DNA from: Betaproteobacteria bacterium HGW-Betaproteobacteria-9
GTDB taxonomy: Bacteria; Pseudomonadota; Gammaproteobacteria; Burkholderiales; Burkholderiaceae_C
Assembly (NCBI GenBank): GCA_002842215.1
Contig: PHCC01000005.1
Span: 186,001-250,000, forward strand
Direction of reading: 5' to 3'
Length of the DNA stretch: 64,000 bases
How positions within the stretch are numbered: the stretch's first letter is position 1; each line of letters begins with the position of its first letter. Below the pieces are notes generated by a model. It saw nothing but the letters and a program-made list of their open reading frames with translations, was not told the origin of the DNA and made no database searches. Positions 1 to 64,000 of this stretch are shown piece after piece. The position numbers and the translations under genes are program-made.

Positions 1-899
1 TTGCCGACACCGGTGGCGCCGATCAGGGAGATCACACCGCCTTCGTCGCACAGGCCGGCGCCAGGGGCGGCGGTCTTCAGGTTGCGGCTGAGCACGTCCA
101 TCAGCCAGCGCATGGCTTCGGGCGCGGCGCTGTCGGCGGGCACGCGTTCGAGCACGGCGCGCGACATGGCGGGCGAATAGCCGGCGCGGATGAGCTTGAG
201 CATCAGCTGCGACTGGATCGGGTTCTGCTTGGACGAACCGAGCCACGCCAGCGTGTTGAAGCGCTCTTCGATCATGTCCTTGAGCGCCGAGAGTTCCACC
301 GCCACGCTCGGGCCGCCGTGTTCGGCCTGGCGCTGCGGCGGCAGCGAGTCTTCCCAGCTGGGCTGGACCACCGCGCGGGTGCGGATGGGCGGGGGCGAGG
401 CATCGGCACGTGGCTTGGCGACGGCGCTTTCGTTGAAACGCTGCACCGGCACCTGGATCGGTGCTGCGGCGCGCGGTGCGGCGGCCATGCGGCGCGGTTC
501 GGGGACCACGGCGGGCTGCTGGGGTTCCGGCGCCACCGGCTCACCCGAGAGGGCGGCGCGGCGTTTGCGCAGCATGCGCTCGCGCACGTATTCCTGGAAC
601 GACAGCGTGCTCATGGACAGCGCTTCGGTGTCCTCCTCCACCGAGTCGGAACCCGTTGGCAGGGGTTGCGTCGCGCGGCCGGCCGAAGGCCGGGTCACGA
701 TGGGTGGCATGCGCTCACCACGGCCGGTCTGCGGGGCTTGGGGGGCCATCGGGGCCAGGCTTTCTTCGGCCGCGGCCATGACCTCGAAACCGTCGCCGGT
801 GGAGCGCGACGAGAGGATCACGGCGCTGTCGCCGAAGGCGTTGCGCGCCTTGGCCATGGCTTCGCGCGAGGTCGGTGCGGTGAATCGCTGGATGTTCAT
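1..899 (-). CDS. flhF: FlhF, flagellar SRP-like GTPase (N-terminal part, cut by window edge)
   Basis: Only the first 299 residues lie in the window. The start is typical of FlhF (MNIQRFTAPTSREAMAKAR), followed by a long Pro/Ala-rich B domain. The frame reaches the G1 loop (GATGVG, residues 294-299) exactly at the edge, so the GTPase domain lies outside. FlhF is an SRP-family GTPase that sets the position and number of polar flagella. The start codon overlaps the flhA stop in an ATGA (896-899), so it is translationally coupled to flhA. flhG and fliA would be expected further left, but this cannot be seen. Confidence 0.9.
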   Translation of the reverse strand, partial: MNIQRFTAPTSREAMAKARNAFGDSAVILSSRSTGDGFEVMAAAEESLAPMAPQAPQTGRGERMPPIVTRPSAGRATQPLPTGSDSVEEDTEALSMSTLSFQEYVRERMLRKRRAALSGEPVAPEPQQPAVVPEPRRMAAAPRAAAPIQVPVQRFNESAVAKPRADASPPPIRTRAVVQPSWEDSLPPQRQAEHGGPSVAVELSALKDMIEERFNTLAWLGSSKQNPIQSQLMLKLIRAGYSPAMSRAVLERVPADSAAPEAMRWLMDVLSRNLKTAAPGAGLCDEGGVISLIGATGVG

Positions 900-2977
900 G
901 CTGCAAGCTCCCCAAGAATCGGGCCGATACGGATGAGGTGGGTTTCAGGGATCTCGCTGTGGGCGAGCACCTGGAGGCGGGGCGCCGCGCGCCGCAGGAG
1001 GCGCGCCATGGCGTTGCGGATTGCGTCGGGCACCAGCAGGCAGGCGGGCACGCCTTTTTCTTCCTGCTTGTTGGCGATGTCGGTGGCGGACTTGCTGAGC
1101 ATCTCGGCGACGCCGGGGTCCAGCGCGCCACCGGCGGCACCGGAAAGGGCCTGCATCAGCAAACGCTCCAGACCGGGTTCGATGGCGATCACTTCGAGTT
1201 CTTTCACCGGGCCGTAGATCTGCTGCACGATGGCCGGGGCCAGCGCCATGCGCACACGGCGGGCCAGCTCGACCGGGTCGGTGGTGACAGTCGCGTGTTC
1301 GGCGATGGCTTCGATGATGGTGCGGATGTCGCGCACGTGCACCGACTCTTCCAGCAGCAGCTGCAGCACTTTCTGGAAGGTGGCGATGGAGATCATCTTG
1401 GGCACGACTTCTTCAATCAGTTTCGGGGCCAGGCGGGTCACGTGTTCGACCAGGTCCTGGGTCTCCGTCCGGCTGAGCAATCTCGCGGCCTGGACTTGCA
1501 TCAAGTGTGAAAGATGCGTGGCCAGCACGGTCTCGGAATCAACCACGGTAAAACCCGCCATTTGCGCGTTCTCACGTTGTTTGTCTTCGATCCAGTGCGC
1601 CGGCAGGCCGAAGGCGGGGTCGGTGGTCGGGGTGCCGATGAGCGGGGTGCCGATGCCGCCCGGATCGATGGCCAGGAACATGCCGGGGAAGACCTCGCCC
1701 TCGCCCACCACCACGCCGCGCAGCGTGATGCGGTAGGCGCTGGGGCGCAGTTCCAGGTTGTCGCGCACGTGCACGGCCGGCGGCAGGAAACCCACTTCCT
1801 GGGCGAATTTTTTGCGCACGCCCTTGATGCGGGTGAGCAGGTCGCCCTGGCGGCTCTTGTCGACCATGGCGATCAGGCGGTAGCCCAGTTCCAGGCCCAG
1901 CAGGTCGACCGGCTGCAGGTCGTCCCAGGTGGCTTCGCCGTCGTTGGCGGCGGGGGCCTCGTCCGCCACCGGTGCGGGTTTGCTTTCTTCCTTGAAACGC
2001 CACCAGGCGATGCCGCCGAAGATGAGCGCGAAGCTCAGGAACACCGCGTGCGGCATGCCGGGCACGATGCCGAGCATGAACAGCACGGCGGCGGTGATGC
2101 CCACGACTTTGCTGGACAGGAACATCTGGCCGACGATCTGGCCGCCCAGGTCGGCGTCCTTGCCCACGCGCGAAACCACCATGGCCGCGGCGACCGAGAT
2201 CAGCAGCGATGGAATCTGCGCCACCAGCGCGTCACCAACGGCCAGCAGGATGTAGCTGTCGGCGGCTTCACCGGCGCCCAGGCCGTGCTGCACCATGCCG
2301 ATGATCAGGCCGCCGATGATGTTGATGAACAGGATGATGATGCCGGCGATGGCGTCGCCGCGCACGAACTTGGAAGCACCATCCATGGAGCCGAAGAACT
2401 CGGCCTCTTCGCCCACTTCGAGGCGGCGGCGCTTGGCTTCCTTTTCGTCGATCAGGCCCGCGCCCAGGTCGGCGTCGATCGCCATCTGCTTGCCGGGCAT
2501 GGCATCCAGGGTGAAGCGCGCCGAGACCTCGGCGATGCGCTCCGAGCCCTTGGTGATCACCACGAAGTTGATCACGACCAGGATCGCGAAGACGATGAAA
2601 CCGACCGCAAAGTTGCCACCGATCAGGAAGTGGCCGAAGGCTTCGATCACGGCACCGGCCGCGCCCGGGCCGGTGTGGCCTTCGAGCAGCACGACGCGGG
2701 TGGATGCCACGTTGAGCGACAGGCGCAGCAGCGTGGTGAGCAGCAGCACCGTGGGAAAGACCGAGAAGTCGAGCGGTCGGCGCATGTAGGCCGAGACCAT
2801 CATCACCACCAGCGCGAGCGCGATGTTGAGCGTGAAGAAGGTGTCGAGCAGCCAGGGCGGCAGCGGCAGCACCATCATCGACAGCACGGTGATCACCAGC
2901 ATCGGAGCGGCCAGGCCGTTGAGCCAGGCCGCGTGACGGGCAGACCACTGCTGCAGGAACTTCAGTTGGGCGTTCAT
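896..2977 (-). CDS. flhA: FlhA, flagellar type III export gate protein
   Basis: A 693-residue protein of normal family length. The first ~330 residues hold about eight hydrophobic segments. The conserved cytoplasmic loop near residues 150-210 carries the DAMPGKQMAIDADL and DGASKFVRGDA motifs used in proton-driven export. The remainder is the soluble C-terminal domain that docks chaperone-substrate complexes. FlhA forms the nonameric ring of the flagellar export gate in the inner membrane. Its start overlaps the flhB stop (2974-2977) and its stop overlaps the flhF start, so flhB-flhA-flhF read as one coupled operon. Confidence 0.97.
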   Translation of the reverse strand: MNAQLKFLQQWSARHAAWLNGLAAPMLVITVLSMMVLPLPPWLLDTFFTLNIALALVVMMVSAYMRRPLDFSVFPTVLLLTTLLRLSLNVASTRVVLLEGHTGPGAAGAVIEAFGHFLIGGNFAVGFIVFAILVVINFVVITKGSERIAEVSARFTLDAMPGKQMAIDADLGAGLIDEKEAKRRRLEVGEEAEFFGSMDGASKFVRGDAIAGIIILFINIIGGLIIGMVQHGLGAGEAADSYILLAVGDALVAQIPSLLISVAAAMVVSRVGKDADLGGQIVGQMFLSSKVVGITAAVLFMLGIVPGMPHAVFLSFALIFGGIAWWRFKEESKPAPVADEAPAANDGEATWDDLQPVDLLGLELGYRLIAMVDKSRQGDLLTRIKGVRKKFAQEVGFLPPAVHVRDNLELRPSAYRITLRGVVVGEGEVFPGMFLAIDPGGIGTPLIGTPTTDPAFGLPAHWIEDKQRENAQMAGFTVVDSETVLATHLSHLMQVQAARLLSRTETQDLVEHVTRLAPKLIEEVVPKMISIATFQKVLQLLLEESVHVRDIRTIIEAIAEHATVTTDPVELARRVRMALAPAIVQQIYGPVKELEVIAIEPGLERLLMQALSGAAGGALDPGVAEMLSKSATDIANKQEEKGVPACLLVPDAIRNAMARLLRRAAPRLQVLAHSEIPETHLIRIGPILGELAA

Positions 2978-4134
2978 TCAGCAACCTCCGGGGCAGGCTT
3001 CTTCTTGAAGTGGGGATCGAGCTCGGGCGGCACCTGCGGCGTGGGCATGTCGCCGGGCATGGCACCGCGCCCGGCCATGGCGGCCTTGAGCTGGTACACG
3101 TAGGCCAGCACCTGCGCCACCGCGGTGTACAGGGCCGAAGGAATCTCGTCGTCGATCTCGGCGTGGGCGTAGAGCGCGCGCGCCAGCATGGGCGCCTGCA
3201 GCACCGGGATCTTGTGCGCCTTGGCGACATCGCGAATCTTCAGCGCCAGCAGGTCGGCACCCTTGGCGATGACGCGCGGTGCGCTCATGGAGGCGTCGTC
3301 GTACTGGATGGCGACGGCGTAGTGGGTCGGGTTCATCACCACGAGATCGGCCCTGGGCACGGCGCCGATGCTGTTGCGCTGGGCCATCTCGCGCTGGCGC
3401 TGGCGGCGCTTGCCCTTCATGTGCGGGTCGCCTTCGCTTTCCTTGTGCTCGCGCTTGACCTCTTCGAGCGACATGCGCAGGCGGTGACCGTGCAGGAATT
3501 TCTGGAGCGGCACGTCCACCAGCGCCACGGCCGTGACCACCAGCAGCAGAAAACCCACACCCACGGTCATCCAGGTGCCGAGTTGTCCGAGAGCGCCTTC
3601 CAGCGGACGCAGCAGCAGGGTGCCAAAGGGCTGCACATGGGAGGCGATGAATTGCCAGGCGACCACGCCCAGCACAGCGGTGATGGCGGTGAGCTTGACC
3701 GTCTCGACCAGCTGCTGGCGCGAGAACAGCCGACCAAAACCCGCCAGCGGGCTGAGTCGCGTCAGGTCGGGTGTGATGGGCTTGGTGCTCAGGGCCCAGC
3801 TGCCCGACGCAAACGCCACGCCGATGGCCAGCGCGATCATCAGCAGGCCCATGGGCAGGTAGAGCATGAGTCCCTGGCCAAAGACCCCCGCCAGCCGCTC
3901 GACCACCATCTGCGGCTGTTGCAGCGCCTGGTGGTCAAAGTGCAGCTGCTGCTGCAGGTTGGTCCGCAACTGGTCGAAACCCATGGGCAGCAGCACCATC
4001 AGCAACACCGCGCCGCCACCGAGCACCGACAGATTCGACAGGTCCTTGGAACGCGCCACCTGGCCATCGTCGCGGGCCTTCTTCAGGCGCTGCGCGGTGG
4101 CGGGTAGGTTCTTGTCCTGACTGGAAGAGTCCAT
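2974..4134 (-). CDS. flhB: FlhB, flagellar export switch protein
   Basis: A 386-residue protein with four hydrophobic segments in the first ~210 residues and a cytoplasmic domain carrying the autocleavage site N268-P-T-H271. Cleavage between Asn and Pro switches export from rod/hook to filament substrates once FliK reports hook length. The C-terminal tail past residue 355 is Pro-rich. It is first in the flhB-flhA-flhF run. The 263 nt between flhB and cheZ contain one family-1 repeat placed just behind cheZ, so flhB may have its own promoter. Confidence 0.97.
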   Translation of the reverse strand: MDSSSQDKNLPATAQRLKKARDDGQVARSKDLSNLSVLGGGAVLLMVLLPMGFDQLRTNLQQQLHFDHQALQQPQMVVERLAGVFGQGLMLYLPMGLLMIALAIGVAFASGSWALSTKPITPDLTRLSPLAGFGRLFSRQQLVETVKLTAITAVLGVVAWQFIASHVQPFGTLLLRPLEGALGQLGTWMTVGVGFLLLVVTAVALVDVPLQKFLHGHRLRMSLEEVKREHKESEGDPHMKGKRRQRQREMAQRNSIGAVPRADLVVMNPTHYAVAIQYDDASMSAPRVIAKGADLLALKIRDVAKAHKIPVLQAPMLARALYAHAEIDDEIPSALYTAVAQVLAYVYQLKAAMAGRGAMPGDMPTPQVPPELDPHFKKKPAPEVAE

Positions 4135-4397
4135 GGTGCTGACACATCGGGTTGATGGGTCAGATTGTGGAAGTCAGGGGGAAAAACTAAAGGGCGATAA
4201 AGCCCGGTTGGATCCCGCTTTTCCGGGAGCGGCCGCTCAAATGCAGAAGCTCATCAAGCACCACAACCGGCCAGAGGCCCAGCCGGAGAAAAATGTCCGA
4301 GCCCAGGCCACCGCGGAACTGGCTTTGCCAGGCCGCCAGTGGCGCCCCCTTGAGGGGGTCGCGCGCAGCGCGGCGGGGGTGGGCCACAAAGCCTCGG
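4135..4397. other. Spacer between flhB and cheZ
   Basis: No gene is supported here; the short open frames are antisense or out of frame. The part nearest cheZ holds a family-1 repeat (4307-4382). The rest is the likely leader and promoter region of flhB. No clear sigma-28 or sigma-54 motif was found. Confidence 0.6.
4307..4382 (-). repeat. Family-1 multi-hairpin repeat, copy 1 (behind cheZ)
   Basis: It begins 15 nt after the cheZ stop in the transcribed direction. The outer stem is GCCAC (4307-4311) with GTGGC (4339-4343), around a CTGGCtttGCCAG inner hairpin. A CCCCC/GGGGG hairpin and a GCGC-rich hairpin follow. Confidence 0.85.
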
Positions 4398-5012
4398 CTA
4401 GAAGCCGAGGCTCGCCAGCAAGTCGTCCACCTGCGCCTGGTCGCTCACCACATCGGTCCGTCCCTCGGGGGCAACCACCGGGCCGTCGAGCTCCAGCACC
4501 TTGTCCTGACCCGGCACACCACACGGCGCGGATTGCAGCAACAGCGCCAGCAACTGCTCCTCGATGGTGGACGCGAGCTGGACCACACGGGCGATCACCT
4601 GGCCGGTGAGGTCGTGAAAGTCCTGCGCCATCATGATCTCGGTCAGACGGACGTCAGACTTTTCGCTGTTCTGCACCACCTCGTTGGACCACTTGAGCAA
4701 CTCGGGCATGGCCGTGGAAAGCCCCGGCACGGTGCTGATCGAGTCCACCAGCTGGCGACCCCGGCGCGTGATCTGTGCCTGCTCGGCCTTGGCGCCCTCC
4801 ACGTGGTTGAGCACCTTGTCGGCGGCCTCGCCGGTGAGGCGGGCGATGTAGGACAAGCGGCTCTGCGCATCGGGCAACTGGTCGACCGTGCCCTTGAGCT
4901 TGTCGGTGTAGCCGAGCTCCTTGAGCGCGTCGTGCAGCTGGCGCGTGATGCTGCCGAGCTGCTGGAACATTTCGGGGCTGCCTTGGCTGTCTTGAACGTT
5001 GTCGCTGCTCAT
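4398..5012 (-). CDS. cheZ: CheZ, CheY-P phosphatase
   Basis: A 204-residue, largely helical protein. The catalytic stretch AQDFHDLTGQ holds D134 and Q138, equivalent to D143 and Q147 of the enteric enzyme, which position water to hydrolyse phospho-CheY. The C-terminus (QAQVDDLLASLGF) is the classic amphipathic CheY-docking peptide. It lies 19 nt behind cheY and reads with it. A second, shorter protein with the same DxxxQ signature is encoded at 28.2 kb, so this locus may have two CheY phosphatases. Confidence 0.97.
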   Translation of the reverse strand: MSSDNVQDSQGSPEMFQQLGSITRQLHDALKELGYTDKLKGTVDQLPDAQSRLSYIARLTGEAADKVLNHVEGAKAEQAQITRRGRQLVDSISTVPGLSTAMPELLKWSNEVVQNSEKSDVRLTEIMMAQDFHDLTGQVIARVVQLASTIEEQLLALLLQSAPCGVPGQDKVLELDGPVVAPEGRTDVVSDQAQVDDLLASLGF

Positions 5013-5031
5013 GCTGAACTCCCTGACAGGC

Positions 5032-5418
5032 TCAAAGGCCCAGTTTCTTGAAGATGTTGGCGAGCTTGTCTTCCAGCGTGGCCTTGGTGAAGGGCTTCAC
5101 GATGTAGCCAGCCGCCCCGCCCTGAGCCGCCATCACGATGTCTTCCTTGCGCGCCTCGGCCGTCACCATCAGCACCGGCAGGTGCTTGAGGGCTTCGTCC
5201 TTCTTGATCTCGGTCAGCAACTGGAACCCGTTCATATTGGGCATGTTGATGTCGCTGACGACAAAGTTGAAGGTGCCGTTGCGCAGCTTGGCGAGGGCAA
5301 TGACGCCGTCTTCCGCTTCGTCGGCATCGGCGTGACCGATTTCCTTGAGCAGGTTGCGCACGATGCGGCGCATGGTGGAGAAGTCGTCAACAATCAGGAA
5401 TTTCATGGGGCTGGACAT
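5032..5418 (-). CDS. cheY: CheY, chemotaxis response regulator (first copy)
   Basis: A single REC domain of 128 residues. The acidic pocket is near D11-D12, the phospho-acceptor is D56 (VVSDINMP), the switch Thr is T86 and the conserved Lys is K108 (YIVKPF). Phospho-CheY binds FliM/FliN and reverses the motor. An internal start (MKFLIVDD, four codons downstream) is possible. Being paired with cheZ rather than cheA, this is the likely motor-binding CheY, while the copy at 28.7 kb sits next to cheA. Confidence 0.95.
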
Positions 5419-5451
5419 GGTGGGCCTCCGGGGGCGGGAACTTGAGGAAGG

Positions 5452-6540
5452 TCAACGGGGTTTCGGGACACCAAACTCTTCCCGAGGTTTCGGCACTTCG
5501 GCCAGTTTCTGTAGATCGGGAAGACCAAAGGGTCGCGGCGACGCTGTGGCCACCGGGGGCGCTGCGGTCAGCGCGGGTGCTTCGGCGGTGTCGGCCGGCA
5601 TCGCCGCCGCCGGGGGTGTGACGCCGGTTTCCAGTGGCAGGGCAGCGCCTTCACCGGATGCCTCGGGGGCTTCACCCGTCGGCATCATGCGTTGCTCCGC
5701 TTCGCGGGTCATCACCAGGATGCTGATGCGCCGGTTCATCGCCGCCACCGGTTGCGCGGGATCGAGCAGTCGGCTCGACGCCAGGCCTTCCACCCGGGCC
5801 AGCTTGCTGTCGGGCAGGCCACCCAGGACCAGCTCGCGGCGCGAGGCATTGGCCCGGTCGCTGGAGAGTTCCCAGTTGCTGTAGCCGCGGTCGCCACTGC
5901 CATAGGGTGTGGCATCGGTGTGGCCGGCCAGCGCAATGCGGTTGTCCACATCCACCAGCGTGGCACCGATGGCGCGCAGGATGTCGCGCATATAGGGTTT
6001 GACGAGTGCGCTGCCGACGTCGAACATGGGGCGGTTCTGGTCGTCCACGATCTGGATCTGCAGGCCGTCGCCCGTGCGTTCGAGCCTGATCTGTGAACCG
6101 AAGTCCTGCAAGGCGGCGTTGTTGGCCACCATGTCCTTGATCTTCTCGTGCAGCGCGTCGATGCGTTGTGCGTCCTTGCGCGCCAGTTCGGCACGCGCCA
6201 TCTGCGCACCGATGAGTTTGGCCGCCCGTTCGGCGTCTCCGCCGTCCACCTGGCCCGCCGACTTGGCCAGGTCACGACCCCCACCGGGCAGGATGCTGTC
6301 ACTGTTGCCGGTGCCGTCGCCGCCCAGGAGCGAGACCTTGACCGGCGCGGCGAAGTAGCTGGCAATGCCCTCGAGGTCGCCTTTGGAAGTCGAGCCCAGC
6401 AGCCACATGAGCAGGAAGAAAGCCATCATGGCCGTCACGAAGTCGGCGTAGGCGATCTTCCACGCGCCACCGTGCGCGACATGTCCGCCCTTCTTGATGC
6501 GCTTGACAATGATGGGCTGAAGCTTTTTTCCATCAGCCAC
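5452..6540 (-). CDS. motB: MotB, flagellar stator subunit (GTG start)
   Basis: I start this gene at GTG 6540, giving 362 residues beginning MADGKKLQPIIVKRIKKGG. The longer frame upstream only translates a repeat. One transmembrane helix (AYADFVTAMMAFFLLMW) carries the proton-accepting D33. A C-terminal OmpA-like peptidoglycan-binding domain contains GHTDATPYG and NWELSSDRA. The tail after residue ~270 is Ala/Pro-rich. A run of G in the upstream repeat (6547-6623) can serve as the Shine-Dalgarno sequence, so the repeat may supply part of the translation signal. MotB anchors the MotA4-5/MotB2 proton channel to the cell wall. Confidence 0.92.
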   Translation of the reverse strand: MADGKKLQPIIVKRIKKGGHVAHGGAWKIAYADFVTAMMAFFLLMWLLGSTSKGDLEGIASYFAAPVKVSLLGGDGTGNSDSILPGGGRDLAKSAGQVDGGDAERAAKLIGAQMARAELARKDAQRIDALHEKIKDMVANNAALQDFGSQIRLERTGDGLQIQIVDDQNRPMFDVGSALVKPYMRDILRAIGATLVDVDNRIALAGHTDATPYGSGDRGYSNWELSSDRANASRRELVLGGLPDSKLARVEGLASSRLLDPAQPVAAMNRRISILVMTREAEQRMMPTGEAPEASGEGAALPLETGVTPPAAAMPADTAEAPALTAAPPVATASPRPFGLPDLQKLAEVPKPREEFGVPKPR

Positions 6541-6546
6541 GGTGTG

Positions 6547-6623
6547 CCCCCCCCTGCGCCGCTGCGCGGCTTCCCCCCAGGGGGACGGCACTGGCGGCCC
6601 GGCAAAGCCGGTTCCGCGGTGCC
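6547..6623 (+). repeat. Family-1 repeat, copy 2 (before motB)
   Basis: Opposite in orientation to most copies relative to transcription, lying just 5' of the motB GTG. The outer stem is GGCAC (6587-6591) with GTGCC (6619-6623) around CCGGCaaaGCCGG. It faces copies 3 and 4 in the same motA-motB spacer. Confidence 0.85.
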
Positions 6624-6664
6624 CTTGGACAAGTCACGCGCTCCGGAGCGAGACGCAGCCCAGG

Positions 6665-6742
6665 GACAGCGAAGGTCCGGCTTTGCCGGTCTAAGCTGTC
6701 GCCCCCCTTCCAGGGGGGAGCCGCGAAGCGGCGCAGGGGGTG
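6665..6742 (-). repeat. Family-1 repeat, copy 3 (motA-motB spacer)
   Basis: The outer stem is GACAGC (6665-6670) with GCTGTC (6695-6700) around CCGGCtttGCCGG. A C6/G6 hairpin and GCCGCgaaGCGGC follow. It lies in tandem with the truncated copy 4. Confidence 0.85.
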
Positions 6743-6767
6743 GCCCCTGTCCTTCCGGACCGAGATG

Positions 6768-6808
6768 TCGCCCCCTTGGGGGGGAGCCGCGAAGCGGCGC
6801 AGGGGGTG
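6768..6808 (-). repeat. Family-1 repeat, copy 4 (truncated, behind motA)
   Basis: Only the C5/G7 and GCCGCgaaGCGGC hairpins and the terminal GCAGGGGGTG are intact; the variable-stem hairpin has decayed. It begins 11 nt after the motA stop. Confidence 0.75.
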
Positions 6809-6819
6809 ACTCGTCCTTT

Positions 6820-7680
6820 TCACCTTTTGCCTTTCACATGGCCTTCGAGCTCCGCGAAGTTGGGGCGCACGTCTGAGAACAGCACCTTGCGGCCGAACTC
6901 GATCGCCGTGCTGGGCGCATAGCCCTGCATGCTGGCCAGCAAGGTGGTCTTGATGCACAGGAATTCCTTGCCGCTCTCTTCCATCTTCTGCTCCATGAGG
7001 CCGCCCATGGGCTCGACCACGCCATAGGCCAGCAAGATGCCGAGGAAGGTGCCCACCAGGGCCGAGCCGATCATGCCGCCCAGCACCGCGGGCGGCTGGC
7101 CCACCGAGCCCATGGTGTTCACCACACCGAGCACGGCGGCAATGATGCCGAAGGCCGGAAGGCCGCCGGCCAGGCGCGCGATAGCGGCCACGGGTGCATG
7201 CGCCTCCTGGTGGTGGGTCTCGATTTCGGCGTCCATCAGCGACTCGATCTCGTGCGCATTGAGGTTGCCCGAGACCATCATGCGCAGGTAGTCGGTGATG
7301 AACTCGACCACGTGGTGGTCGCTGCCCACGGTCGGGTATTTCTTGAACACGGGCGACTCGTGGGGATTCTCCACATCCTGCTCGATGGCCATCAGGCCTT
7401 CCTTGCGGGCTTTTTGCAGGATGTCGTATTGCAGCGCCAGCAACTCCATGTAACGCGACTTGGTGTACTTGCTGCCCTTGAAACAAGCGCCCAGGCCCTT
7501 CGCCGAAGCCTTCACGACCTTCATCTGGTTGTTCATGAAGAAAGCCCCCATGGCCGCACCCAGGATGGTGATCAGCTCGAACGGCAACGCCGTGAGGATC
7601 ACGCCGATGTTGCCCCCGTGAACGATGTACACCCCGAAGATGCAGGCCATCGAGACGAGAAAACCAATGATGACAAACAT
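6820..7680 (-). CDS. motA: MotA, flagellar stator proton-channel subunit
   Basis: Taken from ATG 7680 (MFVIIGFLVSMACIFG), which has AAAGG nine nt upstream; this gives 286 residues, the usual length. The frame could be extended to a GTG at 7704, but that codon is the end of a family-1 repeat and has no spaced Shine-Dalgarno sequence. Four transmembrane segments are visible, with a large cytoplasmic loop and conserved Pro and charged residues that contact FliG. Its partner motB lies 279 nt downstream, an unusually long spacer filled by three repeat copies. Confidence 0.95.
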   Translation of the reverse strand: MFVIIGFLVSMACIFGVYIVHGGNIGVILTALPFELITILGAAMGAFFMNNQMKVVKASAKGLGACFKGSKYTKSRYMELLALQYDILQKARKEGLMAIEQDVENPHESPVFKKYPTVGSDHHVVEFITDYLRMMVSGNLNAHEIESLMDAEIETHHQEAHAPVAAIARLAGGLPAFGIIAAVLGVVNTMGSVGQPPAVLGGMIGSALVGTFLGILLAYGVVEPMGGLMEQKMEESGKEFLCIKTTLLASMQGYAPSTAIEFGRKVLFSDVRPNFAELEGHVKGKR

Positions 7681-7702
7681 GTTCCAGACCTTTGAAAGGA
7701 TC

Positions 7703-7777
7703 ACCCCTGCGCCGCCTGCGGCGTCACCCCCTCAAGGGGGCGCCAGCAGCGGCCCGGCACAGCCGGTTCCACACGGG
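7703..7777 (+). repeat. Family-1 repeat, copy 5 (before motA)
   Basis: Lies 5' of motA in the minority orientation. It has GCCGCctGCGGC, CCCCCtcaaGGGGG and CCGGCacaGCCGG hairpins. The outer stem is not clearly complementary in this copy. Confidence 0.75.
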
Positions 7778-7880
7778 CCGGGCTCGCAGCATCACCGCGA
7801 TCGGCACACACCAGGGAATTCCAGCCACTGAGATTTCTATCGGTCAACTTTAGGGCCGAGTGAAGGAGGCCATGAACGCG

Positions 7881-7906
7881 AAAAGGACCCTGATGGGGGT
7901 CCTTTT
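7881..7906 (-). terminator. Rho-independent terminator behind flhC
   Basis: A hairpin with arms of AAAAGGACCC type (7881-7890) and GGGTCCTTTT (7897-7906). On the minus strand it is followed by a short T run, which ends transcription after flhC. The flanking A/T tracts make it nearly symmetrical. Confidence 0.7.
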
Positions 7907-8026
7907 CAAACTTTGAGCCGATGGCGGAGAGCAGTTCTACCAACCTTCCGGAGCGAGGTGTCCCAACCCAGAACACCGCGGAACTGGCTTTGCCAGGCCG
8001 CGCCGGAGTGAAGTGCTCCAACCCAG

Positions 8027-8107
8027 AACGCGGCGGGACCGGCTTTGCCGGACCGCTCGCGTTGCCCCCTTGATGGGGTGACGCGCCCTTGGGCGCGGCG
8101 CGGGGGT
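8027..8107 (-). repeat. Family-1 repeat, copy 6 (behind flhC)
   Basis: Starts 5 nt after the flhC stop. The outer stem is AACGCG (8027-8032) with CGCGTT (8058-8063) around CCGGCtttGCCGG. It is preceded by the linker motif TCCAACCCAGAA seen beside several copies. Confidence 0.85.
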
Positions 8108-8112
8108 GAGCC

Positions 8113-8652
8113 TCAATGCAAACGGAGACCTCCGTTTGCCACACCCTTGCCCGCACGCGCCGGCGGCTTGCACAGGCCGCAGACGAAGTTGCGGGCGTTT
8201 TCATACGGCTCGGTGACGAAGTGGCCACCGCAGCAGGAGCACTTGGTCAACGTGAGCATGCCGTTGTCGACAAACTTCACCAGGCGCCAGGCGCGGGTGA
8301 TGGACAACAGGGGTTCGATGGCACTGGCCGTCATCTGCTCGCTGTACAGGCGGAAGGCCTTGATCACGGTGTCGATCTCTTCGAGCTCGCTGGTCTTGGA
8401 CAGGTACTCGTGGATGTTCAGGAACAGCGACGAATGCACATTCGGCTGCCAGGTCAGGAACCAGTCGGTCGAAAAGGGCAACTGGCCTTTCGAAGGCGAC
8501 TTGCCCGCCACTTCCTTGTACAGGCGCAGCAGGCGTTCATACGACAAGCTGGTTTCGTATTCCAGCACCTGCAGGCGCGCACCCAGCTGGATCAGGGCCA
8601 CCGCGCGCTCAATGTCACGCGACTCGTTCAGGATGCTTTTTGCGGTGGCCAT
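8113..8652 (-). CDS. flhC: FlhC, flagellar master regulator subunit
   Basis: Start set at ATG 8652 (MATAKSILNESRDIERA), giving 179 residues; the longer upstream frame is spacer and repeat. Four cysteines, C138, C141, C158 and C161, form the zinc site known in this family. FlhC joins FlhD in the FlhD4C2 activator of class II flagellar promoters with RNA polymerase sigma-70. The C-terminus (PPARAGKG and beyond) is basic. The flhD-flhC spacer holds a family-1 repeat behind flhD, which is unusual for two subunits that must be made in balance. Confidence 0.96.
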   Translation of the reverse strand: MATAKSILNESRDIERAVALIQLGARLQVLEYETSLSYERLLRLYKEVAGKSPSKGQLPFSTDWFLTWQPNVHSSLFLNIHEYLSKTSELEEIDTVIKAFRLYSEQMTASAIEPLLSITRAWRLVKFVDNGMLTLTKCSCCGGHFVTEPYENARNFVCGLCKPPARAGKGVANGGLRLH

Positions 8653-8695
8653 GATGCGAACTCCAGAGAGGGGGAGAGAAGTGACTTCAACCAAG

Positions 8696-8770
8696 GGCGC
8701 CGAGGAACCGGCTTCGCCGGGCCTCCAGCGCCGCCCCCTGGGGGGTGACGCCGCAGGCGGCGCGGGGGGA
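8696..8770 (-). repeat. Family-1 repeat, copy 7 (between flhD and flhC)
   Basis: Begins 4 nt after the flhD stop. The outer stem is GGCGC (8696-8700) with GCGCC (8728-8732) around CCGGCttcGCCGG. C5/G6 and GCCGCagGCGGC hairpins follow. Confidence 0.85.
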
Positions 8771-8774
8771 GTGT

Positions 8775-9113
8775 TCAGTGCGCCGCGGTCATCGACTCGG
8801 CAAACCGGCCGGCCATCAGGATGGACGCGTGCAGCTGGGTCGTCGTGGTGTTGTCGACCTTCTTCACGTTGTGGTTCGTCAAGAGGTTCCACACCAGGTC
8901 GTCGTCCACCCGGAAGCGGCACAGCAGCATGTTGCTCGAAGCGATCTTCAGGAGCTGGGCAGTGGAGAGCATGCCCAGCAGGTCAGCGGCTTCCTCCGTG
9001 ATGCCCAGGCGGTACAGGGCTTCGGCGCGGTCCTTGCGGATCAGGTTCTGCGCCAGCATCAGGTAGGTCAGGTTGGCTTCGCGGATTTCGGCCAAGAGTT
9101 GTTCGCTGTCCAT
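8775..9113 (-). CDS. flhD: FlhD, flagellar master regulator subunit
   Basis: Start at ATG 9113 (MDSEQLLAEIREANLTYLM) with AAGGAG eight nt upstream; 112 residues, as in the family. C65, the residue that forms an inter-subunit disulfide in the enteric protein, is conserved. FlhD confers DNA specificity in FlhD4C2. It is transcribed away from fliC across a 612-nt shared intergenic region, where its own control sites should lie. Confidence 0.96.
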   Translation of the reverse strand: MDSEQLLAEIREANLTYLMLAQNLIRKDRAEALYRLGITEEAADLLGMLSTAQLLKIASSNMLLCRFRVDDDLVWNLLTNHNVKKVDNTTTTQLHASILMAGRFAESMTAAH

Positions 9114-9725
9114 GAAATTCTCCTTGAGATTCCGGGCTGGCTTGGTGAGCGACTTGCTTACATCTGCTTGCCCGATGTATGTAATTGTGTCGACCGTAAA
9201 AATTTCTTGAATCGGCGAATGGCTGTTTGGGCTGTCAGGCACCGCCCTGTGCCTTGTCAGGTTTTTTCCTACATCGTTGGTACACGCGGCGGGGTTGGCG
9301 GCGGGCACGGTTGGCGGGTTTGGCCGAGGTGGGCCGGGGCGTCGGCGGCGGTTGGGTGTCCCGCCCTCCAGCGGCCATCAAGACATGGCACGCCGTGCCG
9401 ATGCCCAACCCGTGGCGCTCCGGCGCCGGGCTCTGCGCACAGCGTGCGACAGCGGTAACGCGAGAAATGGCACACGCATCCCGCGCTTATCCAGAGAAAT
9501 CTTTGTATCAAGGCGCTAAAGAATAGGCCCGGACCACCGAAATTGAACTCAACGAACTTCTAAAAAGGTTCGTCGTCCGGCAAGCAGAAGCGGCGAGACG
9601 GTCGGAGGCCCAGGGCCCAGCCGGCTTGGCGCTACGGAAGCTCCGGTCATGGCGGCCAGCCAGATGGCTGTCGTTGGGACTGGCAGAGATGCCGGACTAC
9701 TTTGTCAAATTTTTAGGAGTTAAAC
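9114..9725. other. 612-nt divergent control region between flhD and fliC
   Basis: No gene is supported. The flhD-proximal part (9120-9260) is AT-richer than the surroundings and is the likely flhDC promoter and regulator-binding region; I could not assign -35/-10 boxes. The fliC-proximal part holds a sigma-28-like promoter (9517-9543), a small hairpin (ACGAAC/GTTCGT, about 9552-9573) in the transcribed leader, and a long fliC 5' UTR of about 175 nt. Confidence 0.6.
9517..9543 (+). promoter_or_regulatory. Sigma-28-like promoter of fliC
   Basis: TAAA (9517-9520), 15 nt, then ACCGAAAT (9536-9543). The consensus I used is TAAA-N15-GCCGATAA. The -35 is exact and the -10 matches five of eight positions. 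Its place upstream of flagellin, the classic FliA target, supports the call. Confidence 0.6.
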
Positions 9726-10550
9726 ATGAGCTCGATCAACACCAACGTGATGTCCCTGAATGCCCAGCGCAACCTGAATGCGTCTTCGGGAGCCCTCGCC
9801 ACCTCCATGCAGCGCCTGTCCTCGGGTCTGCGTGTCAACAGCGCCAAAGACGACGCCGCCGGCCTTGCCATTGCCGAGCGCATGAACGCCCAGGTCAAGG
9901 GCATGAACGTCGCGATCCGCAACGCCAACGACGGCATCTCCATGGCGCAGACCGCTGAAGGCGCGCTGGGCAAGGTGGGTGACTCGCTGCAGCGCATGCG
10001 TGAACTGGCCGTGCAGTCGGCCAACGCCTCGAACTCTGCGTCGGACCGCACCAACCTCAACGCCGAATACCAGCAGCTCAACGACGAAGTCACCCGCGTT
10101 CTCACCGGCACCAAGTTCAACGGCGTGGATCTGTTGAACACGGCCGCCAGCCTCACCTTCCAGGTGGGCGCGAACAACGTGACCACCGATCAGATCGCCG
10201 TGTCCACCACCGTGTTGACCACCGGCACGGGTGTGGCCGCCGTGACGGCCGGTGACATCACCTCCGACACCACCGCCCTGGCCGCCATGGACGACCTCGA
10301 CGATGCCATCGACGAGATCACCACCGCCCGTGCCACCTTCGGTGCCGTGCAGAACCGTTTCGACGCCGTGATCTCCAACCTGCAGGTCGCATCCGAGAAC
10401 CAGGCTGCTTCGCGCGGCCGCATCATGGACGCCGACTTCGCCACGGAAACCTCGAACCTGTCGCGCGGCCAGATCCTGCAACAGGCCGGCACCGCCATGG
10501 TGGCCCAGGCGAACCAGTTGCCCCAGGGCGTGCTGTCTCTGCTGCGCTGA
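9726..10550 (+). CDS. fliC: Flagellin FliC (short form)
   Basis: At 274 residues this is a short flagellin. The N-terminal D0/D1 (INTNVMSLNAQRNL, LSSGLRVNSAKDDAAGLAIA) and the C-terminal D1/D0 (ending VLSLLR) are fully conserved. The exposed middle, about residues 140-190, is brief and rich in Thr/Val/Ala, so D2/D3 are nearly absent. AGGAG precedes the start. It is secreted with FliS as chaperone and polymerises under the FliD cap; both are encoded just downstream. Only one flagellin gene is in the window. Confidence 0.97.
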   Translation: MSSINTNVMSLNAQRNLNASSGALATSMQRLSSGLRVNSAKDDAAGLAIAERMNAQVKGMNVAIRNANDGISMAQTAEGALGKVGDSLQRMRELAVQSANASNSASDRTNLNAEYQQLNDEVTRVLTGTKFNGVDLLNTAASLTFQVGANNVTTDQIAVSTTVLTTGTGVAAVTAGDITSDTTALAAMDDLDDAIDEITTARATFGAVQNRFDAVISNLQVASENQAASRGRIMDADFATETSNLSRGQILQQAGTAMVAQANQLPQGVLSLLR

Positions 10551-10566
10551 TCGGCACCGAACGCTG

Positions 10567-10588
10567 CGCACCACCCGCGGGTGGTGCG
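10567..10588 (+). terminator. GC-rich palindrome behind fliC
   Basis: A perfect inverted repeat, CGCACCACCC with GGGTGGTGCG and a 2-nt centre, starting 16 nt after the fliC stop. There is no T run, so it may be an mRNA 3' stabiliser or a partial terminator rather than a standard intrinsic terminator. It could explain high fliC over fliD transcript levels. Confidence 0.5.
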
Positions 10589-10692
10589 AGCCAGCGGCGG
10601 CGGCAGCCCCCTGCCCCGCCGCGCTCCCATTCGTGGGATGCACAGACCGCATGCCTTCGCGTGCGGTGCGTCCATCCTGAGGAAGGCACAAC

Positions 10693-12108
10693 ATGGCCAC
10701 CATCTCTTCGCCCGGCATTGGCAGCGGGCTCGACGTGCAGAGCATCGTCTCGCAACTGGTGGCGCTGGAAAAAGCACCGCTCAAACAGCTGCAGACCCAG
10801 GCCACCTCGTTCCAGACCAAGCTCTCCACCTACGGCACCATCAAGTCGCAATTCTCTGCCTTGGGGGACGCGGCCGCCAAGCTCGCATCCCCCAATGGCT
10901 GGAGCTCGGTCACCGCCACCTCGTCGAACAGCGCGGCCATCGGTGTGACCGTCGCCGCCGGCGCCCCCGCCACCTCGATCACCATGGCCGTGCAGCAACT
11001 GGCCAAGGCGCAGTCCACCGCATCCAGCGCTGTGGCCACGGGCAGTGGCGCCGGCTCGGGCAGCATGACGATCGAACTCGGCGCCTGGAGCGGCAGCAGC
11101 TTCACCGCTGGCGGTGGCACACCGGTCTCCGTGACGATCAATCCCGGCGAAGACACGCTCGCCGAGATCGCGGCCAAGATCAATGACGCCGACGCGGGCG
11201 TGAGCGCCACCGTGCTCAAGGACGCCTCGGGTGAACGCCTGCTGGTGCGCTCGAAAGAGACCGGCCTGGAAAACGGGTTTCGCATCACAGTCGCTGACGA
11301 CGACGGCAACGATACCGACGCCAGCGGGCTGTCGCGCCTGGCGTTCGCCGTTGGCAGCGCCAACGGCATGACGCAGTCGCAGGCGGGACAAAACGCCACG
11401 GCCACGATCAACGGCGTGTCCATTTCTTCCGCCAGCAACCGGCTCGCGGACACCCTGCCCGGCATGACCCTCCAGCTCAGCCAGGTCACCACCGCGCCGG
11501 TGGAGATCGACGTCAGCGCCGACACCGAAGCCGTGCGCGCCAATGTGCAGGCTTTCGTCGATGCCTACAACACACTCAACAGCACGCTGTCCAATGCGAC
11601 ACGCTACGACGCTGGCACCAAGAAGGCGGGCGCGCTGCAAGGCGACTCCACCGCCACCGGACTGCAAAACGCTCTGCGCGGCATGATGCGCTCAGTCACC
11701 GGCGGCACGCCCTACACGCGCCTGGCCGACGTCGGCATCGAGTTGAAAACGGGTGGCGCCCTGGCCATCGACGCCGAGAAGTTCGACGCCTCGCTGTCCA
11801 ACCTCGAAGGCCTCAAAAACCTGTTCACGGTCGACACCGGCAGTGCCACAACGGAAGGCTTCGGTCGCAAGATCAAGACCTTCGCCGAGGGCCTGGTCGA
11901 CGCCGATGGCCTGGTCAGCACCAAGGCCAGCGCGCTGCAGAAATCGATCGATCGGAATGGCCTGGAGCAGGAGCGCGTCAACGACCGGGCTGCCCGCTCT
12001 GAAACCCGCTACCTGGCGCAATACAACGCCATGGACGCGGCCGTGGCCAAGCTCAGCGGCCTCAACGCCTTCGTCAGCCAGCAGATCACGCTGTGGAACA
12101 AGGGCTAG
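10693..12108 (+). CDS. fliD: FliD, filament cap protein
   Basis: 471 residues. The N-terminal motif is typical (SSPGIGSGLDVQSIVSQLVALEKAPLKQLQ), the middle is variable Ser/Thr/Ala-rich D2-D3, and a C-terminal coiled segment ends in FVSQQITLWNKG. FliD forms the cap that folds flagellin at the tip. It lies 142 nt after fliC with its own Shine-Dalgarno sequence (GAGGAAGG). Confidence 0.96.
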   Translation: MATISSPGIGSGLDVQSIVSQLVALEKAPLKQLQTQATSFQTKLSTYGTIKSQFSALGDAAAKLASPNGWSSVTATSSNSAAIGVTVAAGAPATSITMAVQQLAKAQSTASSAVATGSGAGSGSMTIELGAWSGSSFTAGGGTPVSVTINPGEDTLAEIAAKINDADAGVSATVLKDASGERLLVRSKETGLENGFRITVADDDGNDTDASGLSRLAFAVGSANGMTQSQAGQNATATINGVSISSASNRLADTLPGMTLQLSQVTTAPVEIDVSADTEAVRANVQAFVDAYNTLNSTLSNATRYDAGTKKAGALQGDSTATGLQNALRGMMRSVTGGTPYTRLADVGIELKTGGALAIDAEKFDASLSNLEGLKNLFTVDTGSATTEGFGRKIKTFAEGLVDADGLVSTKASALQKSIDRNGLEQERVNDRAARSETRYLAQYNAMDAAVAKLSGLNAFVSQQITLWNKG

Positions 12109-12240
12109 CTGAACCCTTGCTGCCAACGCCCTGGCATGGCCGTTTGACCGACCGATCAGGCCATTTGCCGTGGTTGGTTCGCGCCCCTTCAAGCCCTTGA
12201 ACACCCATAACAATTCGTCGCAATTGAACATGTCAGAAAC

Positions 12241-12267
12241 TACAGTCCCGGGCGCAGATGCCGATAA
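12241..12267 (+). promoter_or_regulatory. Sigma-28-like promoter of fliST
   Basis: TACA (12241-12244), 15 nt, then a perfect GCCGATAA (12260-12267). It lies 31 nt before the fliS start. The -10 overlaps a small TGCC/GGCA hairpin. Confidence 0.65.
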
Positions 12268-12298
12268 AAAAAGGCATCAGACACAAGGAAATGACACC

Positions 12299-12733
12299 AT
12301 GTTCACCTCTGTCAATTCACGCGCCGCATCCGCCTACAAGCGGGTCGCCGTCGAAACCAGCGTTCAGGGCGCCGACCCGCACACGCTTGTTGGCCTGCTG
12401 TACGACGCCCTGCTGCAATCGATCGCCCAGGCACGTGGCGCCATGTCGCGCGGTGACGTCGAGGCCAAGGGCACCGCACTGGGCAAAGCGGTGCGCATCA
12501 CCGAAGAAGGCCTCAAGGCCGGCCTGAACCTGCAACAAGGTGGCGACCTCGCCGCCAACCTGCAGCAGCTCTACAACTACTGCGTGGTGCGCCTGACCCA
12601 GGCGAACCTGCGCAACGACCCCAAGCCGCTCGAAGAGGTGACCCAGCTCATCGAGCCACTGGCGCAGTCGTGGCAACAAATCAAGGGCTCCGTGCCCACC
12701 CCCCTTCAGCCCCTCACGGGCCGTGGAGCCTGA
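12299..12733 (+). CDS. fliS: FliS, flagellin export chaperone
   Basis: Start chosen at ATG 12299 (MFTSVNSRAASAYKRVAVETSVQG) with AAGGAA eight nt upstream; 144 residues. The frame extends further 5', but that part overlaps the promoter. The signature GADPHTLVGLLYDALL is present. FliS binds the disordered C-terminus of flagellin and stops premature assembly. fliT follows after 2 nt. Confidence 0.95.
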   Translation: MFTSVNSRAASAYKRVAVETSVQGADPHTLVGLLYDALLQSIAQARGAMSRGDVEAKGTALGKAVRITEEGLKAGLNLQQGGDLAANLQQLYNYCVVRLTQANLRNDPKPLEEVTQLIEPLAQSWQQIKGSVPTPLQPLTGRGA

Positions 12734-12735
12734 TC

Positions 12736-13026
12736 ATGGAGCACAGCTTGTTGGACTATTACAAAGCGATCGAGAACGCCAGCCAGAAGATGCTGGAAGC
12801 CGCCCAGACCGAAAACTGGGACCAGGTGGTGCGACTGGAAGGCGCGTGCACGGTGCTCATCGCCCAGCTGCGCAGCAAGTCCCGCAGCGTCCGCCTGGCG
12901 CCCGAAGAGCGCACCGAAAAGACCCGGATCATGAAACGCATCCTGCGCACCGACGCCGAGATCCGCAACCTGGCCGAGCCGTGGTTGAACGACCTGGCGC
13001 TGATGATGGATGCACGAGTGCACTGA
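12736..13026 (+). CDS. fliT: FliT-like flagellar export chaperone
   Basis: 96 residues, all helical, with a weakly conserved sequence. The assignment rests on size, the position directly behind fliS, and a family-like pattern (LLDYYKAIENASQKMLEAA). FliT chaperones FliD and, in enterics, inhibits FlhDC. Start at ATG 12736, leaving a 2-nt gap after the fliS stop. A family-1 repeat begins 3 nt after its stop. Confidence 0.8.
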   Translation: MEHSLLDYYKAIENASQKMLEAAQTENWDQVVRLEGACTVLIAQLRSKSRSVRLAPEERTEKTRIMKRILRTDAEIRNLAEPWLNDLALMMDARVH

Positions 13027-13029
13027 GAT

Positions 13030-13106
13030 CACCCCCCGCGCCGCCTGGCGGCGTCACCCCCCAGGGGGCAACGCTGGCGGCCCGGCAAAGCCGGTTCCGC
13101 GGCGTT
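13030..13106 (+). repeat. Family-1 repeat, copy 8 (behind fliT)
   Basis: Begins 3 nt after the fliT stop. The outer stem is AACGC (13070-13074) with GCGTT (13102-13106) around CCGGCaaaGCCGG. The linker motif TTCTGGGTTC follows. It lies head to head with copy 9 between convergent genes. Confidence 0.88.
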
Positions 13107-13209
13107 CTGGGTTCAAGACATCTCGCGCCGGAAAGCGCAGCGTTGAAGGAACATCGAAGAGAGAAACAGAACTGACGGAACCTGTCCGGAGAACGTGTCC
13201 CAACCCAGA

Positions 13210-13284
13210 GATGCCGAAGATCCGGCTTTGCCGGTCCGATGGCATCGCCCCCTTGAGGGGGTCGCGCGCAGCGCGGCGGGGGTG
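13210..13284 (-). repeat. Family-1 repeat, copy 9 (behind fliE)
   Basis: Begins 5 nt after the fliE stop on the minus strand. The outer stem is GATGCC (13210-13215) with GGCATC (13241-13246) around CCGGCtttGCCGG. Together with copy 8 it fills the spacer between convergent fliT and fliE. Confidence 0.88.
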
Positions 13285-13289
13285 TTTAT

Positions 13290-13598
13290 CTAGACACTCA
13301 TGTTCATGATGTCCGTGTACGCCTGAACCATGCGGTTGCGCACATGCAGCGTGGCCTGGAAGCCGATCTGGGCTTTCTGCATGGCAAGCATGGTTTCTTC
13401 CAGGCTGACGTTGGGGTTGCCGAGCTGGACTTCTTTCTGCAGGCGCGTGGCTTCGTTCTGCGCCGCGCTGACGTCTTTGAGCGCGGTCTTGAAGTTGTCG
13501 GCAAAACCGCCGCCCACACCACCGGCCGCGCCGGGGCGCTTGGTCTGGCCAGTCGGGTTAAGAGCCTGGCTGGACAAGGGGGAAATTCGCAGGTCCAT
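13290..13598 (-). CDS. fliE: FliE, hook-basal body MS-ring/rod junction protein
   Basis: 102 residues. The C-terminal signature is clear: VSLEETMLAMQKAQIGFQAT, then LHVRNRMVQAYTDIMNM. The N-terminus is Gly/Ala-rich, as usual. FliE joins the MS ring to the rod and is exported early. It is transcribed divergently from fliF across 182 nt, which should hold both class II promoters; I could not place an FlhDC site there with confidence. Confidence 0.96.
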   Translation of the reverse strand: MDLRISPLSSQALNPTGQTKRPGAAGGVGGGFADNFKTALKDVSAAQNEATRLQKEVQLGNPNVSLEETMLAMQKAQIGFQATLHVRNRMVQAYTDIMNMSV

Positions 13599-13780
13599 GG
13601 CGGTGTCCTTCTACACAAAGTGAGCAGGCTTTGATGCTATTGAAGGGCGCCAGGCCGCGCTCCGGGAATAGGGGGTCAAACCGGGGCCTTTTCCCCGCTA
13701 TGGCACCGGCCCGGGGGCCGAATAATCGGTCGCAACAGGGGTGATTCCCCCCGACATTGACCGAACTCCCGAGCCCTGCC

Positions 13781-15454
13781 ATGAGCAACACCGTCGCTGA
13801 ACTGGATATCCGCCCCATGAGCCGCAGCGCTCTGGGCGAGGGTCTGTCGCGCATGGACAAGACCCAGAAGACCCGCCTCGGCCTGGGTGCGCTGGCGCTG
13901 GTGGCGATCGCGCTGGCGCTGTTCTTCATGGGTCAACAACCCGACTGGCGCGTGCTCTACACCAACCTGGGCGACAAGGACGGCGGCGCCATCGTCGCCC
14001 AGCTCACCCAGATGAACGTGCCCTACAAACATTCCGAAGGCGGTGGCTCGATCATGGTGCCGGCCGACAAGGTGCACGACACGCGCCTGCGCCTGGCTTC
14101 GCTGGGCCTGCCCAAGGGCACCGTCAACGGCTTTGAGCTGATGGAAGCCAACCGCTTCGGCATGACCCAGTTCCAGGAACGCCTGACCTTCCAGCGTGGG
14201 CTCGAAGGCGAGCTCACCCGCTCGATCCAGTCGCTCTCTTCCGTGCAGACCGCGCGCATCCACCTTGCGCTGCCGAACCAGAACGGCTTTTTCCGCGAAC
14301 AGCAGAAACCCTCGGCCTCGGTGCTGCTGACCCTGCACCCCGGGCGCACGCTGGACAAGGCCCAGGTGGCCGGCATCGTGCACCTGGTGGCTTCGAGCGT
14401 GCCGGAGATGAACCCCAAGGCGGTCAGCATCGTGGACGATGCGGGCAACCTGCTGTCGTCCACGCCCGAAGGCCAGTCCCAGGGTGCCGACACCCAGAAG
14501 CTGCAGTACACGCAGCAGATCGAACAGATGTACACCCGCCGCATCCTCGACATGATCGAGCCGCTGGTGGGCGAGGGCAATGTGAAGGCGCAGGTCAGCG
14601 CCGACGTCGACTTCTCGCTGGTCGAATCGACCTCGGAACTGCACAAGCCCAACCAGTCCGCCGAAGCGGGTGCCGTGCGCAGCCAGCAGATCGTCGAAGA
14701 CGGCAGCCCCGCCGCCGCCCTGCCCGCCGGCGTGCCCGGTGCCACCACCAACCAGCCCCCCACCACAGGCAGCGCCCCGATCAACGGCGAAGCCGCGGCC
14801 CTGGGCGCTGCCGGTGCGGCCGACAAGGCAGCCAGCACCCGTCGCCAGTCGCTGATCAACTACGAAGTGGACAAGACCGTGAAGGTGGTGCGCGAAGCCA
14901 GCGGCACCGTGCGCCGCCTGAGCGCCGCCGTCGTGGTCAACCACCGCAGCAGCACCGATAGGGGCGGCAAGGAAACCACGGCGGCCATCCCCCCGGAGCA
15001 GCTCGAACAGATGACCGCCCTGGTGCGCGAGACCATCGGTTTCAACAAGGAGCGGGGTGACTCGGTCAACGTGGTCAACGCGGTCTTCAACGTCAGCAAA
15101 GCCCCCGAAGAGGTGGCTGTCGCCTGGTGGCGCCAGCCCGAAAACATGGAACTGGCGCGCGGCCTGGCCTGGCCGCTGGGCATGGTGGGCATGGGCCTGC
15201 TGGTGCTGCTGGGCATGGTTCGCCCCGGCCTCAAGCTGATGAAAGCGCCCGCCCTGCCACCCGCCGAGGCCAAGCTCAACGCCATGGTCAACGACCAGCC
15301 CGAACGCCCCGGCCTGCCGATGCCCTCCAACACCAGCAACGAGGCAACACCGGAAACGCGGCGCCTCACCGATGCCAAGCGCCTGGCGCTGGAAAACCCG
15401 ATGGCGGTGGCGAACATCGTCAAGGGCTGGGTCAACGGCGAGGCGCCAGCATGA
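13781..15454 (+). CDS. fliF: FliF, MS-ring protein
   Basis: Start at ATG 13781 (MSNTVAELDIRPMSRSALGEG); 557 residues. There is a transmembrane helix near residues 32-52 and another near 455-475. The periplasmic ring-building motifs lie between, with YTNLGDKDGG early. The cytoplasmic tail ends in a segment that binds FliG (LTDAKRLALENPMAVANIVKGW). It forms the membrane ring that houses the export gate. First gene of the fliFGHIJK run. Confidence 0.97.
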   Translation: MSNTVAELDIRPMSRSALGEGLSRMDKTQKTRLGLGALALVAIALALFFMGQQPDWRVLYTNLGDKDGGAIVAQLTQMNVPYKHSEGGGSIMVPADKVHDTRLRLASLGLPKGTVNGFELMEANRFGMTQFQERLTFQRGLEGELTRSIQSLSSVQTARIHLALPNQNGFFREQQKPSASVLLTLHPGRTLDKAQVAGIVHLVASSVPEMNPKAVSIVDDAGNLLSSTPEGQSQGADTQKLQYTQQIEQMYTRRILDMIEPLVGEGNVKAQVSADVDFSLVESTSELHKPNQSAEAGAVRSQQIVEDGSPAAALPAGVPGATTNQPPTTGSAPINGEAAALGAAGAADKAASTRRQSLINYEVDKTVKVVREASGTVRRLSAAVVVNHRSSTDRGGKETTAAIPPEQLEQMTALVRETIGFNKERGDSVNVVNAVFNVSKAPEEVAVAWWRQPENMELARGLAWPLGMVGMGLLVLLGMVRPGLKLMKAPALPPAEAKLNAMVNDQPERPGLPMPSNTSNEATPETRRLTDAKRLALENPMAVANIVKGWVNGEAPA

Positions 15455-15462
15455 CCATGGAA

Positions 15463-15538
15463 CACCCCCGCCTCGCTTCGCTCGTCCCCCTCAAGGGGGC
15501 AACGCGATGCGGCCTGGCAATGCCAGTTCCGCCGCGTT
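15463..15538 (+). repeat. Family-1 repeat, copy 10 (between fliF and fliG)
   Basis: Begins 8 nt after the fliF stop. The outer stem is AACGCG (15501-15506) with CGCGTT (15533-15538). The inner hairpin has drifted to CTGGCaatGCCAG, with both arms changed together. Confidence 0.86.
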
Positions 15539-15621
15539 CTCGGCTGGGGCAGTTTGCTCCGGATGCGCTGGGTTCGTCCTGGGCGCGCAGACACATTGCG
15601 CATAGCTAAGGAAACACGATC

Positions 15622-16617
15622 ATGGAAGACCAGGGAATCCAGGACGCCGCGATCTTTCTCATGTCGCTGGGCGAGGAAGAGGCGGCCGAGGTGTTCAAGC
15701 ACCTGAGCCCGAAGGAAGTGCAAAAGCTCGGCGAGACCATCGCCAAGACCCGCGCCGTGTCGCACGACCGGGTTGCCCAGGTGATGCAGAAGTTCACCGA
15801 CGAGGCCGCTTCGCACAGCCTGCTGGTGTCCGACACCGACAACTACGTGCGTGCGGTGCTCAAGCGCGCCCTCGGTGACGACAAGGCCTCGCTGCTGATC
15901 GACCGCATCCTGCAGGGCGGTGATGTCTCGGGCATCGAGAGCCTGAAGTGGATGGATCCGCTGTCGATTGCGGAACTGCTGCGCAACGAACACCCGCAGA
16001 TCGTGGCCGCCATCCTGGTGCACCTGGAGTCGGACCAGACCGCCGACGTGCTGAAGAACTTCACCGAACGCACGCGCAACGAGGTGATGCTGCGCATCGC
16101 CACGCTCGAAGGCATCCAGCCCACGGCGCTGAAAGACCTCAACGAGGTGCTCTACAAGGTGCTGGCGGGCGGCGACAAGATCCGCAAGACATCCATGGGC
16201 GGCGTCAAGACCGCGGCCGAGATCATCAACATGATGGGCACGCAGATCGAAAATTCCGTGATCGAGTCGATCCGCGTCTTCGACGCCGACCTGGCGCAGA
16301 AGATCATGGACAAGATGTTCACCTTCGAGGACCTGCTCAAGCTCGACGGCAAGTCGATCCAGATGGTGCTCAAGGAAGTGCCTTCCGAATCGCTGGTGAT
16401 CGCGCTCAAGGGCGCCACCTCGGAACTGCGCGAACTGGTCTTCGCCAACATGTCCACGCGCGCCGCCGAAGGTCTGCGCGAGGACCTCGAATCGCGCGGC
16501 CCGGTGCGGCTGTCCGAGGTGGAAGCCCAGCAGAAGGACATCCTGAAGATCGTGCGGCGCCTGTCGGACGAAGGCCAGATCGTGCTGGGAGGAGGCGACG
16601 ATGAAGGCTTCGTCTAA
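15622..16617 (+). CDS. fliG: FliG, motor switch protein
   Basis: 331 residues with the three FliG domains. The EHPQ motif is present (NEHPQIVAAILVHLESDQ, about residues 124-141). The C-terminal charged helix that meets MotA follows (LVFANMSTRAAEGLREDLES). FliG transmits stator force and binds FliF and FliM. The 167-nt gap after fliF holds repeat copy 10. fliH starts 17 nt before the fliG stop. Confidence 0.97.
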   Translation: MEDQGIQDAAIFLMSLGEEEAAEVFKHLSPKEVQKLGETIAKTRAVSHDRVAQVMQKFTDEAASHSLLVSDTDNYVRAVLKRALGDDKASLLIDRILQGGDVSGIESLKWMDPLSIAELLRNEHPQIVAAILVHLESDQTADVLKNFTERTRNEVMLRIATLEGIQPTALKDLNEVLYKVLAGGDKIRKTSMGGVKTAAEIINMMGTQIENSVIESIRVFDADLAQKIMDKMFTFEDLLKLDGKSIQMVLKEVPSESLVIALKGATSELRELVFANMSTRAAEGLREDLESRGPVRLSEVEAQQKDILKIVRRLSDEGQIVLGGGDDEGFV

Positions 16618-17311
16618 ATCCAGCGCTCACACCCGCTTCATTCCGCGGGAGGAGATCGACGGCTGCTCGGCCTGGCGCTTCTCGGCCATGGACGGCAGCG
16701 AAGACACCCCGGCCGTGGTGACGGAGACCAGCGAGCCCGTGATCGACGGCCCGTCCGCCGAGGCCTTGCACGAAATCCGCGAACAGGCCCATGCCGAAGG
16801 TTATGCGCTGGGCCACGCCGCCGGTGGCCAGGAAGTGCGCGACGCGCTGGAAGCCACCGTGCGCAAGACCGCCGAAGAAACCGCAGTGCGCATGGCCCAG
16901 CTGCTGCACAACACCAAAGAGCACCTGCAAAAAAGCGAGGAGCAGATCTCGCGCCACATCCTGGAACTCGCCTGCGACCTCGCGCGCCAGGTGGTGCGCC
17001 AGGAGCTGCAGTGCAACCCCCAGCACCTCAGACCCGTGATCTCCGAGGCGCTGGCGCAGCTGGTCGACGACGGCCTGCCCGCCACGGTGCGCATGAACCC
17101 GGGCGATCTCGCGCTCATGAAAGGCGCGCTGCTGGAAAACCTCGGCCCGTCCGCGCCCGATTTCGTGGCCGACAACAACATCAGCGCGGGCGGCTGCCTG
17201 GTCGAGTCGGCCAGCACCGGCGTGGACGCCTCCATCGAAAAACGCTGGCTGCGCGCCATCGCCAACCTGGGCCTGAGCAGCCCCTGGAACCCGGAGAATG
17301 CCGATGTCTGA
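16601..17311 (+). CDS. fliH: FliH, regulator of the flagellar export ATPase
   Basis: 236 residues. It has a short N-terminal FRF-like segment ([10 protein letters not shown]), a coiled central part rich in Glu/Gln, and a C-terminal domain ([18 protein letters not shown]) that binds FliI. FliH holds FliI inactive and links it to the export gate. It overlaps fliG by 17 nt and fliI by 8 nt, so the three are translationally coupled. Confidence 0.93.
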
Positions 17312-18773
17312 CAGCACACTGGGCACCGAGAGCCGCTGGGGCCATTTCATGGACGACGTGCGCAGCAGCGCCAGCGTGCACACGCCGCTGGAGGTGCGCG
17401 GCACGCTCACGCGTCTGGCTGGCCTGGTGCTCGAAGCCGTGGGCCTGAAGGTGCCGGTGGGTTCGCAATGCCTGATCGGCAACGGCGCGCGCGAACCCGT
17501 GCTGGCCGAAGTCGTCGGCTTTTCCAGCGACCGCGCATTCCTCATGCCCGCTGGCGACACGCACGGTCTGTCCAGCGGCGCCACCGTCACACCGCTCGCG
17601 CCCTACCGCCCCGTGCCGCGTGTGGGCCAGGTGAACAAACCGCCCTCGCCCAACGACCGCGGTGCCCTGCGCCTGCCGCTCGGTCGGGGCCTGCTCGGCC
17701 GCGTGGTGGATTCGCACGGCAACCCGCTCGACCACCTCGGTCCGATCACCCACGTGGACATCGAGGCGCTGGACCGCCAGCCGCTGAACTCGATGGACCG
17801 CGACCCGGTGCGCGAGCCGCTGGACACCGGCGTGCGCGCCATCAACGCCCTGCTCACCGTGGGCCGTGGCCAGCGCCTGGGCCTGTTCGCCGGCTCCGGC
17901 GTCGGCAAGAGCGTGCTGTTGGGCATGATGGCCCGCTACACCAAGGCCGACGTCATCGTGGTCGGCCTGATCGGTGAACGCGGCCGCGAGGTCAAGGAAT
18001 TCATCGAGGACATCCTGGGCGTGGAAGGCCGCAAGCGCTCGGTGGTGGTGGCCGCACCGGCCGACGCACCGCCGCTGGTGCGCATGCAGGGCGCCACCTA
18101 CGCCACCGCGATCGCCGAACGTTTCCGCGACGACGGCCTGCACGTGCTGCTGCTCATGGACTCGCTCACCCGCTACGCCATGGCGCAGCGCGAGATCGCG
18201 CTGGCCATCGGCGAGCCACCGGCCACCAAGGGCTACCCGCCGAGCTGCTTTGCCAAACTGCCGCAGCTGGTGGAGCGCAGCGGCAACGGCCTCAACGGCA
18301 AGGGTTCGATCACCGCCTTCTACACCGTGCTCAGCGAGGGCGACGACCAGCAGGACCCGATCGCCGACGCCGCGCGCGCCATCCTCGACGGCCACATCGT
18401 GCTCTCGCGTTCGCTCGCCGAGTCGGGCCACTACCCGGCCATCGACGTCGAGGCCTCGGCCTCGCGCGTGATGCACAACGTGGCCGGTGCGGTGCACCTG
18501 GAGCTGGCGCGCAAGTTCCGCAGCCTGTATTCGCGTTACATGAAGAGCCGCGACCTGATCCAGCTCGGCGCCTACGCCGCCGGCAGCGACCCGGAAACCG
18601 ACCGCGCCATCCTGCTCTACCCCGCGCTGCAACGCTTCCTGATGCAGGACATGCACGAAGCCGCCGGCATGGACGACTGCCTGATGCAGCTCGCGGGCGC
18701 ACTGCAGGAAGACAAGACCGGCCAAGCCGCGAACCGCCAGGCCCGACCCAACCACAACCCCTACAGATCATGA
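17304..18773 (+). CDS. fliI: FliI, flagellar export ATPase
   Basis: 489 residues from ATG 17304, chosen over 17298 because GGAG (17293-17296) is 7 nt away from the former and only 1 nt from the latter. The Walker A loop is AGSGVGKS (196-203) with K202, and the Walker B region is [13 protein letters not shown]. It is an F1-beta-like hexameric ATPase that unfolds and feeds export substrates. fliJ overlaps its stop by 4 nt. Confidence 0.97.
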
Positions 18774-19240
18774 GCAACATCCAGACGCTGAACAAGGTGG
18801 TGGAACTCGCAAAAAAGCGCCGCGACGAAGCGCTCAGCGCGCTGGGCCAGCTCCAGCGCGAACGGCAGGTCGCAAGCGAACAGATGCAGCAGCTGCAGAC
18901 CTACGCCAACGAAGCCCAGCAGCGCTGGAACGCCCGCTGCACCAGCACCGGCGTGGACGCCGCGCTGCTGCACCACCACCGCCAGTTCATGCAGAAGATC
19001 GACCACGCCATGGAGTTCCAGCGCGGCGTTCTGGCGCAACGCGACGAACTGATCGAACGCGGCCAGGCCCAGGTCTATGCGGCCGAACGCGACGTGGCCG
19101 GCCTGCGCAAATACACCGAACGCAAACTGGATGCCCTGAACCTGCGCGCCCTGCGCCAGGCGCAGAAGAGCACCGACGAAATGGCCCTCACCATCCACCT
19201 GCGCCACCGCCTGGCGCAGTCCCAGGGACTTCGATCATGA
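18770..19240 (+). CDS. fliJ: FliJ, export chaperone-escort / ATPase stalk protein
   Basis: 156 residues, almost entirely two long helices predicted to form a coiled coil; the early sequence [19 protein letters not shown] is typical. FliJ acts as the central stalk of the FliI ring and recycles chaperones. ATGA overlaps link it to fliI upstream and fliK downstream. Confidence 0.93.
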
Positions 19241-20622
19241 GCACACCCGCCACCGGCTCCAGCGGCGCCAGCCAGGCCACCGCCCCGACCACCCGCAGCA
19301 ACGCGACCACCAACGGCCAGCGCGCCGGCACACCCGCCGCGGGCGACAACAGCCTGTTCGCCAGCCTGCTCGGCCTGCTGGGCGCCACCCGCGACCTGCC
19401 GGTCGATGGCGCCGGACTGGGGGCTGACGACCCGCCGGCCCTTGGCCGCAAGACCCTGGGCCAGGGCAGTGACGAGCTGTGCGAGGACCCGGCCCTGGCC
19501 TTGTTGCCCGATGCCTCGGACAACCCCCTGGCCGCGCTGCTGGCCTGGCCCGGCGCGCCAGTGGCGATGGATGCCGCCGCCGAGCTGCCTGGCGCGAACC
19601 CGGCTGGCACCAGCACCGCCACCTCCGCAGGGAACGAAAGTCTCACCGGACAAGCCAGCCAAGCCCTGGCGACGAACACCGAAGGCGCTACCGGCGCCAC
19701 ACCGCTGCCGGCCGACATGACCGTGCTCGACCAGCCCACCGAGCCCGATGCACAGACCCTGGCCGCCCTGTCGCGTGGCAACGCCGGCGCCGAGGCCTTG
19801 CGCAACGCCCAGGGCCAGCCGGCCACCGATGCCACCCGCAACGCCAGCGGGAAAGGCGCGGCCCACCCGGCCGCCTGGCACAGCACCACAGCCATCGGCA
19901 ATGCCGCTGCGCAGTCGGTGTCGACCACCCGGCAAGCCTTCAACGTCAGCGTGACGGGCCACACCGACAGCCTGGCCGCCCAGGTGCGCAGCACCGTGAC
20001 GCTGGACGAACGCTTCAACGCAGCCGCCGCCACCGCCCCGCTGGCGGCGGGGGCCGCGGGCGCGGGCCTGGTGTCGGCCGCCATGCCGGGGGCCGATGCC
20101 GGCTCGGGCCAGCCCGGCCAGAGCGGCGAACAGGCTTCGCCGGAGCTGGCGGAACTCCACCTGGAGGAAGCCGATGCTTCGGCCCCCTTCGAGACCCTGG
20201 CCGAAGAAGACGCCGCGGGCCTCGGGGCCTGGAACCCGCAGAACCTGCGCCAGGCCAGCCTGCGCGTGGGCGAAGGCAGCGAAGAAGCCATCGACATCCG
20301 GCTCTCGCTCGCCGGCGAAGAGCTGAACGTGGACTTCCGCAGCGACAACGCCGAAACCCGGGCCAGCCTGCAGCAGAGCGCCAGCGCCCAGCTCTCGGAC
20401 CTGCTGCAGCGCAGCGGCATCCAGCTCGGCGGCGTCTCGGTGGGCGCGCAGCAACAAGGCCAGGGGCAGCCGGGCCAGCCGGGGGAACCCGGGTCTCAGG
20501 CCGGTACCCGCGGCGCGCGCGCGCCAGCAGCCTCCGACACCGCAGCGGCTTCGTCGGTCCAGGCACCGGCGCAGCCCCGTCCGCGCAGCGACGGCAGCCA
20601 GCCACTGGACATGTTCGTGTAA
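19237..20622 (+). CDS. fliK: FliK, hook-length control protein
   Basis: 461 residues. The long N-terminal half is low in complexity (Ala, Thr, Gly, Asn), fitting a molecular ruler. The conserved C-terminal core lies near residues 345-410 (ASLRVGEGSEEAIDIRLSLAG, ELNVDFRSDNAETRASL), and the tail is Gln/Gly/Pro-rich. It measures the hook and makes FlhB switch substrate specificity. Last gene of the fliF-K run, with 157 nt to fliL. Confidence 0.93.
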   Translation: MSTPATGSSGASQATAPTTRSNATTNGQRAGTPAAGDNSLFASLLGLLGATRDLPVDGAGLGADDPPALGRKTLGQGSDELCEDPALALLPDASDNPLAALLAWPGAPVAMDAAAELPGANPAGTSTATSAGNESLTGQASQALATNTEGATGATPLPADMTVLDQPTEPDAQTLAALSRGNAGAEALRNAQGQPATDATRNASGKGAAHPAAWHSTTAIGNAAAQSVSTTRQAFNVSVTGHTDSLAAQVRSTVTLDERFNAAAATAPLAAGAAGAGLVSAAMPGADAGSGQPGQSGEQASPELAELHLEEADASAPFETLAEEDAAGLGAWNPQNLRQASLRVGEGSEEAIDIRLSLAGEELNVDFRSDNAETRASLQQSASAQLSDLLQRSGIQLGGVSVGAQQQGQGQPGQPGEPGSQAGTRGARAPAASDTAAASSVQAPAQPRPRSDGSQPLDMFV

Positions 20623-20690
20623 AGGCGGAGCGGCCCGGGTGGCTGAGGCCGTCGAATAACGGGCTTTTCCCGCTCTTTTCCGTGCTACGA

Positions 20691-20764
20691 GAGCGACAGG
20701 GGCGCTCAATAATTCTTCCGTACCCCACACGTTTTCGAGCGTGTGCCGCCCCCAAGGGGGCGCC
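20691..20764 (+). other. Cluster of three hairpins between fliK and fliL
   Basis: Hairpins GAGCG/CGCTC (20691-20707), CACACG/CGTGTG (20726-20745) and GCCCCC/GGGGGC (about 20747-20763). The last resembles the C5/G5 hairpin of family 1 without the rest. None has a T run. They separate the fliF-K and fliL-R runs and may attenuate transcription or protect an mRNA end. Confidence 0.45.
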
Positions 20765-20779
20765 CTCTGGAGGAACCCG

Positions 20780-21358
20780 ATGTCTGCCGCTGCCGCCCCC
20801 GCCAAACCCGCCGCTGATGCCACCGCCGCCAAGCCGAAGAGCAAAAAACTGCTGTTCATCATCGTTGGCGTGGTGGTGCTGGCGCTGCTGGCCGCCGGTG
20901 CAGCCCTCTTCGTCCTGAAGCAGAACACCGCCGACCACGAGGAGGATGAGGACGGCGTGGTGGCCGAACAGAACAGCCACGACCCCAAGACACCGCCCAC
21001 CTTCCTGCCGCTGGACAGCATGGTGGTCAACCTCGCCGATCCGGGCGGCAACCGCTTCATCCAGACCTCGATCACCCTGCAGCTGCAAGACGCCCAGACA
21101 GGTGAAGATATCAAGGTCTACATGCCCACCATCCGCAACGGCATCCTGATCCAGATCTCCCAGCGCACCGCCGACGAGATCCTGACGATCCAGGGCAAGG
21201 AGAAACTGGCCGCGGACATCATCGCCGAGATCGCCACGGTCATGGGCTACGAAACCGCCCAGCCCGGGGCCGAAGGCGCCGCGGGCAAGAAAAAGCGCAA
21301 CAAGGCAGCGGCCAACCCGGTACAGGGTGTGCTGTTCTCCAGCTTCATCGTCCAGTAA
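20780..21358 (+). CDS. fliL: FliL, flagellar stator-associated protein
   Basis: 192 residues from ATG 20780 with GGAGG nearby. It has a short Ala/Lys-rich cytoplasmic start, one transmembrane helix (LLFIIVGVVVLALLAAGAAL) and a periplasmic domain with FLPLDSMVVNLADPGG. FliL forms a ring around stator units and supports torque. An acidic stretch (DHEEDEDG) follows the membrane segment. Confidence 0.93.
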   Translation: MSAAAAPAKPAADATAAKPKSKKLLFIIVGVVVLALLAAGAALFVLKQNTADHEEDEDGVVAEQNSHDPKTPPTFLPLDSMVVNLADPGGNRFIQTSITLQLQDAQTGEDIKVYMPTIRNGILIQISQRTADEILTIQGKEKLAADIIAEIATVMGYETAQPGAEGAAGKKKRNKAAANPVQGVLFSSFIVQ

Positions 21359-21372
21359 ACCGGCAGACCACC

Positions 21373-22377
21373 ATGTCCGACTCGTTTCTGTCCCAGGAAG
21401 AAGTCGACGCCTTGCTGGAAGGCGTCACCGGCGAGAGCCAGAAGCTGGAGCAAGACGCTGCCCCCACCGACGGGGTGCGCAGCTACAACCTCTCCAGCCA
21501 GGAGCGCATCGTTCGGGGGCGCATGCCCACCATGGAGATCGTCAACGAACGCTTCTCGCGCAACCTGCGGCTGGGCCTGTTCAATTTCATCCGCCGCAGC
21601 CCCGAGATCTCGGTCGGTGCGGTGCAGGTGCAGAAATACAGCGCCTTCCTGCGTGAGCTGGTGGTGCCCACCAACTTCAACATCATGGCTGTGCGCCCGC
21701 TGCGCGGCAACGGTCTGGTGGTCTGCGAGCCGACCCTGCTGTTCGGCGTGATCGACAGCCTGTTTGGCGGCAACGGCAAGTTCCACACCCGCATCGAAGG
21801 GCGCGACTTCTCGCCCACCGAGCAGCGCGTGATCGACCGGCTGGTCGAGGTGGTGGCCGAGGAATACAAGAAGGCCTGGCGCGGCGTGTACCCGCTGGAG
21901 CTGTCTTACCAGCGCTCGGAAATGCAGCCCCAGTTCGCCACCATCGCCACCCCGAGCGAGATCGTGGTCTCCACCAGCTTCACGCTGGAGATCGGTGACA
22001 TCACGGGCTCGCTGCACATCTGCATCCCCTACGCCACGCTGGAGCCGATCCGCGATGTCTTGTACTCCAGCGTGCAGGGCGACGCGATCGAAGTCGACCG
22101 CCGCTGGGTCAAGCTGCTGAGCCACGAGATCCAGGCGGCCGAGGTGACCATGGTGGCCGAACTGGCCCAGACCGAGGCCACGGTGGAGCAACTGCTGGCG
22201 ATGCAGGTGGGCGACTTCCTCGAACTCGACCGCCTCCCCGCGATCCGGGCTCATGTGGACGGGGTGCCGCTCTTCGAATGCCAGTACGGCACTCACAAAG
22301 GCAAGTACGCCCTGCGTATCGAGCGCAATCTGCGCGGACCCGATTTGACCTGGCTGGGAGATTCCTATGTCAACTGA
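21373..22377 (+). CDS. fliM: FliM, motor switch protein
   Basis: 334 residues. The N-terminal CheY-P binding peptide is exact (DSFLSQEEVDALLEGV). The middle CheC-like domain and the C-terminal SpoA domain (LPAIRAHVDGVPLFECQYG) follow. FliM is the C-ring component that receives phospho-CheY. It follows fliL by 14 nt and overlaps fliN by 11 nt. Confidence 0.97.
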   Translation: MSDSFLSQEEVDALLEGVTGESQKLEQDAAPTDGVRSYNLSSQERIVRGRMPTMEIVNERFSRNLRLGLFNFIRRSPEISVGAVQVQKYSAFLRELVVPTNFNIMAVRPLRGNGLVVCEPTLLFGVIDSLFGGNGKFHTRIEGRDFSPTEQRVIDRLVEVVAEEYKKAWRGVYPLELSYQRSEMQPQFATIATPSEIVVSTSFTLEIGDITGSLHICIPYATLEPIRDVLYSSVQGDAIEVDRRWVKLLSHEIQAAEVTMVAELAQTEATVEQLLAMQVGDFLELDRLPAIRAHVDGVPLFECQYGTHKGKYALRIERNLRGPDLTWLGDSYVN

Positions 22378-22789
22378 GAGCACCGAAACCATGACCCAAG
22401 ACAGCATTGCCGACGACTGGGCCCAGGCCCTGGAAGAACAGGCCAGTGCGCCTTCTGGAGCGGCCGACAGCGCGCCCGCCTTCGAGAGCCACGCCCAGCC
22501 TGTCGCGGCCCACGGCAATCCGATGCAGGACATCCAGATGGTGCTGGACATCCCGGTGCAGCTGACGGTGGAACTGGGTCGCACCAAGGTGCCGATCAAG
22601 TACATCCTGCAGCTCGCGCAAGGCTCCATCGTGGAGCTCGATGCGCTGGCCGGCGAGCCGATGGACGTGCTCATCAACGGCTACCTGATCGCCCAGGGCG
22701 AGGTGGTGGTGGTGAACGACAAGTTCGGCATCCGCCTCACCGACATCGTCACGCCCTCCGAGCGCATGCGCCGGGTCTCGAAAAATTGA
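22367..22789 (+). CDS. fliN: FliN, motor switch protein
   Basis: 140 residues with an acidic N-terminal extension and a C-terminal SpoA domain (MVLDIPVQLTVELGRTKVPI, LINGYLIAQGEVVVVNDKFG). FliN makes up the base of the C ring and docks FliH. Its stop codon is the first base triplet of a family-1 repeat. Confidence 0.96.
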   Translation: MSTESTETMTQDSIADDWAQALEEQASAPSGAADSAPAFESHAQPVAAHGNPMQDIQMVLDIPVQLTVELGRTKVPIKYILQLAQGSIVELDALAGEPMDVLINGYLIAQGEVVVVNDKFGIRLTDIVTPSERMRRVSKN

Positions 22790-22868
22790 CCCCCTGCGTC
22801 GCCTTCGGCGCCTCCCCCCTTGAAGGGGGGCGACACCAGAGGCCCGGCGAAGCCGGTTCCTCGGTGTC
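22789..22868 (+). repeat. Family-1 repeat, copy 11 (between fliN and fliO)
   Basis: Abuts the fliN stop codon. The outer stem is GACACC (22832-22837) with GGTGTC (22863-22868) around CCGGCgaaGCCGG. A C6/G6 hairpin comes before it. Confidence 0.88.
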
Positions 22869-22922
22869 TCTGGGTTAAGGCACGTTGCTCCTCACACATC
22901 ATTTTCGGCACTGGGTTCATTC

Positions 22923-23279
22923 ATGTTTCAAAACGCTGCTCCTGCGCTGGTGCTGCTGCTGTTGATGGTGGCCGCGGCCTGGTTTCTCCAGCGCTACCGC
23001 CGCCACCTGCCCGGCATCGCGAGCCAGAAGGGGCCGGCGCTGCAGCTCATGAACACGCTCTCGCTCGGGCCGCAGCAACGCGTGGTCACGGTGCAGCTGG
23101 GCGAAGGCGCCGACCGCGTCTGCCTGGTGCTCGGCGTGGCGCCCGGCAGCATCACGGCGCTGCACCAGATGCCGCTGCCCCCCGAGGTGGTCGACCCCGT
23201 GTCGCCTGGCGCTGCGCCGGCCAGTGGCTTCGCGGCCCGGCTGGCCCAGTTCACGAAAGGCCCCCATGGCTCACGCTGA
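22923..23279 (+). CDS. fliO: FliO, flagellar export-gate assembly protein
   Basis: 118 residues: an N-terminal membrane helix ([18 protein letters not shown]) and a cytoplasmic domain with the family pattern [20 protein letters not shown]. FliO is an assembly chaperone for the FliP ring. The fliP start lies inside its last codons (overlap 23266-23279). Confidence 0.88.
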
Positions 23280-24042
23280 CCTCCGCTGGCGCCAGCCCCT
23301 GGCCCTGGCCCTGCTGCTCGGTCTGTCCGGCGCGGCCATCGCCCAGACCGCGCCGGTCCCCGGTGCCGGCGCCTCGCTGCCGCTGGTGATCGGCCAGGGC
23401 GCGGGCGGCGCCAGCTACTCGGTGCCGATCCAAACCCTGCTGTTTTTCACCGCGCTCTCCTTCCTGCCCGCGGTGCTGCTGCTGATGACGGGTTTCACCC
23501 GCATCGTCATCGTGCTCTCGCTGCTGCGCCAGGCGCTGGGCACGCAGTCGGCGCCGCCCAACCAGGTGGTGGTCGGCCTGTCGCTGTTCCTCACGCTGTT
23601 CGTGATGGGCCCCACGCTCGACAAGGTCTACCAGGACGCCTACGCGCCCTACACCGCCAACCAGATCAGCTTCGAGCAGGCGCTCGAACGCGGCCAGGAG
23701 CCCATGCGCGCCTTCATGCTCAAGCAGACGCGCCAGTCCGACTTTGAACTCTTCGCCAAGCTCGCCAAACTGCCCGCCGACGTGACCGCGCAGACCGCGC
23801 CCTTTCGCGTCATCGTGCCGGCCTTCGTCACCAGCGAACTCAAGACCGCGTTCCAGATCGGCTTCATGATCTTCATCCCCTTCCTGGTGATCGACCTCGT
23901 GGTCGCCAGCGTGCTGATGTCGCTCGGCATGATGATGCTGTCGCCGGTGCTGGTGGCGCTGCCGTTCAAGCTGATGCTGTTCGTGCTGGCCGACGGCTGG
24001 AACCTGCTGCTCGGCTCACTCGCGGCCAGTTTCGCGACCTAG
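23266..24042 (+). CDS. fliP: FliP, flagellar export gate protein
   Basis: 258 residues from ATG 23266. It has a cleavable signal peptide ([16 protein letters not shown]) as in other FliP proteins, then membrane segments with the signatures [18 protein letters not shown] and [20 protein letters not shown]. Five FliP subunits form the core of the export gate with FliQ and FliR. The longer upstream frame lies within fliO. Confidence 0.96.
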
Positions 24043-24056
24043 AAAAGGACCCCGCC

Positions 24057-24326
24057 ATGGACCCGCAAGCCGCCCTCACCCTCGGTCAAAACGCGCTCTT
24101 CCTGATCCTCATGGTCTCCGCCCCCGTGCTCGCCACGGTGCTGGGTGTTGGTCTGCTGGTGAGCCTGTTCCAGGCCATCACCCAGATCCACGAAGCCACG
24201 CTGTCTTTCGTGCCCAAGCTGATCGCCGCCATCGCGGTGTTCGCCATCGCCGGGCCCTGGATGATGACCACGCTGGTGGACTTCCTGCGCACCACCATCC
24301 TGTCGATCCCCGACTACGCTATTTAG
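24057..24326 (+). CDS. fliQ: FliQ, flagellar export gate protein
   Basis: 89 residues, two membrane helices, with the family pattern LFLILMVSAPVLATVLGVG followed by SLFQAITQIHEATLSFVPK. It follows fliP after 14 nt. A family-1 repeat separates it from fliR. Confidence 0.96.
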   Translation: MDPQAALTLGQNALFLILMVSAPVLATVLGVGLLVSLFQAITQIHEATLSFVPKLIAAIAVFAIAGPWMMTTLVDFLRTTILSIPDYAI

Positions 24327-24333
24327 AGATGAC

Positions 24334-24409
24334 GCCCCCCCGCGCCGCTTCGCGTCACCCCCCCGGGGGGGCGGCACTGGCCGTCCGGCAAAGCCGGCCC
24401 GGCGGTGCC
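24334..24409 (+). repeat. Family-1 repeat, copy 12 (between fliQ and fliR)
   Basis: Begins 7 nt after the fliQ stop. The outer stem is GGCAC (24373-24377) with GTGCC (24405-24409) around CCGGCaaaGCCGG. A C7/G7 hairpin precedes it. Confidence 0.87.
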
Positions 24410-24454
24410 CTGGGGCTGGCCTCCCCCTCGCCAGCCCTTCTGTAGGTCCCGAAC

Positions 24455-25222
24455 ATGCCGACCTTCAGCGAAGCCGACATCATGGCGCTGGTGTCGCCGG
24501 TGTTCTGGCCGTTCCTGCGCATCCTGGCGGTGTTCTCCAGCGCGCCGATTTTCTCGGCCCGTTCGGTGCCGATGCGCACGCGGGTGGCGCTGGCCATGCT
24601 GATCGCGCTGTGTGCCCAGGCGGTCCTGCCCGAGCAACCGGTCATCGGCCTCACCGATCCCGACGCGTTTGCCGTCGTGCTGCAGCAGGTGGTGGTGGGT
24701 GTGGCCATCGGGCTGGCGGTGCGCATCGTGTTCGCTTCGGTCGAGCTCGCGGGCGAGGTCATCGGCCTGCAGATGGGCCTGAACTACGCCGGCTTCTTCG
24801 ACCCCTCCACCAACTCGCAGACCAGCGCCGTGGGCCGCTATTTCGGCAACATCACCATGCTGCTGTTCGTGGTGCTGGGTGGCCACCTCATGGTGTTGCA
24901 GGCGGTGGTGTCCAGCTTCGAGACCTTTCCGCTTGGCGGCAGCGCCTTCGAATCGATCAACCGCCTGCGCCTGCACGAGCTCGGCGCCGTGGTGTTCCGC
25001 TACGGCCTGTGGATCGCCCTGCCCATGATCGGCCTGCTGCTGTTCATCAACATCGTGCTCGGCTTCGTCTCGCGCATCGCGCCGCAGATGAACGCCTTCG
25101 CCATCGGTTTCCCGCTCACCATCACGGCCGGCCTGATCGGCATCTCCGCCACGCTGCCCATGCTCGACGGCCCGGTGGTCGCGCTGCTCAAACTGGCGAC
25201 CGACATCTTCACTGGAGGGTAG
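24455..25222 (+). CDS. fliR: FliR, flagellar export gate protein
   Basis: 255 residues with about six membrane segments. Typical motifs are APIFSARSVPMRTRVALAM, GEVIGLQMGLNYAGFFDPST and FPLTITAGLIG. A single FliR completes the FliP5-Q4-R1 gate. It is the last gene of the fliL-R run. Repeat copy 13 lies right behind it, and the next gene is convergent. Confidence 0.96.
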   Translation: MPTFSEADIMALVSPVFWPFLRILAVFSSAPIFSARSVPMRTRVALAMLIALCAQAVLPEQPVIGLTDPDAFAVVLQQVVVGVAIGLAVRIVFASVELAGEVIGLQMGLNYAGFFDPSTNSQTSAVGRYFGNITMLLFVVLGGHLMVLQAVVSSFETFPLGGSAFESINRLRLHELGAVVFRYGLWIALPMIGLLLFINIVLGFVSRIAPQMNAFAIGFPLTITAGLIGISATLPMLDGPVVALLKLATDIFTGG

Positions 25223-25229
25223 CTAGAAG

Positions 25230-25304
25230 CACCTCCGCAGCGCTTCGCGCTACCCCCTCAAGGGGACGGCACTGGCCGTCCGGCAAAGCCGGCCCGGCGG
25301 TGCC
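25230..25304 (+). repeat. Family-1 repeat, copy 13 (behind fliR)
   Basis: Begins 7 nt after the fliR stop. The outer stem is GGCAC (25268-25272) with GTGCC (25300-25304). It may also act as the end of the long fli transcript, as no other terminator is present. Confidence 0.85.
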
Positions 25305-25334
25305 CTTGGCTGGACCGTTTCGCCTGTTGCGGCA

Positions 25335-25766
25335 TCACTCCCAGCGCAGATCGCGCAGCTTCCAGTCCGCGCCCTCAAGGCGCCATTCCATCGTGACCGC
25401 ATACGGCGTCACGCGCTCAGGGATCAAGCCCTGGGCGCCCGTCACCACCACCTGCGCCTCAGTCAGGCCGATCGGTGAACCCGGTGGATCGATGCGGCTG
25501 TTGCGCGACACCGCAATCACCTTCACCTGCGCATAACGCAGGAACATCAGCGTCATGGTCTTGCGCGCCCAGTCGGCGTCGAACTCGTCCTGCGCGCGAA
25601 ACTTGGCATCGAGCAGGTCCATCACCGCCCCGGTGTCGCGGGCCTCGATCTGGTCCTGCAACTGCTGCACGGCGGCTTCGAGAGAGGCCAGGGGATCGTC
25701 CTTGCTGCAGGCTGTGAGCCCGACAGTCAGGCAGAACAGCACGCCCATGAAAATCCGCCGCTTCAT
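25335..25766 (-). CDS. Lipoprotein of unknown function
   Basis: 143 residues from ATG 25766 (MKRRIFMGVLFCLTVGLTACSKDD). The lipobox LTAC predicts cleavage before C20 and lipid attachment. The mature part begins with a helical stretch (LEAAVQQLQDQIEARDTGAVMDLL) and ends in a WRLEGADWKLRDLRWE pattern. This resembles NTF2-like or DUF4440-type folds, where a ligand pocket is closed by such a C-terminal strand. Its role is unknown. It is transcribed toward fliR, and the next gene upstream also has an NTF2-like look. Confidence 0.75.
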   Translation of the reverse strand: MKRRIFMGVLFCLTVGLTACSKDDPLASLEAAVQQLQDQIEARDTGAVMDLLDAKFRAQDEFDADWARKTMTLMFLRYAQVKVIAVSRNSRIDPPGSPIGLTEAQVVVTGAQGLIPERVTPYAVTMEWRLEGADWKLRDLRWE

Positions 25767-25822
25767 TTCTGACCCCCTGCCCCTGTTCGATGCCGTTGTC
25801 GAGAAGGATGGCACGGCTGCGT

Positions 25823-26248
25823 TCACGTGGTCTGCGGCTGGCTGTGCCACCAGATCTGGCAGCGCTGGCAAACATCACCCTCAAACTCGGCTTTCAACAC
25901 CCCATCCAGCACCATCCGCGGCAAGGGGTCGCCGGGGTTTCGGGCCACGAGGTGGGTGCCTGTGGACTGGGCCCAGATCTGGAACAGTTCTTCGGAGGCC
26001 ACCTGGTAGGTGACGTGCCAGTGCGCGATGCCACCGGTCGCGGTGGAAGCCAGCACTTCATACGCCACGTGCACGTCTTCCTGCAGCTTCACGCGCTGCC
26101 AGTAGGCGGCCAGTTCGGTGGCGCCGCGCTGAACGGCAAACGGGGTGTTGTGGTATTCGCCGTCTTCGGCGAACAGGGCCACGAACAGGGACTCATCGCG
26201 TTGTTCCCACGCCGCCTTGTAGCCTTGCATGAATTGTTCGATGTTCAC
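25823..26248 (-). CDS. NTF2-like / SnoaL-type protein
   Basis: 141 residues. The pattern MNIEQFMQGYKAAWEQRDESLFVALFAEDGEYHN is typical of nuclear-transport-factor-2-like domains that form a cone-shaped pocket, often a polyketide cyclase, a ketosteroid isomerase or a binding protein. The end (VCQRCQIWWHSQPQTT) has a CxxC pair. No catalytic assignment is possible. It stands between the lipoprotein and the two-component genes, with 61 nt to the response regulator. Confidence 0.75.
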   Translation of the reverse strand: MNIEQFMQGYKAAWEQRDESLFVALFAEDGEYHNTPFAVQRGATELAAYWQRVKLQEDVHVAYEVLASTATGGIAHWHVTYQVASEELFQIWAQSTGTHLVARNPGDPLPRMVLDGVLKAEFEGDVCQRCQIWWHSQPQTT

Positions 26249-26309
26249 GATGCACCTCTTGAGTGGTTGGGCCTCTGGTCAAGGCACGGACCCCGGCGGC
26301 CCGTTCGGT

Positions 26310-26939
26310 TCACACCAGACTGTTCCGGATCGCGTAAACCGTCAGTTCGGCGTTGTTGCTCAGGTGCAGTTTCTCCAGCACCCGCGCGCGGTAGACGCTG
26401 ACCGTCTTGGGGCTGAGCATGAGTTCTTCGGCGATTTCCGAGAGCTTCTTGCCACTGGCGATTTTCTGCAGGGTCTGCAGTTCGCGCTCCGACAGGCTGG
26501 CGTGCAGTTCCTGGTCTTCCGGCGCGTTGAGGTTGTCCACCAGCATCTGCGCCACGTCGGGCGTGACGAACTTGCGCCCCTGCTGCACCGTGCGGATGGC
26601 GTTGACGAGTTCGGCCGGATCGCCGGCCTTGTTGAGGTAGCCACGGGCGCCCGCGCGCAGGCAGCGGATGGCGTACTGGTCTTCCGGGTACATGGAGACC
26701 ACCAGGGTTTTGACGGGGGAGCCCTCTTCCCTCAGCGCCGCCAGCACCTCCAGGCCGCCGCGCCCGGGCATGTTGAGGTCGAGCACGAGCACGTCACAGG
26801 GGCTTTTGCGCAACTGCTCGCGCAGCTCGGGGTAACTGCCGGCTTCGCCCACCACCTGGATGTCGACCGCCTCCGAGATGGTGTCGCGGATGCCGCGGCG
26901 CACCATGGCGTGGTCGTCACACAAAATCACCTTGATCAT
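26310..26939 (-). CDS. NarL/FixJ-family response regulator
   Basis: 209 residues: a REC domain with acceptor D54 (VLVLDLNMPG) and a C-terminal LuxR-type helix-turn-helix (LSERELQTLQKIASGKKLSE, LMLSPKTVSVYRARVLEKLH). It is a DNA-binding transcription regulator of the UvrY/GacA style. It overlaps the kinase gene upstream by 23 nt, so the two form a cognate pair. Confidence 0.93.
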   Translation of the reverse strand: MIKVILCDDHAMVRRGIRDTISEAVDIQVVGEAGSYPELREQLRKSPCDVLVLDLNMPGRGGLEVLAALREEGSPVKTLVVSMYPEDQYAIRCLRAGARGYLNKAGDPAELVNAIRTVQQGRKFVTPDVAQMLVDNLNAPEDQELHASLSERELQTLQKIASGKKLSEIAEELMLSPKTVSVYRARVLEKLHLSNNAELTVYAIRNSLV

Positions 26940-28047
26940 GGGGGCCTTCCAGGTTGTTGTTGGGGCTGCCTGAGCCGCCGAGCGGCACCGACAAGATGAC
27001 CGAGGTGCCGCGGCCGGAGGAACTGATGTCGAGCCAGCCGTTCACCTTCTCCGCGCGCTCCTTGAGCCCGAGCAGGCCAAACGACTTGGCCTTGCGCAGG
27101 GCGTCGGCGCTCATGCCGCGGCCGTTGTCGCTGACCTCCAGCGTGAGCACGCCCTCGCGGTCGCTGAGGTCGATGTCCACCGCGCTGGCCTGGGCGTGTT
27201 TGGCGACGTTGGTGAGCGCTTCCTGCGCCGTGCGGTAGGCCACCAGCTGCAGCTCGCGCGGCACATCGATCTGCTCGGAAGAGCGCCGCACGTGCACGCG
27301 CAGGCCGGTGCGCTGCTCGAAGCTGGTGCCGAGCCACTGCACCGCGGCCACCAGGCCCTGGTCCAGGATGGGCGGGCGCAGGTTCATCATGATGCGCTGG
27401 CTGGCGCCCAGGGCGTGCTGCAGCATCTCCAGCGCGGTGTCCATGTGCTGGCGCATGTCGGCCTCGACCGTGCGGCGCGCGACCCAGGACAGGTCGAGCT
27501 TGACCGCGGCCAGCGCTCCGCCGATGTCGTCGTGGATTTCGCGCGCGATGTCGGCGCGCTCCTGTTCGATGCTGGTCTGCAGGTGTTCGGCCAGCTCGGC
27601 CAGGCGGCGGCGCGAATCGGCCAGTTCGGCGTCGGCGCGCGCCTTGGCGCGCCGGGTTTCGCTCACCTCCAGCGCCCGCTCGATGACGTGCGAGAGCCGG
27701 TTCATGCTGTCCTTGAGCAGGTAGTCGCTCACGCCGCGGTGCATGGCGTCAACCGCAGCGGTCTCGCCGATGGCGCCCGAGAGGATGACAAAGGGGATGT
27801 CGATGCCGTTCTGTTGGGCCTGCTCCCAGGCGTCCATGCCGGTGAAGCCGGGCAGGTGGTAGTCGGCCAGCACGAGGTCGTGTTGCCCGGACGCCAGTTC
27901 GCGCCGGAAGTCGTCCAGGGTGTCGACCAGGGTGAGCTGGCAGTTCATCTGGCTGCGCTGCAGCGCGAACTTGACCAGTGCGTGGTCAACCCGGGAATCC
28001 TCCAGGTGGAGGATGCGCACCAGGCGCTTGTCGGTGTGTTCTGGCAT
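26917..28047 (-). CDS. Soluble REC-histidine kinase (HisKA_3 type)
   Basis: 376 residues with no membrane segment. An N-terminal REC domain (acceptor D62, LVLADYHLPG) is joined by a coiled linker to a HisKA_3 phosphotransfer domain (REIHDDIGG, H172) and an ATPase domain (DNGRGMSADAL, FGLLGLKERAE). It probably relays a signal from another kinase to the adjacent NarL-type regulator. With no sensor domain of its own, its input must come through the REC domain. Transcribed divergently from the che operon. Confidence 0.92.
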   Translation of the reverse strand: MPEHTDKRLVRILHLEDSRVDHALVKFALQRSQMNCQLTLVDTLDDFRRELASGQHDLVLADYHLPGFTGMDAWEQAQQNGIDIPFVILSGAIGETAAVDAMHRGVSDYLLKDSMNRLSHVIERALEVSETRRAKARADAELADSRRRLAELAEHLQTSIEQERADIAREIHDDIGGALAAVKLDLSWVARRTVEADMRQHMDTALEMLQHALGASQRIMMNLRPPILDQGLVAAVQWLGTSFEQRTGLRVHVRRSSEQIDVPRELQLVAYRTAQEALTNVAKHAQASAVDIDLSDREGVLTLEVSDNGRGMSADALRKAKSFGLLGLKERAEKVNGWLDISSSGRGTSVILSVPLGGSGSPNNNLEGPHDQGDFV

Positions 28048-28113
28048 GCCGCTATTTGGTGGATGGGTCGGACGGGTGGCCAGACTCCCGGGGGCAAGGC
28101 GGCGAAATGCTGC

Positions 28114-28140
28114 TGAATTTGACCCGTTATCTGCCGATAC
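28114..28140 (+). promoter_or_regulatory. Sigma-28-like promoter of the che operon
   Basis: TGAA (28114-28117), 15 nt, then GCCGATAC (28133-28140). Seven of eight -10 positions match. It lies 89 nt before the first gene. Confidence 0.65.
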
Positions 28141-28228
28141 AGGATGTCTATGGTCGGGAAAATTGTAATGCCCGACAGACCAAGACCTGTCTCACCCACA
28201 GCCCGATAGACCCACAGCACCGCACTCC

Positions 28229-28675
28229 ATGGACCACCCGATGATGCAGCAGACGACACCGTCTGTGTCCCTGCCCGTGAACCTGGTGGCCGACCTCCAG
28301 GACTCGCTGCTGATGGCCATGACCGATCTGAAGCGGCTCGAAGGCCTGCTCGATCACGCCACGGGCAACCTGCTGGAGCGCTTCAGCACGGCCAACCACG
28401 CGCTGGGCAACCTGGCGGCGCAGAAAGACACCGACGATCTGCTGAGCATCCGCCACAGCCTGCACCAGGCCGTGACCGAGCTGCAGTTCCACGACATGGC
28501 GACCCAGCTCATCGTGCACACCGGCAAGGTGCTGCAGGGCTGCGCCTGGAAACTCGCCGACGAGACCATGGAGCCCGAAGAAGACGAGATGCCTGTGTAC
28601 ATCGACCCCACGCCCGACCGGCCCAGCCCCGTCACCCAGAACGAGATGGACGCCGGTTCCATCGACCTGTTCTAA
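28229..28675 (+). CDS. CheZ-like small protein, putative CheY-P phosphatase
   Basis: 148 residues, mainly helical. The stretch LQFHDMATQLIVHTGK aligns with the catalytic helix of CheZ (DFHDLTGQVI). It keeps the Asp and Gln of the DxxxQ signature as D89 and Q93. The C-terminus is acidic/Pro-rich and ends GSIDLF, close to the GSVDLF end of CheD encoded 3.6 kb downstream. It precedes cheY and cheA, where a phosphatase would fit. It lacks the DDLLASLGF docking tail of the true CheZ at 4.4 kb. The function is inferred from motif and context only. Confidence 0.6.
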   Translation: MDHPMMQQTTPSVSLPVNLVADLQDSLLMAMTDLKRLEGLLDHATGNLLERFSTANHALGNLAAQKDTDDLLSIRHSLHQAVTELQFHDMATQLIVHTGKVLQGCAWKLADETMEPEEDEMPVYIDPTPDRPSPVTQNEMDAGSIDLF

Positions 28676-28700
28676 AGCAGCCGCCCCTTTTTGCCGATAT
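28673..28700 (+). promoter_or_regulatory. Possible second sigma-28-like promoter, before cheY
   Basis: TAAA (28673-28676) uses the stop codon of the preceding gene, then 16 nt, then GCCGATAT (28693-28700). The spacing is one nt longer than the consensus. It would drive cheY-cheA independently. Confidence 0.45.
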
Positions 28701-28723
28701 GTGTTCGAAACACGGAGTACTCC

Positions 28724-29086
28724 ATGCAATCGATTCTTGCCGTTGACGATTCGGCGTCCATGCGAAAAATGGTGTCGTTCACCCTGACCGGCGCCGGTTT
28801 TCACGTGGTGGAAGCCGTGGATGGCCAGGACGCCCTTGAAAAGGCCCAGAACCACGCCATCGATCTGGTGCTGACCGACCAGAACATGCCCCGGCTTGAC
28901 GGCCTGGGCCTGACGAAGAAGCTGCGCGAGCACCCCAAATTCAAGACCACGCCGATCCTGATCCTGACCACCGAGTCGAGCGATCTGATGAAGCAGGCCG
29001 GCCATGCCGCCGGTGCCACGGGCTGGCTGGTCAAGCCCTTTGATCCGGGTCGCCTGATCGAGGTCATACAGAAGGTCATCCGCTGA
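28724..29086 (+). CDS. cheY: CheY-type response regulator (second copy)
   Basis: 120 residues, one REC domain: acidic pair D8-D9, acceptor D52 (VLTDQNMP), switch Thr at 82/83 and K104 (WLVKPFDPG). It belongs to the CheY branch usually found next to cheA in alpha- and betaproteobacteria. Whether it binds the motor or acts as a phosphate sink for the CheY at 5.0 kb cannot be decided from sequence. Confidence 0.93.
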   Translation: MQSILAVDDSASMRKMVSFTLTGAGFHVVEAVDGQDALEKAQNHAIDLVLTDQNMPRLDGLGLTKKLREHPKFKTTPILILTTESSDLMKQAGHAAGATGWLVKPFDPGRLIEVIQKVIR

Positions 29087-29123
29087 AGACCGCCAAGGCA
29101 CGTCCCCGATCCAGGAGCCATAC

Positions 29124-31214
29124 ATGGGTGAAATGATGAATGAAGGCCAGAACCTCGGTGGCAACATCGACCTGAGCCAGTTCTACGAAATCTTCTTTGA
29201 GGAAGCCGGTGAAAACCTGGACCAGATGGAGCAGATGCTGCTGCAGCTGGACCTGGAAAAAGCCGACGACGAAGAACTCAACGCCATCTTCCGCTGCGCG
29301 CATTCCATCAAGGGCGGCGCGGCCACTTTCGGCTTTGCCGACGTCGCCGAGCTCACGCACCAGATGGAGTCGCTGCTGGACAAGCTGCGCCGCCACGAGC
29401 TGCAGCCCACGCCGCCGATGGTGGACGTGCTGCTGGAATCGTCCGACGCGCTGCGCCTGCTGCTGGCGCGCCACCAGGGCCGCAACGTGGACACCCCGGC
29501 CACGCACGATCTGGTCAGCCGCATCAGCCGGCTGGCCCACGGGGAGCCTGTGGCCGCGCCCGTGGTGAGCACGCCGGCACCACCGGTCAACACGCCGCAG
29601 GTCGCACCCGTCAGCGCCCCCGCGCCCGCCGCCGCCAGCGGCGAACGCGAGCTCGACATCCACATCGGTCCGATGGACAACCCGGCCGAGGCCGACTGCA
29701 TCGCCGAACTGTTCCGCGACATCACCGGCCTGGGCCGCATCGAAGCGCTGCCCTGCGACGAGGCGGACCGGCGCATCTACCGCGTGCACACCACGTCCAG
29801 CGACACCGACCTGATGGACCTGTTCACGTTCCACGTGAGCAAGGAACAGATCCAGATCGTGGACAAGTCCGCCGAGGCGCCTGGCCCGACACCCGGCGCC
29901 GACTTCGGCTTCTTCGACGGCGCCCCGGGGGTCCCCATGGCGGCACCCACCTTCAACACCGCACCGGTGGTGGTGGCGCCAGCGCCCGCAGCGCCGCTGG
30001 CGGCCGCAGGCCCCAAAGTGGAGGCGCGCGCGCCCAGCCCGGCCTCACCCGAATCGAGCACGCTGCGCGTGTCGGTGAGCAAGGTCGACCAGCTGATCAA
30101 CCTGGTGGGCGAACTCGTCATCACCCAGGCCATGCTGGCGCAGAAGAGCCGCGAGCTCGACAGCACCGCCAACCAGCCGCTGCTGGCCGGTCTGGCCGAC
30201 CTCGACCGCAACACCCGCGACCTGCAGGAAGCGGTGATGTCGATCCGCATGATCCCGATGTCGGTGGTGTTCAACCGCTTCCCGCGCATGCTGCGCGACC
30301 TGGCCGGCAAGCTGGGCAAGAAGGTGGAGCTGATCACCCACGGCGAGGCCACCGAACTCGACAAGGGCCTGATCGAAAAGATCACCGACCCGCTGACCCA
30401 CCTGATCCGCAACAGCTGCGACCACGGCCTGGAGCTGCCTGAAGAGCGACTCGCCAAAGGCAAGACCGAAAGCGGCAACATCACGCTCTCGGCCAGCCAC
30501 CAGGGCGGCAGCATCCTGATTGAAGTGCGCGACGACGGCAAAGGTCTGTCGCGCGAAAAGCTGCTGAAGAAAGCGCGCGAAAAAGGCATGGACGCGCCCG
30601 ACTCGCTGAGCGACGCCGAGGTGTGGAACCTGATCATGGCGCCCGGCTTCTCCACCGCCGAGGTGGTGACCGACGTGTCCGGCCGCGGCGTGGGCATGGA
30701 CGTGGTCAAGAAGAACATCGCCTCGCTCGGCGGCACGGTGGAGATCGACTCCGCCGAAGGCTATGGCATGAGCGTCAAGGTGCGCCTGCCGCTCACGCTG
30801 GCCATCATGGACGGCATGAGCGTGCGCGTCAGCGACGAGGTCTACATCCTGCCGCTGTCGTCGGTGATCGAGTCGTTCCAGATCCGGCCGAGCGACATCA
30901 ACACCGTGGCGCAGGGCGCCCAGCTGGTGAAGGTGCGCGACGAATACATGCCGGTGATCGAACTGGAGCGTGTGTTCCATGTGCCGCGTTTCGAACACAA
31001 CCCGGCCAGCCCGATCATGGTGGTGGTGGAGTCCGACGGCGCCCGCGTGGCGCTCATGGTGGACGAGCTGCTGGGACAACAACAGGTGGTGATCAAGAAC
31101 CTGGAGTCGAACTACCGCAAGGTGCCCAACATCTCGGGCGCCACCATCCTGGGCGATGGCAAGGTGGCCCTGATCCTGGACACCTCGGGTCTGGTGCGCC
31201 GTTCTCGCCACTGA
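29124..31214 (+). CDS. cheA: CheA, chemotaxis histidine kinase
   Basis: 696 residues. P1 Hpt domain with H60 (CAHSIKGGAATFG). A Pro/Ala-rich linker leads to a P2-like CheY/CheB-binding region (about residues 173-250), and a second long linker follows. P3 dimerisation begins at LRVSVSKVDQLINLVGELVI. The P4 ATPase has the N box LIRNSCDHGLE and the G box GRGVGMDVVK. P5 is the CheW-like domain to the end. It phosphorylates CheY and CheB in response to chemoreceptors. No cheW gene follows, unlike most such operons. Confidence 0.96.
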   Translation: MGEMMNEGQNLGGNIDLSQFYEIFFEEAGENLDQMEQMLLQLDLEKADDEELNAIFRCAHSIKGGAATFGFADVAELTHQMESLLDKLRRHELQPTPPMVDVLLESSDALRLLLARHQGRNVDTPATHDLVSRISRLAHGEPVAAPVVSTPAPPVNTPQVAPVSAPAPAAASGERELDIHIGPMDNPAEADCIAELFRDITGLGRIEALPCDEADRRIYRVHTTSSDTDLMDLFTFHVSKEQIQIVDKSAEAPGPTPGADFGFFDGAPGVPMAAPTFNTAPVVVAPAPAAPLAAAGPKVEARAPSPASPESSTLRVSVSKVDQLINLVGELVITQAMLAQKSRELDSTANQPLLAGLADLDRNTRDLQEAVMSIRMIPMSVVFNRFPRMLRDLAGKLGKKVELITHGEATELDKGLIEKITDPLTHLIRNSCDHGLELPEERLAKGKTESGNITLSASHQGGSILIEVRDDGKGLSREKLLKKAREKGMDAPDSLSDAEVWNLIMAPGFSTAEVVTDVSGRGVGMDVVKKNIASLGGTVEIDSAEGYGMSVKVRLPLTLAIMDGMSVRVSDEVYILPLSSVIESFQIRPSDINTVAQGAQLVKVRDEYMPVIELERVFHVPRFEHNPASPIMVVVESDGARVALMVDELLGQQQVVIKNLESNYRKVPNISGATILGDGKVALILDTSGLVRRSRH

Positions 31215-31256
31215 TCCGGTTCCGCGTTCCAAGCCCGCCGTCCACCTGGTGTCTCC

Positions 31257-32141
31257 ATGCTGCAATCGACCCGCCCTCCGCTTCGCGCCACCCAGCCTCC
31301 GCAGGACCTGGCGTGCCTGGACGACGGCCCCCTGGCCCAGGGCCGCGAGTTCCTCTGGTCCAACGCCGACTTCACACGCATCAAGGCGCTGATCTACAAG
31401 AAGGCGGGCATCAGCCTGCACGACGGCAAACACGCCATGGTCTACAGCCGCGTCTCGCGCCGCCTGCGCGACACCGGCCACACCAGCTTCAAGAGCTATC
31501 TGGACGGGCTGGAGCAACACGATGGCCCCGAGTGGCAGGCGTTCATCAACGCGCTGACCACCAACCTCACGGCGTTCTTCCGTGAGCAGCACCATTTTGA
31601 AATCCTGCACGATCTGCTGGCCGCGAAACGCACCCAGCCCTGGCGCATCTGGTGCTCGGCCGCCTCCACCGGCGAAGAACCGTATTCGATCGCCATGACG
31701 GCCACCGAGGCGCTGGGCAGCAGCGGCAACTTCAGCCTGGTCAACAGCGACATCGACACCCAGGTGCTGGCCACCGCCGCGCGCGGGGTCTACAAGAGCG
31801 ATGGCGTGAAGGGCCTGAGCCCCGAGCGGCTGCAGCGCTACTTCATGCGCGGCAAGGGCAGCAACGCCGGCCTGATGCGCGTGAAACCCGAGCTGCAAAA
31901 GCACATGGAATTCATGAGCGTCAACCTGATCCAGGACCTGCCGTTTCGCGAACCCTTCGATGTGGTTTTCTGCCGCAACGTGATGATCTATTTCGACGCC
32001 GCCACCCAGCGCCAGGTGCTGGAGCGCATCCACCGGGTGATGAAGCCCGGCGGCATGCTGTTCGTCGGTCACGCGGAGAACTTCAGCGACGCGCGCAGCC
32101 TGTTCACCCTGCACGGAAAGACGGTGTATGAGCGCCTATGA
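31257..32141 (+). CDS. cheR: CheR, chemoreceptor glutamate methyltransferase
   Basis: 294 residues. The N-terminal helical domain (FTRIKALIYKKAGISLHDGK) is followed by an AdoMet-binding domain (IWCSAASTGEEPYSIAMTA and FDVVFCRNVMIYFD). It methylates receptor glutamates for adaptation. It overlaps cheD by 14 nt. Confidence 0.96.
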   Translation: MLQSTRPPLRATQPPQDLACLDDGPLAQGREFLWSNADFTRIKALIYKKAGISLHDGKHAMVYSRVSRRLRDTGHTSFKSYLDGLEQHDGPEWQAFINALTTNLTAFFREQHHFEILHDLLAAKRTQPWRIWCSAASTGEEPYSIAMTATEALGSSGNFSLVNSDIDTQVLATAARGVYKSDGVKGLSPERLQRYFMRGKGSNAGLMRVKPELQKHMEFMSVNLIQDLPFREPFDVVFCRNVMIYFDAATQRQVLERIHRVMKPGGMLFVGHAENFSDARSLFTLHGKTVYERL

Positions 32142-32817
32142 TGCCGCCCCCAGCCCGGTCCGCACCCCCATGCCCGCGTTCGCTGCGACGGGTCTCATGC
32201 GCAGCCCCAGCCTGGACGCCCTGAAGGCACAACCCCGCAAGCCGGGAGAGGCCTCGTTCCTCTACCACGACCACCACTTCAAGCACGACGCCGTGAAGGT
32301 GCTGCCGGGCGAGTACTACGTAACCACCGCGGACATGATGATCATGACCGTGCTCGGCTCCTGCATCGCCGCCTGCATCTGGGACCCGAAAGTCCGCGTC
32401 GGCGGCATGAACCATTTCATGCTGCCCGAGGGCAACGGTGACACCTCCGGGCGCTACGGCTCCTACGCGATGGAATTGCTGATCAACGAGATGATCAAGC
32501 TCGGCGCCCGGCGCGAAACCATGCAGGCCAAGGTGTTCGGCGGTGGCCAGGTGATGCACAGCTTCACCACCATGAACGTCGGCGAACGCAACACGGAATT
32601 CGTGCTCGACTACCTGCAGACCGAACGCATCGCCGTGATCGCCAAGGACGTGCTCGACATCCATCCGCGCAAGGTGTGCTATTTCCCGGCCACCGGCAAA
32701 GCGATGTGCAAGCGCCTGGCACATTCGCACCCCGAAACGCTGGAAACGCAGGAGCGCAAGGGCAGCGCGGCGATGGTGGCCAAGACCACTTCCGGCGGCT
32801 CGGTCGATCTTTTCTGA
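32128..32817 (+). CDS. cheD: CheD, receptor glutamine deamidase
   Basis: 229 residues. The catalytic Cys lies in VLGSCIAACIWDP, the His in GGMNHFMLPEG, and the Thr in the FTTMNVGERN region. CheD deamidates receptor glutamines and binds CheC-type phosphatases in other bacteria. A ~55-residue N-terminal extension precedes the core. The tail ends SGGSVDLF, nearly the same as the end of the CheZ-like protein at 28.2 kb. Confidence 0.95.
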   Translation: MSAYDAAPSPVRTPMPAFAATGLMRSPSLDALKAQPRKPGEASFLYHDHHFKHDAVKVLPGEYYVTTADMMIMTVLGSCIAACIWDPKVRVGGMNHFMLPEGNGDTSGRYGSYAMELLINEMIKLGARRETMQAKVFGGGQVMHSFTTMNVGERNTEFVLDYLQTERIAVIAKDVLDIHPRKVCYFPATGKAMCKRLAHSHPETLETQERKGSAAMVAKTTSGGSVDLF

Positions 32818-32829
32818 GGAAGAATAAAA

Positions 32830-33933
32830 ATGGCCCAGATCAAAGTGGTGGTGGTCGACGATTCGGCGCTGGTGCGCAGCCTGCTGACCGAGATCATCAA
32901 CCGCCAGCCGGACATGCGTTGCATCGGCGCGGCCAGCGATCCGCTGGTGGCGCGCGAGATGATCCGCGAACTCAACCCCGACGTCATCACGCTCGACGTG
33001 GAAATGCCGCGCATGGACGGGCTCGAATTCCTCTCGCGCCTGATGCGCCTGCGCCCCATGCCGGTGGTGATGGTCTCCACCCTCACCGAGCAGGGCGCCG
33101 AGATCACCCTGCGCGCGCTCGAAATGGGCGCCGTGGACTACGTGGCCAAACCGCGCATCGGCATCAGCAGCGGCCTGCAGGAACTCGCCACCGACATCGT
33201 GGACAAGATCCGCGTCGCCGCGGGCGCCCACGTCAAGCGCCTGGGCCCCGCGCCCGCCGCCACGCCGGCAGCGGCAGCGGGTGCTCCCGGTCTCAGCGTG
33301 AGCGAGCCGCCCCGCGCGCCGCTGCCGCGCCTGTCGACCGAAAAAATCATCTGCATCGGCGCCTCCACCGGTGGCACCGAGGCCATCCGCGAGGTGCTGG
33401 TGCCGCTGCCGGCCGACTCGCCCGCCATCGTGATCACCCAGCACATGCCGCCGGGTTTCACCACCAGCTTTGCGGCGCGGCTCAATTCGCTCTGCCGCAT
33501 CAACGTGGAAGAAGCGCGCGACGGCCAGCGCATCCTGCCCGGCCACGCCTACATCGCACCCGGTGGCCACCACCTGCGCATCGACCGCAGCGGCTCCAAC
33601 TACGTGGCCGTGGTCGAAGACACCGAGCCGGTCAACCGCCACCGCCCGTCGGTGGAGGTGCTGTTCAAGTCGGCCGCGCGCGTGCTCGGCCCCAACGCGC
33701 TGGGCATCATGCTCACCGGCATGGGCGCCGACGGCGCGCTGGCCATGCGCGAGATGAAGGACGCCGGCAGCTACAACTACGTGCAGGACGAGGCCAGTTG
33801 CGTCGTCTTCGGCATGCCCCGCATGGCCATCCAGGCCGGTGCGGCACATGAGGTGTTGCCGCTCACGCAGATCGCTCCCGCCCTGCTCAACCGCCTGGCC
33901 GCCAACCCGGCCCTGGTGCGCCACCGCATCTGA
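32830..33933 (+). CDS. cheB: CheB, receptor methylesterase/response regulator
   Basis: 367 residues. The REC domain (acceptor D56) is joined by an Ala/Pro-rich linker to the esterase with the catalytic triad S179 ([10 protein letters not shown]), H205 (ITQHMPPGF) and D301 (TGMGADGAL). Phosphorylation by CheA activates demethylation and deamidation of chemoreceptors. The next gene starts 41 nt downstream on the same strand. Confidence 0.96.
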
Positions 33934-33974
33934 CTCCGAATCCACCTCACCCCTGAACTTTGGACACAACCGCT

Positions 33975-34481
33975 ATGAACACCCGCCGCCACTTCACCGC
34001 CAGCCTGCTGCTGGCCAGCCTGTCGATCTCCGGCGCTGCGTTTGCCCTGGACGTCCCCAAGGAACGCGCCATCCTGACCATCAGTGGCAAGATCGCCGAG
34101 AAGAATGCCGGCGACAAGGCCCGTTTCGACATGAAGATGATCGAGGCCCTGCCGCAACACAGCTTCACCACCCGCACGCCCTGGTTCGACAAGCCCGTCA
34201 AGTTCACCGGCCCTCTGCTGGCCGATGTGTTGGCCGCGGTCAAAGCCAGCGGCAGCACGATCAGCGCCGTGGCCATCAACGACTACAAGATCAGCATCCC
34301 CGTGGACGACACCACCAAGTACAAACTGGTGGTCGCGCGCCTGCTCGATGACAAGGCCATTCCCGTGCGCGAGAAGGGCCCGCTGTTCGTGGTCTACAAC
34401 TTTGACAGTGCCGCCGAACTGCGCACCTCGACCTACTACGAACGTTCGATCTGGCAGCTCAAGGCCCTGGAAGTGCAATGA
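33975..34481 (+). CDS. Exported molybdopterin-oxidoreductase-like protein
   Basis: 168 residues from ATG 33975. The signal peptide (MNTRRHFTASLLLASLSISGAAFA) ends in AFA; its Arg pair recalls a Tat signal but lacks a full twin-arginine motif. The body (FDMKMIEALPQHSFTTRTPW, KFTGPLLADVLAAVKASG) follows the minimal oxidoreductase molybdopterin-binding fold. I do not see the Cys that ligates molybdenum in the enzymes, so it may be a binding module rather than an enzyme. It overlaps the kinase gene by 4 nt (ATGA), which suggests a periplasmic partner of that sensor. Confidence 0.8.
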   Translation: MNTRRHFTASLLLASLSISGAAFALDVPKERAILTISGKIAEKNAGDKARFDMKMIEALPQHSFTTRTPWFDKPVKFTGPLLADVLAAVKASGSTISAVAINDYKISIPVDDTTKYKLVVARLLDDKAIPVREKGPLFVVYNFDSAAELRTSTYYERSIWQLKALEVQ

Positions 34482-36757
34482 TGTTCCAGTTGCCGAATCT
34501 GGCCCGCTGGCAAGGTCGGCAATGGGCCATCGCCCTCACCTTGCTGCTGGCCATCACCCTCACGCCACTGGGCTGGATCCAGTGGCGCCAGTTCCGACTG
34601 CTCGACGATGTGTCGAACAACCAGGTCGACTCGATCATGTGGCAGGCCTACCAGCTCGAACGCGAACTGACGCGGCTCAAGCACAGCCTGACCCACGCCG
34701 GCAGCCCCGAAATCGATGGCGACACGCTGGTCGAACGCTACGAGGTCTTCCTCAGCCGCATCGACCTGCTCACCAACATCCCCCGCCGCGACCTGCTCGA
34801 AGCGTCGTTCGAATACACCACCACGGTGGCGCTGATCAACGACTTCGTCAAACTCGCCGATCCGCTTTTTGCCGAATCACAGCAGTTGATCGAGCGTCCC
34901 GAACAACGCCAGTTGTTGCTGAACCGCGTGGACGCGCTGCAGCTGCCGCTGGCCGAACTCACACGCGAGGCCAACCGGGCCGTCGCTCGCTTCCTCGACG
35001 AACGCAACCAGCAACTGCAGCAACAGGGCCTGCTGGTGATCGGCCTGGCCGCTGGTCAGATCGTGATCATGCTGCTCTTCCTGGGCCTGCTGATCCGCCA
35101 CATCCGGCGCCAGCAACGGCAATACGTACAACTCGAAAAGCTGAGCCAGGATCTCGCCGAAGCGCGCGACCAGGCCGAAGCGGCCAACCACGGCAAGAGC
35201 ATCTTCCTGGCCAACATGAGCCACGAAATCCGCACCCCGTTCCAGGGCCTGCTGGGCATGCTCAACCTGCTGGATGACGCCACGCTGTCCAGCCAGCAGC
35301 GCGACTACCTGGGCACCGCCCGCGACTCCGCCCTGCACCTGCTCGGCGTGCTCAACGATATCCTCGACGTCTCGACCATGGAGTCGGGCACGCTCAAGTT
35401 GTCGGTGGCCCCGATCCACCTGCCGGGCGTGCTGCATGAAGTGGACGGCCTGATGCAGGTCGCTGCGCGTGACAAGGGTCTGAGCTTGAACATGTACGCC
35501 GCAGCCGACCTGCCCGAGTGGGTCATGGCCGACGCCACCCGCCTGCGCCAGATCCTGTTCAACCTGATCAGCAACGCCATCAAGTTCACGCCCGAGGGCA
35601 GCGTGATGGCCGAACTCACCCGCGCGCCCAACGGGCAGTCCGGCGTGGTGCTGACGGTGCGCGACACCGGCGTGGGCATGGACCCGGAAACGGTCGAACG
35701 CCTGTTCACCCGCTTCTACCAGGCCGACAACTCGCTGCGCCGCCGCATCGGTGGCACCGGTCTGGGTCTTGAGATCTCGCGCAACCTGGCCCGCATGATG
35801 GGTGGGGACATCGAGGTCGGCAGCCAGCCCGGCGTGGGCTCGGTGTTCACGGTGCGCCTGCAATTGCCCGAGGCGCAGGCCCCTGCCGAAGAACACGTCA
35901 CCTTGGCCGACAGCGGCCAGACGCGCCAGCTGCGTGTGCTGGTGGCCGAAGACCACCCGATCAACCTGAAGTACATGAGCATCCTGCTCGACAAGATGGG
36001 GCACGAAGCCACCTTCTGCGAAAACGGTCAGGAAGTCCTGCAGTTGCTGGCACTGCACACCTACGACGTGGTGCTGCTGGACTACCACATGCCGGTGCTC
36101 GACGGCCTGGCCACCGCCGAAGCCATCCGCCGGCTCGATGGTCCGGCGTCGCAGATCAAGGTGATCCTGGTCACGGCCGACGTCGTCAACGACACGCGCA
36201 AGCGCGCGCTGGACGTGGGTGTGAACGAGTTCGCCAGCAAACCGCTGCAGGCCGACGATCTGCAGCGCGCACTGGCCCGCTGCGGTCTGCTTGACGAGCC
36301 GGGCCACAGCTCGCTGCTGGGCGCGCTGAACACGCGCATGTCGGGTCCGTTCCCGCTGTCGTCCTACGAGCTGCCGGTGCGCCTGCCGGACCTGAGCCAT
36401 TCGGCCGCGGGACTGGTCGACACCGAGTCGTACACCGAGATCGTGGCCATGATGCCGGAGGACTCGCTCGACGAGCTGCTCAAGACGGTGTTCGAACCCC
36501 CGGAAGGCACGGTGCACGTGTTGCTGGCGGCGCTGTCCGAAGGCGACCGCGCGGCGGTGGGCTACAACGCCCACAAGCTCAAGGGCACCTGCATGCTGAT
36601 GGGCTTCCGCGCGCTGGTGAGAACGTCTGCCCAGATCGAACACCTGGCCACGCAGACGCAGGAGGTGGTGCCGGTGGCGCTGGGTCAGCAACTGCTGCGC
36701 GAGATGGAGCTCACACAAAAGGCCTTGCGCCACTTCGAGTTGCGACAAGTGGTTTGA
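34478..36757 (+). CDS. Hybrid sensor histidine kinase with REC and Hpt
   Basis: 759 residues. Two membrane helices (about 16-35 and 185-207) enclose a ~150-residue helical periplasmic domain. HisKA ([12 protein letters not shown]249), an ATPase domain ([24 protein letters not shown]), REC (D535, [10 protein letters not shown]) and Hpt ([10 protein letters not shown]699) follow. It is a complete four-step phosphorelay in one chain, so it needs an external response regulator; the REC-kinase/NarL pair at 26-28 kb is a candidate. It is co-oriented and closely spaced with the che genes, so it may share their transcript. Confidence 0.93.
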
Positions 36758-36763
36758 GGAAGA

Positions 36764-36838
36764 GCCCCCCCCGCGCCGCTTCGCGTCACCCCCCAGGGGG
36801 CGGCACTGGCCGTCCGGCAGAGCCGGCCCGGCGGTGCC
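36764..36838 (+). repeat. Family-1 repeat, copy 14 (behind the hybrid kinase)
   Basis: Begins 6 nt after the stop. The outer stem is GGCAC (36802-36806) with GTGCC (36834-36838). The inner hairpin has CCGGCagaGCCGG. Confidence 0.87.
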
Positions 36839-36919
36839 CTGGGCGGTACCGCTTCAGGCGTCTGGGTCGCTCACCGGCGGCATGAAAGTAGCGATACGGC
36901 TTTGCATTCGGTCCGCAGA

Positions 36920-36970
36920 CCCCCAAAAGCAAAGGGCAGGTGCATGGCACCTGCCCTTTGCTTTTGGGGG
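36920..36970. terminator. Strong bidirectional terminator hairpin
   Basis: Perfect 24-bp arms (36920-36943 and 36947-36970) with a 3-nt loop, lying between convergent genes. The arms contain CAAAAG/CTTTTG near the base and end in G/C runs, so the T tract is inside the stem. Probably ends both the che transcript and the gene on the other strand. Confidence 0.75.
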
Positions 36971-36980
36971 CGGTTGCGGA

Positions 36981-37667
36981 TCAGACGCGGCGGCTGATCA
37001 GGCTGCCGGCCTCCAGGGGGGGCCAGCTGCTGGTGCCTTGCACGGTGTAGGCCACCGGTTCCTGGCCGGAGCGGTCCTCGCCCGGTAGCGCGGGCGCTGC
37101 CTTGCCGGCTGCGGGGACTGCGGCGCTGGTCAACGGGGTGGTGTTGGTGTCCGAGCTCGCTGCGGACACCGCTGCGATGGCGCCCGCGGGCGCCACGCCG
37201 GCGGCGCCATCGGCGGCCGCTGCCGCCTGGATCTGTTGCTCGCGGCCGAGCACCACGTCGACCACCGCCGCACTGGCCTTCCAGACACTGGAGAGCACCT
37301 CTTGTAGCTGCGGCTTCTGGGCCGCTTTTTCCTGCGCCTGGGCTTCAGCCTCCTGGCGTTCGGCTTTTTCAGCGGCGTCGGTCTGGCTGGTCGGTGCGTT
37401 TTCGCGGCCGCCTTCGGTGTGCTCCCGTGGCAGCAAAGGCGCGGCCTTGGACGTTGAAGGCGCTGTGGTTTCGGCCGCCCCCTTGCCACCGCTGGCCATG
37501 CGACTGGCCTGCGCCTGGCCGTCGCGCCCGCCGGTGTTCGTGCCCGTCTGCGTGTCTCGCGAGAGGGCCTGCGTGGGCTGGACGGCCGAGACGGTGGTCA
37601 CTGGCGCGACCACGGGGGACGCGGCGGGTGGCCAATGCACCGGCTGGCTGGTTGTGAAACTGATCAT
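36981..37667 (-). CDS. Ala-rich protein of unknown function
   Basis: 228 residues, low complexity, with Ala, Thr, Ser and Gln dominant and no signal peptide or membrane helix. There is one helical, possibly coiled segment near residues 95-145 (EKAERQEAEAQAQEKAAQKP, then SVWKASAAVVDVVLGREQQ). The tail is PVAYTVQGTSSWPPLEAGSL. Composition recalls the ruler part of FliK-like or other flagellar secreted proteins, but no family motif is visible. It is codon-consistent with its neighbours and open through 228 codons, so I accept it as a gene with moderate certainty. Confidence 0.6.
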   Translation of the reverse strand: MISFTTSQPVHWPPAASPVVAPVTTVSAVQPTQALSRDTQTGTNTGGRDGQAQASRMASGGKGAAETTAPSTSKAAPLLPREHTEGGRENAPTSQTDAAEKAERQEAEAQAQEKAAQKPQLQEVLSSVWKASAAVVDVVLGREQQIQAAAAADGAAGVAPAGAIAAVSAASSDTNTTPLTSAAVPAAGKAAPALPGEDRSGQEPVAYTVQGTSSWPPLEAGSLISRRV

Positions 37668-37800
37668 GGCAAACCCCTTGAAAACGGGACCCGCGGATCA
37701 AGACAATTCCGCTGGTCCTCTGAGGTTTCGGCCGTGCATCCCCGAACTTGAGCCCCTTTTACCGCCTTGTTCCGACGAACGGCATCGGCGGAATCGGGTA

Positions 37801-38343
37801 TCAAGCCGCCGTGAACTCTTTCTCGTGCATCCAGGCCGCGTGTTTGGGCGCGCGCTTGGTCTTGTCCCACTCGTTGAGCATGTCCCACTTCACGTCGTCG
37901 AGCTTCTTCATCATCTCGGGCGTGGCGGTGTTGGCGGCCAGCTCCAGGCGGTGGCCATTGGGGTCGAAGAAGTAGATCGACTTGAAGATGGTGTGGTCGG
38001 TCACGCCGATCACCGGCACGCCGGCTGCTTCGAGTCGGGCCTTGGTGGTTTCGAGCTCTTCGACCGTGTCCACTTCCAGCGCGATGTGCTGCACCCAGTC
38101 GGGGGTGTTGGGGTCGCGGCCCATCTCCGGCGCGTTGGGCAGCTCGAAGAAGGCCAGGATGTTGCCGCCGCCCGCGTCCATGAACAGGTGCATGTAGGGG
38201 TCGGGTGCGTGGGTGGACGGCACCTGGTCCTCGGCGATGGCGAGCACGAAGTTCATGCCGAGGTGCTTCTGGTACCACTCGACGGTGGTCTTGGCGTCCT
38301 TGCAGCGGTAGGCGACGTGGTGGATCTTGCGGATGTTGGACAT
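37801..38343 (-). CDS. VOC-family (glyoxalase/extradiol dioxygenase-like) protein
   Basis: 180 residues. It begins IRKIHHVAYRCKDAKTTVEWYQ with a metal-binding His, and later WVQHIALEVDTVEE and YFFDPNGHRLEL give the remaining His and Glu ligands. It probably opens or rearranges an oxygenated aromatic or an acyclic intermediate. It is in line with a flavin hydroxylase and a DUF2783 protein, together looking like a small aromatic-degradation operon; the substrate is unknown. Confidence 0.85.
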   Translation of the reverse strand: MSNIRKIHHVAYRCKDAKTTVEWYQKHLGMNFVLAIAEDQVPSTHAPDPYMHLFMDAGGGNILAFFELPNAPEMGRDPNTPDWVQHIALEVDTVEELETTKARLEAAGVPVIGVTDHTIFKSIYFFDPNGHRLELAANTATPEMMKKLDDVKWDMLNEWDKTKRAPKHAAWMHEKEFTAA

Positions 38344-38368
38344 GGTGTTCTCCTTCGGGTGAATGGGT

Positions 38369-38593
38369 TCAGACGCCTTCGCGGGCGATGGCGAGGGCTT
38401 GCTTGAGGGCGCTGATGTCGCCCACCTGGTTGGCCAGCAGCAGGATCAGCTTGGCGTTGAGCAACTGGCTCTGTTCGTCGCTGAGGTCGCGGTGGGTCTC
38501 GATCAGGGCTTCGTAGAAATCGTCGCCGGGCGTGAAGTCGCGGAAATAGCGATGGCCGGGTTCGGCGAGGTTGGGCTGGAGTTGCAGGGGCAT
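38369..38593 (-). CDS. DUF2783-like small protein
   Basis: 74 residues from ATG 38593 (MPLQLQPNLAEPGHRYFRDF) with GAGGAGACACGAC upstream. The pattern FYEALIETHRDLSDEQSQLLNAKL resembles the small DUF2783 proteins that accompany flavin hydroxylases. No enzymatic motif. It lies 22 nt behind the hydroxylase and 25 nt ahead of the VOC gene, so all three form one operon. Confidence 0.75.
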   Translation of the reverse strand: MPLQLQPNLAEPGHRYFRDFTPGDDFYEALIETHRDLSDEQSQLLNAKLILLLANQVGDISALKQALAIAREGV

Positions 38594-38615
38594 GTCGTGT
38601 CTCCTCGGGTGGTGT

Positions 38616-40298
38616 TCAGGCCGCCACGGTTTCAGGGGTGGTCTGTGCGGTGGCACGGGCCAGCGCAGCGCGCACGGCGGCGACGTCAAACCGGCGCCAG
38701 CGCGCGGCCACGTGCTGGTCGGGGCGCATCAGGTAGCAGGTGCCGGGGCGTGCATCCATGCGCTGGGCCATCAGGCCGTCGCGGTCGTGCAGCGTCTTGA
38801 GCCCCGCCGATTCACCCGCATGGGCGGTGACCAGCACCACATCCACCGGAATCGCTCCGCCCGCCAGCGCGGCGGCCTGCGCACGCACCACGGGGTCGAG
38901 CTGGTCCACGCTGTCGGCAAAGGCGAGCAGCTGGAAGCGGTTGCCCAGCTGGTCGAGCAGCCAGGCGTCCTGCCCGACCAAGCGCACCGGCGCGTCGTCC
39001 AGCGGTGCGCCCGGCACCATGTCGCCGTCGAAGGCGTCCACGTCGGGCGTGTTCAGCGCCGAGTTCACCAGGAAGGCCGGCACGCTGAGCCGCCCGGAAT
39101 TCACCAGCTTGCGCGCAAACGGCTGCGTGCGCGCCAGTTCCAGCGCCGCGTTGCGGAACAGCTTGCTCACCGCGCTCTTGGGCGTGATGAAGTCGGTGGA
39201 TCGGGTGGAGTTGCGGATGTTTTCGTCGGCCGCGTAAGTGCGGTCGGCGTCGTAGGTGTCGAGCAAGGCCTCGGGCGCCAGGCCTTTCATGACCAGTGCG
39301 AGCTTCCACAGCAGGTCGTCGGTGTCCTGGAAACCGGAGTTGGCGCCGCGTGCGCCGAACGGCGACACCTGGTGCGCCGCGTCACCCACGAACAGCAGGC
39401 GGCCGTGGCGGAAGTTCTTCATGCGCCGGCACTGGAAGGTGTAGATGCTGGCCCACTCCAGCTCGAACTCGCGCTCGTCGCCCAGCATGGCTTTCACGCG
39501 CGGGATGATCTTCTCGGGTTTCTTCTCTTCTTCCGGGTCGGCGTCCCAGCCGAGCTGGAAGTCGATGCGCCAGACGTTGTCGCTCTGCTTGTGCAGCAGC
39601 ACGCTCTGGTTGGGGTGGAAGGGCGGGTCGAACCAGAACCAGCGCTCGGCGGGGTAGTCGGCTTTCATGATCACGTCGGCGATCAGGAAGCGGTCCTTGA
39701 ACACGTGGCCTTCGATGTCCAGGCCGAGCTGGCGGCGCACGTTGCTGCGCGCACCGTCGGCGACGATCAGCCAGTCGGCGTCGATCTCGAAGTTGCCGTC
39801 GGGGGTTTCGATGCTCACGCGGGCGCCATCGGCCAGCTGCTCGACGCCGACCACCTTGTATTTCCAGCGCAGGTCCACACCGAGCGCTTCGGCGCGCCGC
39901 ACCAGCGCTTCTTCCAGGTGGTACTGCTGCAGGTTGATCATGCCGGGGCGTTTGTGGCCGGCGTCGGGCACGAGGTTGAAGCGGTAGACCTCTTCTTCGC
40001 GCAGGAAGGTGCGGCCGACGTTCCAGCTCACACCCTTGTCGACGATGGGGTCGCCGACGCCGAGGCGGTCGAGGATTTCGAGCGCGCGCTTGGCGTAGCA
40101 GACGGCACGCGAGCCAAAGGAGACGCTGTCTTCTTCGTCGAACAGCAGCACGTCCAAGCCCTGCAGGCGGGCGTCGATGGCGGCGGCGAGTCCGACCGGA
40201 CCGGCGCCGATGACCACCAGCGGTTTGCGCTGCGGTGCACCCTGCATGAGGTCGGCCGGGCCGGTGTACGGGAAGGTGGGGTAGGTGTAGGTGGCCAT
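38616..40298 (-). CDS. FAD-dependent aromatic hydroxylase (MhpA/PheA-type)
   Basis: 560 residues. The FAD-binding site is VVIGAGPVGLAAA (G31-G36 region), the middle carries the DG-type motif (LIVADGARSNVRRQL), and the GD motif is LLFVGDAAHQVSPFGARGAN. The C-terminal thioredoxin-like domain is typical of 3-(3-hydroxyphenyl)propionate and related hydroxylases. It inserts one oxygen into an aromatic ring with NAD(P)H. First gene of a three-gene operon with an operator-like inverted repeat 93 nt upstream. No dedicated regulator gene is visible nearby. Confidence 0.88.
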   Translation of the reverse strand: MATYTYPTFPYTGPADLMQGAPQRKPLVVIGAGPVGLAAAIDARLQGLDVLLFDEEDSVSFGSRAVCYAKRALEILDRLGVGDPIVDKGVSWNVGRTFLREEEVYRFNLVPDAGHKRPGMINLQQYHLEEALVRRAEALGVDLRWKYKVVGVEQLADGARVSIETPDGNFEIDADWLIVADGARSNVRRQLGLDIEGHVFKDRFLIADVIMKADYPAERWFWFDPPFHPNQSVLLHKQSDNVWRIDFQLGWDADPEEEKKPEKIIPRVKAMLGDEREFELEWASIYTFQCRRMKNFRHGRLLFVGDAAHQVSPFGARGANSGFQDTDDLLWKLALVMKGLAPEALLDTYDADRTYAADENIRNSTRSTDFITPKSAVSKLFRNAALELARTQPFARKLVNSGRLSVPAFLVNSALNTPDVDAFDGDMVPGAPLDDAPVRLVGQDAWLLDQLGNRFQLLAFADSVDQLDPVVRAQAAALAGGAIPVDVVLVTAHAGESAGLKTLHDRDGLMAQRMDARPGTCYLMRPDQHVAARWRRFDVAAVRAALARATAQTTPETVAA

Positions 40299-40390
40299 CC
40301 GGTGTCTGCTCCTTCGTTGTCACCCCCGCTGGCGGAAAAGCGGTGGCGTTGTCAGGGTTGGACTGTAGCCGATAATTTCATATCAGTAAA

Positions 40391-40408
40391 TACGTTTCTC
40401 TAAACGTA
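40391..40408. promoter_or_regulatory. Operator-like inverted repeat of the hydroxylase operon
   Basis: TACGTTT (40391-40397), 4 nt, AAACGTA (40402-40408): a perfect 7-bp dyad in AT-rich DNA upstream of the operon. It looks like a TetR, MarR or IclR-type operator. The regulator is not in the window. Confidence 0.5.
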
Positions 40409-40544
40409 ATCTTTAAACCCATCGAAAACGGCGATCTTTCTCGCCTGCTCGGGACGTCCGAGATGCAAGGAAAGCTATTGGTAAGGAACCGCTCTGGGGG
40501 CGCCAAGCTCCTTGCGGGTCTGACGAAACGGGGACGCTCTGCGC

Positions 40545-40810
40545 CGCTCATGTCCCCCGGCGGCTGGAGCCGCCTCCTCCTTGACTTCGCTATGCAGAAC
40601 ACCCCGCCCCGCCAGACCGGGTGGCGCGTGGGTGATCCGACAAATACGCGGATGTTGATCGCCTGCGTGCAGGCAAGTTGCCAACACCAGTGATTGGCGC
40701 GCGGGTCTTCCTGTTATGAGTGCCCACCCGTGTGCAGGCCGCGAACGGCGGGTGGTTGACGCAGCGAAGTCAAGGAGGAGGCGGCCGCAGGCCGCCGGGG
40801 GACATGAGCG
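40545..40810. repeat. Large inverted repeat (third repeat type)
   Basis: The left arm (40545-40591) and right arm (40763-40810) are inverted copies with mismatches only in the centre. Both contain CGCTCATGTCCCCCGGCGGC in one reading and the CTCCTCCTTGACTTCGCT end. The right arm sits in a further dyad (GCGAACGGCGGG at 40741 with CCCACCGTTCGC at 40820). No coding capacity. Confidence 0.75.
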
Positions 40811-40912
40811 CAGTTGACCGCCCACCGTTCGCGGCCACCCAACCAGTAGGCACGCAACGCAACGCAAACCGCCAAGCAAGCCCCTCACCAATGAAGGCGA
40901 GAAGCAAGAAAA

Positions 40913-41395
40913 TCAGATGCCCGCTTCGCCAGCGATTTCGTCGACCGCCTCATCGGCCGGCTCGTCCACCGGCGGCTTGACCAGCGTGACCGGCACCGGC
41001 GACATCCGCACCATCTCCTGCGACACCGAGCCCAGCACCGCCGCGCGCAGACCGCCACCGTGCGCCGTCATGATCACCGCCTCGCAGCCGTTACGCTCCA
41101 CCATCTCGACCAGCATGTTCGCCGGGTCCCCGGTGGCCGTGTCCTGCGTCACCGACAGCCCCGCCGCCTGCAGCAGGTGCACGGCCGAGCGCATGAGATC
41201 GTGACCCGCGGCCTCGTTCACCTGCTCCAGCACCGCCGGATCGTGCGCCACCATCAGTTCGTACAGCGTGGCCGTCTCCTGCACATTCGCCACCACGAAA
41301 CGCGCCTTGAGGCCCGCGCTCACCAGCCGCAGGGCATGGCGCACCGCCAGCAAGGCGTGCTCGGAACCGTCCACCGGAATCAGGATTTTGATCAT
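40913..41395 (-). CDS. Universal stress protein (UspA family)
   Basis: 160 residues from ATG 41395 (MIKILIPVDGSEHALLAVRHA). The core has the Usp fold, with an ATP-site-like end (MTAHGGGLRAAVLGSVSQEMVRMSPVPVTLV) that matches the G-2x-G-9x-G(S/T) pattern. The C-terminal tail is acidic. It follows the response regulator by 44 nt and probably belongs to the same transcription unit. Confidence 0.9.
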   Translation of the reverse strand: MIKILIPVDGSEHALLAVRHALRLVSAGLKARFVVANVQETATLYELMVAHDPAVLEQVNEAAGHDLMRSAVHLLQAAGLSVTQDTATGDPANMLVEMVERNGCEAVIMTAHGGGLRAAVLGSVSQEMVRMSPVPVTLVKPPVDEPADEAVDEIAGEAGI

Positions 41396-41439
41396 TGAAG
41401 CTCTCCTCTGGGGTCTTGAAATGGGATGGTTGTGGTCTG

Positions 41440-41871
41440 TCAGTGAGGGCGCTCGTTGAGCACGCACCAGTACAGCTCAATGTGTTCCACGACGTCCATG
41501 AACTTGCTGAAGTTCACCGGCTTTTCGATGTAGGAATTGACGCCCAGGTCGTAGGCCGTCGTGAGGTCCCGGTCTTCGCGCGACGAGGTGAGCACCACCA
41601 CCGGAATGCGGCGAAAACGTTCGTGCGCCTTGAGCTGACGTAGCACCTCCAGCCCATTCACCTTGGGCAGGTTGATGTCGAGCAGGATCACGGCGGGCAA
41701 AACCTCGCCCGCCTCCCAGCGCGGCAGAAAAGCCAGCGCCTCCTCCCCATCGCGGGCGACCTGGATCTGGTTGGTGAACTTCTTTTTGCTGAACGCGCGC
41801 AGCGTCAGGTCCAGATCCATCGGGTTGTCTTCCACCAGCAGGATCGGGGGCACGGCAACTGTGGCATTCAT
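41440..41871 (-). CDS. Single-domain response regulator (Rcp1-like)
   Basis: 143 residues from ATG 41871. A REC domain only, with acceptor D65 (AVILLDINLPKVNG), a Thr-Ser switch (VVVLTSSREDRD) and a Lys in YIEKPVNF. This type partners multi-PAS and phytochrome kinases and passes the signal by protein contact. Its start overlaps the kinase stop in an ATGA. Confidence 0.92.
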   Translation of the reverse strand: MNATVAVPPILLVEDNPMDLDLTLRAFSKKKFTNQIQVARDGEEALAFLPRWEAGEVLPAVILLDINLPKVNGLEVLRQLKAHERFRRIPVVVLTSSREDRDLTTAYDLGVNSYIEKPVNFSKFMDVVEHIELYWCVLNERPH

Positions 41872-44525
41872 TCGGGAAACTCCAGATAAAAAGTGGCACC
41901 GGCGCCGGGTTGGCTCTCCGCCCAGACACGGCCCCCCATGCGCTGCACCGCCTTGGCCACCAGCGCCAGGCCCACGCCAGTGCCCGGGAATTCTTCGGCC
42001 CGGTGCAGGCGCTGGAAGATGCCAAAGATGCGGTCGTGGTATTTCAGGTCGAAGCCGACGCCGTTGTCGCGTACCCACAGGATACGCCGGCCCGCCTCGT
42101 GGCGGGTGCCGATCTCGATCCGGGGTGGCGCGCTGTCGCGGCTGAACTTCAGGGCGTTGCCGATCAGGTTGCGCAGCACCACCGCCATGCCATCGCGGTC
42201 CAGCGCCAGCGTGAAGGACTCCATCGCCAGGCGCACTTCGACGCCCTGCTTCTCGATGTCGGCGTGGTAGCTGTCCACGACCTGTTCCACCAGCGGCAGC
42301 AGGGCCACCGGCTCGTGCACCATGTCCCGGCGTTCGATGCGCGAATACGCCAGCAAGTCGGCGATCAGGTCGCCCATCTGCTGCACGCCCTTGCGGATGC
42401 GTTCGACGAACCGGCGGCCTTCGTCTTCGAGCCGGTCGCCGTATTCCTCCACCAGCAGTTGGCTGTAGCCGTCAATCCCGCGCAGCGGCGCCTTGAGGTC
42501 GTGCGACACGGTGTAGGAAAAGGCTTCGAGCTCCATGTTGGCCTGGCTCAGCTGCGCGGTGCGCTCGGCCACGCGCTCTTCCAGCTCCTGGTTCAGGCGC
42601 TTGAGCCGCGCCTCGGCGGCCACCGCCTCGGTGATGTCGAGCAGGGTGCCGATGTAACGCGGCCCGCGGCCTTCGCCTTCGCGCAAAATGCGGCGCACCG
42701 TGCGGCGCAGCCAGCGCATCGGACCATGGGCCGGGTCGGTGCGGAACACCAGATCGCCCGCCTCCCCCCCGCGGCGGATGCACTGCATGTCGTCGGCGAC
42801 CAACGCTCGGTCATCGGGGTGGATGCGCGCCAGGTACTCCGCGTCCGACGGCATCCGCCCTGTCGGATCCAGTCCGATGTTGCGGAAGAGCTGCGCGGAA
42901 ATCGTCAGCTGCTGGCTCTCCACATCGCCCGCCCAGCTGCCCAGACTGACCAGCGCTTCGGCCTGCTCCAGCATCTCCTTGTAATCCTGCAGCGCCGCCT
43001 CGGCCTGGGTGCGCTCGGTCACGTCCTGGATGGTTGCAAACAGCTGGCGGATGCGTCCGTCGCGGGCGCGCACGGCGCGCACATCGATCTCGGTGTGCAC
43101 CATGCGGCCGTCCTTGTGCACAAAGCGCTTGGCCATCTGGTAGCCGCTGCGCTGCCCCGCCATCAGCTCGTCGAACAGCGCGACGTTGCGTTCCAGGTCG
43201 CCCGGCGGGGTCATCTGCGCCCAGTTCATGCCCAGCAGTTCCTCGCGCGAGTAGCCCAGGATCTCGCACAGGCGGTCATTCACCTGCAGCCAGCGCTTGT
43301 CCAGTGGCGAGGAAATGGCCATGCCCAGGAACGGCAGCTCGTAGAACATGCGCAACTGCTCGGCTTGCTCGCGCTGCGCCAGCTGGGCCTCTTTCTGCAC
43401 CGTGGTGTCGAGCAGGATGCCGCTGATGGTGCTGACTTCCCCGCGTTCGTCGCGCGTGAGCGTGGTGCGGTCTTCGACCCAGGCCCAGCCACCGTCGGCC
43501 TTGCGGATGCGGTATTCCTGCCGGTATTCATCGGGACCATGGGCGAAATACCGCGTCACCTCGTCGTTCATCTGCTGCACGTCGTCGGGGTGGATCAGGT
43601 CGATGTACTGCAACGGACCGCCCAGCAGATCGGCTGGCTGGTAGCCCCACTGGCTCACCGAATCGCTCACGTAGCGGACCGGCCAGCCCTCGGTGTTGTG
43701 CCACTCGATCACCACCAGCGGCGAGCGGTTGATGATGTCGCTCATGCGGCGGATGCGATCCTGCCCAGCCTGCAACTGCTCGGCCATGCGGTCGGCGGCC
43801 TCGCCGATGTGGGCCAGCTCGTCGCGCCCGATCAGGCCGGTGCGCACCGACAGGTTGCCCGCGCCCATGGCGGTCAGCGCCAGGGCCAGACTCCTCGCGC
43901 GGCGGAACCACAGCAGGTGCAACAGCAGCGCCAGCAGCGCCACCGCGGCCAGCAACACCAGCACCTCGCGCACCAGTTCGGTCTGTTCGCTGGCGCGGCG
44001 AAAGGCCATGGGGTGGCTCATGTCCACCAACACCATCAGGCGCTGGTTGTTCTGCAGCGGGACCAGCCCGGTCAAGACCGGCCGCTGATCAGGCCGCTCC
44101 ACCACGATGGCCGACGGCGACGGCGACGGCGCCACCGCCAGCGTCTGGAGCGGACTCGAAGACCCGCCAACGCGTGACAACACCGCGCCCAGCGGCTGCC
44201 CGATGTCCAGCCGCGACAGAGAGGCCAGCACCCGGTCGTCAGGCCCGACCAGGTAGGCCTGGTTCAGGCCCTGGTGCAGGGCCAGACCACCAACCAGGCG
44301 GTGCAGCAGCAGCGTGTTGCCCATGCCCGACTGCTGGTCCAGACGCGTCTGCTCGATGCTCAACCGCTCGCGCAGGCGCCGGCTTTCCTGCTGGGGCACG
44401 TCGTGTTCGATCTGCTCCATTTCCTGACCGTAATGCAGGGTCATCACCAGCAGGGCGAAGACGATCATCAACAGGGGAACCAGCCAGCGGCCGGGGAGCG
44501 ACAGGGGCCAGCGGGACCAGCTCAT
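41868..44525 (-). CDS. Membrane multi-PAS sensor histidine kinase
   Basis: 885 residues. The first membrane helix is near 13-30 and the second near 185-205, with a ~150-residue periplasmic domain between. HAMP, then three PAS/PAC units (about 260-640), then HisKA (SHDLKAPLRGIDGYSQLLVE, H675) and an ATPase domain ending VWAESQPGAGATFYLEFPE. It pairs with the REC protein encoded directly behind it. The upstream gene is an orphan solute-binding lipoprotein, which suggests a ligand-fed sensor. Confidence 0.93.
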   Translation of the reverse strand: MSWSRWPLSLPGRWLVPLLMIVFALLVMTLHYGQEMEQIEHDVPQQESRRLRERLSIEQTRLDQQSGMGNTLLLHRLVGGLALHQGLNQAYLVGPDDRVLASLSRLDIGQPLGAVLSRVGGSSSPLQTLAVAPSPSPSAIVVERPDQRPVLTGLVPLQNNQRLMVLVDMSHPMAFRRASEQTELVREVLVLLAAVALLALLLHLLWFRRARSLALALTAMGAGNLSVRTGLIGRDELAHIGEAADRMAEQLQAGQDRIRRMSDIINRSPLVVIEWHNTEGWPVRYVSDSVSQWGYQPADLLGGPLQYIDLIHPDDVQQMNDEVTRYFAHGPDEYRQEYRIRKADGGWAWVEDRTTLTRDERGEVSTISGILLDTTVQKEAQLAQREQAEQLRMFYELPFLGMAISSPLDKRWLQVNDRLCEILGYSREELLGMNWAQMTPPGDLERNVALFDELMAGQRSGYQMAKRFVHKDGRMVHTEIDVRAVRARDGRIRQLFATIQDVTERTQAEAALQDYKEMLEQAEALVSLGSWAGDVESQQLTISAQLFRNIGLDPTGRMPSDAEYLARIHPDDRALVADDMQCIRRGGEAGDLVFRTDPAHGPMRWLRRTVRRILREGEGRGPRYIGTLLDITEAVAAEARLKRLNQELEERVAERTAQLSQANMELEAFSYTVSHDLKAPLRGIDGYSQLLVEEYGDRLEDEGRRFVERIRKGVQQMGDLIADLLAYSRIERRDMVHEPVALLPLVEQVVDSYHADIEKQGVEVRLAMESFTLALDRDGMAVVLRNLIGNALKFSRDSAPPRIEIGTRHEAGRRILWVRDNGVGFDLKYHDRIFGIFQRLHRAEEFPGTGVGLALVAKAVQRMGGRVWAESQPGAGATFYLEFPE

Positions 44526-44537
44526 TCGGAAACCTCC

Positions 44538-44585
44538 GTGCTGCGCACTGCGGTGCGAGCCCCCTTCGGAACGGCCGGGCGGGGG
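44538..44585 (-). repeat. Family-2 junction element, copy 1
   Basis: Lies between the substrate-binding-protein stop and the kinase start. On the minus strand it forms GAGCCCCC/GGGGGCTC around a 16-nt loop (GCCCGGCCGTTCCGAA), followed by CCGCAGTGCGCAGCACGGAGG. Exact 17-bp direct repeats flank it (44521-44537 and 44586-44602); each carries GGAGG and ATGAG. Confidence 0.85.
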
Positions 44586-44586
44586 C

Positions 44587-45606
44587 TCATTCGGAAACCT
44601 CCTTCAGGCGCCGGGCCGGCTCGGGGTCCAGCAGGCGGCCCCAGTCTGGCGTGGCCTTGAGCAGGCCCATGGTCTGCAAGGTCGCCACCAGTCGCAAGGC
44701 GCCCTGCTCCAGCACCGGCGGCGCAGCCGACAGCTGTTCGAGCGACTGCGCTGTTGAATAGAAGGTCAGCTTCTGGAGCGTGGCGAGGTAGTCCTCGGTT
44801 GAGAGTTCCACCCCAGGGGCCAGCAGGCGGGCCGCGGCCTCGGGGCGCTCCTGCAGCGCCTGCAGTCCGCGCTGCCAGCCGGCGAGCAGGGCATCGACCT
44901 GGGCAGAGCGCTCCTTCAGCGCGCTGGCACGCACCACCAGCACGTCCACGATGTCACCCGGCATCTGGCGGCTGTCGAAGATGTCCTTGTAGCCCGCCGC
45001 GCGCAGGAGGCCGGCCACCGGCTCGTAAGAGACCGCCGCGCTCACGCGCCCGCTGCGCAGCGCGGACAGATGCAAGGTGGCCTCCATGTTGACCACATGC
45101 ACATCGATCTGCTGCAGCCCCGCCGCCTGCAGCAGGCGCTCCAGCATCAGCGCGCCCACGGTGGTGCCCTCCACCGCGATGCCCGCACCATGAAGCTGCG
45201 CGAGGCTCTGGATCGCCGGGTTGACCAGCACGACGTCGGCACCGCTGGATGCGTCGAGAACGGCGACCACCCGCAGATCCACGCCCTCGTCGGCCAGGCG
45301 AAGGGTTTCGTCCAGCGTCAGGGCCGCCGCATCGAGCAGGCCGTTGCGCAAATGGCGCAGGGTCTCCGAGCTGGACGACAGCTCCACCACCTTGACCTGT
45401 TGCGTGTCGATCAGTTGCCGGTCTCGCGCCAGCACCAGCGGGTCGTAGCCCACCCAGGTGTTCATGCCCACGGTCAGCGCGGGCACCGGGGGCTCGCTGC
45501 AGGCCGTCAGGCCCAGCCACGCGGTCATGACACCGATCGCCAGACCCGCTCGGGTCGCCGTCTGCCAGCGCTTCCATGCCAGCCGCCACCCACTCGACCG
45601 GTGCAT
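44587..45606 (-). CDS. NMT1/SsuA-like substrate-binding lipoprotein, orphan
   Basis: 339 residues from ATG 45606, chosen because it puts a lipoprotein signal at the start (IGVMTAWLGLTAC, Cys 36). Starts up to 45864 are open and cannot be excluded. The mature protein is a periplasmic-binding fold of the NMT1/taurine/nitrate type (VGMNTWVGYDPLVLARDRQ, NGLLDAAALTLDETLRLADE). No permease or ATPase gene is near. The gene leads straight into a sensor kinase, so it more likely delivers a ligand to the sensor than to a transporter. Confidence 0.8.
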   Translation of the reverse strand: MHRSSGWRLAWKRWQTATRAGLAIGVMTAWLGLTACSEPPVPALTVGMNTWVGYDPLVLARDRQLIDTQQVKVVELSSSSETLRHLRNGLLDAAALTLDETLRLADEGVDLRVVAVLDASSGADVVLVNPAIQSLAQLHGAGIAVEGTTVGALMLERLLQAAGLQQIDVHVVNMEATLHLSALRSGRVSAAVSYEPVAGLLRAAGYKDIFDSRQMPGDIVDVLVVRASALKERSAQVDALLAGWQRGLQALQERPEAAARLLAPGVELSTEDYLATLQKLTFYSTAQSLEQLSAAPPVLEQGALRLVATLQTMGLLKATPDWGRLLDPEPARRLKEVSE

Positions 45607-45946
45607 TTCCGAGTGGTTCGTTGGTGAGTCCGGGCGCCCGGTGGGTGGTGACATGGTGGGTGGTGGCTTGGCTTCAAACATTTTGTCACCGTCCCCCGGC
45701 CCTCTGCCCGGATGTTTGCTATTCATGCCCCAAATCCGGCCCGATGTGTTGTCCATCCACCCACCCGGACCCGGGTGCCTGCGCGCGGGCACAGCGGCTA
45801 GCACACACCGGCCGCTCATCGTTTGACAGAAAGGCCCGAAATTGGCCGAAATTTTTCGGATCACCGGCCGATAAGAAAGGTGTCCTGGTCATGAAGCGCA
45901 CAGCCGGTTTTCAGACCCGGGACTTAAGTACTAAAGGAATCGCGCC
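45607..45946. other. Divergent spacer, 340 nt
   Basis: It contains possible alternative starts of the binding-protein gene (ATG at 45654, 45681 and 45726) and, for the plus-strand gene, a near-consensus sigma-28 promoter at 45848-45874. AAAGGAA precedes the start at 45947. Nothing else was recognised. Confidence 0.6.
45848..45874 (+). promoter_or_regulatory. Sigma-28-like promoter, near consensus
   Basis: GAAATTTT (45848-45855) against TAAAGTTT, with the required 11 nt, then a perfect GCCGATAA (45867-45874). The best sigma-28 match in the window, 72 nt before an unknown gene. Confidence 0.7.
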
Positions 45947-46534
45947 ATGAATGCCTCAGTCCAACCGTTGACCTACCCGGCCCCCTGGATCACCGCAGGG
46001 GTGCACCCGCGTGAACACCAGGGCACCCGCTGGCACACCCGGGGTCGGACCCTGGGGCTGCGTCTGCTGATGGCCGCCGCGATGGTCTTGGCCTGGAACA
46101 CGGCCCGCGCCGAAACACCGCAGGTCGGCGAGAGCCAGGCCGTCAACGGCCAGATCGCCGACGTGGGCTCCACCGGTATCGGCCTGCTGATGGGGGCCGC
46201 GGAAGCCAACCCGCTGGGCATCATCACCCTTGGCATCAAGGTCGCGGCCTACCAGCAGATCAAGGAAGCCCCGCCCGTCGAACAGCCCCGCCTGTGGGGC
46301 ATGTACGGCGCCTTCGGCTGGGGCGCTGCCGCCAACAACCTCTGCATCATCGGAACGATCGCCTCGGGCGGCGCCTTCGCCGCGCTCTGCCCGGTGCTCG
46401 GTGTGGCGGCCGGCATGGGCGTGTGGAACACCAACGAGGCCGAACGGGATCGCGCCACGTTCGACGCCATGTGCCGCGATGCGCAGGCGGCCAACCCCGA
46501 GCTTTCCTGCACCTACACCGAGTCGAAGACCTGA
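45947..46534 (+). CDS. Unknown exported or membrane protein, likely flagellar-regulated
   Basis: 195 residues. A 37-residue basic lead precedes a signal-like helix (LGLRLLMAAAMVLAWNTARA) with an ARA cleavage site. Two further hydrophobic segments follow, around residues 75-100 and 128-160. The motif IADVGSTGIGLLMGAAEANP (D-x2-ST, then E-x-NP) recalls small integral-membrane DUF families. Two cysteines near the end (MCRDAQ, LSCTYT) could pair. No family is assigned. Its promoter suggests expression with late flagellar genes. Confidence 0.75.
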   Translation: MNASVQPLTYPAPWITAGVHPREHQGTRWHTRGRTLGLRLLMAAAMVLAWNTARAETPQVGESQAVNGQIADVGSTGIGLLMGAAEANPLGIITLGIKVAAYQQIKEAPPVEQPRLWGMYGAFGWGAAANNLCIIGTIASGGAFAALCPVLGVAAGMGVWNTNEAERDRATFDAMCRDAQAANPELSCTYTESKT

Positions 46535-46593
46535 GCTGAGTTGAACAGCGCCGGAACACCCGGCACCGAGGCTCGGCTGGACAGCCGGTCCGC

Positions 46594-46627
46594 TTTCAGA
46601 TACTGTACGCATGAACAGTATCTGAAA
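46594..46627. promoter_or_regulatory. LexA box (SOS operator) of imuA-imuB-dnaE2
   Basis: TACTG (46601-46605), 10 nt, CAGTA (46616-46620) is a full LexA box. It lies inside a perfect 34-bp dyad with 13-bp arms (46594-46606, 46615-46627). It ends 11 nt before the imuA start codon, so LexA would sit on the transcription start or the ribosome site. Confidence 0.88.
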
Positions 46628-46631
46628 GATC

Positions 46632-47504
46632 ATGTCCTCCCCCGCCCCAGCCCGCCTGCCCGACCCTCCATTGGTCCGGCCTGCCCACAATGCCCCCCGA
46701 CCGGTGCCCGCACCGGGCGCGCTCTCCAGCGCCCTGCCCGCCGCCGTGGCGGCTGCGCTCTGGCGCGCCGACCAGCTGGGCAGCCCGGTCGCGGCCACCT
46801 GGTCCAGCGGCTTCGAGGCGCTGGACGCCGTCCTGCCCGGCGGCGGCTGGCCCGGCCACGGCGTCACCGAACTGTTGAGCGCCCAGAGCGGCACGCTGGA
46901 ATGGCGTCTGCTTGGGGCCCTGCTGCGCCAAGTGTGTGCCGCCGGTCGCAGCGTGGTGCTGGTCGGCCCGCCCCGGCCGCCGCACCCGCCGGGCCTGCGG
47001 CTGGACGGCATCGCCGAGCAGCAACTGGTCTGGGTAATGGCCGAGACGCCGGCCGAGCGCCTGTGGTCCACCGAACAACTGGTCAAAGCCAACGCCTGCG
47101 GTGCGCTCATCGCCTGGCTGCCGCAGGTGCGCGCCGAGCAGGTGCGCCGCCTGCAGGTGCTGGCCGCAGGCTGCGCCGGCCCGGTGTTCCTGTGCCGGCC
47201 CGCCACGGCGGCCCGCGAATCGTCGGCCGCGCCGCTGCGCCTGCTCGCCCGCGTGGGGGTCGACTGGGAGCTGCTGGTCGACGTGTTCAAACGCAAGGGC
47301 CCGCCGCTGGAGACCACGCTGCACCTGCCCTCGGTGCCCGGTGGCCTGCAGGCCATCCTGACGCCGCGGCTGCAGAAGCCCAGCACCCTGCTGCCGCGTG
47401 ACCCAGCGCCGCAGACCGCTCCGTCTTCCCTTCCCAGTGAGGCCGGCCATGCTCTGGTCAGCACTCCGGCTGCCGGCACCCGACGACACCGCCTCGCCCA
47501 CTGA
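46632..47504 (+). CDS. imuA: ImuA, SOS mutagenesis RecA-like accessory protein
   Basis: 290 residues. A SulA/RecA-like domain (WSSGFEALDAVLPGGGWPGHGVTELL) is followed by GRSVVLVGPPRPPHPPG and a degenerate ATP site. ImuA works with ImuB and the DnaE2 polymerase in damage-induced mutagenesis. imuB starts 56 nt before its stop. The C-terminal ~40 residues are low in complexity. Confidence 0.92.
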   Translation: MSSPAPARLPDPPLVRPAHNAPRPVPAPGALSSALPAAVAAALWRADQLGSPVAATWSSGFEALDAVLPGGGWPGHGVTELLSAQSGTLEWRLLGALLRQVCAAGRSVVLVGPPRPPHPPGLRLDGIAEQQLVWVMAETPAERLWSTEQLVKANACGALIAWLPQVRAEQVRRLQVLAAGCAGPVFLCRPATAARESSAAPLRLLARVGVDWELLVDVFKRKGPPLETTLHLPSVPGGLQAILTPRLQKPSTLLPRDPAPQTAPSSLPSEAGHALVSTPAAGTRRHRLAH

Positions 47505-48753
47505 CGCGGCGCGGCAGGCGCTGGCGATCTGGGCCCTTCAATTCACGCCCCGGGTTGCTGTCGCTGACGAAGCCGTGGTCATGGAGCTGGCCGCGAGCGT
47601 GCGCCTGTTTGGCGGCTGGCACGCGCTGCGGGAGCGCGTGGTTTCGGAAGGCGGTGAGCTCGGCGTGAGCCAGGTCGCCTGGGCGCCCAACAGCCTGGCC
47701 GCGCTGGCGCTGGCGCGCGCCGGCGTGCAAGACGGTTTGCGCCCACCGCTGGCCGCGACGCTCGACGCCCTGCCGATGGAAACGCTCAGCGCCGTGCGCC
47801 CGCACCGCCTCACGCTCGCGCACATCGGCTGCCGCAACCTGGGCGATGTGCGGCGCCTGCCGCGCGGTGGCGTCGGCCGGCGCTTCGACAAACAGCTGCT
47901 CGCCGCGCTCGACCAGGCCTACGGCCGTGCGCCCGAGGTGCACCGCTGGATCGCGCTGCCCGAGCGCTTCGCGCAGCGGCTGGAACTGATGTTCCGCGTG
48001 GACGACGCGACGGCCCTGCTGTTTGGCGCGCGCCGCCTGTTGCTGGCGCTGTGTGGCTGGCTCGCCGCGCGCCACAGCGGCACCACCGCCTTCACGTTGC
48101 ACTGGGCGCACGACGCCATGCGCGCCAAGTCGGCGGGCGATGGCGGCAGCCTCACCGTGCGCACGGCAGAGCCCACGCGCAACCTGGAGCACCTTTGCCG
48201 CCTGCTCGCCGAGCACCTCGCCCGGGTGGAACTGCTGGCCCCGGTTGGCGACCTGGAACTGGTCGCCGACGACGTGATGCCACTGGAAGAAAGAAGCGCC
48301 TCCTGGCTGCCCGACGACAACGCGGGTGGCGAGATGCTGCCCCTGGTGCTGGAGCGCATCGCCGCGCGCCTGGGGCCGCAGCGCGTGATGCGCCCGGTGC
48401 TGTGCGAAGACCACCGGCCCGAGTGGATGTGCCGCTGGCAACCGGCGTCCGAGCCCCTGCCCCGGAAGCCCGCCACGGTCAGCGAGCTGCCGCAGCCCGG
48501 CTTCATCCTGAGCGCCCCGCTCAAGCTGCTGGTGCGCGCCAACCGGCCGTATTACCAGGGCGAACTGCAGCTGCTCGCTGGCCCGCAGCGGGTGGAAGGC
48601 GGTTGGTGGGACCGCGACGAAACCGTCGGCCAGATCCGCAACGTGGTGCGCGACTACTGGGTTGCGCAGTCGGCACACGCGGGCGTGTTGTGGGTGTTCC
48701 AGACGCGGCTGGATGAGGCGCCTGCGTGGTTCTTGCATGGCATATTTGCCTGA
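47449..48753 (+). CDS. imuB: ImuB, Y-family polymerase-like hub protein
   Basis: 434 residues from ATG 47449 (MLWSALRLPAPDDTA). The Y-family fold is recognisable, but the two catalytic acidic motifs are absent, as in other ImuB proteins; VVMELAASVRLFGGWHALRE marks the palm. The C-terminal region ends in the standard VFQTRLDEAPAWFLHGIFA. ImuB links the beta clamp, ImuA and DnaE2. Its stop coincides with the start of a family-1 repeat. Confidence 0.93.
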   Translation: MLWSALRLPAPDDTASPTDAARQALAIWALQFTPRVAVADEAVVMELAASVRLFGGWHALRERVVSEGGELGVSQVAWAPNSLAALALARAGVQDGLRPPLAATLDALPMETLSAVRPHRLTLAHIGCRNLGDVRRLPRGGVGRRFDKQLLAALDQAYGRAPEVHRWIALPERFAQRLELMFRVDDATALLFGARRLLLALCGWLAARHSGTTAFTLHWAHDAMRAKSAGDGGSLTVRTAEPTRNLEHLCRLLAEHLARVELLAPVGDLELVADDVMPLEERSASWLPDDNAGGEMLPLVLERIAARLGPQRVMRPVLCEDHRPEWMCRWQPASEPLPRKPATVSELPQPGFILSAPLKLLVRANRPYYQGELQLLAGPQRVEGGWWDRDETVGQIRNVVRDYWVAQSAHAGVLWVFQTRLDEAPAWFLHGIFA

Positions 48754-48827
48754 CCCCCGCCGCGCTGCGCGCGACCCCCTTCCAGGGGGCGATGCGAGTG
48801 GCCCGGCACAGCCGGTTCCACCGCATC
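48752..48827 (+). repeat. Family-1 repeat, copy 15 (between imuB and dnaE2)
   Basis: Starts within the imuB stop codon. The outer stem is GATGCG (48791-48796) with CGCATC (48822-48827) around CCGGCacaGCCGG. The linker motif CTGGGTTCGGGCCTGTCGCG follows. Confidence 0.87.
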
Positions 48828-48867
48828 CTGGGTTCGGGCCTGTCGCGCCGGAGAGGGCACGCTCGCC

Positions 48868-51800
48868 ATGACGCTTGAACCACCCGGCATCCCGCCCTAC
48901 GCCGAGCTGCTGTGCCGCTCCAACTTCAGCTTCCTGCGCGGCGCGAGCCGGCCCGAAGAACTGGTCGAGCGCGCCCAGGCGCTGGGCTACACCGCGCTCG
49001 CCCTCACCGACGAATGTTCGCTCGCCGGCATCGTGCGCGCCCATGTCGCCGCGAAGGAGCAGGGCCTGAAGCTGCTCGTGGGCAGCCAGTTCCAGGTGCA
49101 GTGCGACGCGCCGTTCACCCTCGTCGTGCTCGCCACCAACCTCAACGGCTACGGCAACCTCTGCGAGTTCATCACCCGGCTGCGCCGCACGGCGCCCAAG
49201 GGCACGTACCGCCTGACGTTGAAGCACATCAGCGCCGACGCGCTGGCCGACTGTCTGGTGATCGCCGTGCCGCAACGCGGCAGCACGCAGGCGCAGATGG
49301 ACACGGTCGCGCGCTGGCTGCTCCAGCATTTCATGGGCCGCTGCTGGCTCGGCGTGGAGCAGCTGCGCCTGATGGACGACGAGATGCGCCTGCACCGGCT
49401 GCGCCAGAGCAGCGAACTCACCGCCGTGCCGCTGGTCGCGGTGGGCGACGTGCACATGCACCTGCGCTCGCGCAAGGCCCTGCAGGATGTGCTCACCGCC
49501 ACGCGCATCGGCAAGCCGCTCACCGAATGCGGCCACGCGCTCGCGCCCAACGCCGAGCAGCGCCTGCGCTCGCGCCTGGCGCTGGCGCAGCGTTACCCCG
49601 AAGCGCTGTTGGCCGAGACGCTGAAGGTTGCCGGGCGTTGCAGCTTCTCGCTCGACGAGCTGGCGTACCAGTACCCGAGCGAAGTGGTGCCGCCGGGCGA
49701 GACGCCGGCGAGTTACCTGCGCCAGCTGGCCTACGAAGGCATGGGGCGGCGCTGGCCCGCGGGTGCGCCCGCCTCGGTGCAGCAGCAGGTGGAGCACGAG
49801 CTGGCGCTGATCAGCGAGTTGCAGTACGAGCACTACTTCCTCACCGTGTACGACATCGTCGCCTTCGCGCGCTCGCAGCACATCCTTTGTCAGGGCCGTG
49901 GCTCGGCGGCCAACAGCGCGGTCTGTTATTGCCTGGGCGTGACCGAGGTGGACCCGGCGCGCACGGCGGTGCTGTTCGAGCGCTTCATCTCCAGAGAGCG
50001 CAACGAGCCGCCCGACATCGACGTCGATTTCGAACACGAGCGGCGCGAAGAAGTCATCCAGTACCTCTACACCAAATACGGTCGCGAGCGCGCCGCACTG
50101 ACCGCCACCGTCATCAGCTACCGCCCGCGCAGCGCCCTGCGCGACGTGGGCAAGGCGCTGGGTTTCGACGAGGCCGCGCTGGACGCGCTGGGCAGCGGCC
50201 ACCGCTGGTGGAGCGAGGATGGTTTTGCGCCCGAGCGCATCACCGAAGCCGGACTCGATCCGAACAGCCTGAAGGTGCGCCAGCTCGTGGCGCTCACCGG
50301 CCAGCTCATGGGTTTTCCGCGCCACCTCTCGCAGCACACCGGCGGCTTCGTGCTGACCCAGATGCCACTCTCGCGCATGGTGCCGATCGAAAACGCCGCC
50401 ATGGCCGACCGCACCGTGATCGAATGGGACAAGGACGACCTCGACGCCATGGGCCTGCTGAAAGTCGACGTGCTCGCGCTCGGCATGTTGACCGCCATCC
50501 GCAAGTCGCTCGATTTCATCGGCCAGCGCAAGGGCTTCGACGTCCAGATGCAGGACATCCCGGCCGAAGACGCCAGCACCTACGACATGATCTGCGCCGC
50601 CGACACCGTGGGCGTGTTCCAGATCGAGAGCCGCGCTCAGATGAGCATGCTGCCGCGCCTGCGGCCGCGCGCGTTCTACGACCTGGTGATCGAAGTCGCG
50701 CTGGTGCGGCCAGGCCCGATCCAGGGCGGCGCGGTGCACCCCTACCTGAACCGCCGCCAGGGCAAGGAGCCGGTCGACTACCCCAAGGGGCTGGAGGCTG
50801 CGCTGGCGCGCACGCTCGGCGTGCCGGTGTTCCAGGAGCAGTGCATGCAGATCGCCATCATCGCGGCCGGTTTCACCCCCGGCGAGGCCGACGGCCTGCG
50901 CCGCGCCATGGGAGCGTGGCGGCGCACGGGCGGTCTGGGCCACTACCAGAGCCGCCTGATCGACGGCATGACCGAGCGTGGCTACCCGCTGGATTTCGCG
51001 CAGCGCGTGGTCGAGCAGGTGAAAGGTTTTTCCAGCTACGGTTTCCCCGAAAGCCACGCCGCCAGCTTCGCGCTGCTGGTCTACGCCAGCTGCTGGATCA
51101 AGCGCCACCACCCGGCCGAGTTCCTCGCCGGGCTGCTCAACAGCCAGCCGCTGGGTTTCTATTCACCCAGCCAGCTGGTGCAGGACGCTGTGCGCCACGG
51201 CGTCGAAGTGCGTGCGGTGGACGTCATGGAGAGCGACTGGGACTGCACGCTGGAAGAACAGGGCTTCGACGCCTTCTCCTCCTGGGAGAGGGCTGGGGTG
51301 AGGGCCGCCCCCGAGCCCGCCGTGCGCCTGGGCCTGCGTCTGGTCAGCGGCCTGTCGCGCGCCGAAGCGCAACGCATCATCGCAGCGAGAGGGGGAGCCA
51401 CCCCAGCACACACCGAGGAACCGGTTTTGCCGGGCCGTTGGTGTGGCCCCCTTGGGGGGGAGACGCGAAGCGGCGCGGGGGGGGGCTTTCTTGACTCAGA
51501 AGATCTCGCTCGCCGCGCCGGCCTCGACCAGCAAGCCATGCAACAACTCGCCGCCGCCGATGCCCTCATAAGCCTCAGCGGCCACCGCCGCCAGCAGGTC
51601 TGGGACGCCGCCGCCCTCAAAGCCCCACCCGCGCTGCTCAAAGAAGCCCCGATCGAAGAAGACACCCTCGACCTGCCCGAAGCCCCCGAAGGCGAGGCCA
51701 TCGTCTGGGACTATGCGTCACTCGGCCTCACCCTGCGCCGCCACCCGCTCGCCCTGCTGCGCGAGCGCCTGCAGGCGCGCCGCTTCATGACCGCCGCCGC

Positions 51801-52104
51801 ATTGAAAGACGCGCCCGACGGACGCCTCGTGCGCGCCTGCGGCATCGTCACCGGGCGCCAGCAACCCGGCACCTCCAAAGGCGTGGTGTTCGTGACGCTG
51901 GAAGACGAAACCGGCGTGGTGCAGGTCATCGTCTGGAAAGCCCTGCGCGAGCGCCAGCGCAGCGCCCTCACCCGTTCACGCCTGATGGCCGTACACGGCG
52001 TGTGGCAGCGCGAAGGCGAAGTCTGCAACCTCATCGCCGGCCACCTGGAAGACCTCACGCCGCTGCTGGGCCGGCTGGCGACGGAGAGCCGGGATTTTCA
52101 TTGA
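48868..52104 (+). CDS. dnaE2: DnaE2 (ImuC), SOS error-prone polymerase III alpha subunit, with repeat-encoded inserts
   Basis: 1078 residues, somewhat long for the family (about 1050 by recall). Domains: PHP (YAELLCRSNFSFLRGAS), polymerase palm with the acidic cluster in PPDIDVDFEHERREEV, the C-terminal helix-hairpin-helix region, and an OB fold (GIVTGRQQPGTSKGVVFVTL). It is the translesion polymerase of the LexA-controlled cassette. Two stretches look foreign: residues ~803-812 (from a WERAGVR-type repeat) and ~842-874 (from family-1 copy 16, encoding a Gly/Pro-rich loop PGRWCGPLGGETRSGAGGG). The frame stays open throughout. Confidence 0.93.
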   Translation: MTLEPPGIPPYAELLCRSNFSFLRGASRPEELVERAQALGYTALALTDECSLAGIVRAHVAAKEQGLKLLVGSQFQVQCDAPFTLVVLATNLNGYGNLCEFITRLRRTAPKGTYRLTLKHISADALADCLVIAVPQRGSTQAQMDTVARWLLQHFMGRCWLGVEQLRLMDDEMRLHRLRQSSELTAVPLVAVGDVHMHLRSRKALQDVLTATRIGKPLTECGHALAPNAEQRLRSRLALAQRYPEALLAETLKVAGRCSFSLDELAYQYPSEVVPPGETPASYLRQLAYEGMGRRWPAGAPASVQQQVEHELALISELQYEHYFLTVYDIVAFARSQHILCQGRGSAANSAVCYCLGVTEVDPARTAVLFERFISRERNEPPDIDVDFEHERREEVIQYLYTKYGRERAALTATVISYRPRSALRDVGKALGFDEAALDALGSGHRWWSEDGFAPERITEAGLDPNSLKVRQLVALTGQLMGFPRHLSQHTGGFVLTQMPLSRMVPIENAAMADRTVIEWDKDDLDAMGLLKVDVLALGMLTAIRKSLDFIGQRKGFDVQMQDIPAEDASTYDMICAADTVGVFQIESRAQMSMLPRLRPRAFYDLVIEVALVRPGPIQGGAVHPYLNRRQGKEPVDYPKGLEAALARTLGVPVFQEQCMQIAIIAAGFTPGEADGLRRAMGAWRRTGGLGHYQSRLIDGMTERGYPLDFAQRVVEQVKGFSSYGFPESHAASFALLVYASCWIKRHHPAEFLAGLLNSQPLGFYSPSQLVQDAVRHGVEVRAVDVMESDWDCTLEEQGFDAFSSWERAGVRAAPEPAVRLGLRLVSGLSRAEAQRIIAARGGATPAHTEEPVLPGRWCGPLGGETRSGAGGGFLDSEDLARRAGLDQQAMQQLAAADALISLSGHRRQQVWDAAALKAPPALLKEAPIEEDTLDLPEAPEGEAIVWDYASLGLTLRRHPLALLRERLQARRFMTAAALKDAPDGRLVRACGIVTGRQQPGTSKGVVFVTLEDETGVVQVIVWKALRERQRSALTRSRLMAVHGVWQREGEVCNLIAGHLEDLTPLLGRLATESRDFH
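51275..51304 (+). repeat. Repeat-like segment inside dnaE2 (CTGGGAGAGGG type)
   Basis: CTCCTGGGAGAGGGCTGGGG followed by TGAGGG is the core of an intergenic repeat I recall from many Xanthomonas, Ralstonia and Comamonas-group genomes. Here it is read in frame as SSWERAGVRA. It lies about 100 nt before the family-1 copy in the same gene. Confidence 0.55.
51409..51486 (-). repeat. Family-1 repeat, copy 16 (in frame inside dnaE2)
   Basis: The outer stem is CACACC (51409-51414) with GGTGTG (51440-51445) around CCGGttttgCCGG, then C5/G8 and GCGAAGCGGCGC hairpins. It is antisense to the usual orientation and adds about 26-33 codons without a stop. Confidence 0.88.
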
Positions 52105-52188
52105 AAGCACCCGCCTGTGGTCCACCTTGGCGTCTGTGAGAGACTGCCCCCAGAACCCACAGCGCATCCACCCCAGCCCACCCATCCC

Positions 52189-52602
52189 ATGTCCGACTGG
52201 AAACACCAGCAAATGATCAAGGCATCGGCCTGGCCGCTGGCCGCCGACCTGTTGGCCCCCGATGCCGACTTCACGGCCCGGCTCAATGGCGGGCTGGTGC
52301 CCCTGCATTGGGCCTGCCGCGAAGGCAAGGCCGGCCTGCTCAAGTACATGGTCGAACACGGCGCGAACGTGCATGACCTCACCGACAGCGGCAAGAGCAT
52401 GCTGGATCTGGCCATCACATCCCGGAACTTTCAGACGGTCATGCTGCTGATCGACCGGCTCAAGACCACCGGTGCACCGCCACCCGCCGAGGCGCTGAAA
52501 CAGCGGTTGACCGGTGCCTTCAGCGACGGCCACCCCGACGCCCGGAACCGCTTGCAGCAAACGCTGCGGGACTGGGAGCGCATCGCAAAAACAGCCCCTT
52601 GA
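52189..52602 (+). CDS. Ankyrin-repeat protein
   Basis: 137 residues from ATG 52189 (MSDWKHQQMIKASAW). At least two ankyrin-type units are visible (GLVPLHWACREGKAGLLKYM and GKSMLDLAITSRNFQTVMLL). The C-terminal part is helical. No signal peptide, so it is cytoplasmic and presumably a protein-binding scaffold. Partner unknown. It lies 84 nt behind dnaE2 but does not resemble SOS genes. Confidence 0.82.
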   Translation: MSDWKHQQMIKASAWPLAADLLAPDADFTARLNGGLVPLHWACREGKAGLLKYMVEHGANVHDLTDSGKSMLDLAITSRNFQTVMLLIDRLKTTGAPPPAEALKQRLTGAFSDGHPDARNRLQQTLRDWERIAKTAP

Positions 52603-52658
52603 AACGCCGTCGCCGGCTTCGTACCATGGCGCCATACCTCAAGCAGGAGCCAGGAACC

Positions 52659-52937
52659 ATGTGCCGCAACATCAAGACGCTGTTCAACTTCGAACCGCCC
52701 GCGAACGAGCTGGAGATCCGCGATGCTTCGCTGCAGTTCGTGCGCAAGCTCAGCGGCTTCAGCGTGCCATCGAAGGCGAACGAAGCCGCGTTCGAGCGTG
52801 CGGTGGCCGAGGTGGCGGACTCGGCGCGGCGGCTGATCCAATCGATGGTGACGAACGCCGAGCCGAAGAACCGCGAGCTGGAAGCGATCAAGGCGCGTGA
52901 GCGGTCGGTGCAACGCTTTGCCGCACCGCGCAGCTGA
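52659..52937 (+). CDS. DUF2277-family protein
   Basis: 92 residues beginning MCRNIKTLFNFEPPA, the hallmark of DUF2277, with ELEIRDASLQFVRKLSGF and a helical C-terminus. In my recollection this family is widespread and often adjacent to DUF1801 or repair genes; no function is known. Start at ATG 52659 with CAGGAG upstream. Convergent with the EVE-domain gene. Confidence 0.88.
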   Translation: MCRNIKTLFNFEPPANELEIRDASLQFVRKLSGFSVPSKANEAAFERAVAEVADSARRLIQSMVTNAEPKNRELEAIKARERSVQRFAAPRS

Positions 52938-52952
52938 ACAAAACCACGTCGC

Positions 52953-53420
52953 TCATTCGCCCAGCAACCGCTCCGTGATCCAGCGCCAGTGCGCTTCGCT
53001 CACCGGCGTGATGGACAAGCGGCTGCCGCGCTGCAGCACCACCATGTCGGCCAGTTCGGGTGTGGCGCGCAGTTCGGGCAGACCGATCAGCCGGGTCTTC
53101 TTCAGCGCCTGCACGTCCAGCAACAGCCAGCGCGGCTTGTCGGCCGGCGACTTCGGGTCGAAGTAGGGCGATTGCGGGTCAAACTGGGTCGGGTCGGGGC
53201 GTGTGCCTGAGGCCACGCGAGCGAGGCCCACGATGCCCGGCTCGGCGCAGCTGGAGTGGTAGAACAGCACGCCGTCGCCCACCTGCATGCCGTCGCGCAT
53301 GAAGTTGCGGGCCTGGTAGTTGCGCACGCCGGTCCAGGGCACGGTGGCCTGCGGGGCGGCCAGCGCGTCGTCGATCGAGCACTCTTCGGGCTCGGACTTC
53401 ATCAGCCAGTACGGGGTCAT
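52953..53420 (-). CDS. EVE-domain protein
   Basis: 155 residues beginning YWLMKSEPEECSIDDAL, typical of EVE (PUA-like) domains that bind modified bases. The pocket region contains WTGVRNYQARNFMRDGMQVGDGVLFYHS, and the end is ERLLGE. Likely a nucleic-acid-modification reader. It stands alone between unrelated genes. Confidence 0.92.
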   Translation of the reverse strand: MTPYWLMKSEPEECSIDDALAAPQATVPWTGVRNYQARNFMRDGMQVGDGVLFYHSSCAEPGIVGLARVASGTRPDPTQFDPQSPYFDPKSPADKPRWLLLDVQALKKTRLIGLPELRATPELADMVVLQRGSRLSITPVSEAHWRWITERLLGE

Positions 53421-53504
53421 CGCGCGATCTTAGCGAGACATCGCATCCCATGCTGGCGCTACAGTAGCCCTGCCTGTCACACGCCACACGTCCCGCGCCC
53501 CACC

Positions 53505-54287
53505 ATGCCCTCGATCACCACCGCCCACAGGCCCCTTCGCCGACGCACCGCCCTGTGGCTGCTCATGACAGGGGTGCTGGGTCTGCTGGTGGGCTGCGCG
53601 TTGCCGCGCCCTGCCCAGGTGCCCATGGATGCGCTGTGGTTGCCGGCGTCGTCGAACGGCCCGGGCCACACCCTGGTCGTGTTCATGCCGGGGTCGCAGG
53701 AGGTGCCGCAGGACATCGTGCGCGAAGGCTTCGTGGACCAGCTGCGATGGCGCCACCCGGGCGTGGACATGGTGGTGGCGGATGCGCACATGGGCTACTT
53801 CCGCAACGGCAGTTTTGAAGCCCGTTTGCGGGCCGATGTGATCGAGCCGGCGCGCGCCCGGGGCTACCGGTCGATCTGGCTGGCCGGCATTTCGCTCGGC
53901 GGGATGGGGTCACTGCTGTACGCGAAGAGCGCGCCCGGCGAAATCGATGGCCTCATCGCCCTGGCCCCGTTCATCGGGTCGCACAACGTGCTGAGCGAGG
54001 TGGCCGAGGCGGGCGGTCTCACACGCTGGCAACCCGCGTTGCCGCTGCAGCCCGGCGACTTCCAGCGCGATCTGCTGCGGTGGCTGAAGGGCTACGGCGA
54101 CCCGGTACAGGCGCGCCCGGTGCTCTACATCGGCTACGGCACCCGCGACCGGCTGGCGCCGTTCCCGGGCCTGTTCGACGGCCTGCTGCCGGCCGATCAC
54201 CTGCTCAGCGCGCCCGGCGGCCACGACTGGGCGCCCTGGAAGGCGATGTGGGTCGATGCGCTGGAGCGTGCACCTCTGCGACCCTGA
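53505..54287 (+). CDS. Alpha/beta hydrolase, lipoprotein
   Basis: 260 residues from ATG 53505. Signal with lipobox (GVLGLLVGCALP). The nucleophile elbow is AGISLGGMG, the acid is probably D in GTRDRLAPF, and the His is in GGHDWAPW. It is a small exported esterase/thioesterase-like hydrolase of unknown substrate. Divergent from the EVE gene, with 84 nt between the starts. Confidence 0.85.
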   Translation: MPSITTAHRPLRRRTALWLLMTGVLGLLVGCALPRPAQVPMDALWLPASSNGPGHTLVVFMPGSQEVPQDIVREGFVDQLRWRHPGVDMVVADAHMGYFRNGSFEARLRADVIEPARARGYRSIWLAGISLGGMGSLLYAKSAPGEIDGLIALAPFIGSHNVLSEVAEAGGLTRWQPALPLQPGDFQRDLLRWLKGYGDPVQARPVLYIGYGTRDRLAPFPGLFDGLLPADHLLSAPGGHDWAPWKAMWVDALERAPLRP

Positions 54288-54443
54288 ATCCCACGGAACC
54301 GGTCAATTCCGGGTAGCCTTGCGCCTTCGCTGAGGCCTGCGCCACCAGCGGGCGACGTCGCCCCGCCGAGTGGCCTTCGCCCAACCAGACCCCTTGTTTT
54401 CTTCGGCCACCCGCGGGGTGCCGACCACCGTTTCCGCCCTTCC

Positions 54444-55649
54444 ATGACGTCTCCGACAACCCGGCCCGCACCCCACGGCCTGCTCATCGCCAACCTGCTG
54501 GCGCAACTCGCCTTCGGCCTGCTGGCCATGACCATCTGCCTGCCTTCGATGCAGGAATGGGGCGCCATCTTCAACACCGGCCAGGCGGCGGTGCAGCTCA
54601 CCTTCAGCGGCTACGTGGTGGCCTACGGCTCGCTGCAGTTGCTCTACGGCCCGCTGTCGGACCGGATCGGGCGCAAGAAGATCCTGCTGTTTGGCCTGGC
54701 GGTGGCGTTTCTGGGTTCGGTGCTGGCGGCGCTGGCGCCCAACCTGCCGCTGCTGGTGGCCGCGCGCGTGCTGCAGGGCGCCGGCGCCGCGGCGGGCATG
54801 GTGGTGGGCCGCGCCATGGTGCAGGATCTGTTTCAGGGCCCCGAGCGCACGCGCGTGATGGCCTACGTGGGCATGGCCATGGGCCTGTGCCCGCCGCTGG
54901 CCACCATCATCGGCGGGCAGCTGCATGTGCGCCTGGGCTGGCAGGCCAATTTTGTGGTGATGGCGGTGCTGGCGGTGGTGCTGTTCGCAGCGGCGTGGCG
55001 CGGCCTGCCCGACCACCAGAAAAACACCGAGGTGCAGCCGCACTGGCTGCGCGCCATGTTGTCGTCTTACGCGCGGCTGGGCCGCGAGCGCGCGTTCATT
55101 CTCTACGTGGCCCTGCTCTCCATGACCACCGCCACCTTCTACGCCTTTCTTGGCGGCGCGCCCATCGTGCTGGGCAGCTACGGCGTGGGGCCCGACGGCA
55201 TCGGCTACTACATCATGTGTGTGCCGGGTGCCTACATCGTGGGCAACTACCTCGCCTCGCACATGGCACACCGCACCGGTGAGCGCGTGATGATGGGCAT
55301 CGGGCAGGCCTGCACGCTGGCGGGCATCGCTCTGGTGGTGGTGCTGGCCCTGGCCGGTCTGAACACCCCGCTCGCGTTTGCCTTGCCGCTGATGCTGGTG
55401 GGCATCGGCCACGGCCTGCTGGTGCCGCCGGCGCTCGGCGGCACGATCGGGCTCGTGCCCGCGCTGGCGGGATCGGCCGCGGCGGTGGCAGGCCTGATGC
55501 AGCAGATGACGGGCGCCGTGGGCGGCTTTGCCGTCGGCCTGTTCCGGCACGAGGGCGCGCTCAACCTCGGGTGGCTGATGCTGGGCTTCGCCCTGTGTGG
55601 TGCCTTCGCGCAGTGGCTGCTGCACCGGCGCCTGGCACGGCCACACTGA
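54444..55649 (+). CDS. MFS multidrug exporter (Bcr/CflA type)
   Basis: 401 residues, 12 hydrophobic segments. The Bcr/CflA motifs include LYGPLSDRIGRKKILLFGLA (loop 2-3) and ARVLQGAGAAAGMVVGRAMV. It pumps drugs or small metabolites out with proton influx. The stop is 6 nt from the convergent cupin gene. Confidence 0.9.
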   Translation: MTSPTTRPAPHGLLIANLLAQLAFGLLAMTICLPSMQEWGAIFNTGQAAVQLTFSGYVVAYGSLQLLYGPLSDRIGRKKILLFGLAVAFLGSVLAALAPNLPLLVAARVLQGAGAAAGMVVGRAMVQDLFQGPERTRVMAYVGMAMGLCPPLATIIGGQLHVRLGWQANFVVMAVLAVVLFAAAWRGLPDHQKNTEVQPHWLRAMLSSYARLGRERAFILYVALLSMTTATFYAFLGGAPIVLGSYGVGPDGIGYYIMCVPGAYIVGNYLASHMAHRTGERVMMGIGQACTLAGIALVVVLALAGLNTPLAFALPLMLVGIGHGLLVPPALGGTIGLVPALAGSAAAVAGLMQQMTGAVGGFAVGLFRHEGALNLGWLMLGFALCGAFAQWLLHRRLARPH

Positions 55650-55655
55650 GCGACA

Positions 55656-56162
55656 TCAGACCCCGCCGTGCGGGTGCGTCGGGTCTACCCACAACACCTG
55701 CTCGGGTTTCTCCACCGGCTCGATGTCCAGGTTCACCGCCACCGCCTGGCCGTCGCTGCGGCAGAGAACACACTCCAGCACCTCGGTCGGGCTGGCGTTG
55801 ATCTCCTGGTGCGGTACATAGGGCGGCACGTAGATGAAATCGCCCGGGCCGGCCTCGGCGGTGAATTCGAGCTTGTCGCCCCAGCGCATGCGCGCACGGC
55901 CCTTCACGACGTAGATCACGCTCTCCAGCGGGCCGTGGTGGTGGGCGCCGGTCCTGGCGTTGGCGTGGATGGTGACGGTGCCGGCCCAGAGCTTCTGGGC
56001 GCCCACGCGCGCGAAGTTGATCGCCGCCTTGCGGTCCATGCCCGGTGTGCTCGGCACGTTGCCGTCGAGCTGGTTGCCCGGCACCACGCGCACGCCATCG
56101 TGCTTCCAGGCCGGTTCTTGTTCGTGGCCGTGTGAATGCGGGTGCTCGTGTTCGTGTGACAT
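55656..56162 (-). CDS. Cupin-domain protein with His-rich N-terminus
   Basis: 168 residues. A His-rich start (MSHEHEHPHSHGHEQE) may bind metal. The cupin core holds GAHHHGPLESVIYVVKGRARM and the second motif GDFIYVPPYVPHQEI, with the His/Glu metal ligands intact. Oxygenase, isomerase or binding protein; no closer call is possible. Confidence 0.85.
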   Translation of the reverse strand: MSHEHEHPHSHGHEQEPAWKHDGVRVVPGNQLDGNVPSTPGMDRKAAINFARVGAQKLWAGTVTIHANARTGAHHHGPLESVIYVVKGRARMRWGDKLEFTAEAGPGDFIYVPPYVPHQEINASPTEVLECVLCRSDGQAVAVNLDIEPVEKPEQVLWVDPTHPHGGV

Positions 56163-56247
56163 GGCGGGTCTCCTGGCGGGGTGAGCGCCCAGTGTGCCAG
56201 CCTGGCCGCCGCCTGTGCAGCCTCCGGGCCATCAACCCGCTGCCGCA

Positions 56248-57810
56248 TCAAGCCATCTGGGCCGCCGCATCGATGCGGAACAGCGCGACCGAGGCCACCA
56301 GGCTCCGCGCCTGGTCGTCCAGGCTTTGCGAAGCCGCCGCCGTTTCTTCCACCAGCGCGGCGTTCTGCTGCGTGGTCTGGTCCAGCTGCGCGATGGCTTC
56401 GCCCACCTGGCCGACGCCGGTGCTCTGCTCGCGCATGGCGGTTGATATGTCCACCACCAGTTGGCTCACGCGCTTGATCGCACCCACCACATCGGTCATG
56501 GCGTGGCCCGCCTGGTCGGCCAGCGCCGTGCCCGAGTTCACCTGCTCCATGCTCGCCGCGATCAGCTGCTTGATCTGCCGCGCCGCCTCGGCCGAGCGGC
56601 CCGCCAGCGAGCGCACCTCCGAAGCCACCACGGCAAAGCCGCGGCCCTGCTCGCCGGCGCGCGCCGCTTCCACCGCGGCGTTGAGCGCGAGGATGTTGGT
56701 CTGGAACGCGATGCCGTCGATCACCCCGATGATTTCACCGATACGCCGCGACGACTCGTCGATGCTGCGCATGGTGCGCACCACCGAGCCCACTGTCTCA
56801 CCACCGGCCTCGGCCACGGTCGAGGCGTTCACCGCCAGCGTGCGGGCTTCCTGGGCGTTGTCGGCGTTGATGGCAATCGCGCTGGTCAGCTCTTCCATCG
56901 CCGCGGCCGACTGCTCCAGCGCGCTCGCCTGTGCTTCGGTGCGGCCGCTCAGGTCCTTGTTGGCGCTGGCGATCTGCGAAGACGCCGAACCCACGTGTTC
57001 CACCCCCTGGTGCACCTGTGCCACCAGCTGGCGCAGACCCGCCTGCATGGTGCCGATCGCACGCAGCAGGTCGGCCACCTCGTCCTTCCCGCTGGCCTCC
57101 ACCGTCTGGGTCAGGTCGCCCGCCGCGATGCGGTTGGCCACCACCACGCCGTTCCGCAGTGGCAGCACGATGCTGCGCGCCAGCAGGGCCGAAGCCGCCA
57201 GGCCCAGAACCAGCGCGGCCCCGCCCAGCACCAGCATGAGGTTGCGGGCGCTGGTGATGCCGGCCGTCACCGCGGCGCCATGCTGTTGCGCCAACCTGTC
57301 CTGCAGCTGGCGCAGGGTGTCGATGGGCTGTTGCAGCCGGCCCAGCGCCGGCAGGGTTTCTGTGTGCACCAGTTGCCGCGCCTCGTCGATCTGGCCCGCC
57401 TTCACCAGCGGCGCGATCTTCGCGAACGAGGCCACATAGGCCGCGCGCGCCGTTTGCAGTTCCGACAACGCCGTGCGGCCTTCGGGCTTGACCACGAGGC
57501 GGTCCAGCGTCTTCAACGCTTCGTCGATCGCCAGGCGGTTCTGCTGCATGCGCGCCTGGATCACCGGCAGCTGGGCCGGGTCCACCAGCAGCAGCTCGGT
57601 GGTGTTCAGGCCGTTGGCCCGCGTGGTTGTGTCGATGACGGCCACCGCGCTCACCTTCACGAGCTCCTGGTCGATCAACTGGCTGTTCTCGGCGCCAATG
57701 CGTTGTAGCGAGCCGTAAGACGAAACGATCATTCCCGCAATGAGCAACAGCATCAACCCGAAGCCCATTGCCAGACGGGTACCGATACGAAACCTTGAAA
57801 CAAACCCCAT
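56248..57810 (-). CDS. Methyl-accepting chemotaxis protein
   Basis: 520 residues from ATG 57810 (MGFVSRFRIGTRLAMGF). Two membrane helices (about 13-32 and 190-210) enclose a four-helix-bundle periplasmic domain. HAMP follows, then a signalling domain with the hairpin tip ESSRRIGEIIGVIDGIAFQT and NILALNAAVEAARAGEQGRG. The C-terminus (VALFRIDAAAQMA) lacks the NWETF-type tether for CheR/CheB. The only chemoreceptor in the window; its promoter resembles sigma-28. Confidence 0.95.
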   Translation of the reverse strand: MGFVSRFRIGTRLAMGFGLMLLLIAGMIVSSYGSLQRIGAENSQLIDQELVKVSAVAVIDTTTRANGLNTTELLLVDPAQLPVIQARMQQNRLAIDEALKTLDRLVVKPEGRTALSELQTARAAYVASFAKIAPLVKAGQIDEARQLVHTETLPALGRLQQPIDTLRQLQDRLAQQHGAAVTAGITSARNLMLVLGGAALVLGLAASALLARSIVLPLRNGVVVANRIAAGDLTQTVEASGKDEVADLLRAIGTMQAGLRQLVAQVHQGVEHVGSASSQIASANKDLSGRTEAQASALEQSAAAMEELTSAIAINADNAQEARTLAVNASTVAEAGGETVGSVVRTMRSIDESSRRIGEIIGVIDGIAFQTNILALNAAVEAARAGEQGRGFAVVASEVRSLAGRSAEAARQIKQLIAASMEQVNSGTALADQAGHAMTDVVGAIKRVSQLVVDISTAMREQSTGVGQVGEAIAQLDQTTQQNAALVEETAAASQSLDDQARSLVASVALFRIDAAAQMA

Positions 57811-57851
57811 GAAAATCCCCTGGCGCGTGCACACCACGGCCTGATGAGGAT

Positions 57852-57878
57852 TCATCGGCTTGCCCTAGGCCCGCTGAA
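57852..57878 (-). promoter_or_regulatory. Sigma-28-like promoter of the chemoreceptor
   Basis: On the minus strand: TTCA (57878-57875), 15 nt, GCCGATGA (57859-57852). The -10 matches seven of eight positions; the -35 is weak. It lies 41 nt before the start codon. Confidence 0.45.
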
Positions 57879-57939
57879 TACGCCGATGGAACTAGGGCCG
57901 GGCGCCGATGGAGCTATGCGCACGGCCGCCCTGCGCCAC

Positions 57940-58338
57940 TCAGACGCCCGGTTTGGTGAGGTCCACCCGCTCCGGATCCAGCGCCCGGATGCGCCGGTCT
58001 TCGTAGTAGCCACCGTATTCGGTGTAGCGCAGGAAGGGCTTGCCGCACGCCTTGCAGGCCCAGACCTGGCAGCGGTTGCAGGGATGGAAATGCAGGGCGA
58101 TCGGCGCTTCGGCCGACCACTGGTCCACGCCGGGTGGGCGATGTTCCTCCAGCGTCGGCTCTTCGTCGCCGGGCAGCCACAGCGCACCCAGCAACTGCAG
58201 GGCCTCGTCGCTGACCGTGCCGGGAAACGAGTCCCAGCCGGGGCTGGCGAAAGGCGCGCAGGCGGCGCAGGTGTCGCGCCACTGACGCCGGGCAAGATCG
58301 AGCACATCCTGTGCCTGCAGTCGGTTCGAAGCGGTCAT
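57940..58338 (-). CDS. Unknown protein with zinc-ribbon-like cysteines
   Basis: 132 residues from ATG 58338 (MTASNRLQAQDVLDLARRQW). Cys pairs: CAAC (TCAACAP), then CNRC and CKAC (HPCNRCQVWACKACGKPFL), the latter two spaced like a rubredoxin or zinc ribbon. A conserved-looking RYTEYGGYYEDRRIRALDPE follows. No family named. Divergent from the DUF2889 gene. Confidence 0.75.
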   Translation of the reverse strand: MTASNRLQAQDVLDLARRQWRDTCAACAPFASPGWDSFPGTVSDEALQLLGALWLPGDEEPTLEEHRPPGVDQWSAEAPIALHFHPCNRCQVWACKACGKPFLRYTEYGGYYEDRRIRALDPERVDLTKPGV

Positions 58339-58514
58339 CACGAATCGGGATGGAATGGGAATGGGGATACCGCAGTATCCACGCACCCCATGACCTTGAA
58401 GGTATTGCGGCCGTCCCGGGACGGTGATCGCGCCCATCGGGGAAAATCGCTGTTCACCCACAAGTTCGCCGAGGTCCTGTTTTGCCATTGCCCACGCCCC
58501 ATCCCCGCAAGCCC

Positions 58515-59072
58515 ATGCACACCCGAAAAGTCGAATACCGGGGGTTCGAACGCGACGACGGCCTGTGGGACATCGAAGGCGAACTGCTCGACACCAAACC
58601 CCACGCCTTCGAGATCGAGGGCGAGGGCGAATGGGCACCCCACGAACCCATCCACCACATGCACCTCCGCGTCACGCTGGACAACCACATGGTGATCCGC
58701 GACATCGCGGTGGCCATGGACGCGCACCCACACGCGCCCTGCCCGCAGGCCATGCCGCCCATGCAGGGCCTGATCGGCGAGACGCTGGGCCGCGGCTGGC
58801 GCAAGACCATCGAACGCCACCTCGGTGGCATCCAGGGCTGCACCCACCTGCGCGAGCTGCTGTTCAACCTGGCCACCGCCGCGTTCCAGACCCGCTCGGC
58901 CTCGTTCGCGCCGACGGCCGACGGCCGTCCGCCGATGCACCTGGGCCAGTGCAAGGCCTGGGCATTTGATGGCCCGGTGGTGGAAAAGGTCTACCCGATG
59001 TTCTTCCGCTGGCAACCGCCCGAGCGGACGCAGTCCCGGCACGGCAAAGTCGAACCCGAGCGCACGGAATAG
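58515..59072 (+). CDS. DUF2889-family protein
   Basis: 185 residues from ATG 58515 (MHTRKVEYRGFERDDGLWDI). A TTG 33 nt upstream is also possible. It matches DUF2889: HHMHLRVTLDNHMVIRDIAV, GCTHLRELLFNLATAAFQT. Several conserved His and Cys residues suggest metal binding; the function is unknown. A probable terminator follows. Confidence 0.88.
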   Translation: MHTRKVEYRGFERDDGLWDIEGELLDTKPHAFEIEGEGEWAPHEPIHHMHLRVTLDNHMVIRDIAVAMDAHPHAPCPQAMPPMQGLIGETLGRGWRKTIERHLGGIQGCTHLRELLFNLATAAFQTRSASFAPTADGRPPMHLGQCKAWAFDGPVVEKVYPMFFRWQPPERTQSRHGKVEPERTE

Positions 59073-59182
59073 CGCGCGGGGTAGCGGCGATGGCGCCGCA
59101 CGCTCAGTCATGCGCCAGATGACCTGAGCGACCCGACGGCCAATACGCGGTCGCCCGCAAGCAAAGCGGACCCCGAGAGAGA

Positions 59183-59209
59183 GGTGCCCGCGCGCCACCG
59201 TTTTTTTTT
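59183..59209 (+). terminator. Probable intrinsic terminator behind the DUF2889 gene
   Basis: A short GC hairpin (GGTG/CACC, 59183-59199) followed by nine T (59201-59209). The T tract is the longest in the window. It isolates the bufferin operon from upstream transcription. Confidence 0.5.
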
Positions 59210-59219
59210 CAGATGCGGC

Positions 59220-59247
59220 TGTAAGGATCGTTCCGACGCGGCGACTA
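59220..59247 (+). promoter_or_regulatory. ECF-sigma-like promoter of the bufferin operon
   Basis: TGTAAG (59220-59225), 16 nt, CGACTA (59242-59247). This resembles extracytoplasmic-function sigma promoters (GTAA and CG-rich -10). It lies 71 nt before the DUF2282 gene, and bufferin operons are ECF-controlled in other bacteria. Confidence 0.45.
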
Positions 59248-59317
59248 CCTCCCTGCAAGCCATTCACGTTGGCTGGCACCCGTCGCTTCCCAACACGCTA
59301 CCTATCTGGAGATCACC

Positions 59318-59641
59318 ATGAGCAACACCATCACCCGCCGCAACGCCGCCCGCATCGCTTCAGGCACCGCCCTCGCTCTCGCCATGGGTGCTGCCCTGAC
59401 ACTGGCCGCCAGCCCGGCCGCCGCCCAGATGGCCGACAAAGAGAAATGTTTCGGCGTCGCCCTCAAGGGCAAGAACGACTGCGCCGCAGGCCCCGGCACC
59501 ACTTGCGCCGGCACCTCCAAGATGGACCACCAGGGCAACGCCTGGTCGCTGGTGCCCAAGGGCAGCTGCGAAAAGACCGTATCGTCCAAGTCGCCCACCG
59601 GCTTTGGCCAACTCGCGGCCTTCAAGGAAAAAATGTCCTGA
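59318..59641 (+). CDS. bufA: Bufferin-type precursor peptide (DUF2282)
   Basis: 107 residues. A long Sec-type signal ([20 protein letters not shown]) is cut around residue 37. The mature peptide has four cysteines (KEKCFGV, KNDCAAG, TTCAGT, GSCEKT). In bufferins, cysteines are turned into thiooxazole-type copper ligands by the DUF692 enzyme encoded next. The protein then binds copper in the periplasm. The family assignment is firm; the metal is inferred from published relatives. Confidence 0.9.
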
Positions 59642-59680
59642 TCCCCGAGGGCGCGATCGTCGGACACCGGAGACCCCACC

Positions 59681-60661
59681 ATGAGCCCCCACCCCGCATC
59701 AACGTTGGGCTCCACGCCGCCGGTCGCGCCCGACCGCTCCCACCCGGCCGGCAGCCTCGCACTGCCCCACCGGGCCGGGCTCGGCCTCAAACCCGAGCAC
59801 TTTCAGCACATCCATGCGCGTCAGCCCGACCTGGGTTTCTTTGAAGTGCATGCAGAGAATTACCTGGTGGCCGGTGGTCCCCTGCACCACCACCTCACCC
59901 GCATCCGCGAGCACTATCCCTTGAGCATGCACGGCGTGGGCCTGTCCATCGGCGGTGAAGACCCGCTCGATGCCGATCACCTGGCCGCCGTGGCCCGACT
60001 GGTGGATCGTTACCAGCCCGCTGTGTTTTCCGAACACCTGGCCTGGTCCAGCCACGGCGGTGTGTTCTTCAACGACCTGCTGCCCCTGCCCTACAACCTG
60101 CCCACGCTGCAGCGCGTGTGCGACCACATTCACCAGGTGCAAAACCGCCTGGGCCGCTCCCTGCTGCTGGAGAATCCCTCGACCTATGTTGCCTTCGCCA
60201 GCTCTACCTGGAGCGAAGGCGACTTTCTGCGCGAGGTGATCCAGCGCACCGGCTGCGGCCTGCTGCTGGACGTCAACAACGTCTATGTGTCGAGCACCAA
60301 CCACGGCCTCGACCCCCTGCGCAGCCTGTGCGAGCTGCCCTGCCACGCCACCGGCGAAATCCACCTGGCCGGTTTTGCCGAAGACCTGGACAGCGCGGGT
60401 GACCGCCTGCTGATCGACACCCACGGCTCGCCGGTGGCCGAAGCGGTCTGGGCGCTGTACGACGCCGCCCTGGCCATCACCGGCCCGAAGCCGACCCTGA
60501 TCGAACGCGACAGCGACCTGCCCGCCTTCGAGGTCTTGCTCGGCGAAGCGCGCATGGCTGAACAGCGTCTGATGGCCACCACCAACGCAGCGTCGAAAAA
60601 CGCCAAGCCCTGCCCACGAACAAAGACCCGTTACGCACCGGCGCAGGAAGCCGCGGCATGA
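59681..60661 (+). CDS. bufB: DUF692/MNIO-type iron oxidase modifying the bufferin peptide
   Basis: 326 residues. TIM-barrel with the family motifs [70 protein letters not shown] and [15 protein letters not shown]. These supply the His, Asp and Glu ligands of a multinuclear iron centre. It oxidises Cys residues of the precursor peptide. The C-terminal tail is basic. Stop TGA overlaps an ATG in an ATGA, where the family-2 element begins. Confidence 0.93.
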
Positions 60662-60716
60662 GCGCCGCCCGGCCGTTCCGAAGGCGCTCAGCCCCGCAGT
60701 GCGCAGCACGGAGGGT
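60661..60716 (+). repeat. Family-2 junction element, copy 2
   Basis: Follows the bufB stop. GAGCGCC/GGCGCTC stem around the same GCCCGGCCGTTCCGAA loop as copy 1, then CCGCAGTGCGCAGCACGGAGG, whose GGAGG serves bufC. ATGAGCGC occurs on both sides (60658-60665 and 60723-60730). Confidence 0.85.
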
Positions 60717-60722
60717 AGACCG

Positions 60723-61493
60723 ATGAGCGCGCAAGCCACCTGGGCCCAGGCCCTGTTCGACCCGACCCACGCCGTGCCCAACGGCCTCGTTACCTGGAAC
60801 CACAGCGACCCCGCGCGGCGCCTGGCCGTCTACCGCAACAACGTGCTCGTCTCGCTGGTGGACGCACTGGCCCACACCTTCCCCGTCACACAAGAACTGG
60901 TGGGCGAAGACTTCTTCCGAGCCATGGCCCAGGTCTTTGTGCGCGCCCACCCGCCACGCACCCGGGTGCTCGCGCACTACGGCTACGAACTGCCCGAGTT
61001 CATCGCGCAGTTCCCGCCCGCCGCTGGCCTGCCCTACCTGGCCGATGTCGCGCAGCTCGAATGGCAACGCCTGCAGGCCCTGCACGCTGCCGATGCCCAG
61101 CCCCTGGATGCCACCAGCCTCTCGGCCCTGCTGCAGGACACCGACGCCCTGCCCTCCCTGCGCTGGCAGTTGGCGCCCAGCCTGCACGGGCTGCGCTCGC
61201 CCCACGCGGCGGTGTCGATCTGGGCCGCGCACCAGGCCGACAGCGGCATCGCGCTGGAAAACGTTGATGTGGCCCAGGCCGAATGTGCCCTGGTCTTTCG
61301 CAGCGGACTGGACGTGATGGTCTTGCAGACCGCGCCCGGCATGGCCACGCTGGTCGAGTGCCTGCTCGCCCATGCCCCCTTTGGCGAAGCCATCGACAAG
61401 GCCTTTGTTGCCGAACCCGCATTCGATCTTTCACAGGCCCTGGCCGTCCTGATCCGCCATCAACTGTTGATCGGGGTGGAACGGTCTCATTGA
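60723..61493 (+). CDS. bufC: DUF2063-type bufferin maturation partner
   Basis: 256 residues from ATG 60723 (MSAQATWAQALFDPTHAVPNG). The N-terminal DNA-binding-like DUF2063 fold contains FPVTQELVGEDFFRAMAQVFV and PYLADVAQLEW. This partner recruits the precursor peptide to the DUF692 enzyme in bufferin and methanobactin-type systems. Its ribosome site is supplied by the family-2 element. Confidence 0.9.
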   Translation: MSAQATWAQALFDPTHAVPNGLVTWNHSDPARRLAVYRNNVLVSLVDALAHTFPVTQELVGEDFFRAMAQVFVRAHPPRTRVLAHYGYELPEFIAQFPPAAGLPYLADVAQLEWQRLQALHAADAQPLDATSLSALLQDTDALPSLRWQLAPSLHGLRSPHAAVSIWAAHQADSGIALENVDVAQAECALVFRSGLDVMVLQTAPGMATLVECLLAHAPFGEAIDKAFVAEPAFDLSQALAVLIRHQLLIGVERSH

Positions 61494-61534
61494 GCCCGCG
61501 CCGTGCCCAGCCCACAACATCCCAGGAGACTTCC

Positions 61535-62062
61535 ATGAACACGCTCACCACCGAAGGCGCTACTGCAGGCGGCATGGTCCCGCGCCTGAGCACGCTGCTC
61601 CAAAGCCTGCTCCGCACAATGGGCCACTTGCCCAACACGCTGCTGGCCTTCATCGCGCGGTTCTCCATCGCGGCCGTGTTCTGGAAGTCGGGCCAGACCA
61701 AGATCGAAGGACTGGCCATCGACATCGTGAGCGGCGAGTTCACGCTGGGCATCCCCCGCCTGTCCGACAACGCGGTGTTCCTGTTCAAGGAGGAATACAA
61801 GCTCCCCCTGCTGCCGCCCGAGCTGGGCGCCACCCTGGCCGCGCTGGGTGAACACATCCTGCCCCTCTTCCTCCTGATCGGCCTGGCCACCCGCCTCTCG
61901 GCCCTCGGTCTGCTGGGCATGACGCTGGTGATCCAGCTCTTCGTCTACCCCGACGCCTACGCCACCCACGGCACCTGGGCCGCCGTGCTGCTCTACCTGA
62001 TGGCGCACGGCCCGGGTCAGCTGTCGATCGACGCCTGGATTGCGAAGCGCCACCCGGTCTGA
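61535..62062 (+). CDS. DoxX-family membrane protein
   Basis: 175 residues from ATG 61535 with GGAG upstream. Four membrane segments; the pattern ARFSIAAVFWKSGQTKIEG is typical of DoxX. DoxX genes commonly close bufferin operons; a redox role in the membrane is proposed but not proven. Last gene of the four-gene operon. Confidence 0.9.
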   Translation: MNTLTTEGATAGGMVPRLSTLLQSLLRTMGHLPNTLLAFIARFSIAAVFWKSGQTKIEGLAIDIVSGEFTLGIPRLSDNAVFLFKEEYKLPLLPPELGATLAALGEHILPLFLLIGLATRLSALGLLGMTLVIQLFVYPDAYATHGTWAAVLLYLMAHGPGQLSIDAWIAKRHPV

Positions 62063-62147
62063 CACCACCACGGGCCACACCGCCTATCCAGGCGGCTTGT
62101 TTGCGCGCCAACCTATGATCAACGGGAACAGCCCTACACAGGTTCCC

Positions 62148-64000
62148 ATGCAAGCCTCTGAACAACCCATCCTGCGCGACCTGGTGCTCGTCGGCGGCGG
62201 CCACAGCCACGTGGTCGTGCTGCGCATGCTCGCCATGCAGCCCGAGCCGGGCCTGCGCATCACGCTGATCTGCACCGACATCGATACGCCCTACTCCGGC
62301 ATGTTGCCGGGCTACATCTCGGGCCACTACAGCTTTGACGACGTGCACATCGACCTGGGCCGCCTGGCGGCGTTCGCCGGGGCGCGCTTCATCCACGGCG
62401 AGGTGACGGGCCTGGACCGCGCCAACCAGCGTGTGTTGCTGCGCGACCGGCCTTCGGTGCCCTACGACCTGCTGTCCATCAACACCGGCTCCACGCCCAA
62501 CGTGCGCCAGGTGGACGGCGCGCGGGCGCACACCGTGCCGGTCAAGCCCATCGCCCATTTCAACCAGCGCTGGTTGCAGCTGCTGGACCACGTGCGCGCG
62601 CTGCACAGCCGCTTCACGATCGCCGTGGTGGGCGGTGGCGCGGGCGGTGTGGAACTGGTGCTGTCGATGCAGTTCCGGCTGCGCAACGAGCTGCAGAAGC
62701 TCGGCCGCAACCCCGACCTGCTGCGCTTCGTGCTGCTCACGGCGGGCGCCACCCTGCTGCCGACACACAACCCCGGGGTGCGCGCGCGCTTTGCCCGCGT
62801 GCTCAAGGAACGCCACGTGGCCGTGCACACCCGCGCCGAGGTGACGCAGGTTTCGCCCGGCTGCCTGCACACGCAGGACGGCCGCACCTTCGACGCCGAT
62901 GAAACCCTGTGGGTCACGCAGGCCGGCGGTCCCGCCTGGCTGCAGACCACCGGTCTGGCGCTGGACGAAAGCGGCTTCATCCAGGTCAACGACCGGCTGC
63001 AGACGCTGACCGATCCGAAGATTTTTGCTGCGGGTGACGTGGCCGCGTTCACCGCCCGCCCGCTGGAAAAGGCGGGTGTGTTCGCGGTGCGCATGGGCCC
63101 GCCGCTGGCGAAAAACCTGCGCCTGAGCCTGCGCGGCCAGGCCCTGGTGGCCTACAACCCGCAGCAACGCTGGCTGGCGCTGATCTCCACCGGCGACCGC
63201 TACGCCGTGGCCTCGCGCGGCGCCATCGGCTTTGCCGGAAACTGGGTCTGGACCTGGAAGGACTGGATCGACCGCCGCTTCATGCGCAAGTTCACCGAGC
63301 TCCCGGCCATGGCCGATGCCAGCCCGGCAGCGGCTGCGCCCACCAGCAGCCTGGTGCTGAGTGCCGAAGAATCACGCCAGGCGATCTCGGCGATTGCCAT
63401 GCGCTGCGGCGGCTGCGGTGCCAAGGTGGGCGCCAGCATCCTGACCCGCGCACTGGGCAGCCTGCAACCGGTCGAGCGCGACGACGTGATGATCGGCCTG
63501 CACGCGCCCGACGACGCCGCCGTGGTGCGCGTGCCGCCGGGCAAGGCCATGGTGCACACGGTGGACTTCTTCCGCAGCTTCATCGATGACCCTTACCTGT
63601 TCGGCCAGGTCGCTGCCAACCACGCGCTGGGCGACATCTTCGCCATGGGCGCCGAGCCGCAGTCCGCCACGGCCATTGCCACCGTGCCGCCGGGCCTGGA
63701 GGCCAAGGTGGAAGACCTGCTGCTGCAGATGATGACCGGCGCGGTCGAGGTGCTCAACGCCGCGGGTTGCGCCTTGGTCGGCGGCCACACCGGCGAAGGC
63801 CGAGAGCTGGCGCTGGGCTTCGCCATCAACGGGCTGATCGACGAGCAGATGGACGGCGTCATGCGCAAGGGCGGCATGTTGCCGGGCGACGTGCTGCTGC
63901 TCACCAAACCCATCGGCACCGGCACCCTGTTCGCGGCCCACGCGCGGCACGCCGCCAAAGGCCGCTGGATAACCGCCGCGCTGAAATCCATGGTGCTGTC
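62148..64000 (+). CDS. selD: NADH-dehydrogenase-like / selenide-water dikinase (SelD) fusion, cut by window edge
   Basis: 617 complete codons from ATG 62148, open at the edge. Residues 1-~385 form a two-dinucleotide-domain flavoprotein (LVGGGHSHVVVL, VVGGGAGGVEL, FAAGDVAAF). From ~410 a SelD domain begins with the active-site loop C420-G-G-C423-G-A-K426; C423 aligns with Cys17 and K426 with Lys20 of the E. coli enzyme, while the second cysteine of the E. coli loop is Ala here. HTVDFFRSFIDDPYLFGQVA and GGHTGEG follow. It makes selenophosphate for selenocysteine or 2-selenouridine; the flavoprotein half may supply reduced selenium. Confidence 0.92.
   Translation, partial: MQASEQPILRDLVLVGGGHSHVVVLRMLAMQPEPGLRITLICTDIDTPYSGMLPGYISGHYSFDDVHIDLGRLAAFAGARFIHGEVTGLDRANQRVLLRDRPSVPYDLLSINTGSTPNVRQVDGARAHTVPVKPIAHFNQRWLQLLDHVRALHSRFTIAVVGGGAGGVELVLSMQFRLRNELQKLGRNPDLLRFVLLTAGATLLPTHNPGVRARFARVLKERHVAVHTRAEVTQVSPGCLHTQDGRTFDADETLWVTQAGGPAWLQTTGLALDESGFIQVNDRLQTLTDPKIFAAGDVAAFTARPLEKAGVFAVRMGPPLAKNLRLSLRGQALVAYNPQQRWLALISTGDRYAVASRGAIGFAGNWVWTWKDWIDRRFMRKFTELPAMADASPAAAAPTSSLVLSAEESRQAISAIAMRCGGCGAKVGASILTRALGSLQPVERDDVMIGLHAPDDAAVVRVPPGKAMVHTVDFFRSFIDDPYLFGQVAANHALGDIFAMGAEPQSATAIATVPPGLEAKVEDLLLQMMTGAVEVLNAAGCALVGGHTGEGRELALGFAINGLIDEQMDGVMRKGGMLPGDVLLLTKPIGTGTLFAAHARHAAKGRWITAALKSMVL

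Follow-up and report, generated by a model that had tools for sequence, protein, structure and literature searches.

The 64,000-nt stretch of Betaproteobacteria bacterium HGW-Betaproteobacteria-9 analysed here (contig PHCC01000005.1, positions 186,001 to 250,000; hereafter the window) contains 16 copies of a structured element of about 80 nt, 12 of which start 0–18 nt after a stop codon, all in the sense of the gene that they follow. We propose that the copies represent mobile DNA palindromes, small and without coding capacity, whose core measures about 80 nt. In this explanation the family resembles REPs in lifestyle though not in its composite build, lacks the REP tags, is anchored at stop codons and would supply a putative RNA barrier behind them. 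To this explanation as a whole, including its inferred parts, we assign a probability of about 0.5.

Structure and distribution of the element

A covariance model was built from 10 of 15 aligned window copies, the other five being omitted for the poor alignment of their hairpins; it comprises 78 positions and 28 pairs, arranged as three arms and a closing stem. Searching the window with this model at E ≤ 1e-4 recovered 16 copies, the number counted in the original prediction, which had put their length at ~75 bp. Eight weaker matches, with E values up to 0.67, were discarded: one partial copy (7973–8009, E 0.017, short of the cut-off), three antisense echoes of copies and four matches elsewhere. 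The element combines a C-run at its head with three hairpins, one GC-rich, one C5/G5 and one a long stem tipped CCGGC-nnn-GCCGG. The hairpins agree with the predicted anatomy, and to them we add a closing stem in which GGG of the tail pairs with CCC of the head, enclosing the three arms in a four-way cloverleaf. Predicted folds of four copies in the mRNA sense range from −40.5 to −48.2 kcal/mol. Rfam gave no match at gathering scores across the whole window, and none up to E 1 for positions 4280–4420, which hold one copy.

The element is present in 81 of 120 genomes sampled from the GTDB family of the source, and in 80 of the 119 genera sampled; the source genome itself is closest to Hydrogenophaga. 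Since the whole-genome searches scored the best candidates only (150, 118, 39 or 23 per genome), copy numbers per genome are lower bounds. Tandem arrays occur, as in genome G137, whose type of element has partial matches on five plasmids (Variovorax, Diaphorobacter, Methylibium and Comamonas) and no match among phages.

Placement behind stop codons and sense

On the reverse strand of the window, model matches lie 18 nt behind the stop of cheZ (4302..4379), 14 nt behind motA (a shortened copy, 6751..6805), 6 nt behind both flhC (8022..8106) and flhD (8691..8768), and 7 nt behind fliE (13204..13282). On the forward strand they lie 6 nt behind fliT (13033..13111), 10 nt behind fliF (15465..15543), 1 nt behind fliN (22791..22873; the orthologous H. 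aromaticivorans site has no copy), 10 nt behind fliQ (24337..24414), 9 nt behind fliR (25232..25309), 10 nt behind a hybrid histidine kinase gene (36768..36843) and 0 nt behind the gene preceding dnaE2 (48754..48832). These are the 12 genes that had been named beforehand; 11 were confirmed by Pfam (fliQ as Bac_export_3 and fliR as Bac_export_1), while the last is called imuB by its position before dnaE2 only, because its protein has no Pfam match. The common sense relative to transcription was found for all 12 copies, and the predicted spacing of 0–15 nt for 11 of them, the cheZ copy lying slightly farther away.

The other four model matches comprise a second motA copy in tandem with the first, 80 nt past the stop (6660..6739, reverse strand), two inverted copies and one in-gene copy. 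One inverted copy lies at the motB start with its head toward motB (6551..6628, forward strand); the called start falls inside the copy, and comparison with relatives suggests that the true start of motB lies just before the copy's head. The other precedes the called start of motA by 23 nt (7704..7782, forward strand), and the in-gene copy lies in frame within dnaE2 and antisense to it (51402..51481, reverse strand).

The original prediction was to be refuted if copies elsewhere in the genome proved randomly placed and oriented, and in an 864-kb sample (about 16% of the genome, window included) both the anchoring at stops and the sense held. There, 65 of 90 copies start 0–20 nt after a stop, as against 5.1% under random intergenic placement (binomial P = 4e-63), and in co-directional gaps 51 of 56 copies follow the sense of the genes and 5 oppose it; outside the window the figures are 53 of 74 copies at stops, with 42 co-directional copies in the same sense versus 4. 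The null is one of random placement only, because no other intergenic repeat served as an internal control: a 16-mer count revealed no other high-copy family, and the intergenic pattern that was tried gave no match. Genes were called with a home-made codon model, and 8 of the 90 copies overlap a called gene. The model missed some stops: one copy (own57 174507) was called non-stop, yet by eye a TAA directly precedes its head. Stop-anchoring was also seen for 39 of 52 copies in H. aromaticivorans and for 31 of 48 in 34 further genomes, the loci in other genomes being picked from high-scoring matches and compared with the 5.1% null derived from the source genome. In 51 cases with the head at a stop and the tail toward a start, the tail lies at least 28 nt from that start.

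Where a gap of at least 79 nt follows the stop, co-directional stops carry the element in 45 of 241 cases and convergent stops in 18 of 96, shorter gaps being unable to hold it and stops being sorted by gene direction and not by operon; with both kinds of stop equally occupied, these counts do not suggest that operon ends are favoured. This bears on whether the element is a transcription terminator, as GC-rich hairpins behind stops, convergent gaps included, might suggest. However, convergent stops are not preferred, the element sits between co-directional flagellar genes, a T-run of at least four follows the tail in just 2 of 90 copies, and none of the eight terminator-like matches between positions 4000 and 16000 falls on the 10 copies there. 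We therefore rejected an intrinsic terminator, which we regard as very improbable.

Turnover at orthologous sites

Of 98 copies mapped between the source genome and a relative about 95% identical (G040), 28 have no counterpart at the orthologous site: 18 of 52 mapped copies of the source genome are absent from the relative, and 10 of 46 mapped copies of the relative are absent from the source. These counts leave aside copies that proved unmappable (22 of 74 from the source genome, 6 of 52 from G040), as well as 16 of the 90 own copies, on contigs C25 and C33, for which no counterpart sequence entered the comparison. Some of the 'absent' sites still contain 90 to 770 bp that is not the element, only a subset being clean empty sites. 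Orthologous stops thus differ in the presence and in the alleles of the element within about 5% divergence, the arms of the copies at 4302 and 13204 differing between near-identical flanks, and this rapid turnover supports the mobility of the element. Other loci behave similarly: the motA-motB and fliH-fliI junctions are filled or empty depending on the species, while model searches of 19 dnaE2 loci from relatives found the in-gene copy only in the nearest (L155) and a copy just upstream of dnaE2 in five.

The original prediction offered two readings, a 3' mRNA role and insertion directed to stops. In the second, placement at stops might come about by insertion alone, the machinery picking post-stop sites in one orientation and the copies being retained neutrally, with no RNA function. 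We consider such stop-directed insertion somewhat unlikely. It accords with the finding that 17 of 28 lineage-specific copies are already at stops, with the use of co-directional and convergent stops alike, with the strand-symmetric mutation pattern described below, and with five loci in which a sense copy splits the stop/start overlap of fliH and fliI, likely the older state. Inverted and in-gene copies occur, however, nor are we aware of an enzyme able to recognise stop codons in DNA. TGA as the insertion target was rejected, 39 of 58 stops with the element being TGA versus 169 of 213 without it (gaps of at least 100 nt; P = 0.08), which is no enrichment. When copies of the source genome were followed into G040, 9 of 18 lineage-specific copies lay at stops versus 29 of 34 shared ones (P = 0.01), a deficit that fits selection, but the reverse comparison showed no difference (8 of 10 versus 27 of 36; P = 1), and the pooled figures are 17 of 28 versus 56 of 70 (P = 0.07), with shared sites counted from both sides.

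Covariation and mutation pattern of the stems

The covariation score was reached by none of 500 shuffles in A2, A4 and A5, although in A2 the count of further pair types was not above that of the shuffles (355/500). Double changes were found at 12 of the 15 pairs of helix 4 across genomes. In 30 orthologous pairs, 408 cells of this helix were unchanged and 20 carried a single change; of the double changes, 17 led from one Watson-Crick pair to another and 4 were of other kinds, where 2 doubles would be expected if the two sides changed independently. Single changes in all helices of the orthologous pairs left 15 G-U, 14 A-C and 19 other mismatches. Within one genome we initially counted 53 G-U versus 34 A-C, but this excess was due to one pair contributing 27 G-U cells, the remainder being 26 versus 30, and a signature of the RNA strand was accordingly rejected. 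Because changes in the stems are often paired as Watson-Crick to Watson-Crick and show no G-U excess, the pattern points to the palindromes being kept at the DNA level.

These data also bear on whether the element could be a resident regulator of the 3' UTR, a stabiliser or attenuator held in place by selection on RNA. Its sense bias, its distance from stops and the predicted folds of the four copies in the mRNA sense are what such a regulator would offer, but the turnover within ~5% divergence, the differing arms at 4302 and 13204 and the lack of a general excess of G-U over A-C make this quite improbable.

Comparison with known repeats

REP, BIME and REPIN sequences with their RAYT transposases resemble the element in being palindromic, present in high copy, located downstream of genes and near stops, and in some cases within replication and repair genes (PMC3733652, PMC12306157). 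REPs are reported to follow coding regions in most cases, and their GTAG termini frequently provide the stop codon itself (PMC3733652); the element, too, lies mainly downstream of coding regions (65/90). In RepRanger, 446 of the 4,072 REPs of E. coli lie no farther than 15 nt from a stop; the same paper cites an earlier study in which 260 of 496 were so placed (PMC12306157). The claim that the arrangement goes beyond ordinary REP placement therefore holds only in part, proximity to stops having already been reported for REPs (PMC12306157, PMC3733652). REPs are often found at varied distances, and often in alternating orientations as BIMEs (PMC2817692), while most copies of the element have one sense relative to the gene; and in place of the 20–40 bp single stem-loop of a REP (PMC3733652, PMC12306157) the element has some 80 nt and four arms.

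An ordinary REP or REPIN mobilised by a RAYT would be compatible with the single Y1_Tnp (RAYT-like) gene of the source genome, with at least one such gene in 34 of 40 Hydrogenophaga genomes and with occasional tail-to-tail pairs of the element. Yet none of 20 transposase loci, searched out of 36 transposase matches found, has the element within about 1.5 kb (less at contig ends); G016 and G034 possess the transposase and have one element match each, and in 6 of the 40 genomes, some of them element-rich though incomplete, no transposase was found. The tags are likewise missing, since GTAG occurs in the end zones of 4 and CGTC in those of 11 of 90 copies, fewer than the 22 and 31 obtained when the ends were shuffled once. 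RAYT mobilisation was thus rejected and has, in our judgement, hardly any likelihood; our searches found no mobilising enzyme.

The element may be the Beta-proteobacterial repeat element (BRE) of Hot et al. 2011 (PMC3110155), with which it was compared by description and not by sequence. BRE is reported as a GC-rich repeat of about 75–91 bp, mostly intergenic and sometimes in-gene, present in several Comamonadaceae and in Bordetella, variable in copy number at orthologous loci and forming tandem arrays, its function being unknown to its authors (PMC3110155). The element, too, is a Comamonadaceae repeat of this size and of variable number at a locus, and has tandem arrays in G137. Inspected by eye against the lexA locus of the BRE paper, the neighbours of an array in G137 showed no clear resemblance to lexA. 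BRE differs in that no more than 29 copies are reported per genome, and the available part of that account mentions no stop-anchoring, gene-relative sense, cloverleaf or covariation (PMC3110155).

Ribosome termination structures (RTS) share with the element a stable structure beginning within a few nucleotides of the stop, but constitute a general folding signal and not a repeat family; they are described as more pronounced where operons end and in gaps between opposed genes, and as depleted in short gaps (PMC7518266), whereas our counts cover gaps of at least 79 nt only. ERIC, Correia, RUP and other MITE-like repeats are likewise small, non-autonomous and structured, with some in-frame gene fusions; RUP has terminal inverted repeats and ERIC shows orientation effects on mRNA, and stop-anchoring goes unmentioned in the part of this source available (PMC2229807). 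Among the papers listed by our literature searches, none describes stop-anchored placement in these genera, BRE being the sole candidate found. Should the element prove to be BRE, the placement rule would be new for it.

Discussion

In the explanation that we favour, a tag-less mobile element anchored at stops, the palindromes would be maintained as DNA through hairpin-dependent mobility, ectopic conversion or template switching. Once transcribed, the cloverleaf would lie at the leading edge of the ribosome as it terminates, where it may block re-initiation or run-on and also hold off 3' exonucleases, an effect through which sense copies behind stops would persist. This putative RNA role, which we propose from position and sense alone, may be likened to proposals made for stop-proximal E. 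coli REPs and for 'ribosome termination structures'. A further proposal, which we make tentatively and regard as unlikely, is that insertion itself is tied to the sites where translation stops and to the sense of the gene, by stop-targeted transposition or conversion, so that roughly one gene in five with room for them (63/337 in our sample) would receive post-stop RNA structures ready-made from a parasite-like repeat.

Effects on translation and mRNA decay have been suggested for repeats close to stop codons. Here one covariance model captures a family that in many genera is tied to stops and keeps one sense, and with both empty and filled orthologous sites at hand, two old questions become testable by natural comparison: whether post-stop structures alter expression upstream or downstream, and whether the bias in stop and sense arises from targeting or from selection. 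The family thereby offers a test case for how mobile DNA may become part of messenger-RNA ends.

Placement at stop codons and host range

A covariance-model search recovered 16 copies of one element of about 80 nt in the window, exactly as counted in the original prediction, which had placed twelve of them directly behind stop codons in one sense. In an 864-kb sample, made up of the window and 800 kb of the same genome, 65 of 90 copies had their head 0-20 nt after a stop codon and lay in the sense of that gene, against an expectation of 5.1% under random intergenic placement. Heads within 20 nt of a start codon were found in 3 of the 90, tails within 20 nt of a stop or of a start in one copy each, and 8 copies overlapped a called gene. 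Between co-directional genes, 51 copies followed the genes' sense and 5 opposed it. Copies were denser in the window than in the rest of the sample (16 versus 5.9 expected, P 0.0004), and the pattern held without the window (53 of 74 anchored; 42 versus 4 in co-directional gaps), showing that it is independent of the stretch where it was first noticed. Where a stop had 79 nt or more of free space behind it, the element followed 45/241 co-directional and 18/96 convergent stops. TAG was the stop codon in 12 of 58 genes preceding an element versus 19 of 213 equal-room genes lacking one (P 0.02, 864 kb).

Among named relatives, Hydrogenophaga aromaticivorans D2P1 (G040; MotA 98% identical) is the nearest; 39 of 52 copies there were stop-anchored, as were 31 of 48 copies from 40 loci of 34 other genomes; four of the 17 non-anchored copies in the latter set stood in tandem behind another copy. 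The element occurred in all 40 Hydrogenophaga genomes that were searched, with 1 to at least 118 matches each. Two larger searches used stricter filters: one found it in 81 of 120 genomes (119 genera) of the GTDB family at E <= 1e-5, the other in 7 of 200 genomes sampled across the order. Of these seven, five come from genera other than this bacterium's, and three from other families. Partly similar DNA occurs on named plasmids of Variovorax, Comamonas, Diaphorobacter and Methylibium. In a genome from another family of the order (G137), loci L266, L267 and L268 hold two or three tandem copies spaced about 86 to 280 bp start to start; the first copy of L266 and that of L268 follow a stop.

One window copy lies in frame inside dnaE2 (51402-51481), within the HHH domain; it was present at 1 of 19 homologous loci, the 95% identical one. 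A copy just upstream of dnaE2 was found at 5 of the 19, and the window has one there too. In several species, in-frame repeats are present in the dnaE2 linker: this element in the window gene and, in other Hydrogenophaga (loci L157, L159, L160, L164), copies of a different repeat, by eye like GGGCTGAGCCTGTCGAAG.

Structure of the element

In the orientation of the gene before it, the core consists of a C-run, a GC hairpin, CCCCC-loop-GGGGG, a three-segment long stem ending in CCGGC-nnn-GCCGG, and CTGGG. When four copies were folded in mRNA sense, three gave a clean cloverleaf closed by the head CCC on the tail GGG; the fliT copy folded differently, yet its head and tail still paired. In a structure alignment of ten window copies, out of the 15 first aligned, the 28 pairs were standard in 93.9% of cases and changes on both sides occurred at 11 of them; the covariation score of 0.334 was reached by none of 500 shuffles, and the number of pair types was not above these shuffles. 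Two further alignments, one of 79 copies from this genome and one of 48 copies taken from 34 others, showed the same structure; in the latter, double changes occurred at 21 of 28 pairs. Both were fitted to the model and are therefore biased towards its structure. With the partners shifted by 1-3 columns, 36-54% of cells were paired in the three alignments. At stem pair 105-132 of the 79-copy alignment, 27 copies have U-G and 33 have C-G; no other wobble state is shared by many copies. The motif GC[TG]CCGG followed the core within 75 nt in 28 of 90 copies and was present in 4% of random intergenic 75-mers. The repeat unit therefore probably extends beyond the core.

An intrinsic terminator would share the position behind genes, but a T-run followed the tail in only 2 of 90 copies, and the ten copies in 4000-16000 gave no terminator-like match. 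Nor does the element fit a GTAG/CGTC-tagged REP, as these tags were not enriched at its ends; Rfam returned no match to it.

A second, rarer element has a C-run head, a C6/G6 hairpin and a long ATCCGGC...GCCGGAT hairpin. It gave 5 matches in 864 kb, three with a TGA at most 2 bases before the C-run; its sites are L036, L056, L065 (two) and L034, and a similar stretch stands behind fliP in G040.

Turnover at orthologous sites

DNA of this genome and G040 is about 95% identical. Of 52 copies mapped to G040, 34 were shared and 18 absent; in the reverse direction, 36 of 46 were shared and 10 absent. Stop-anchoring applied to 17 of 28 lineage-specific versus 56 of 70 shared copies. Comparison of filled with clean empty sites revealed that element and tail occupy the space from the stop to the next start, the empty fliN-fliO junction reading TGATATG. 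Without the element, fliH and fliI overlap (ATGTCTGA or similar) in ten relatives, whereas in five others a complete sense copy separates the two genes, and in one a partial copy. This genome is empty there and is placed among the filled relatives, which suggests that it lost its copy. Species differ in the number of copies in the motA-motB gap, which is 0, 1, 2 or 3. Hence the element is gained and lost, or moves.

Among 33 scored shared pairs, cores were 86-100% identical in 26 and 69-81% in seven, the latter within the range of random copy pairs (mean 71%), with flanks of about 95%. Arms differ in at least three of these seven pairs (4302 and 13204 in the window, 154765 on contig own57 of this genome), which we read as replacement or conversion; the others include deletions or nested inserts.

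We infer that the element moves by transposition. A Y1 transposase was considered as the mobilising enzyme, but no element lay near a Y1 transposase gene in 20 of 20 loci. At least one Y1_Tnp (RAYT-like) gene is present in 34 of 40 Hydrogenophaga genomes, and these range from genomes with a single element match to ones with more than a hundred; the single one in this genome is at G000:C57:78416-79120.

Selection on the transcript to maintain the fold would be expected to leave more G-U than A-C intermediates. We found no general G-U excess: the counts were 26 versus 30 in this genome (one pair, the source of 27 of 53 G-U cells, being set aside), 22 versus 17 across genomes and 15 versus 14 in orthologous pairs. 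Moreover, helix 4 of the fold showed 21 double changes in orthologous pairs (17 Watson-Crick to Watson-Crick) versus 20 single ones, where independent change predicts 2 doubles. We interpret these counts as copying or conversion of whole hairpins in DNA, suggesting upkeep at the DNA level. This reading is compatible with a role of the transcript, and the element may exert an RNA effect behind the stop.

Discussion

The original observation was right, and the case is now stronger than a first reading could make it. The general kind, stop-proximal palindromic repeats, is already known. In the part of the source available to us (PMC3733652), REPs share with this element its lifestyle, nearness to stops and presence in replication and repair genes, and RTS would, from the portion of PMC7518266 seen, be its best functional analogue. 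BRE (Hot et al. 2011, PMC3110155), compared by its description, closely resembles the element in length, host range and behaviour, and the two may belong to one family. Unless BRE proves identical, this family (composite, tag-less and mostly sense-locked) counts as a new variant; if it is identical, what is new would be the rule of placement, the fold and architecture, and the turnover.
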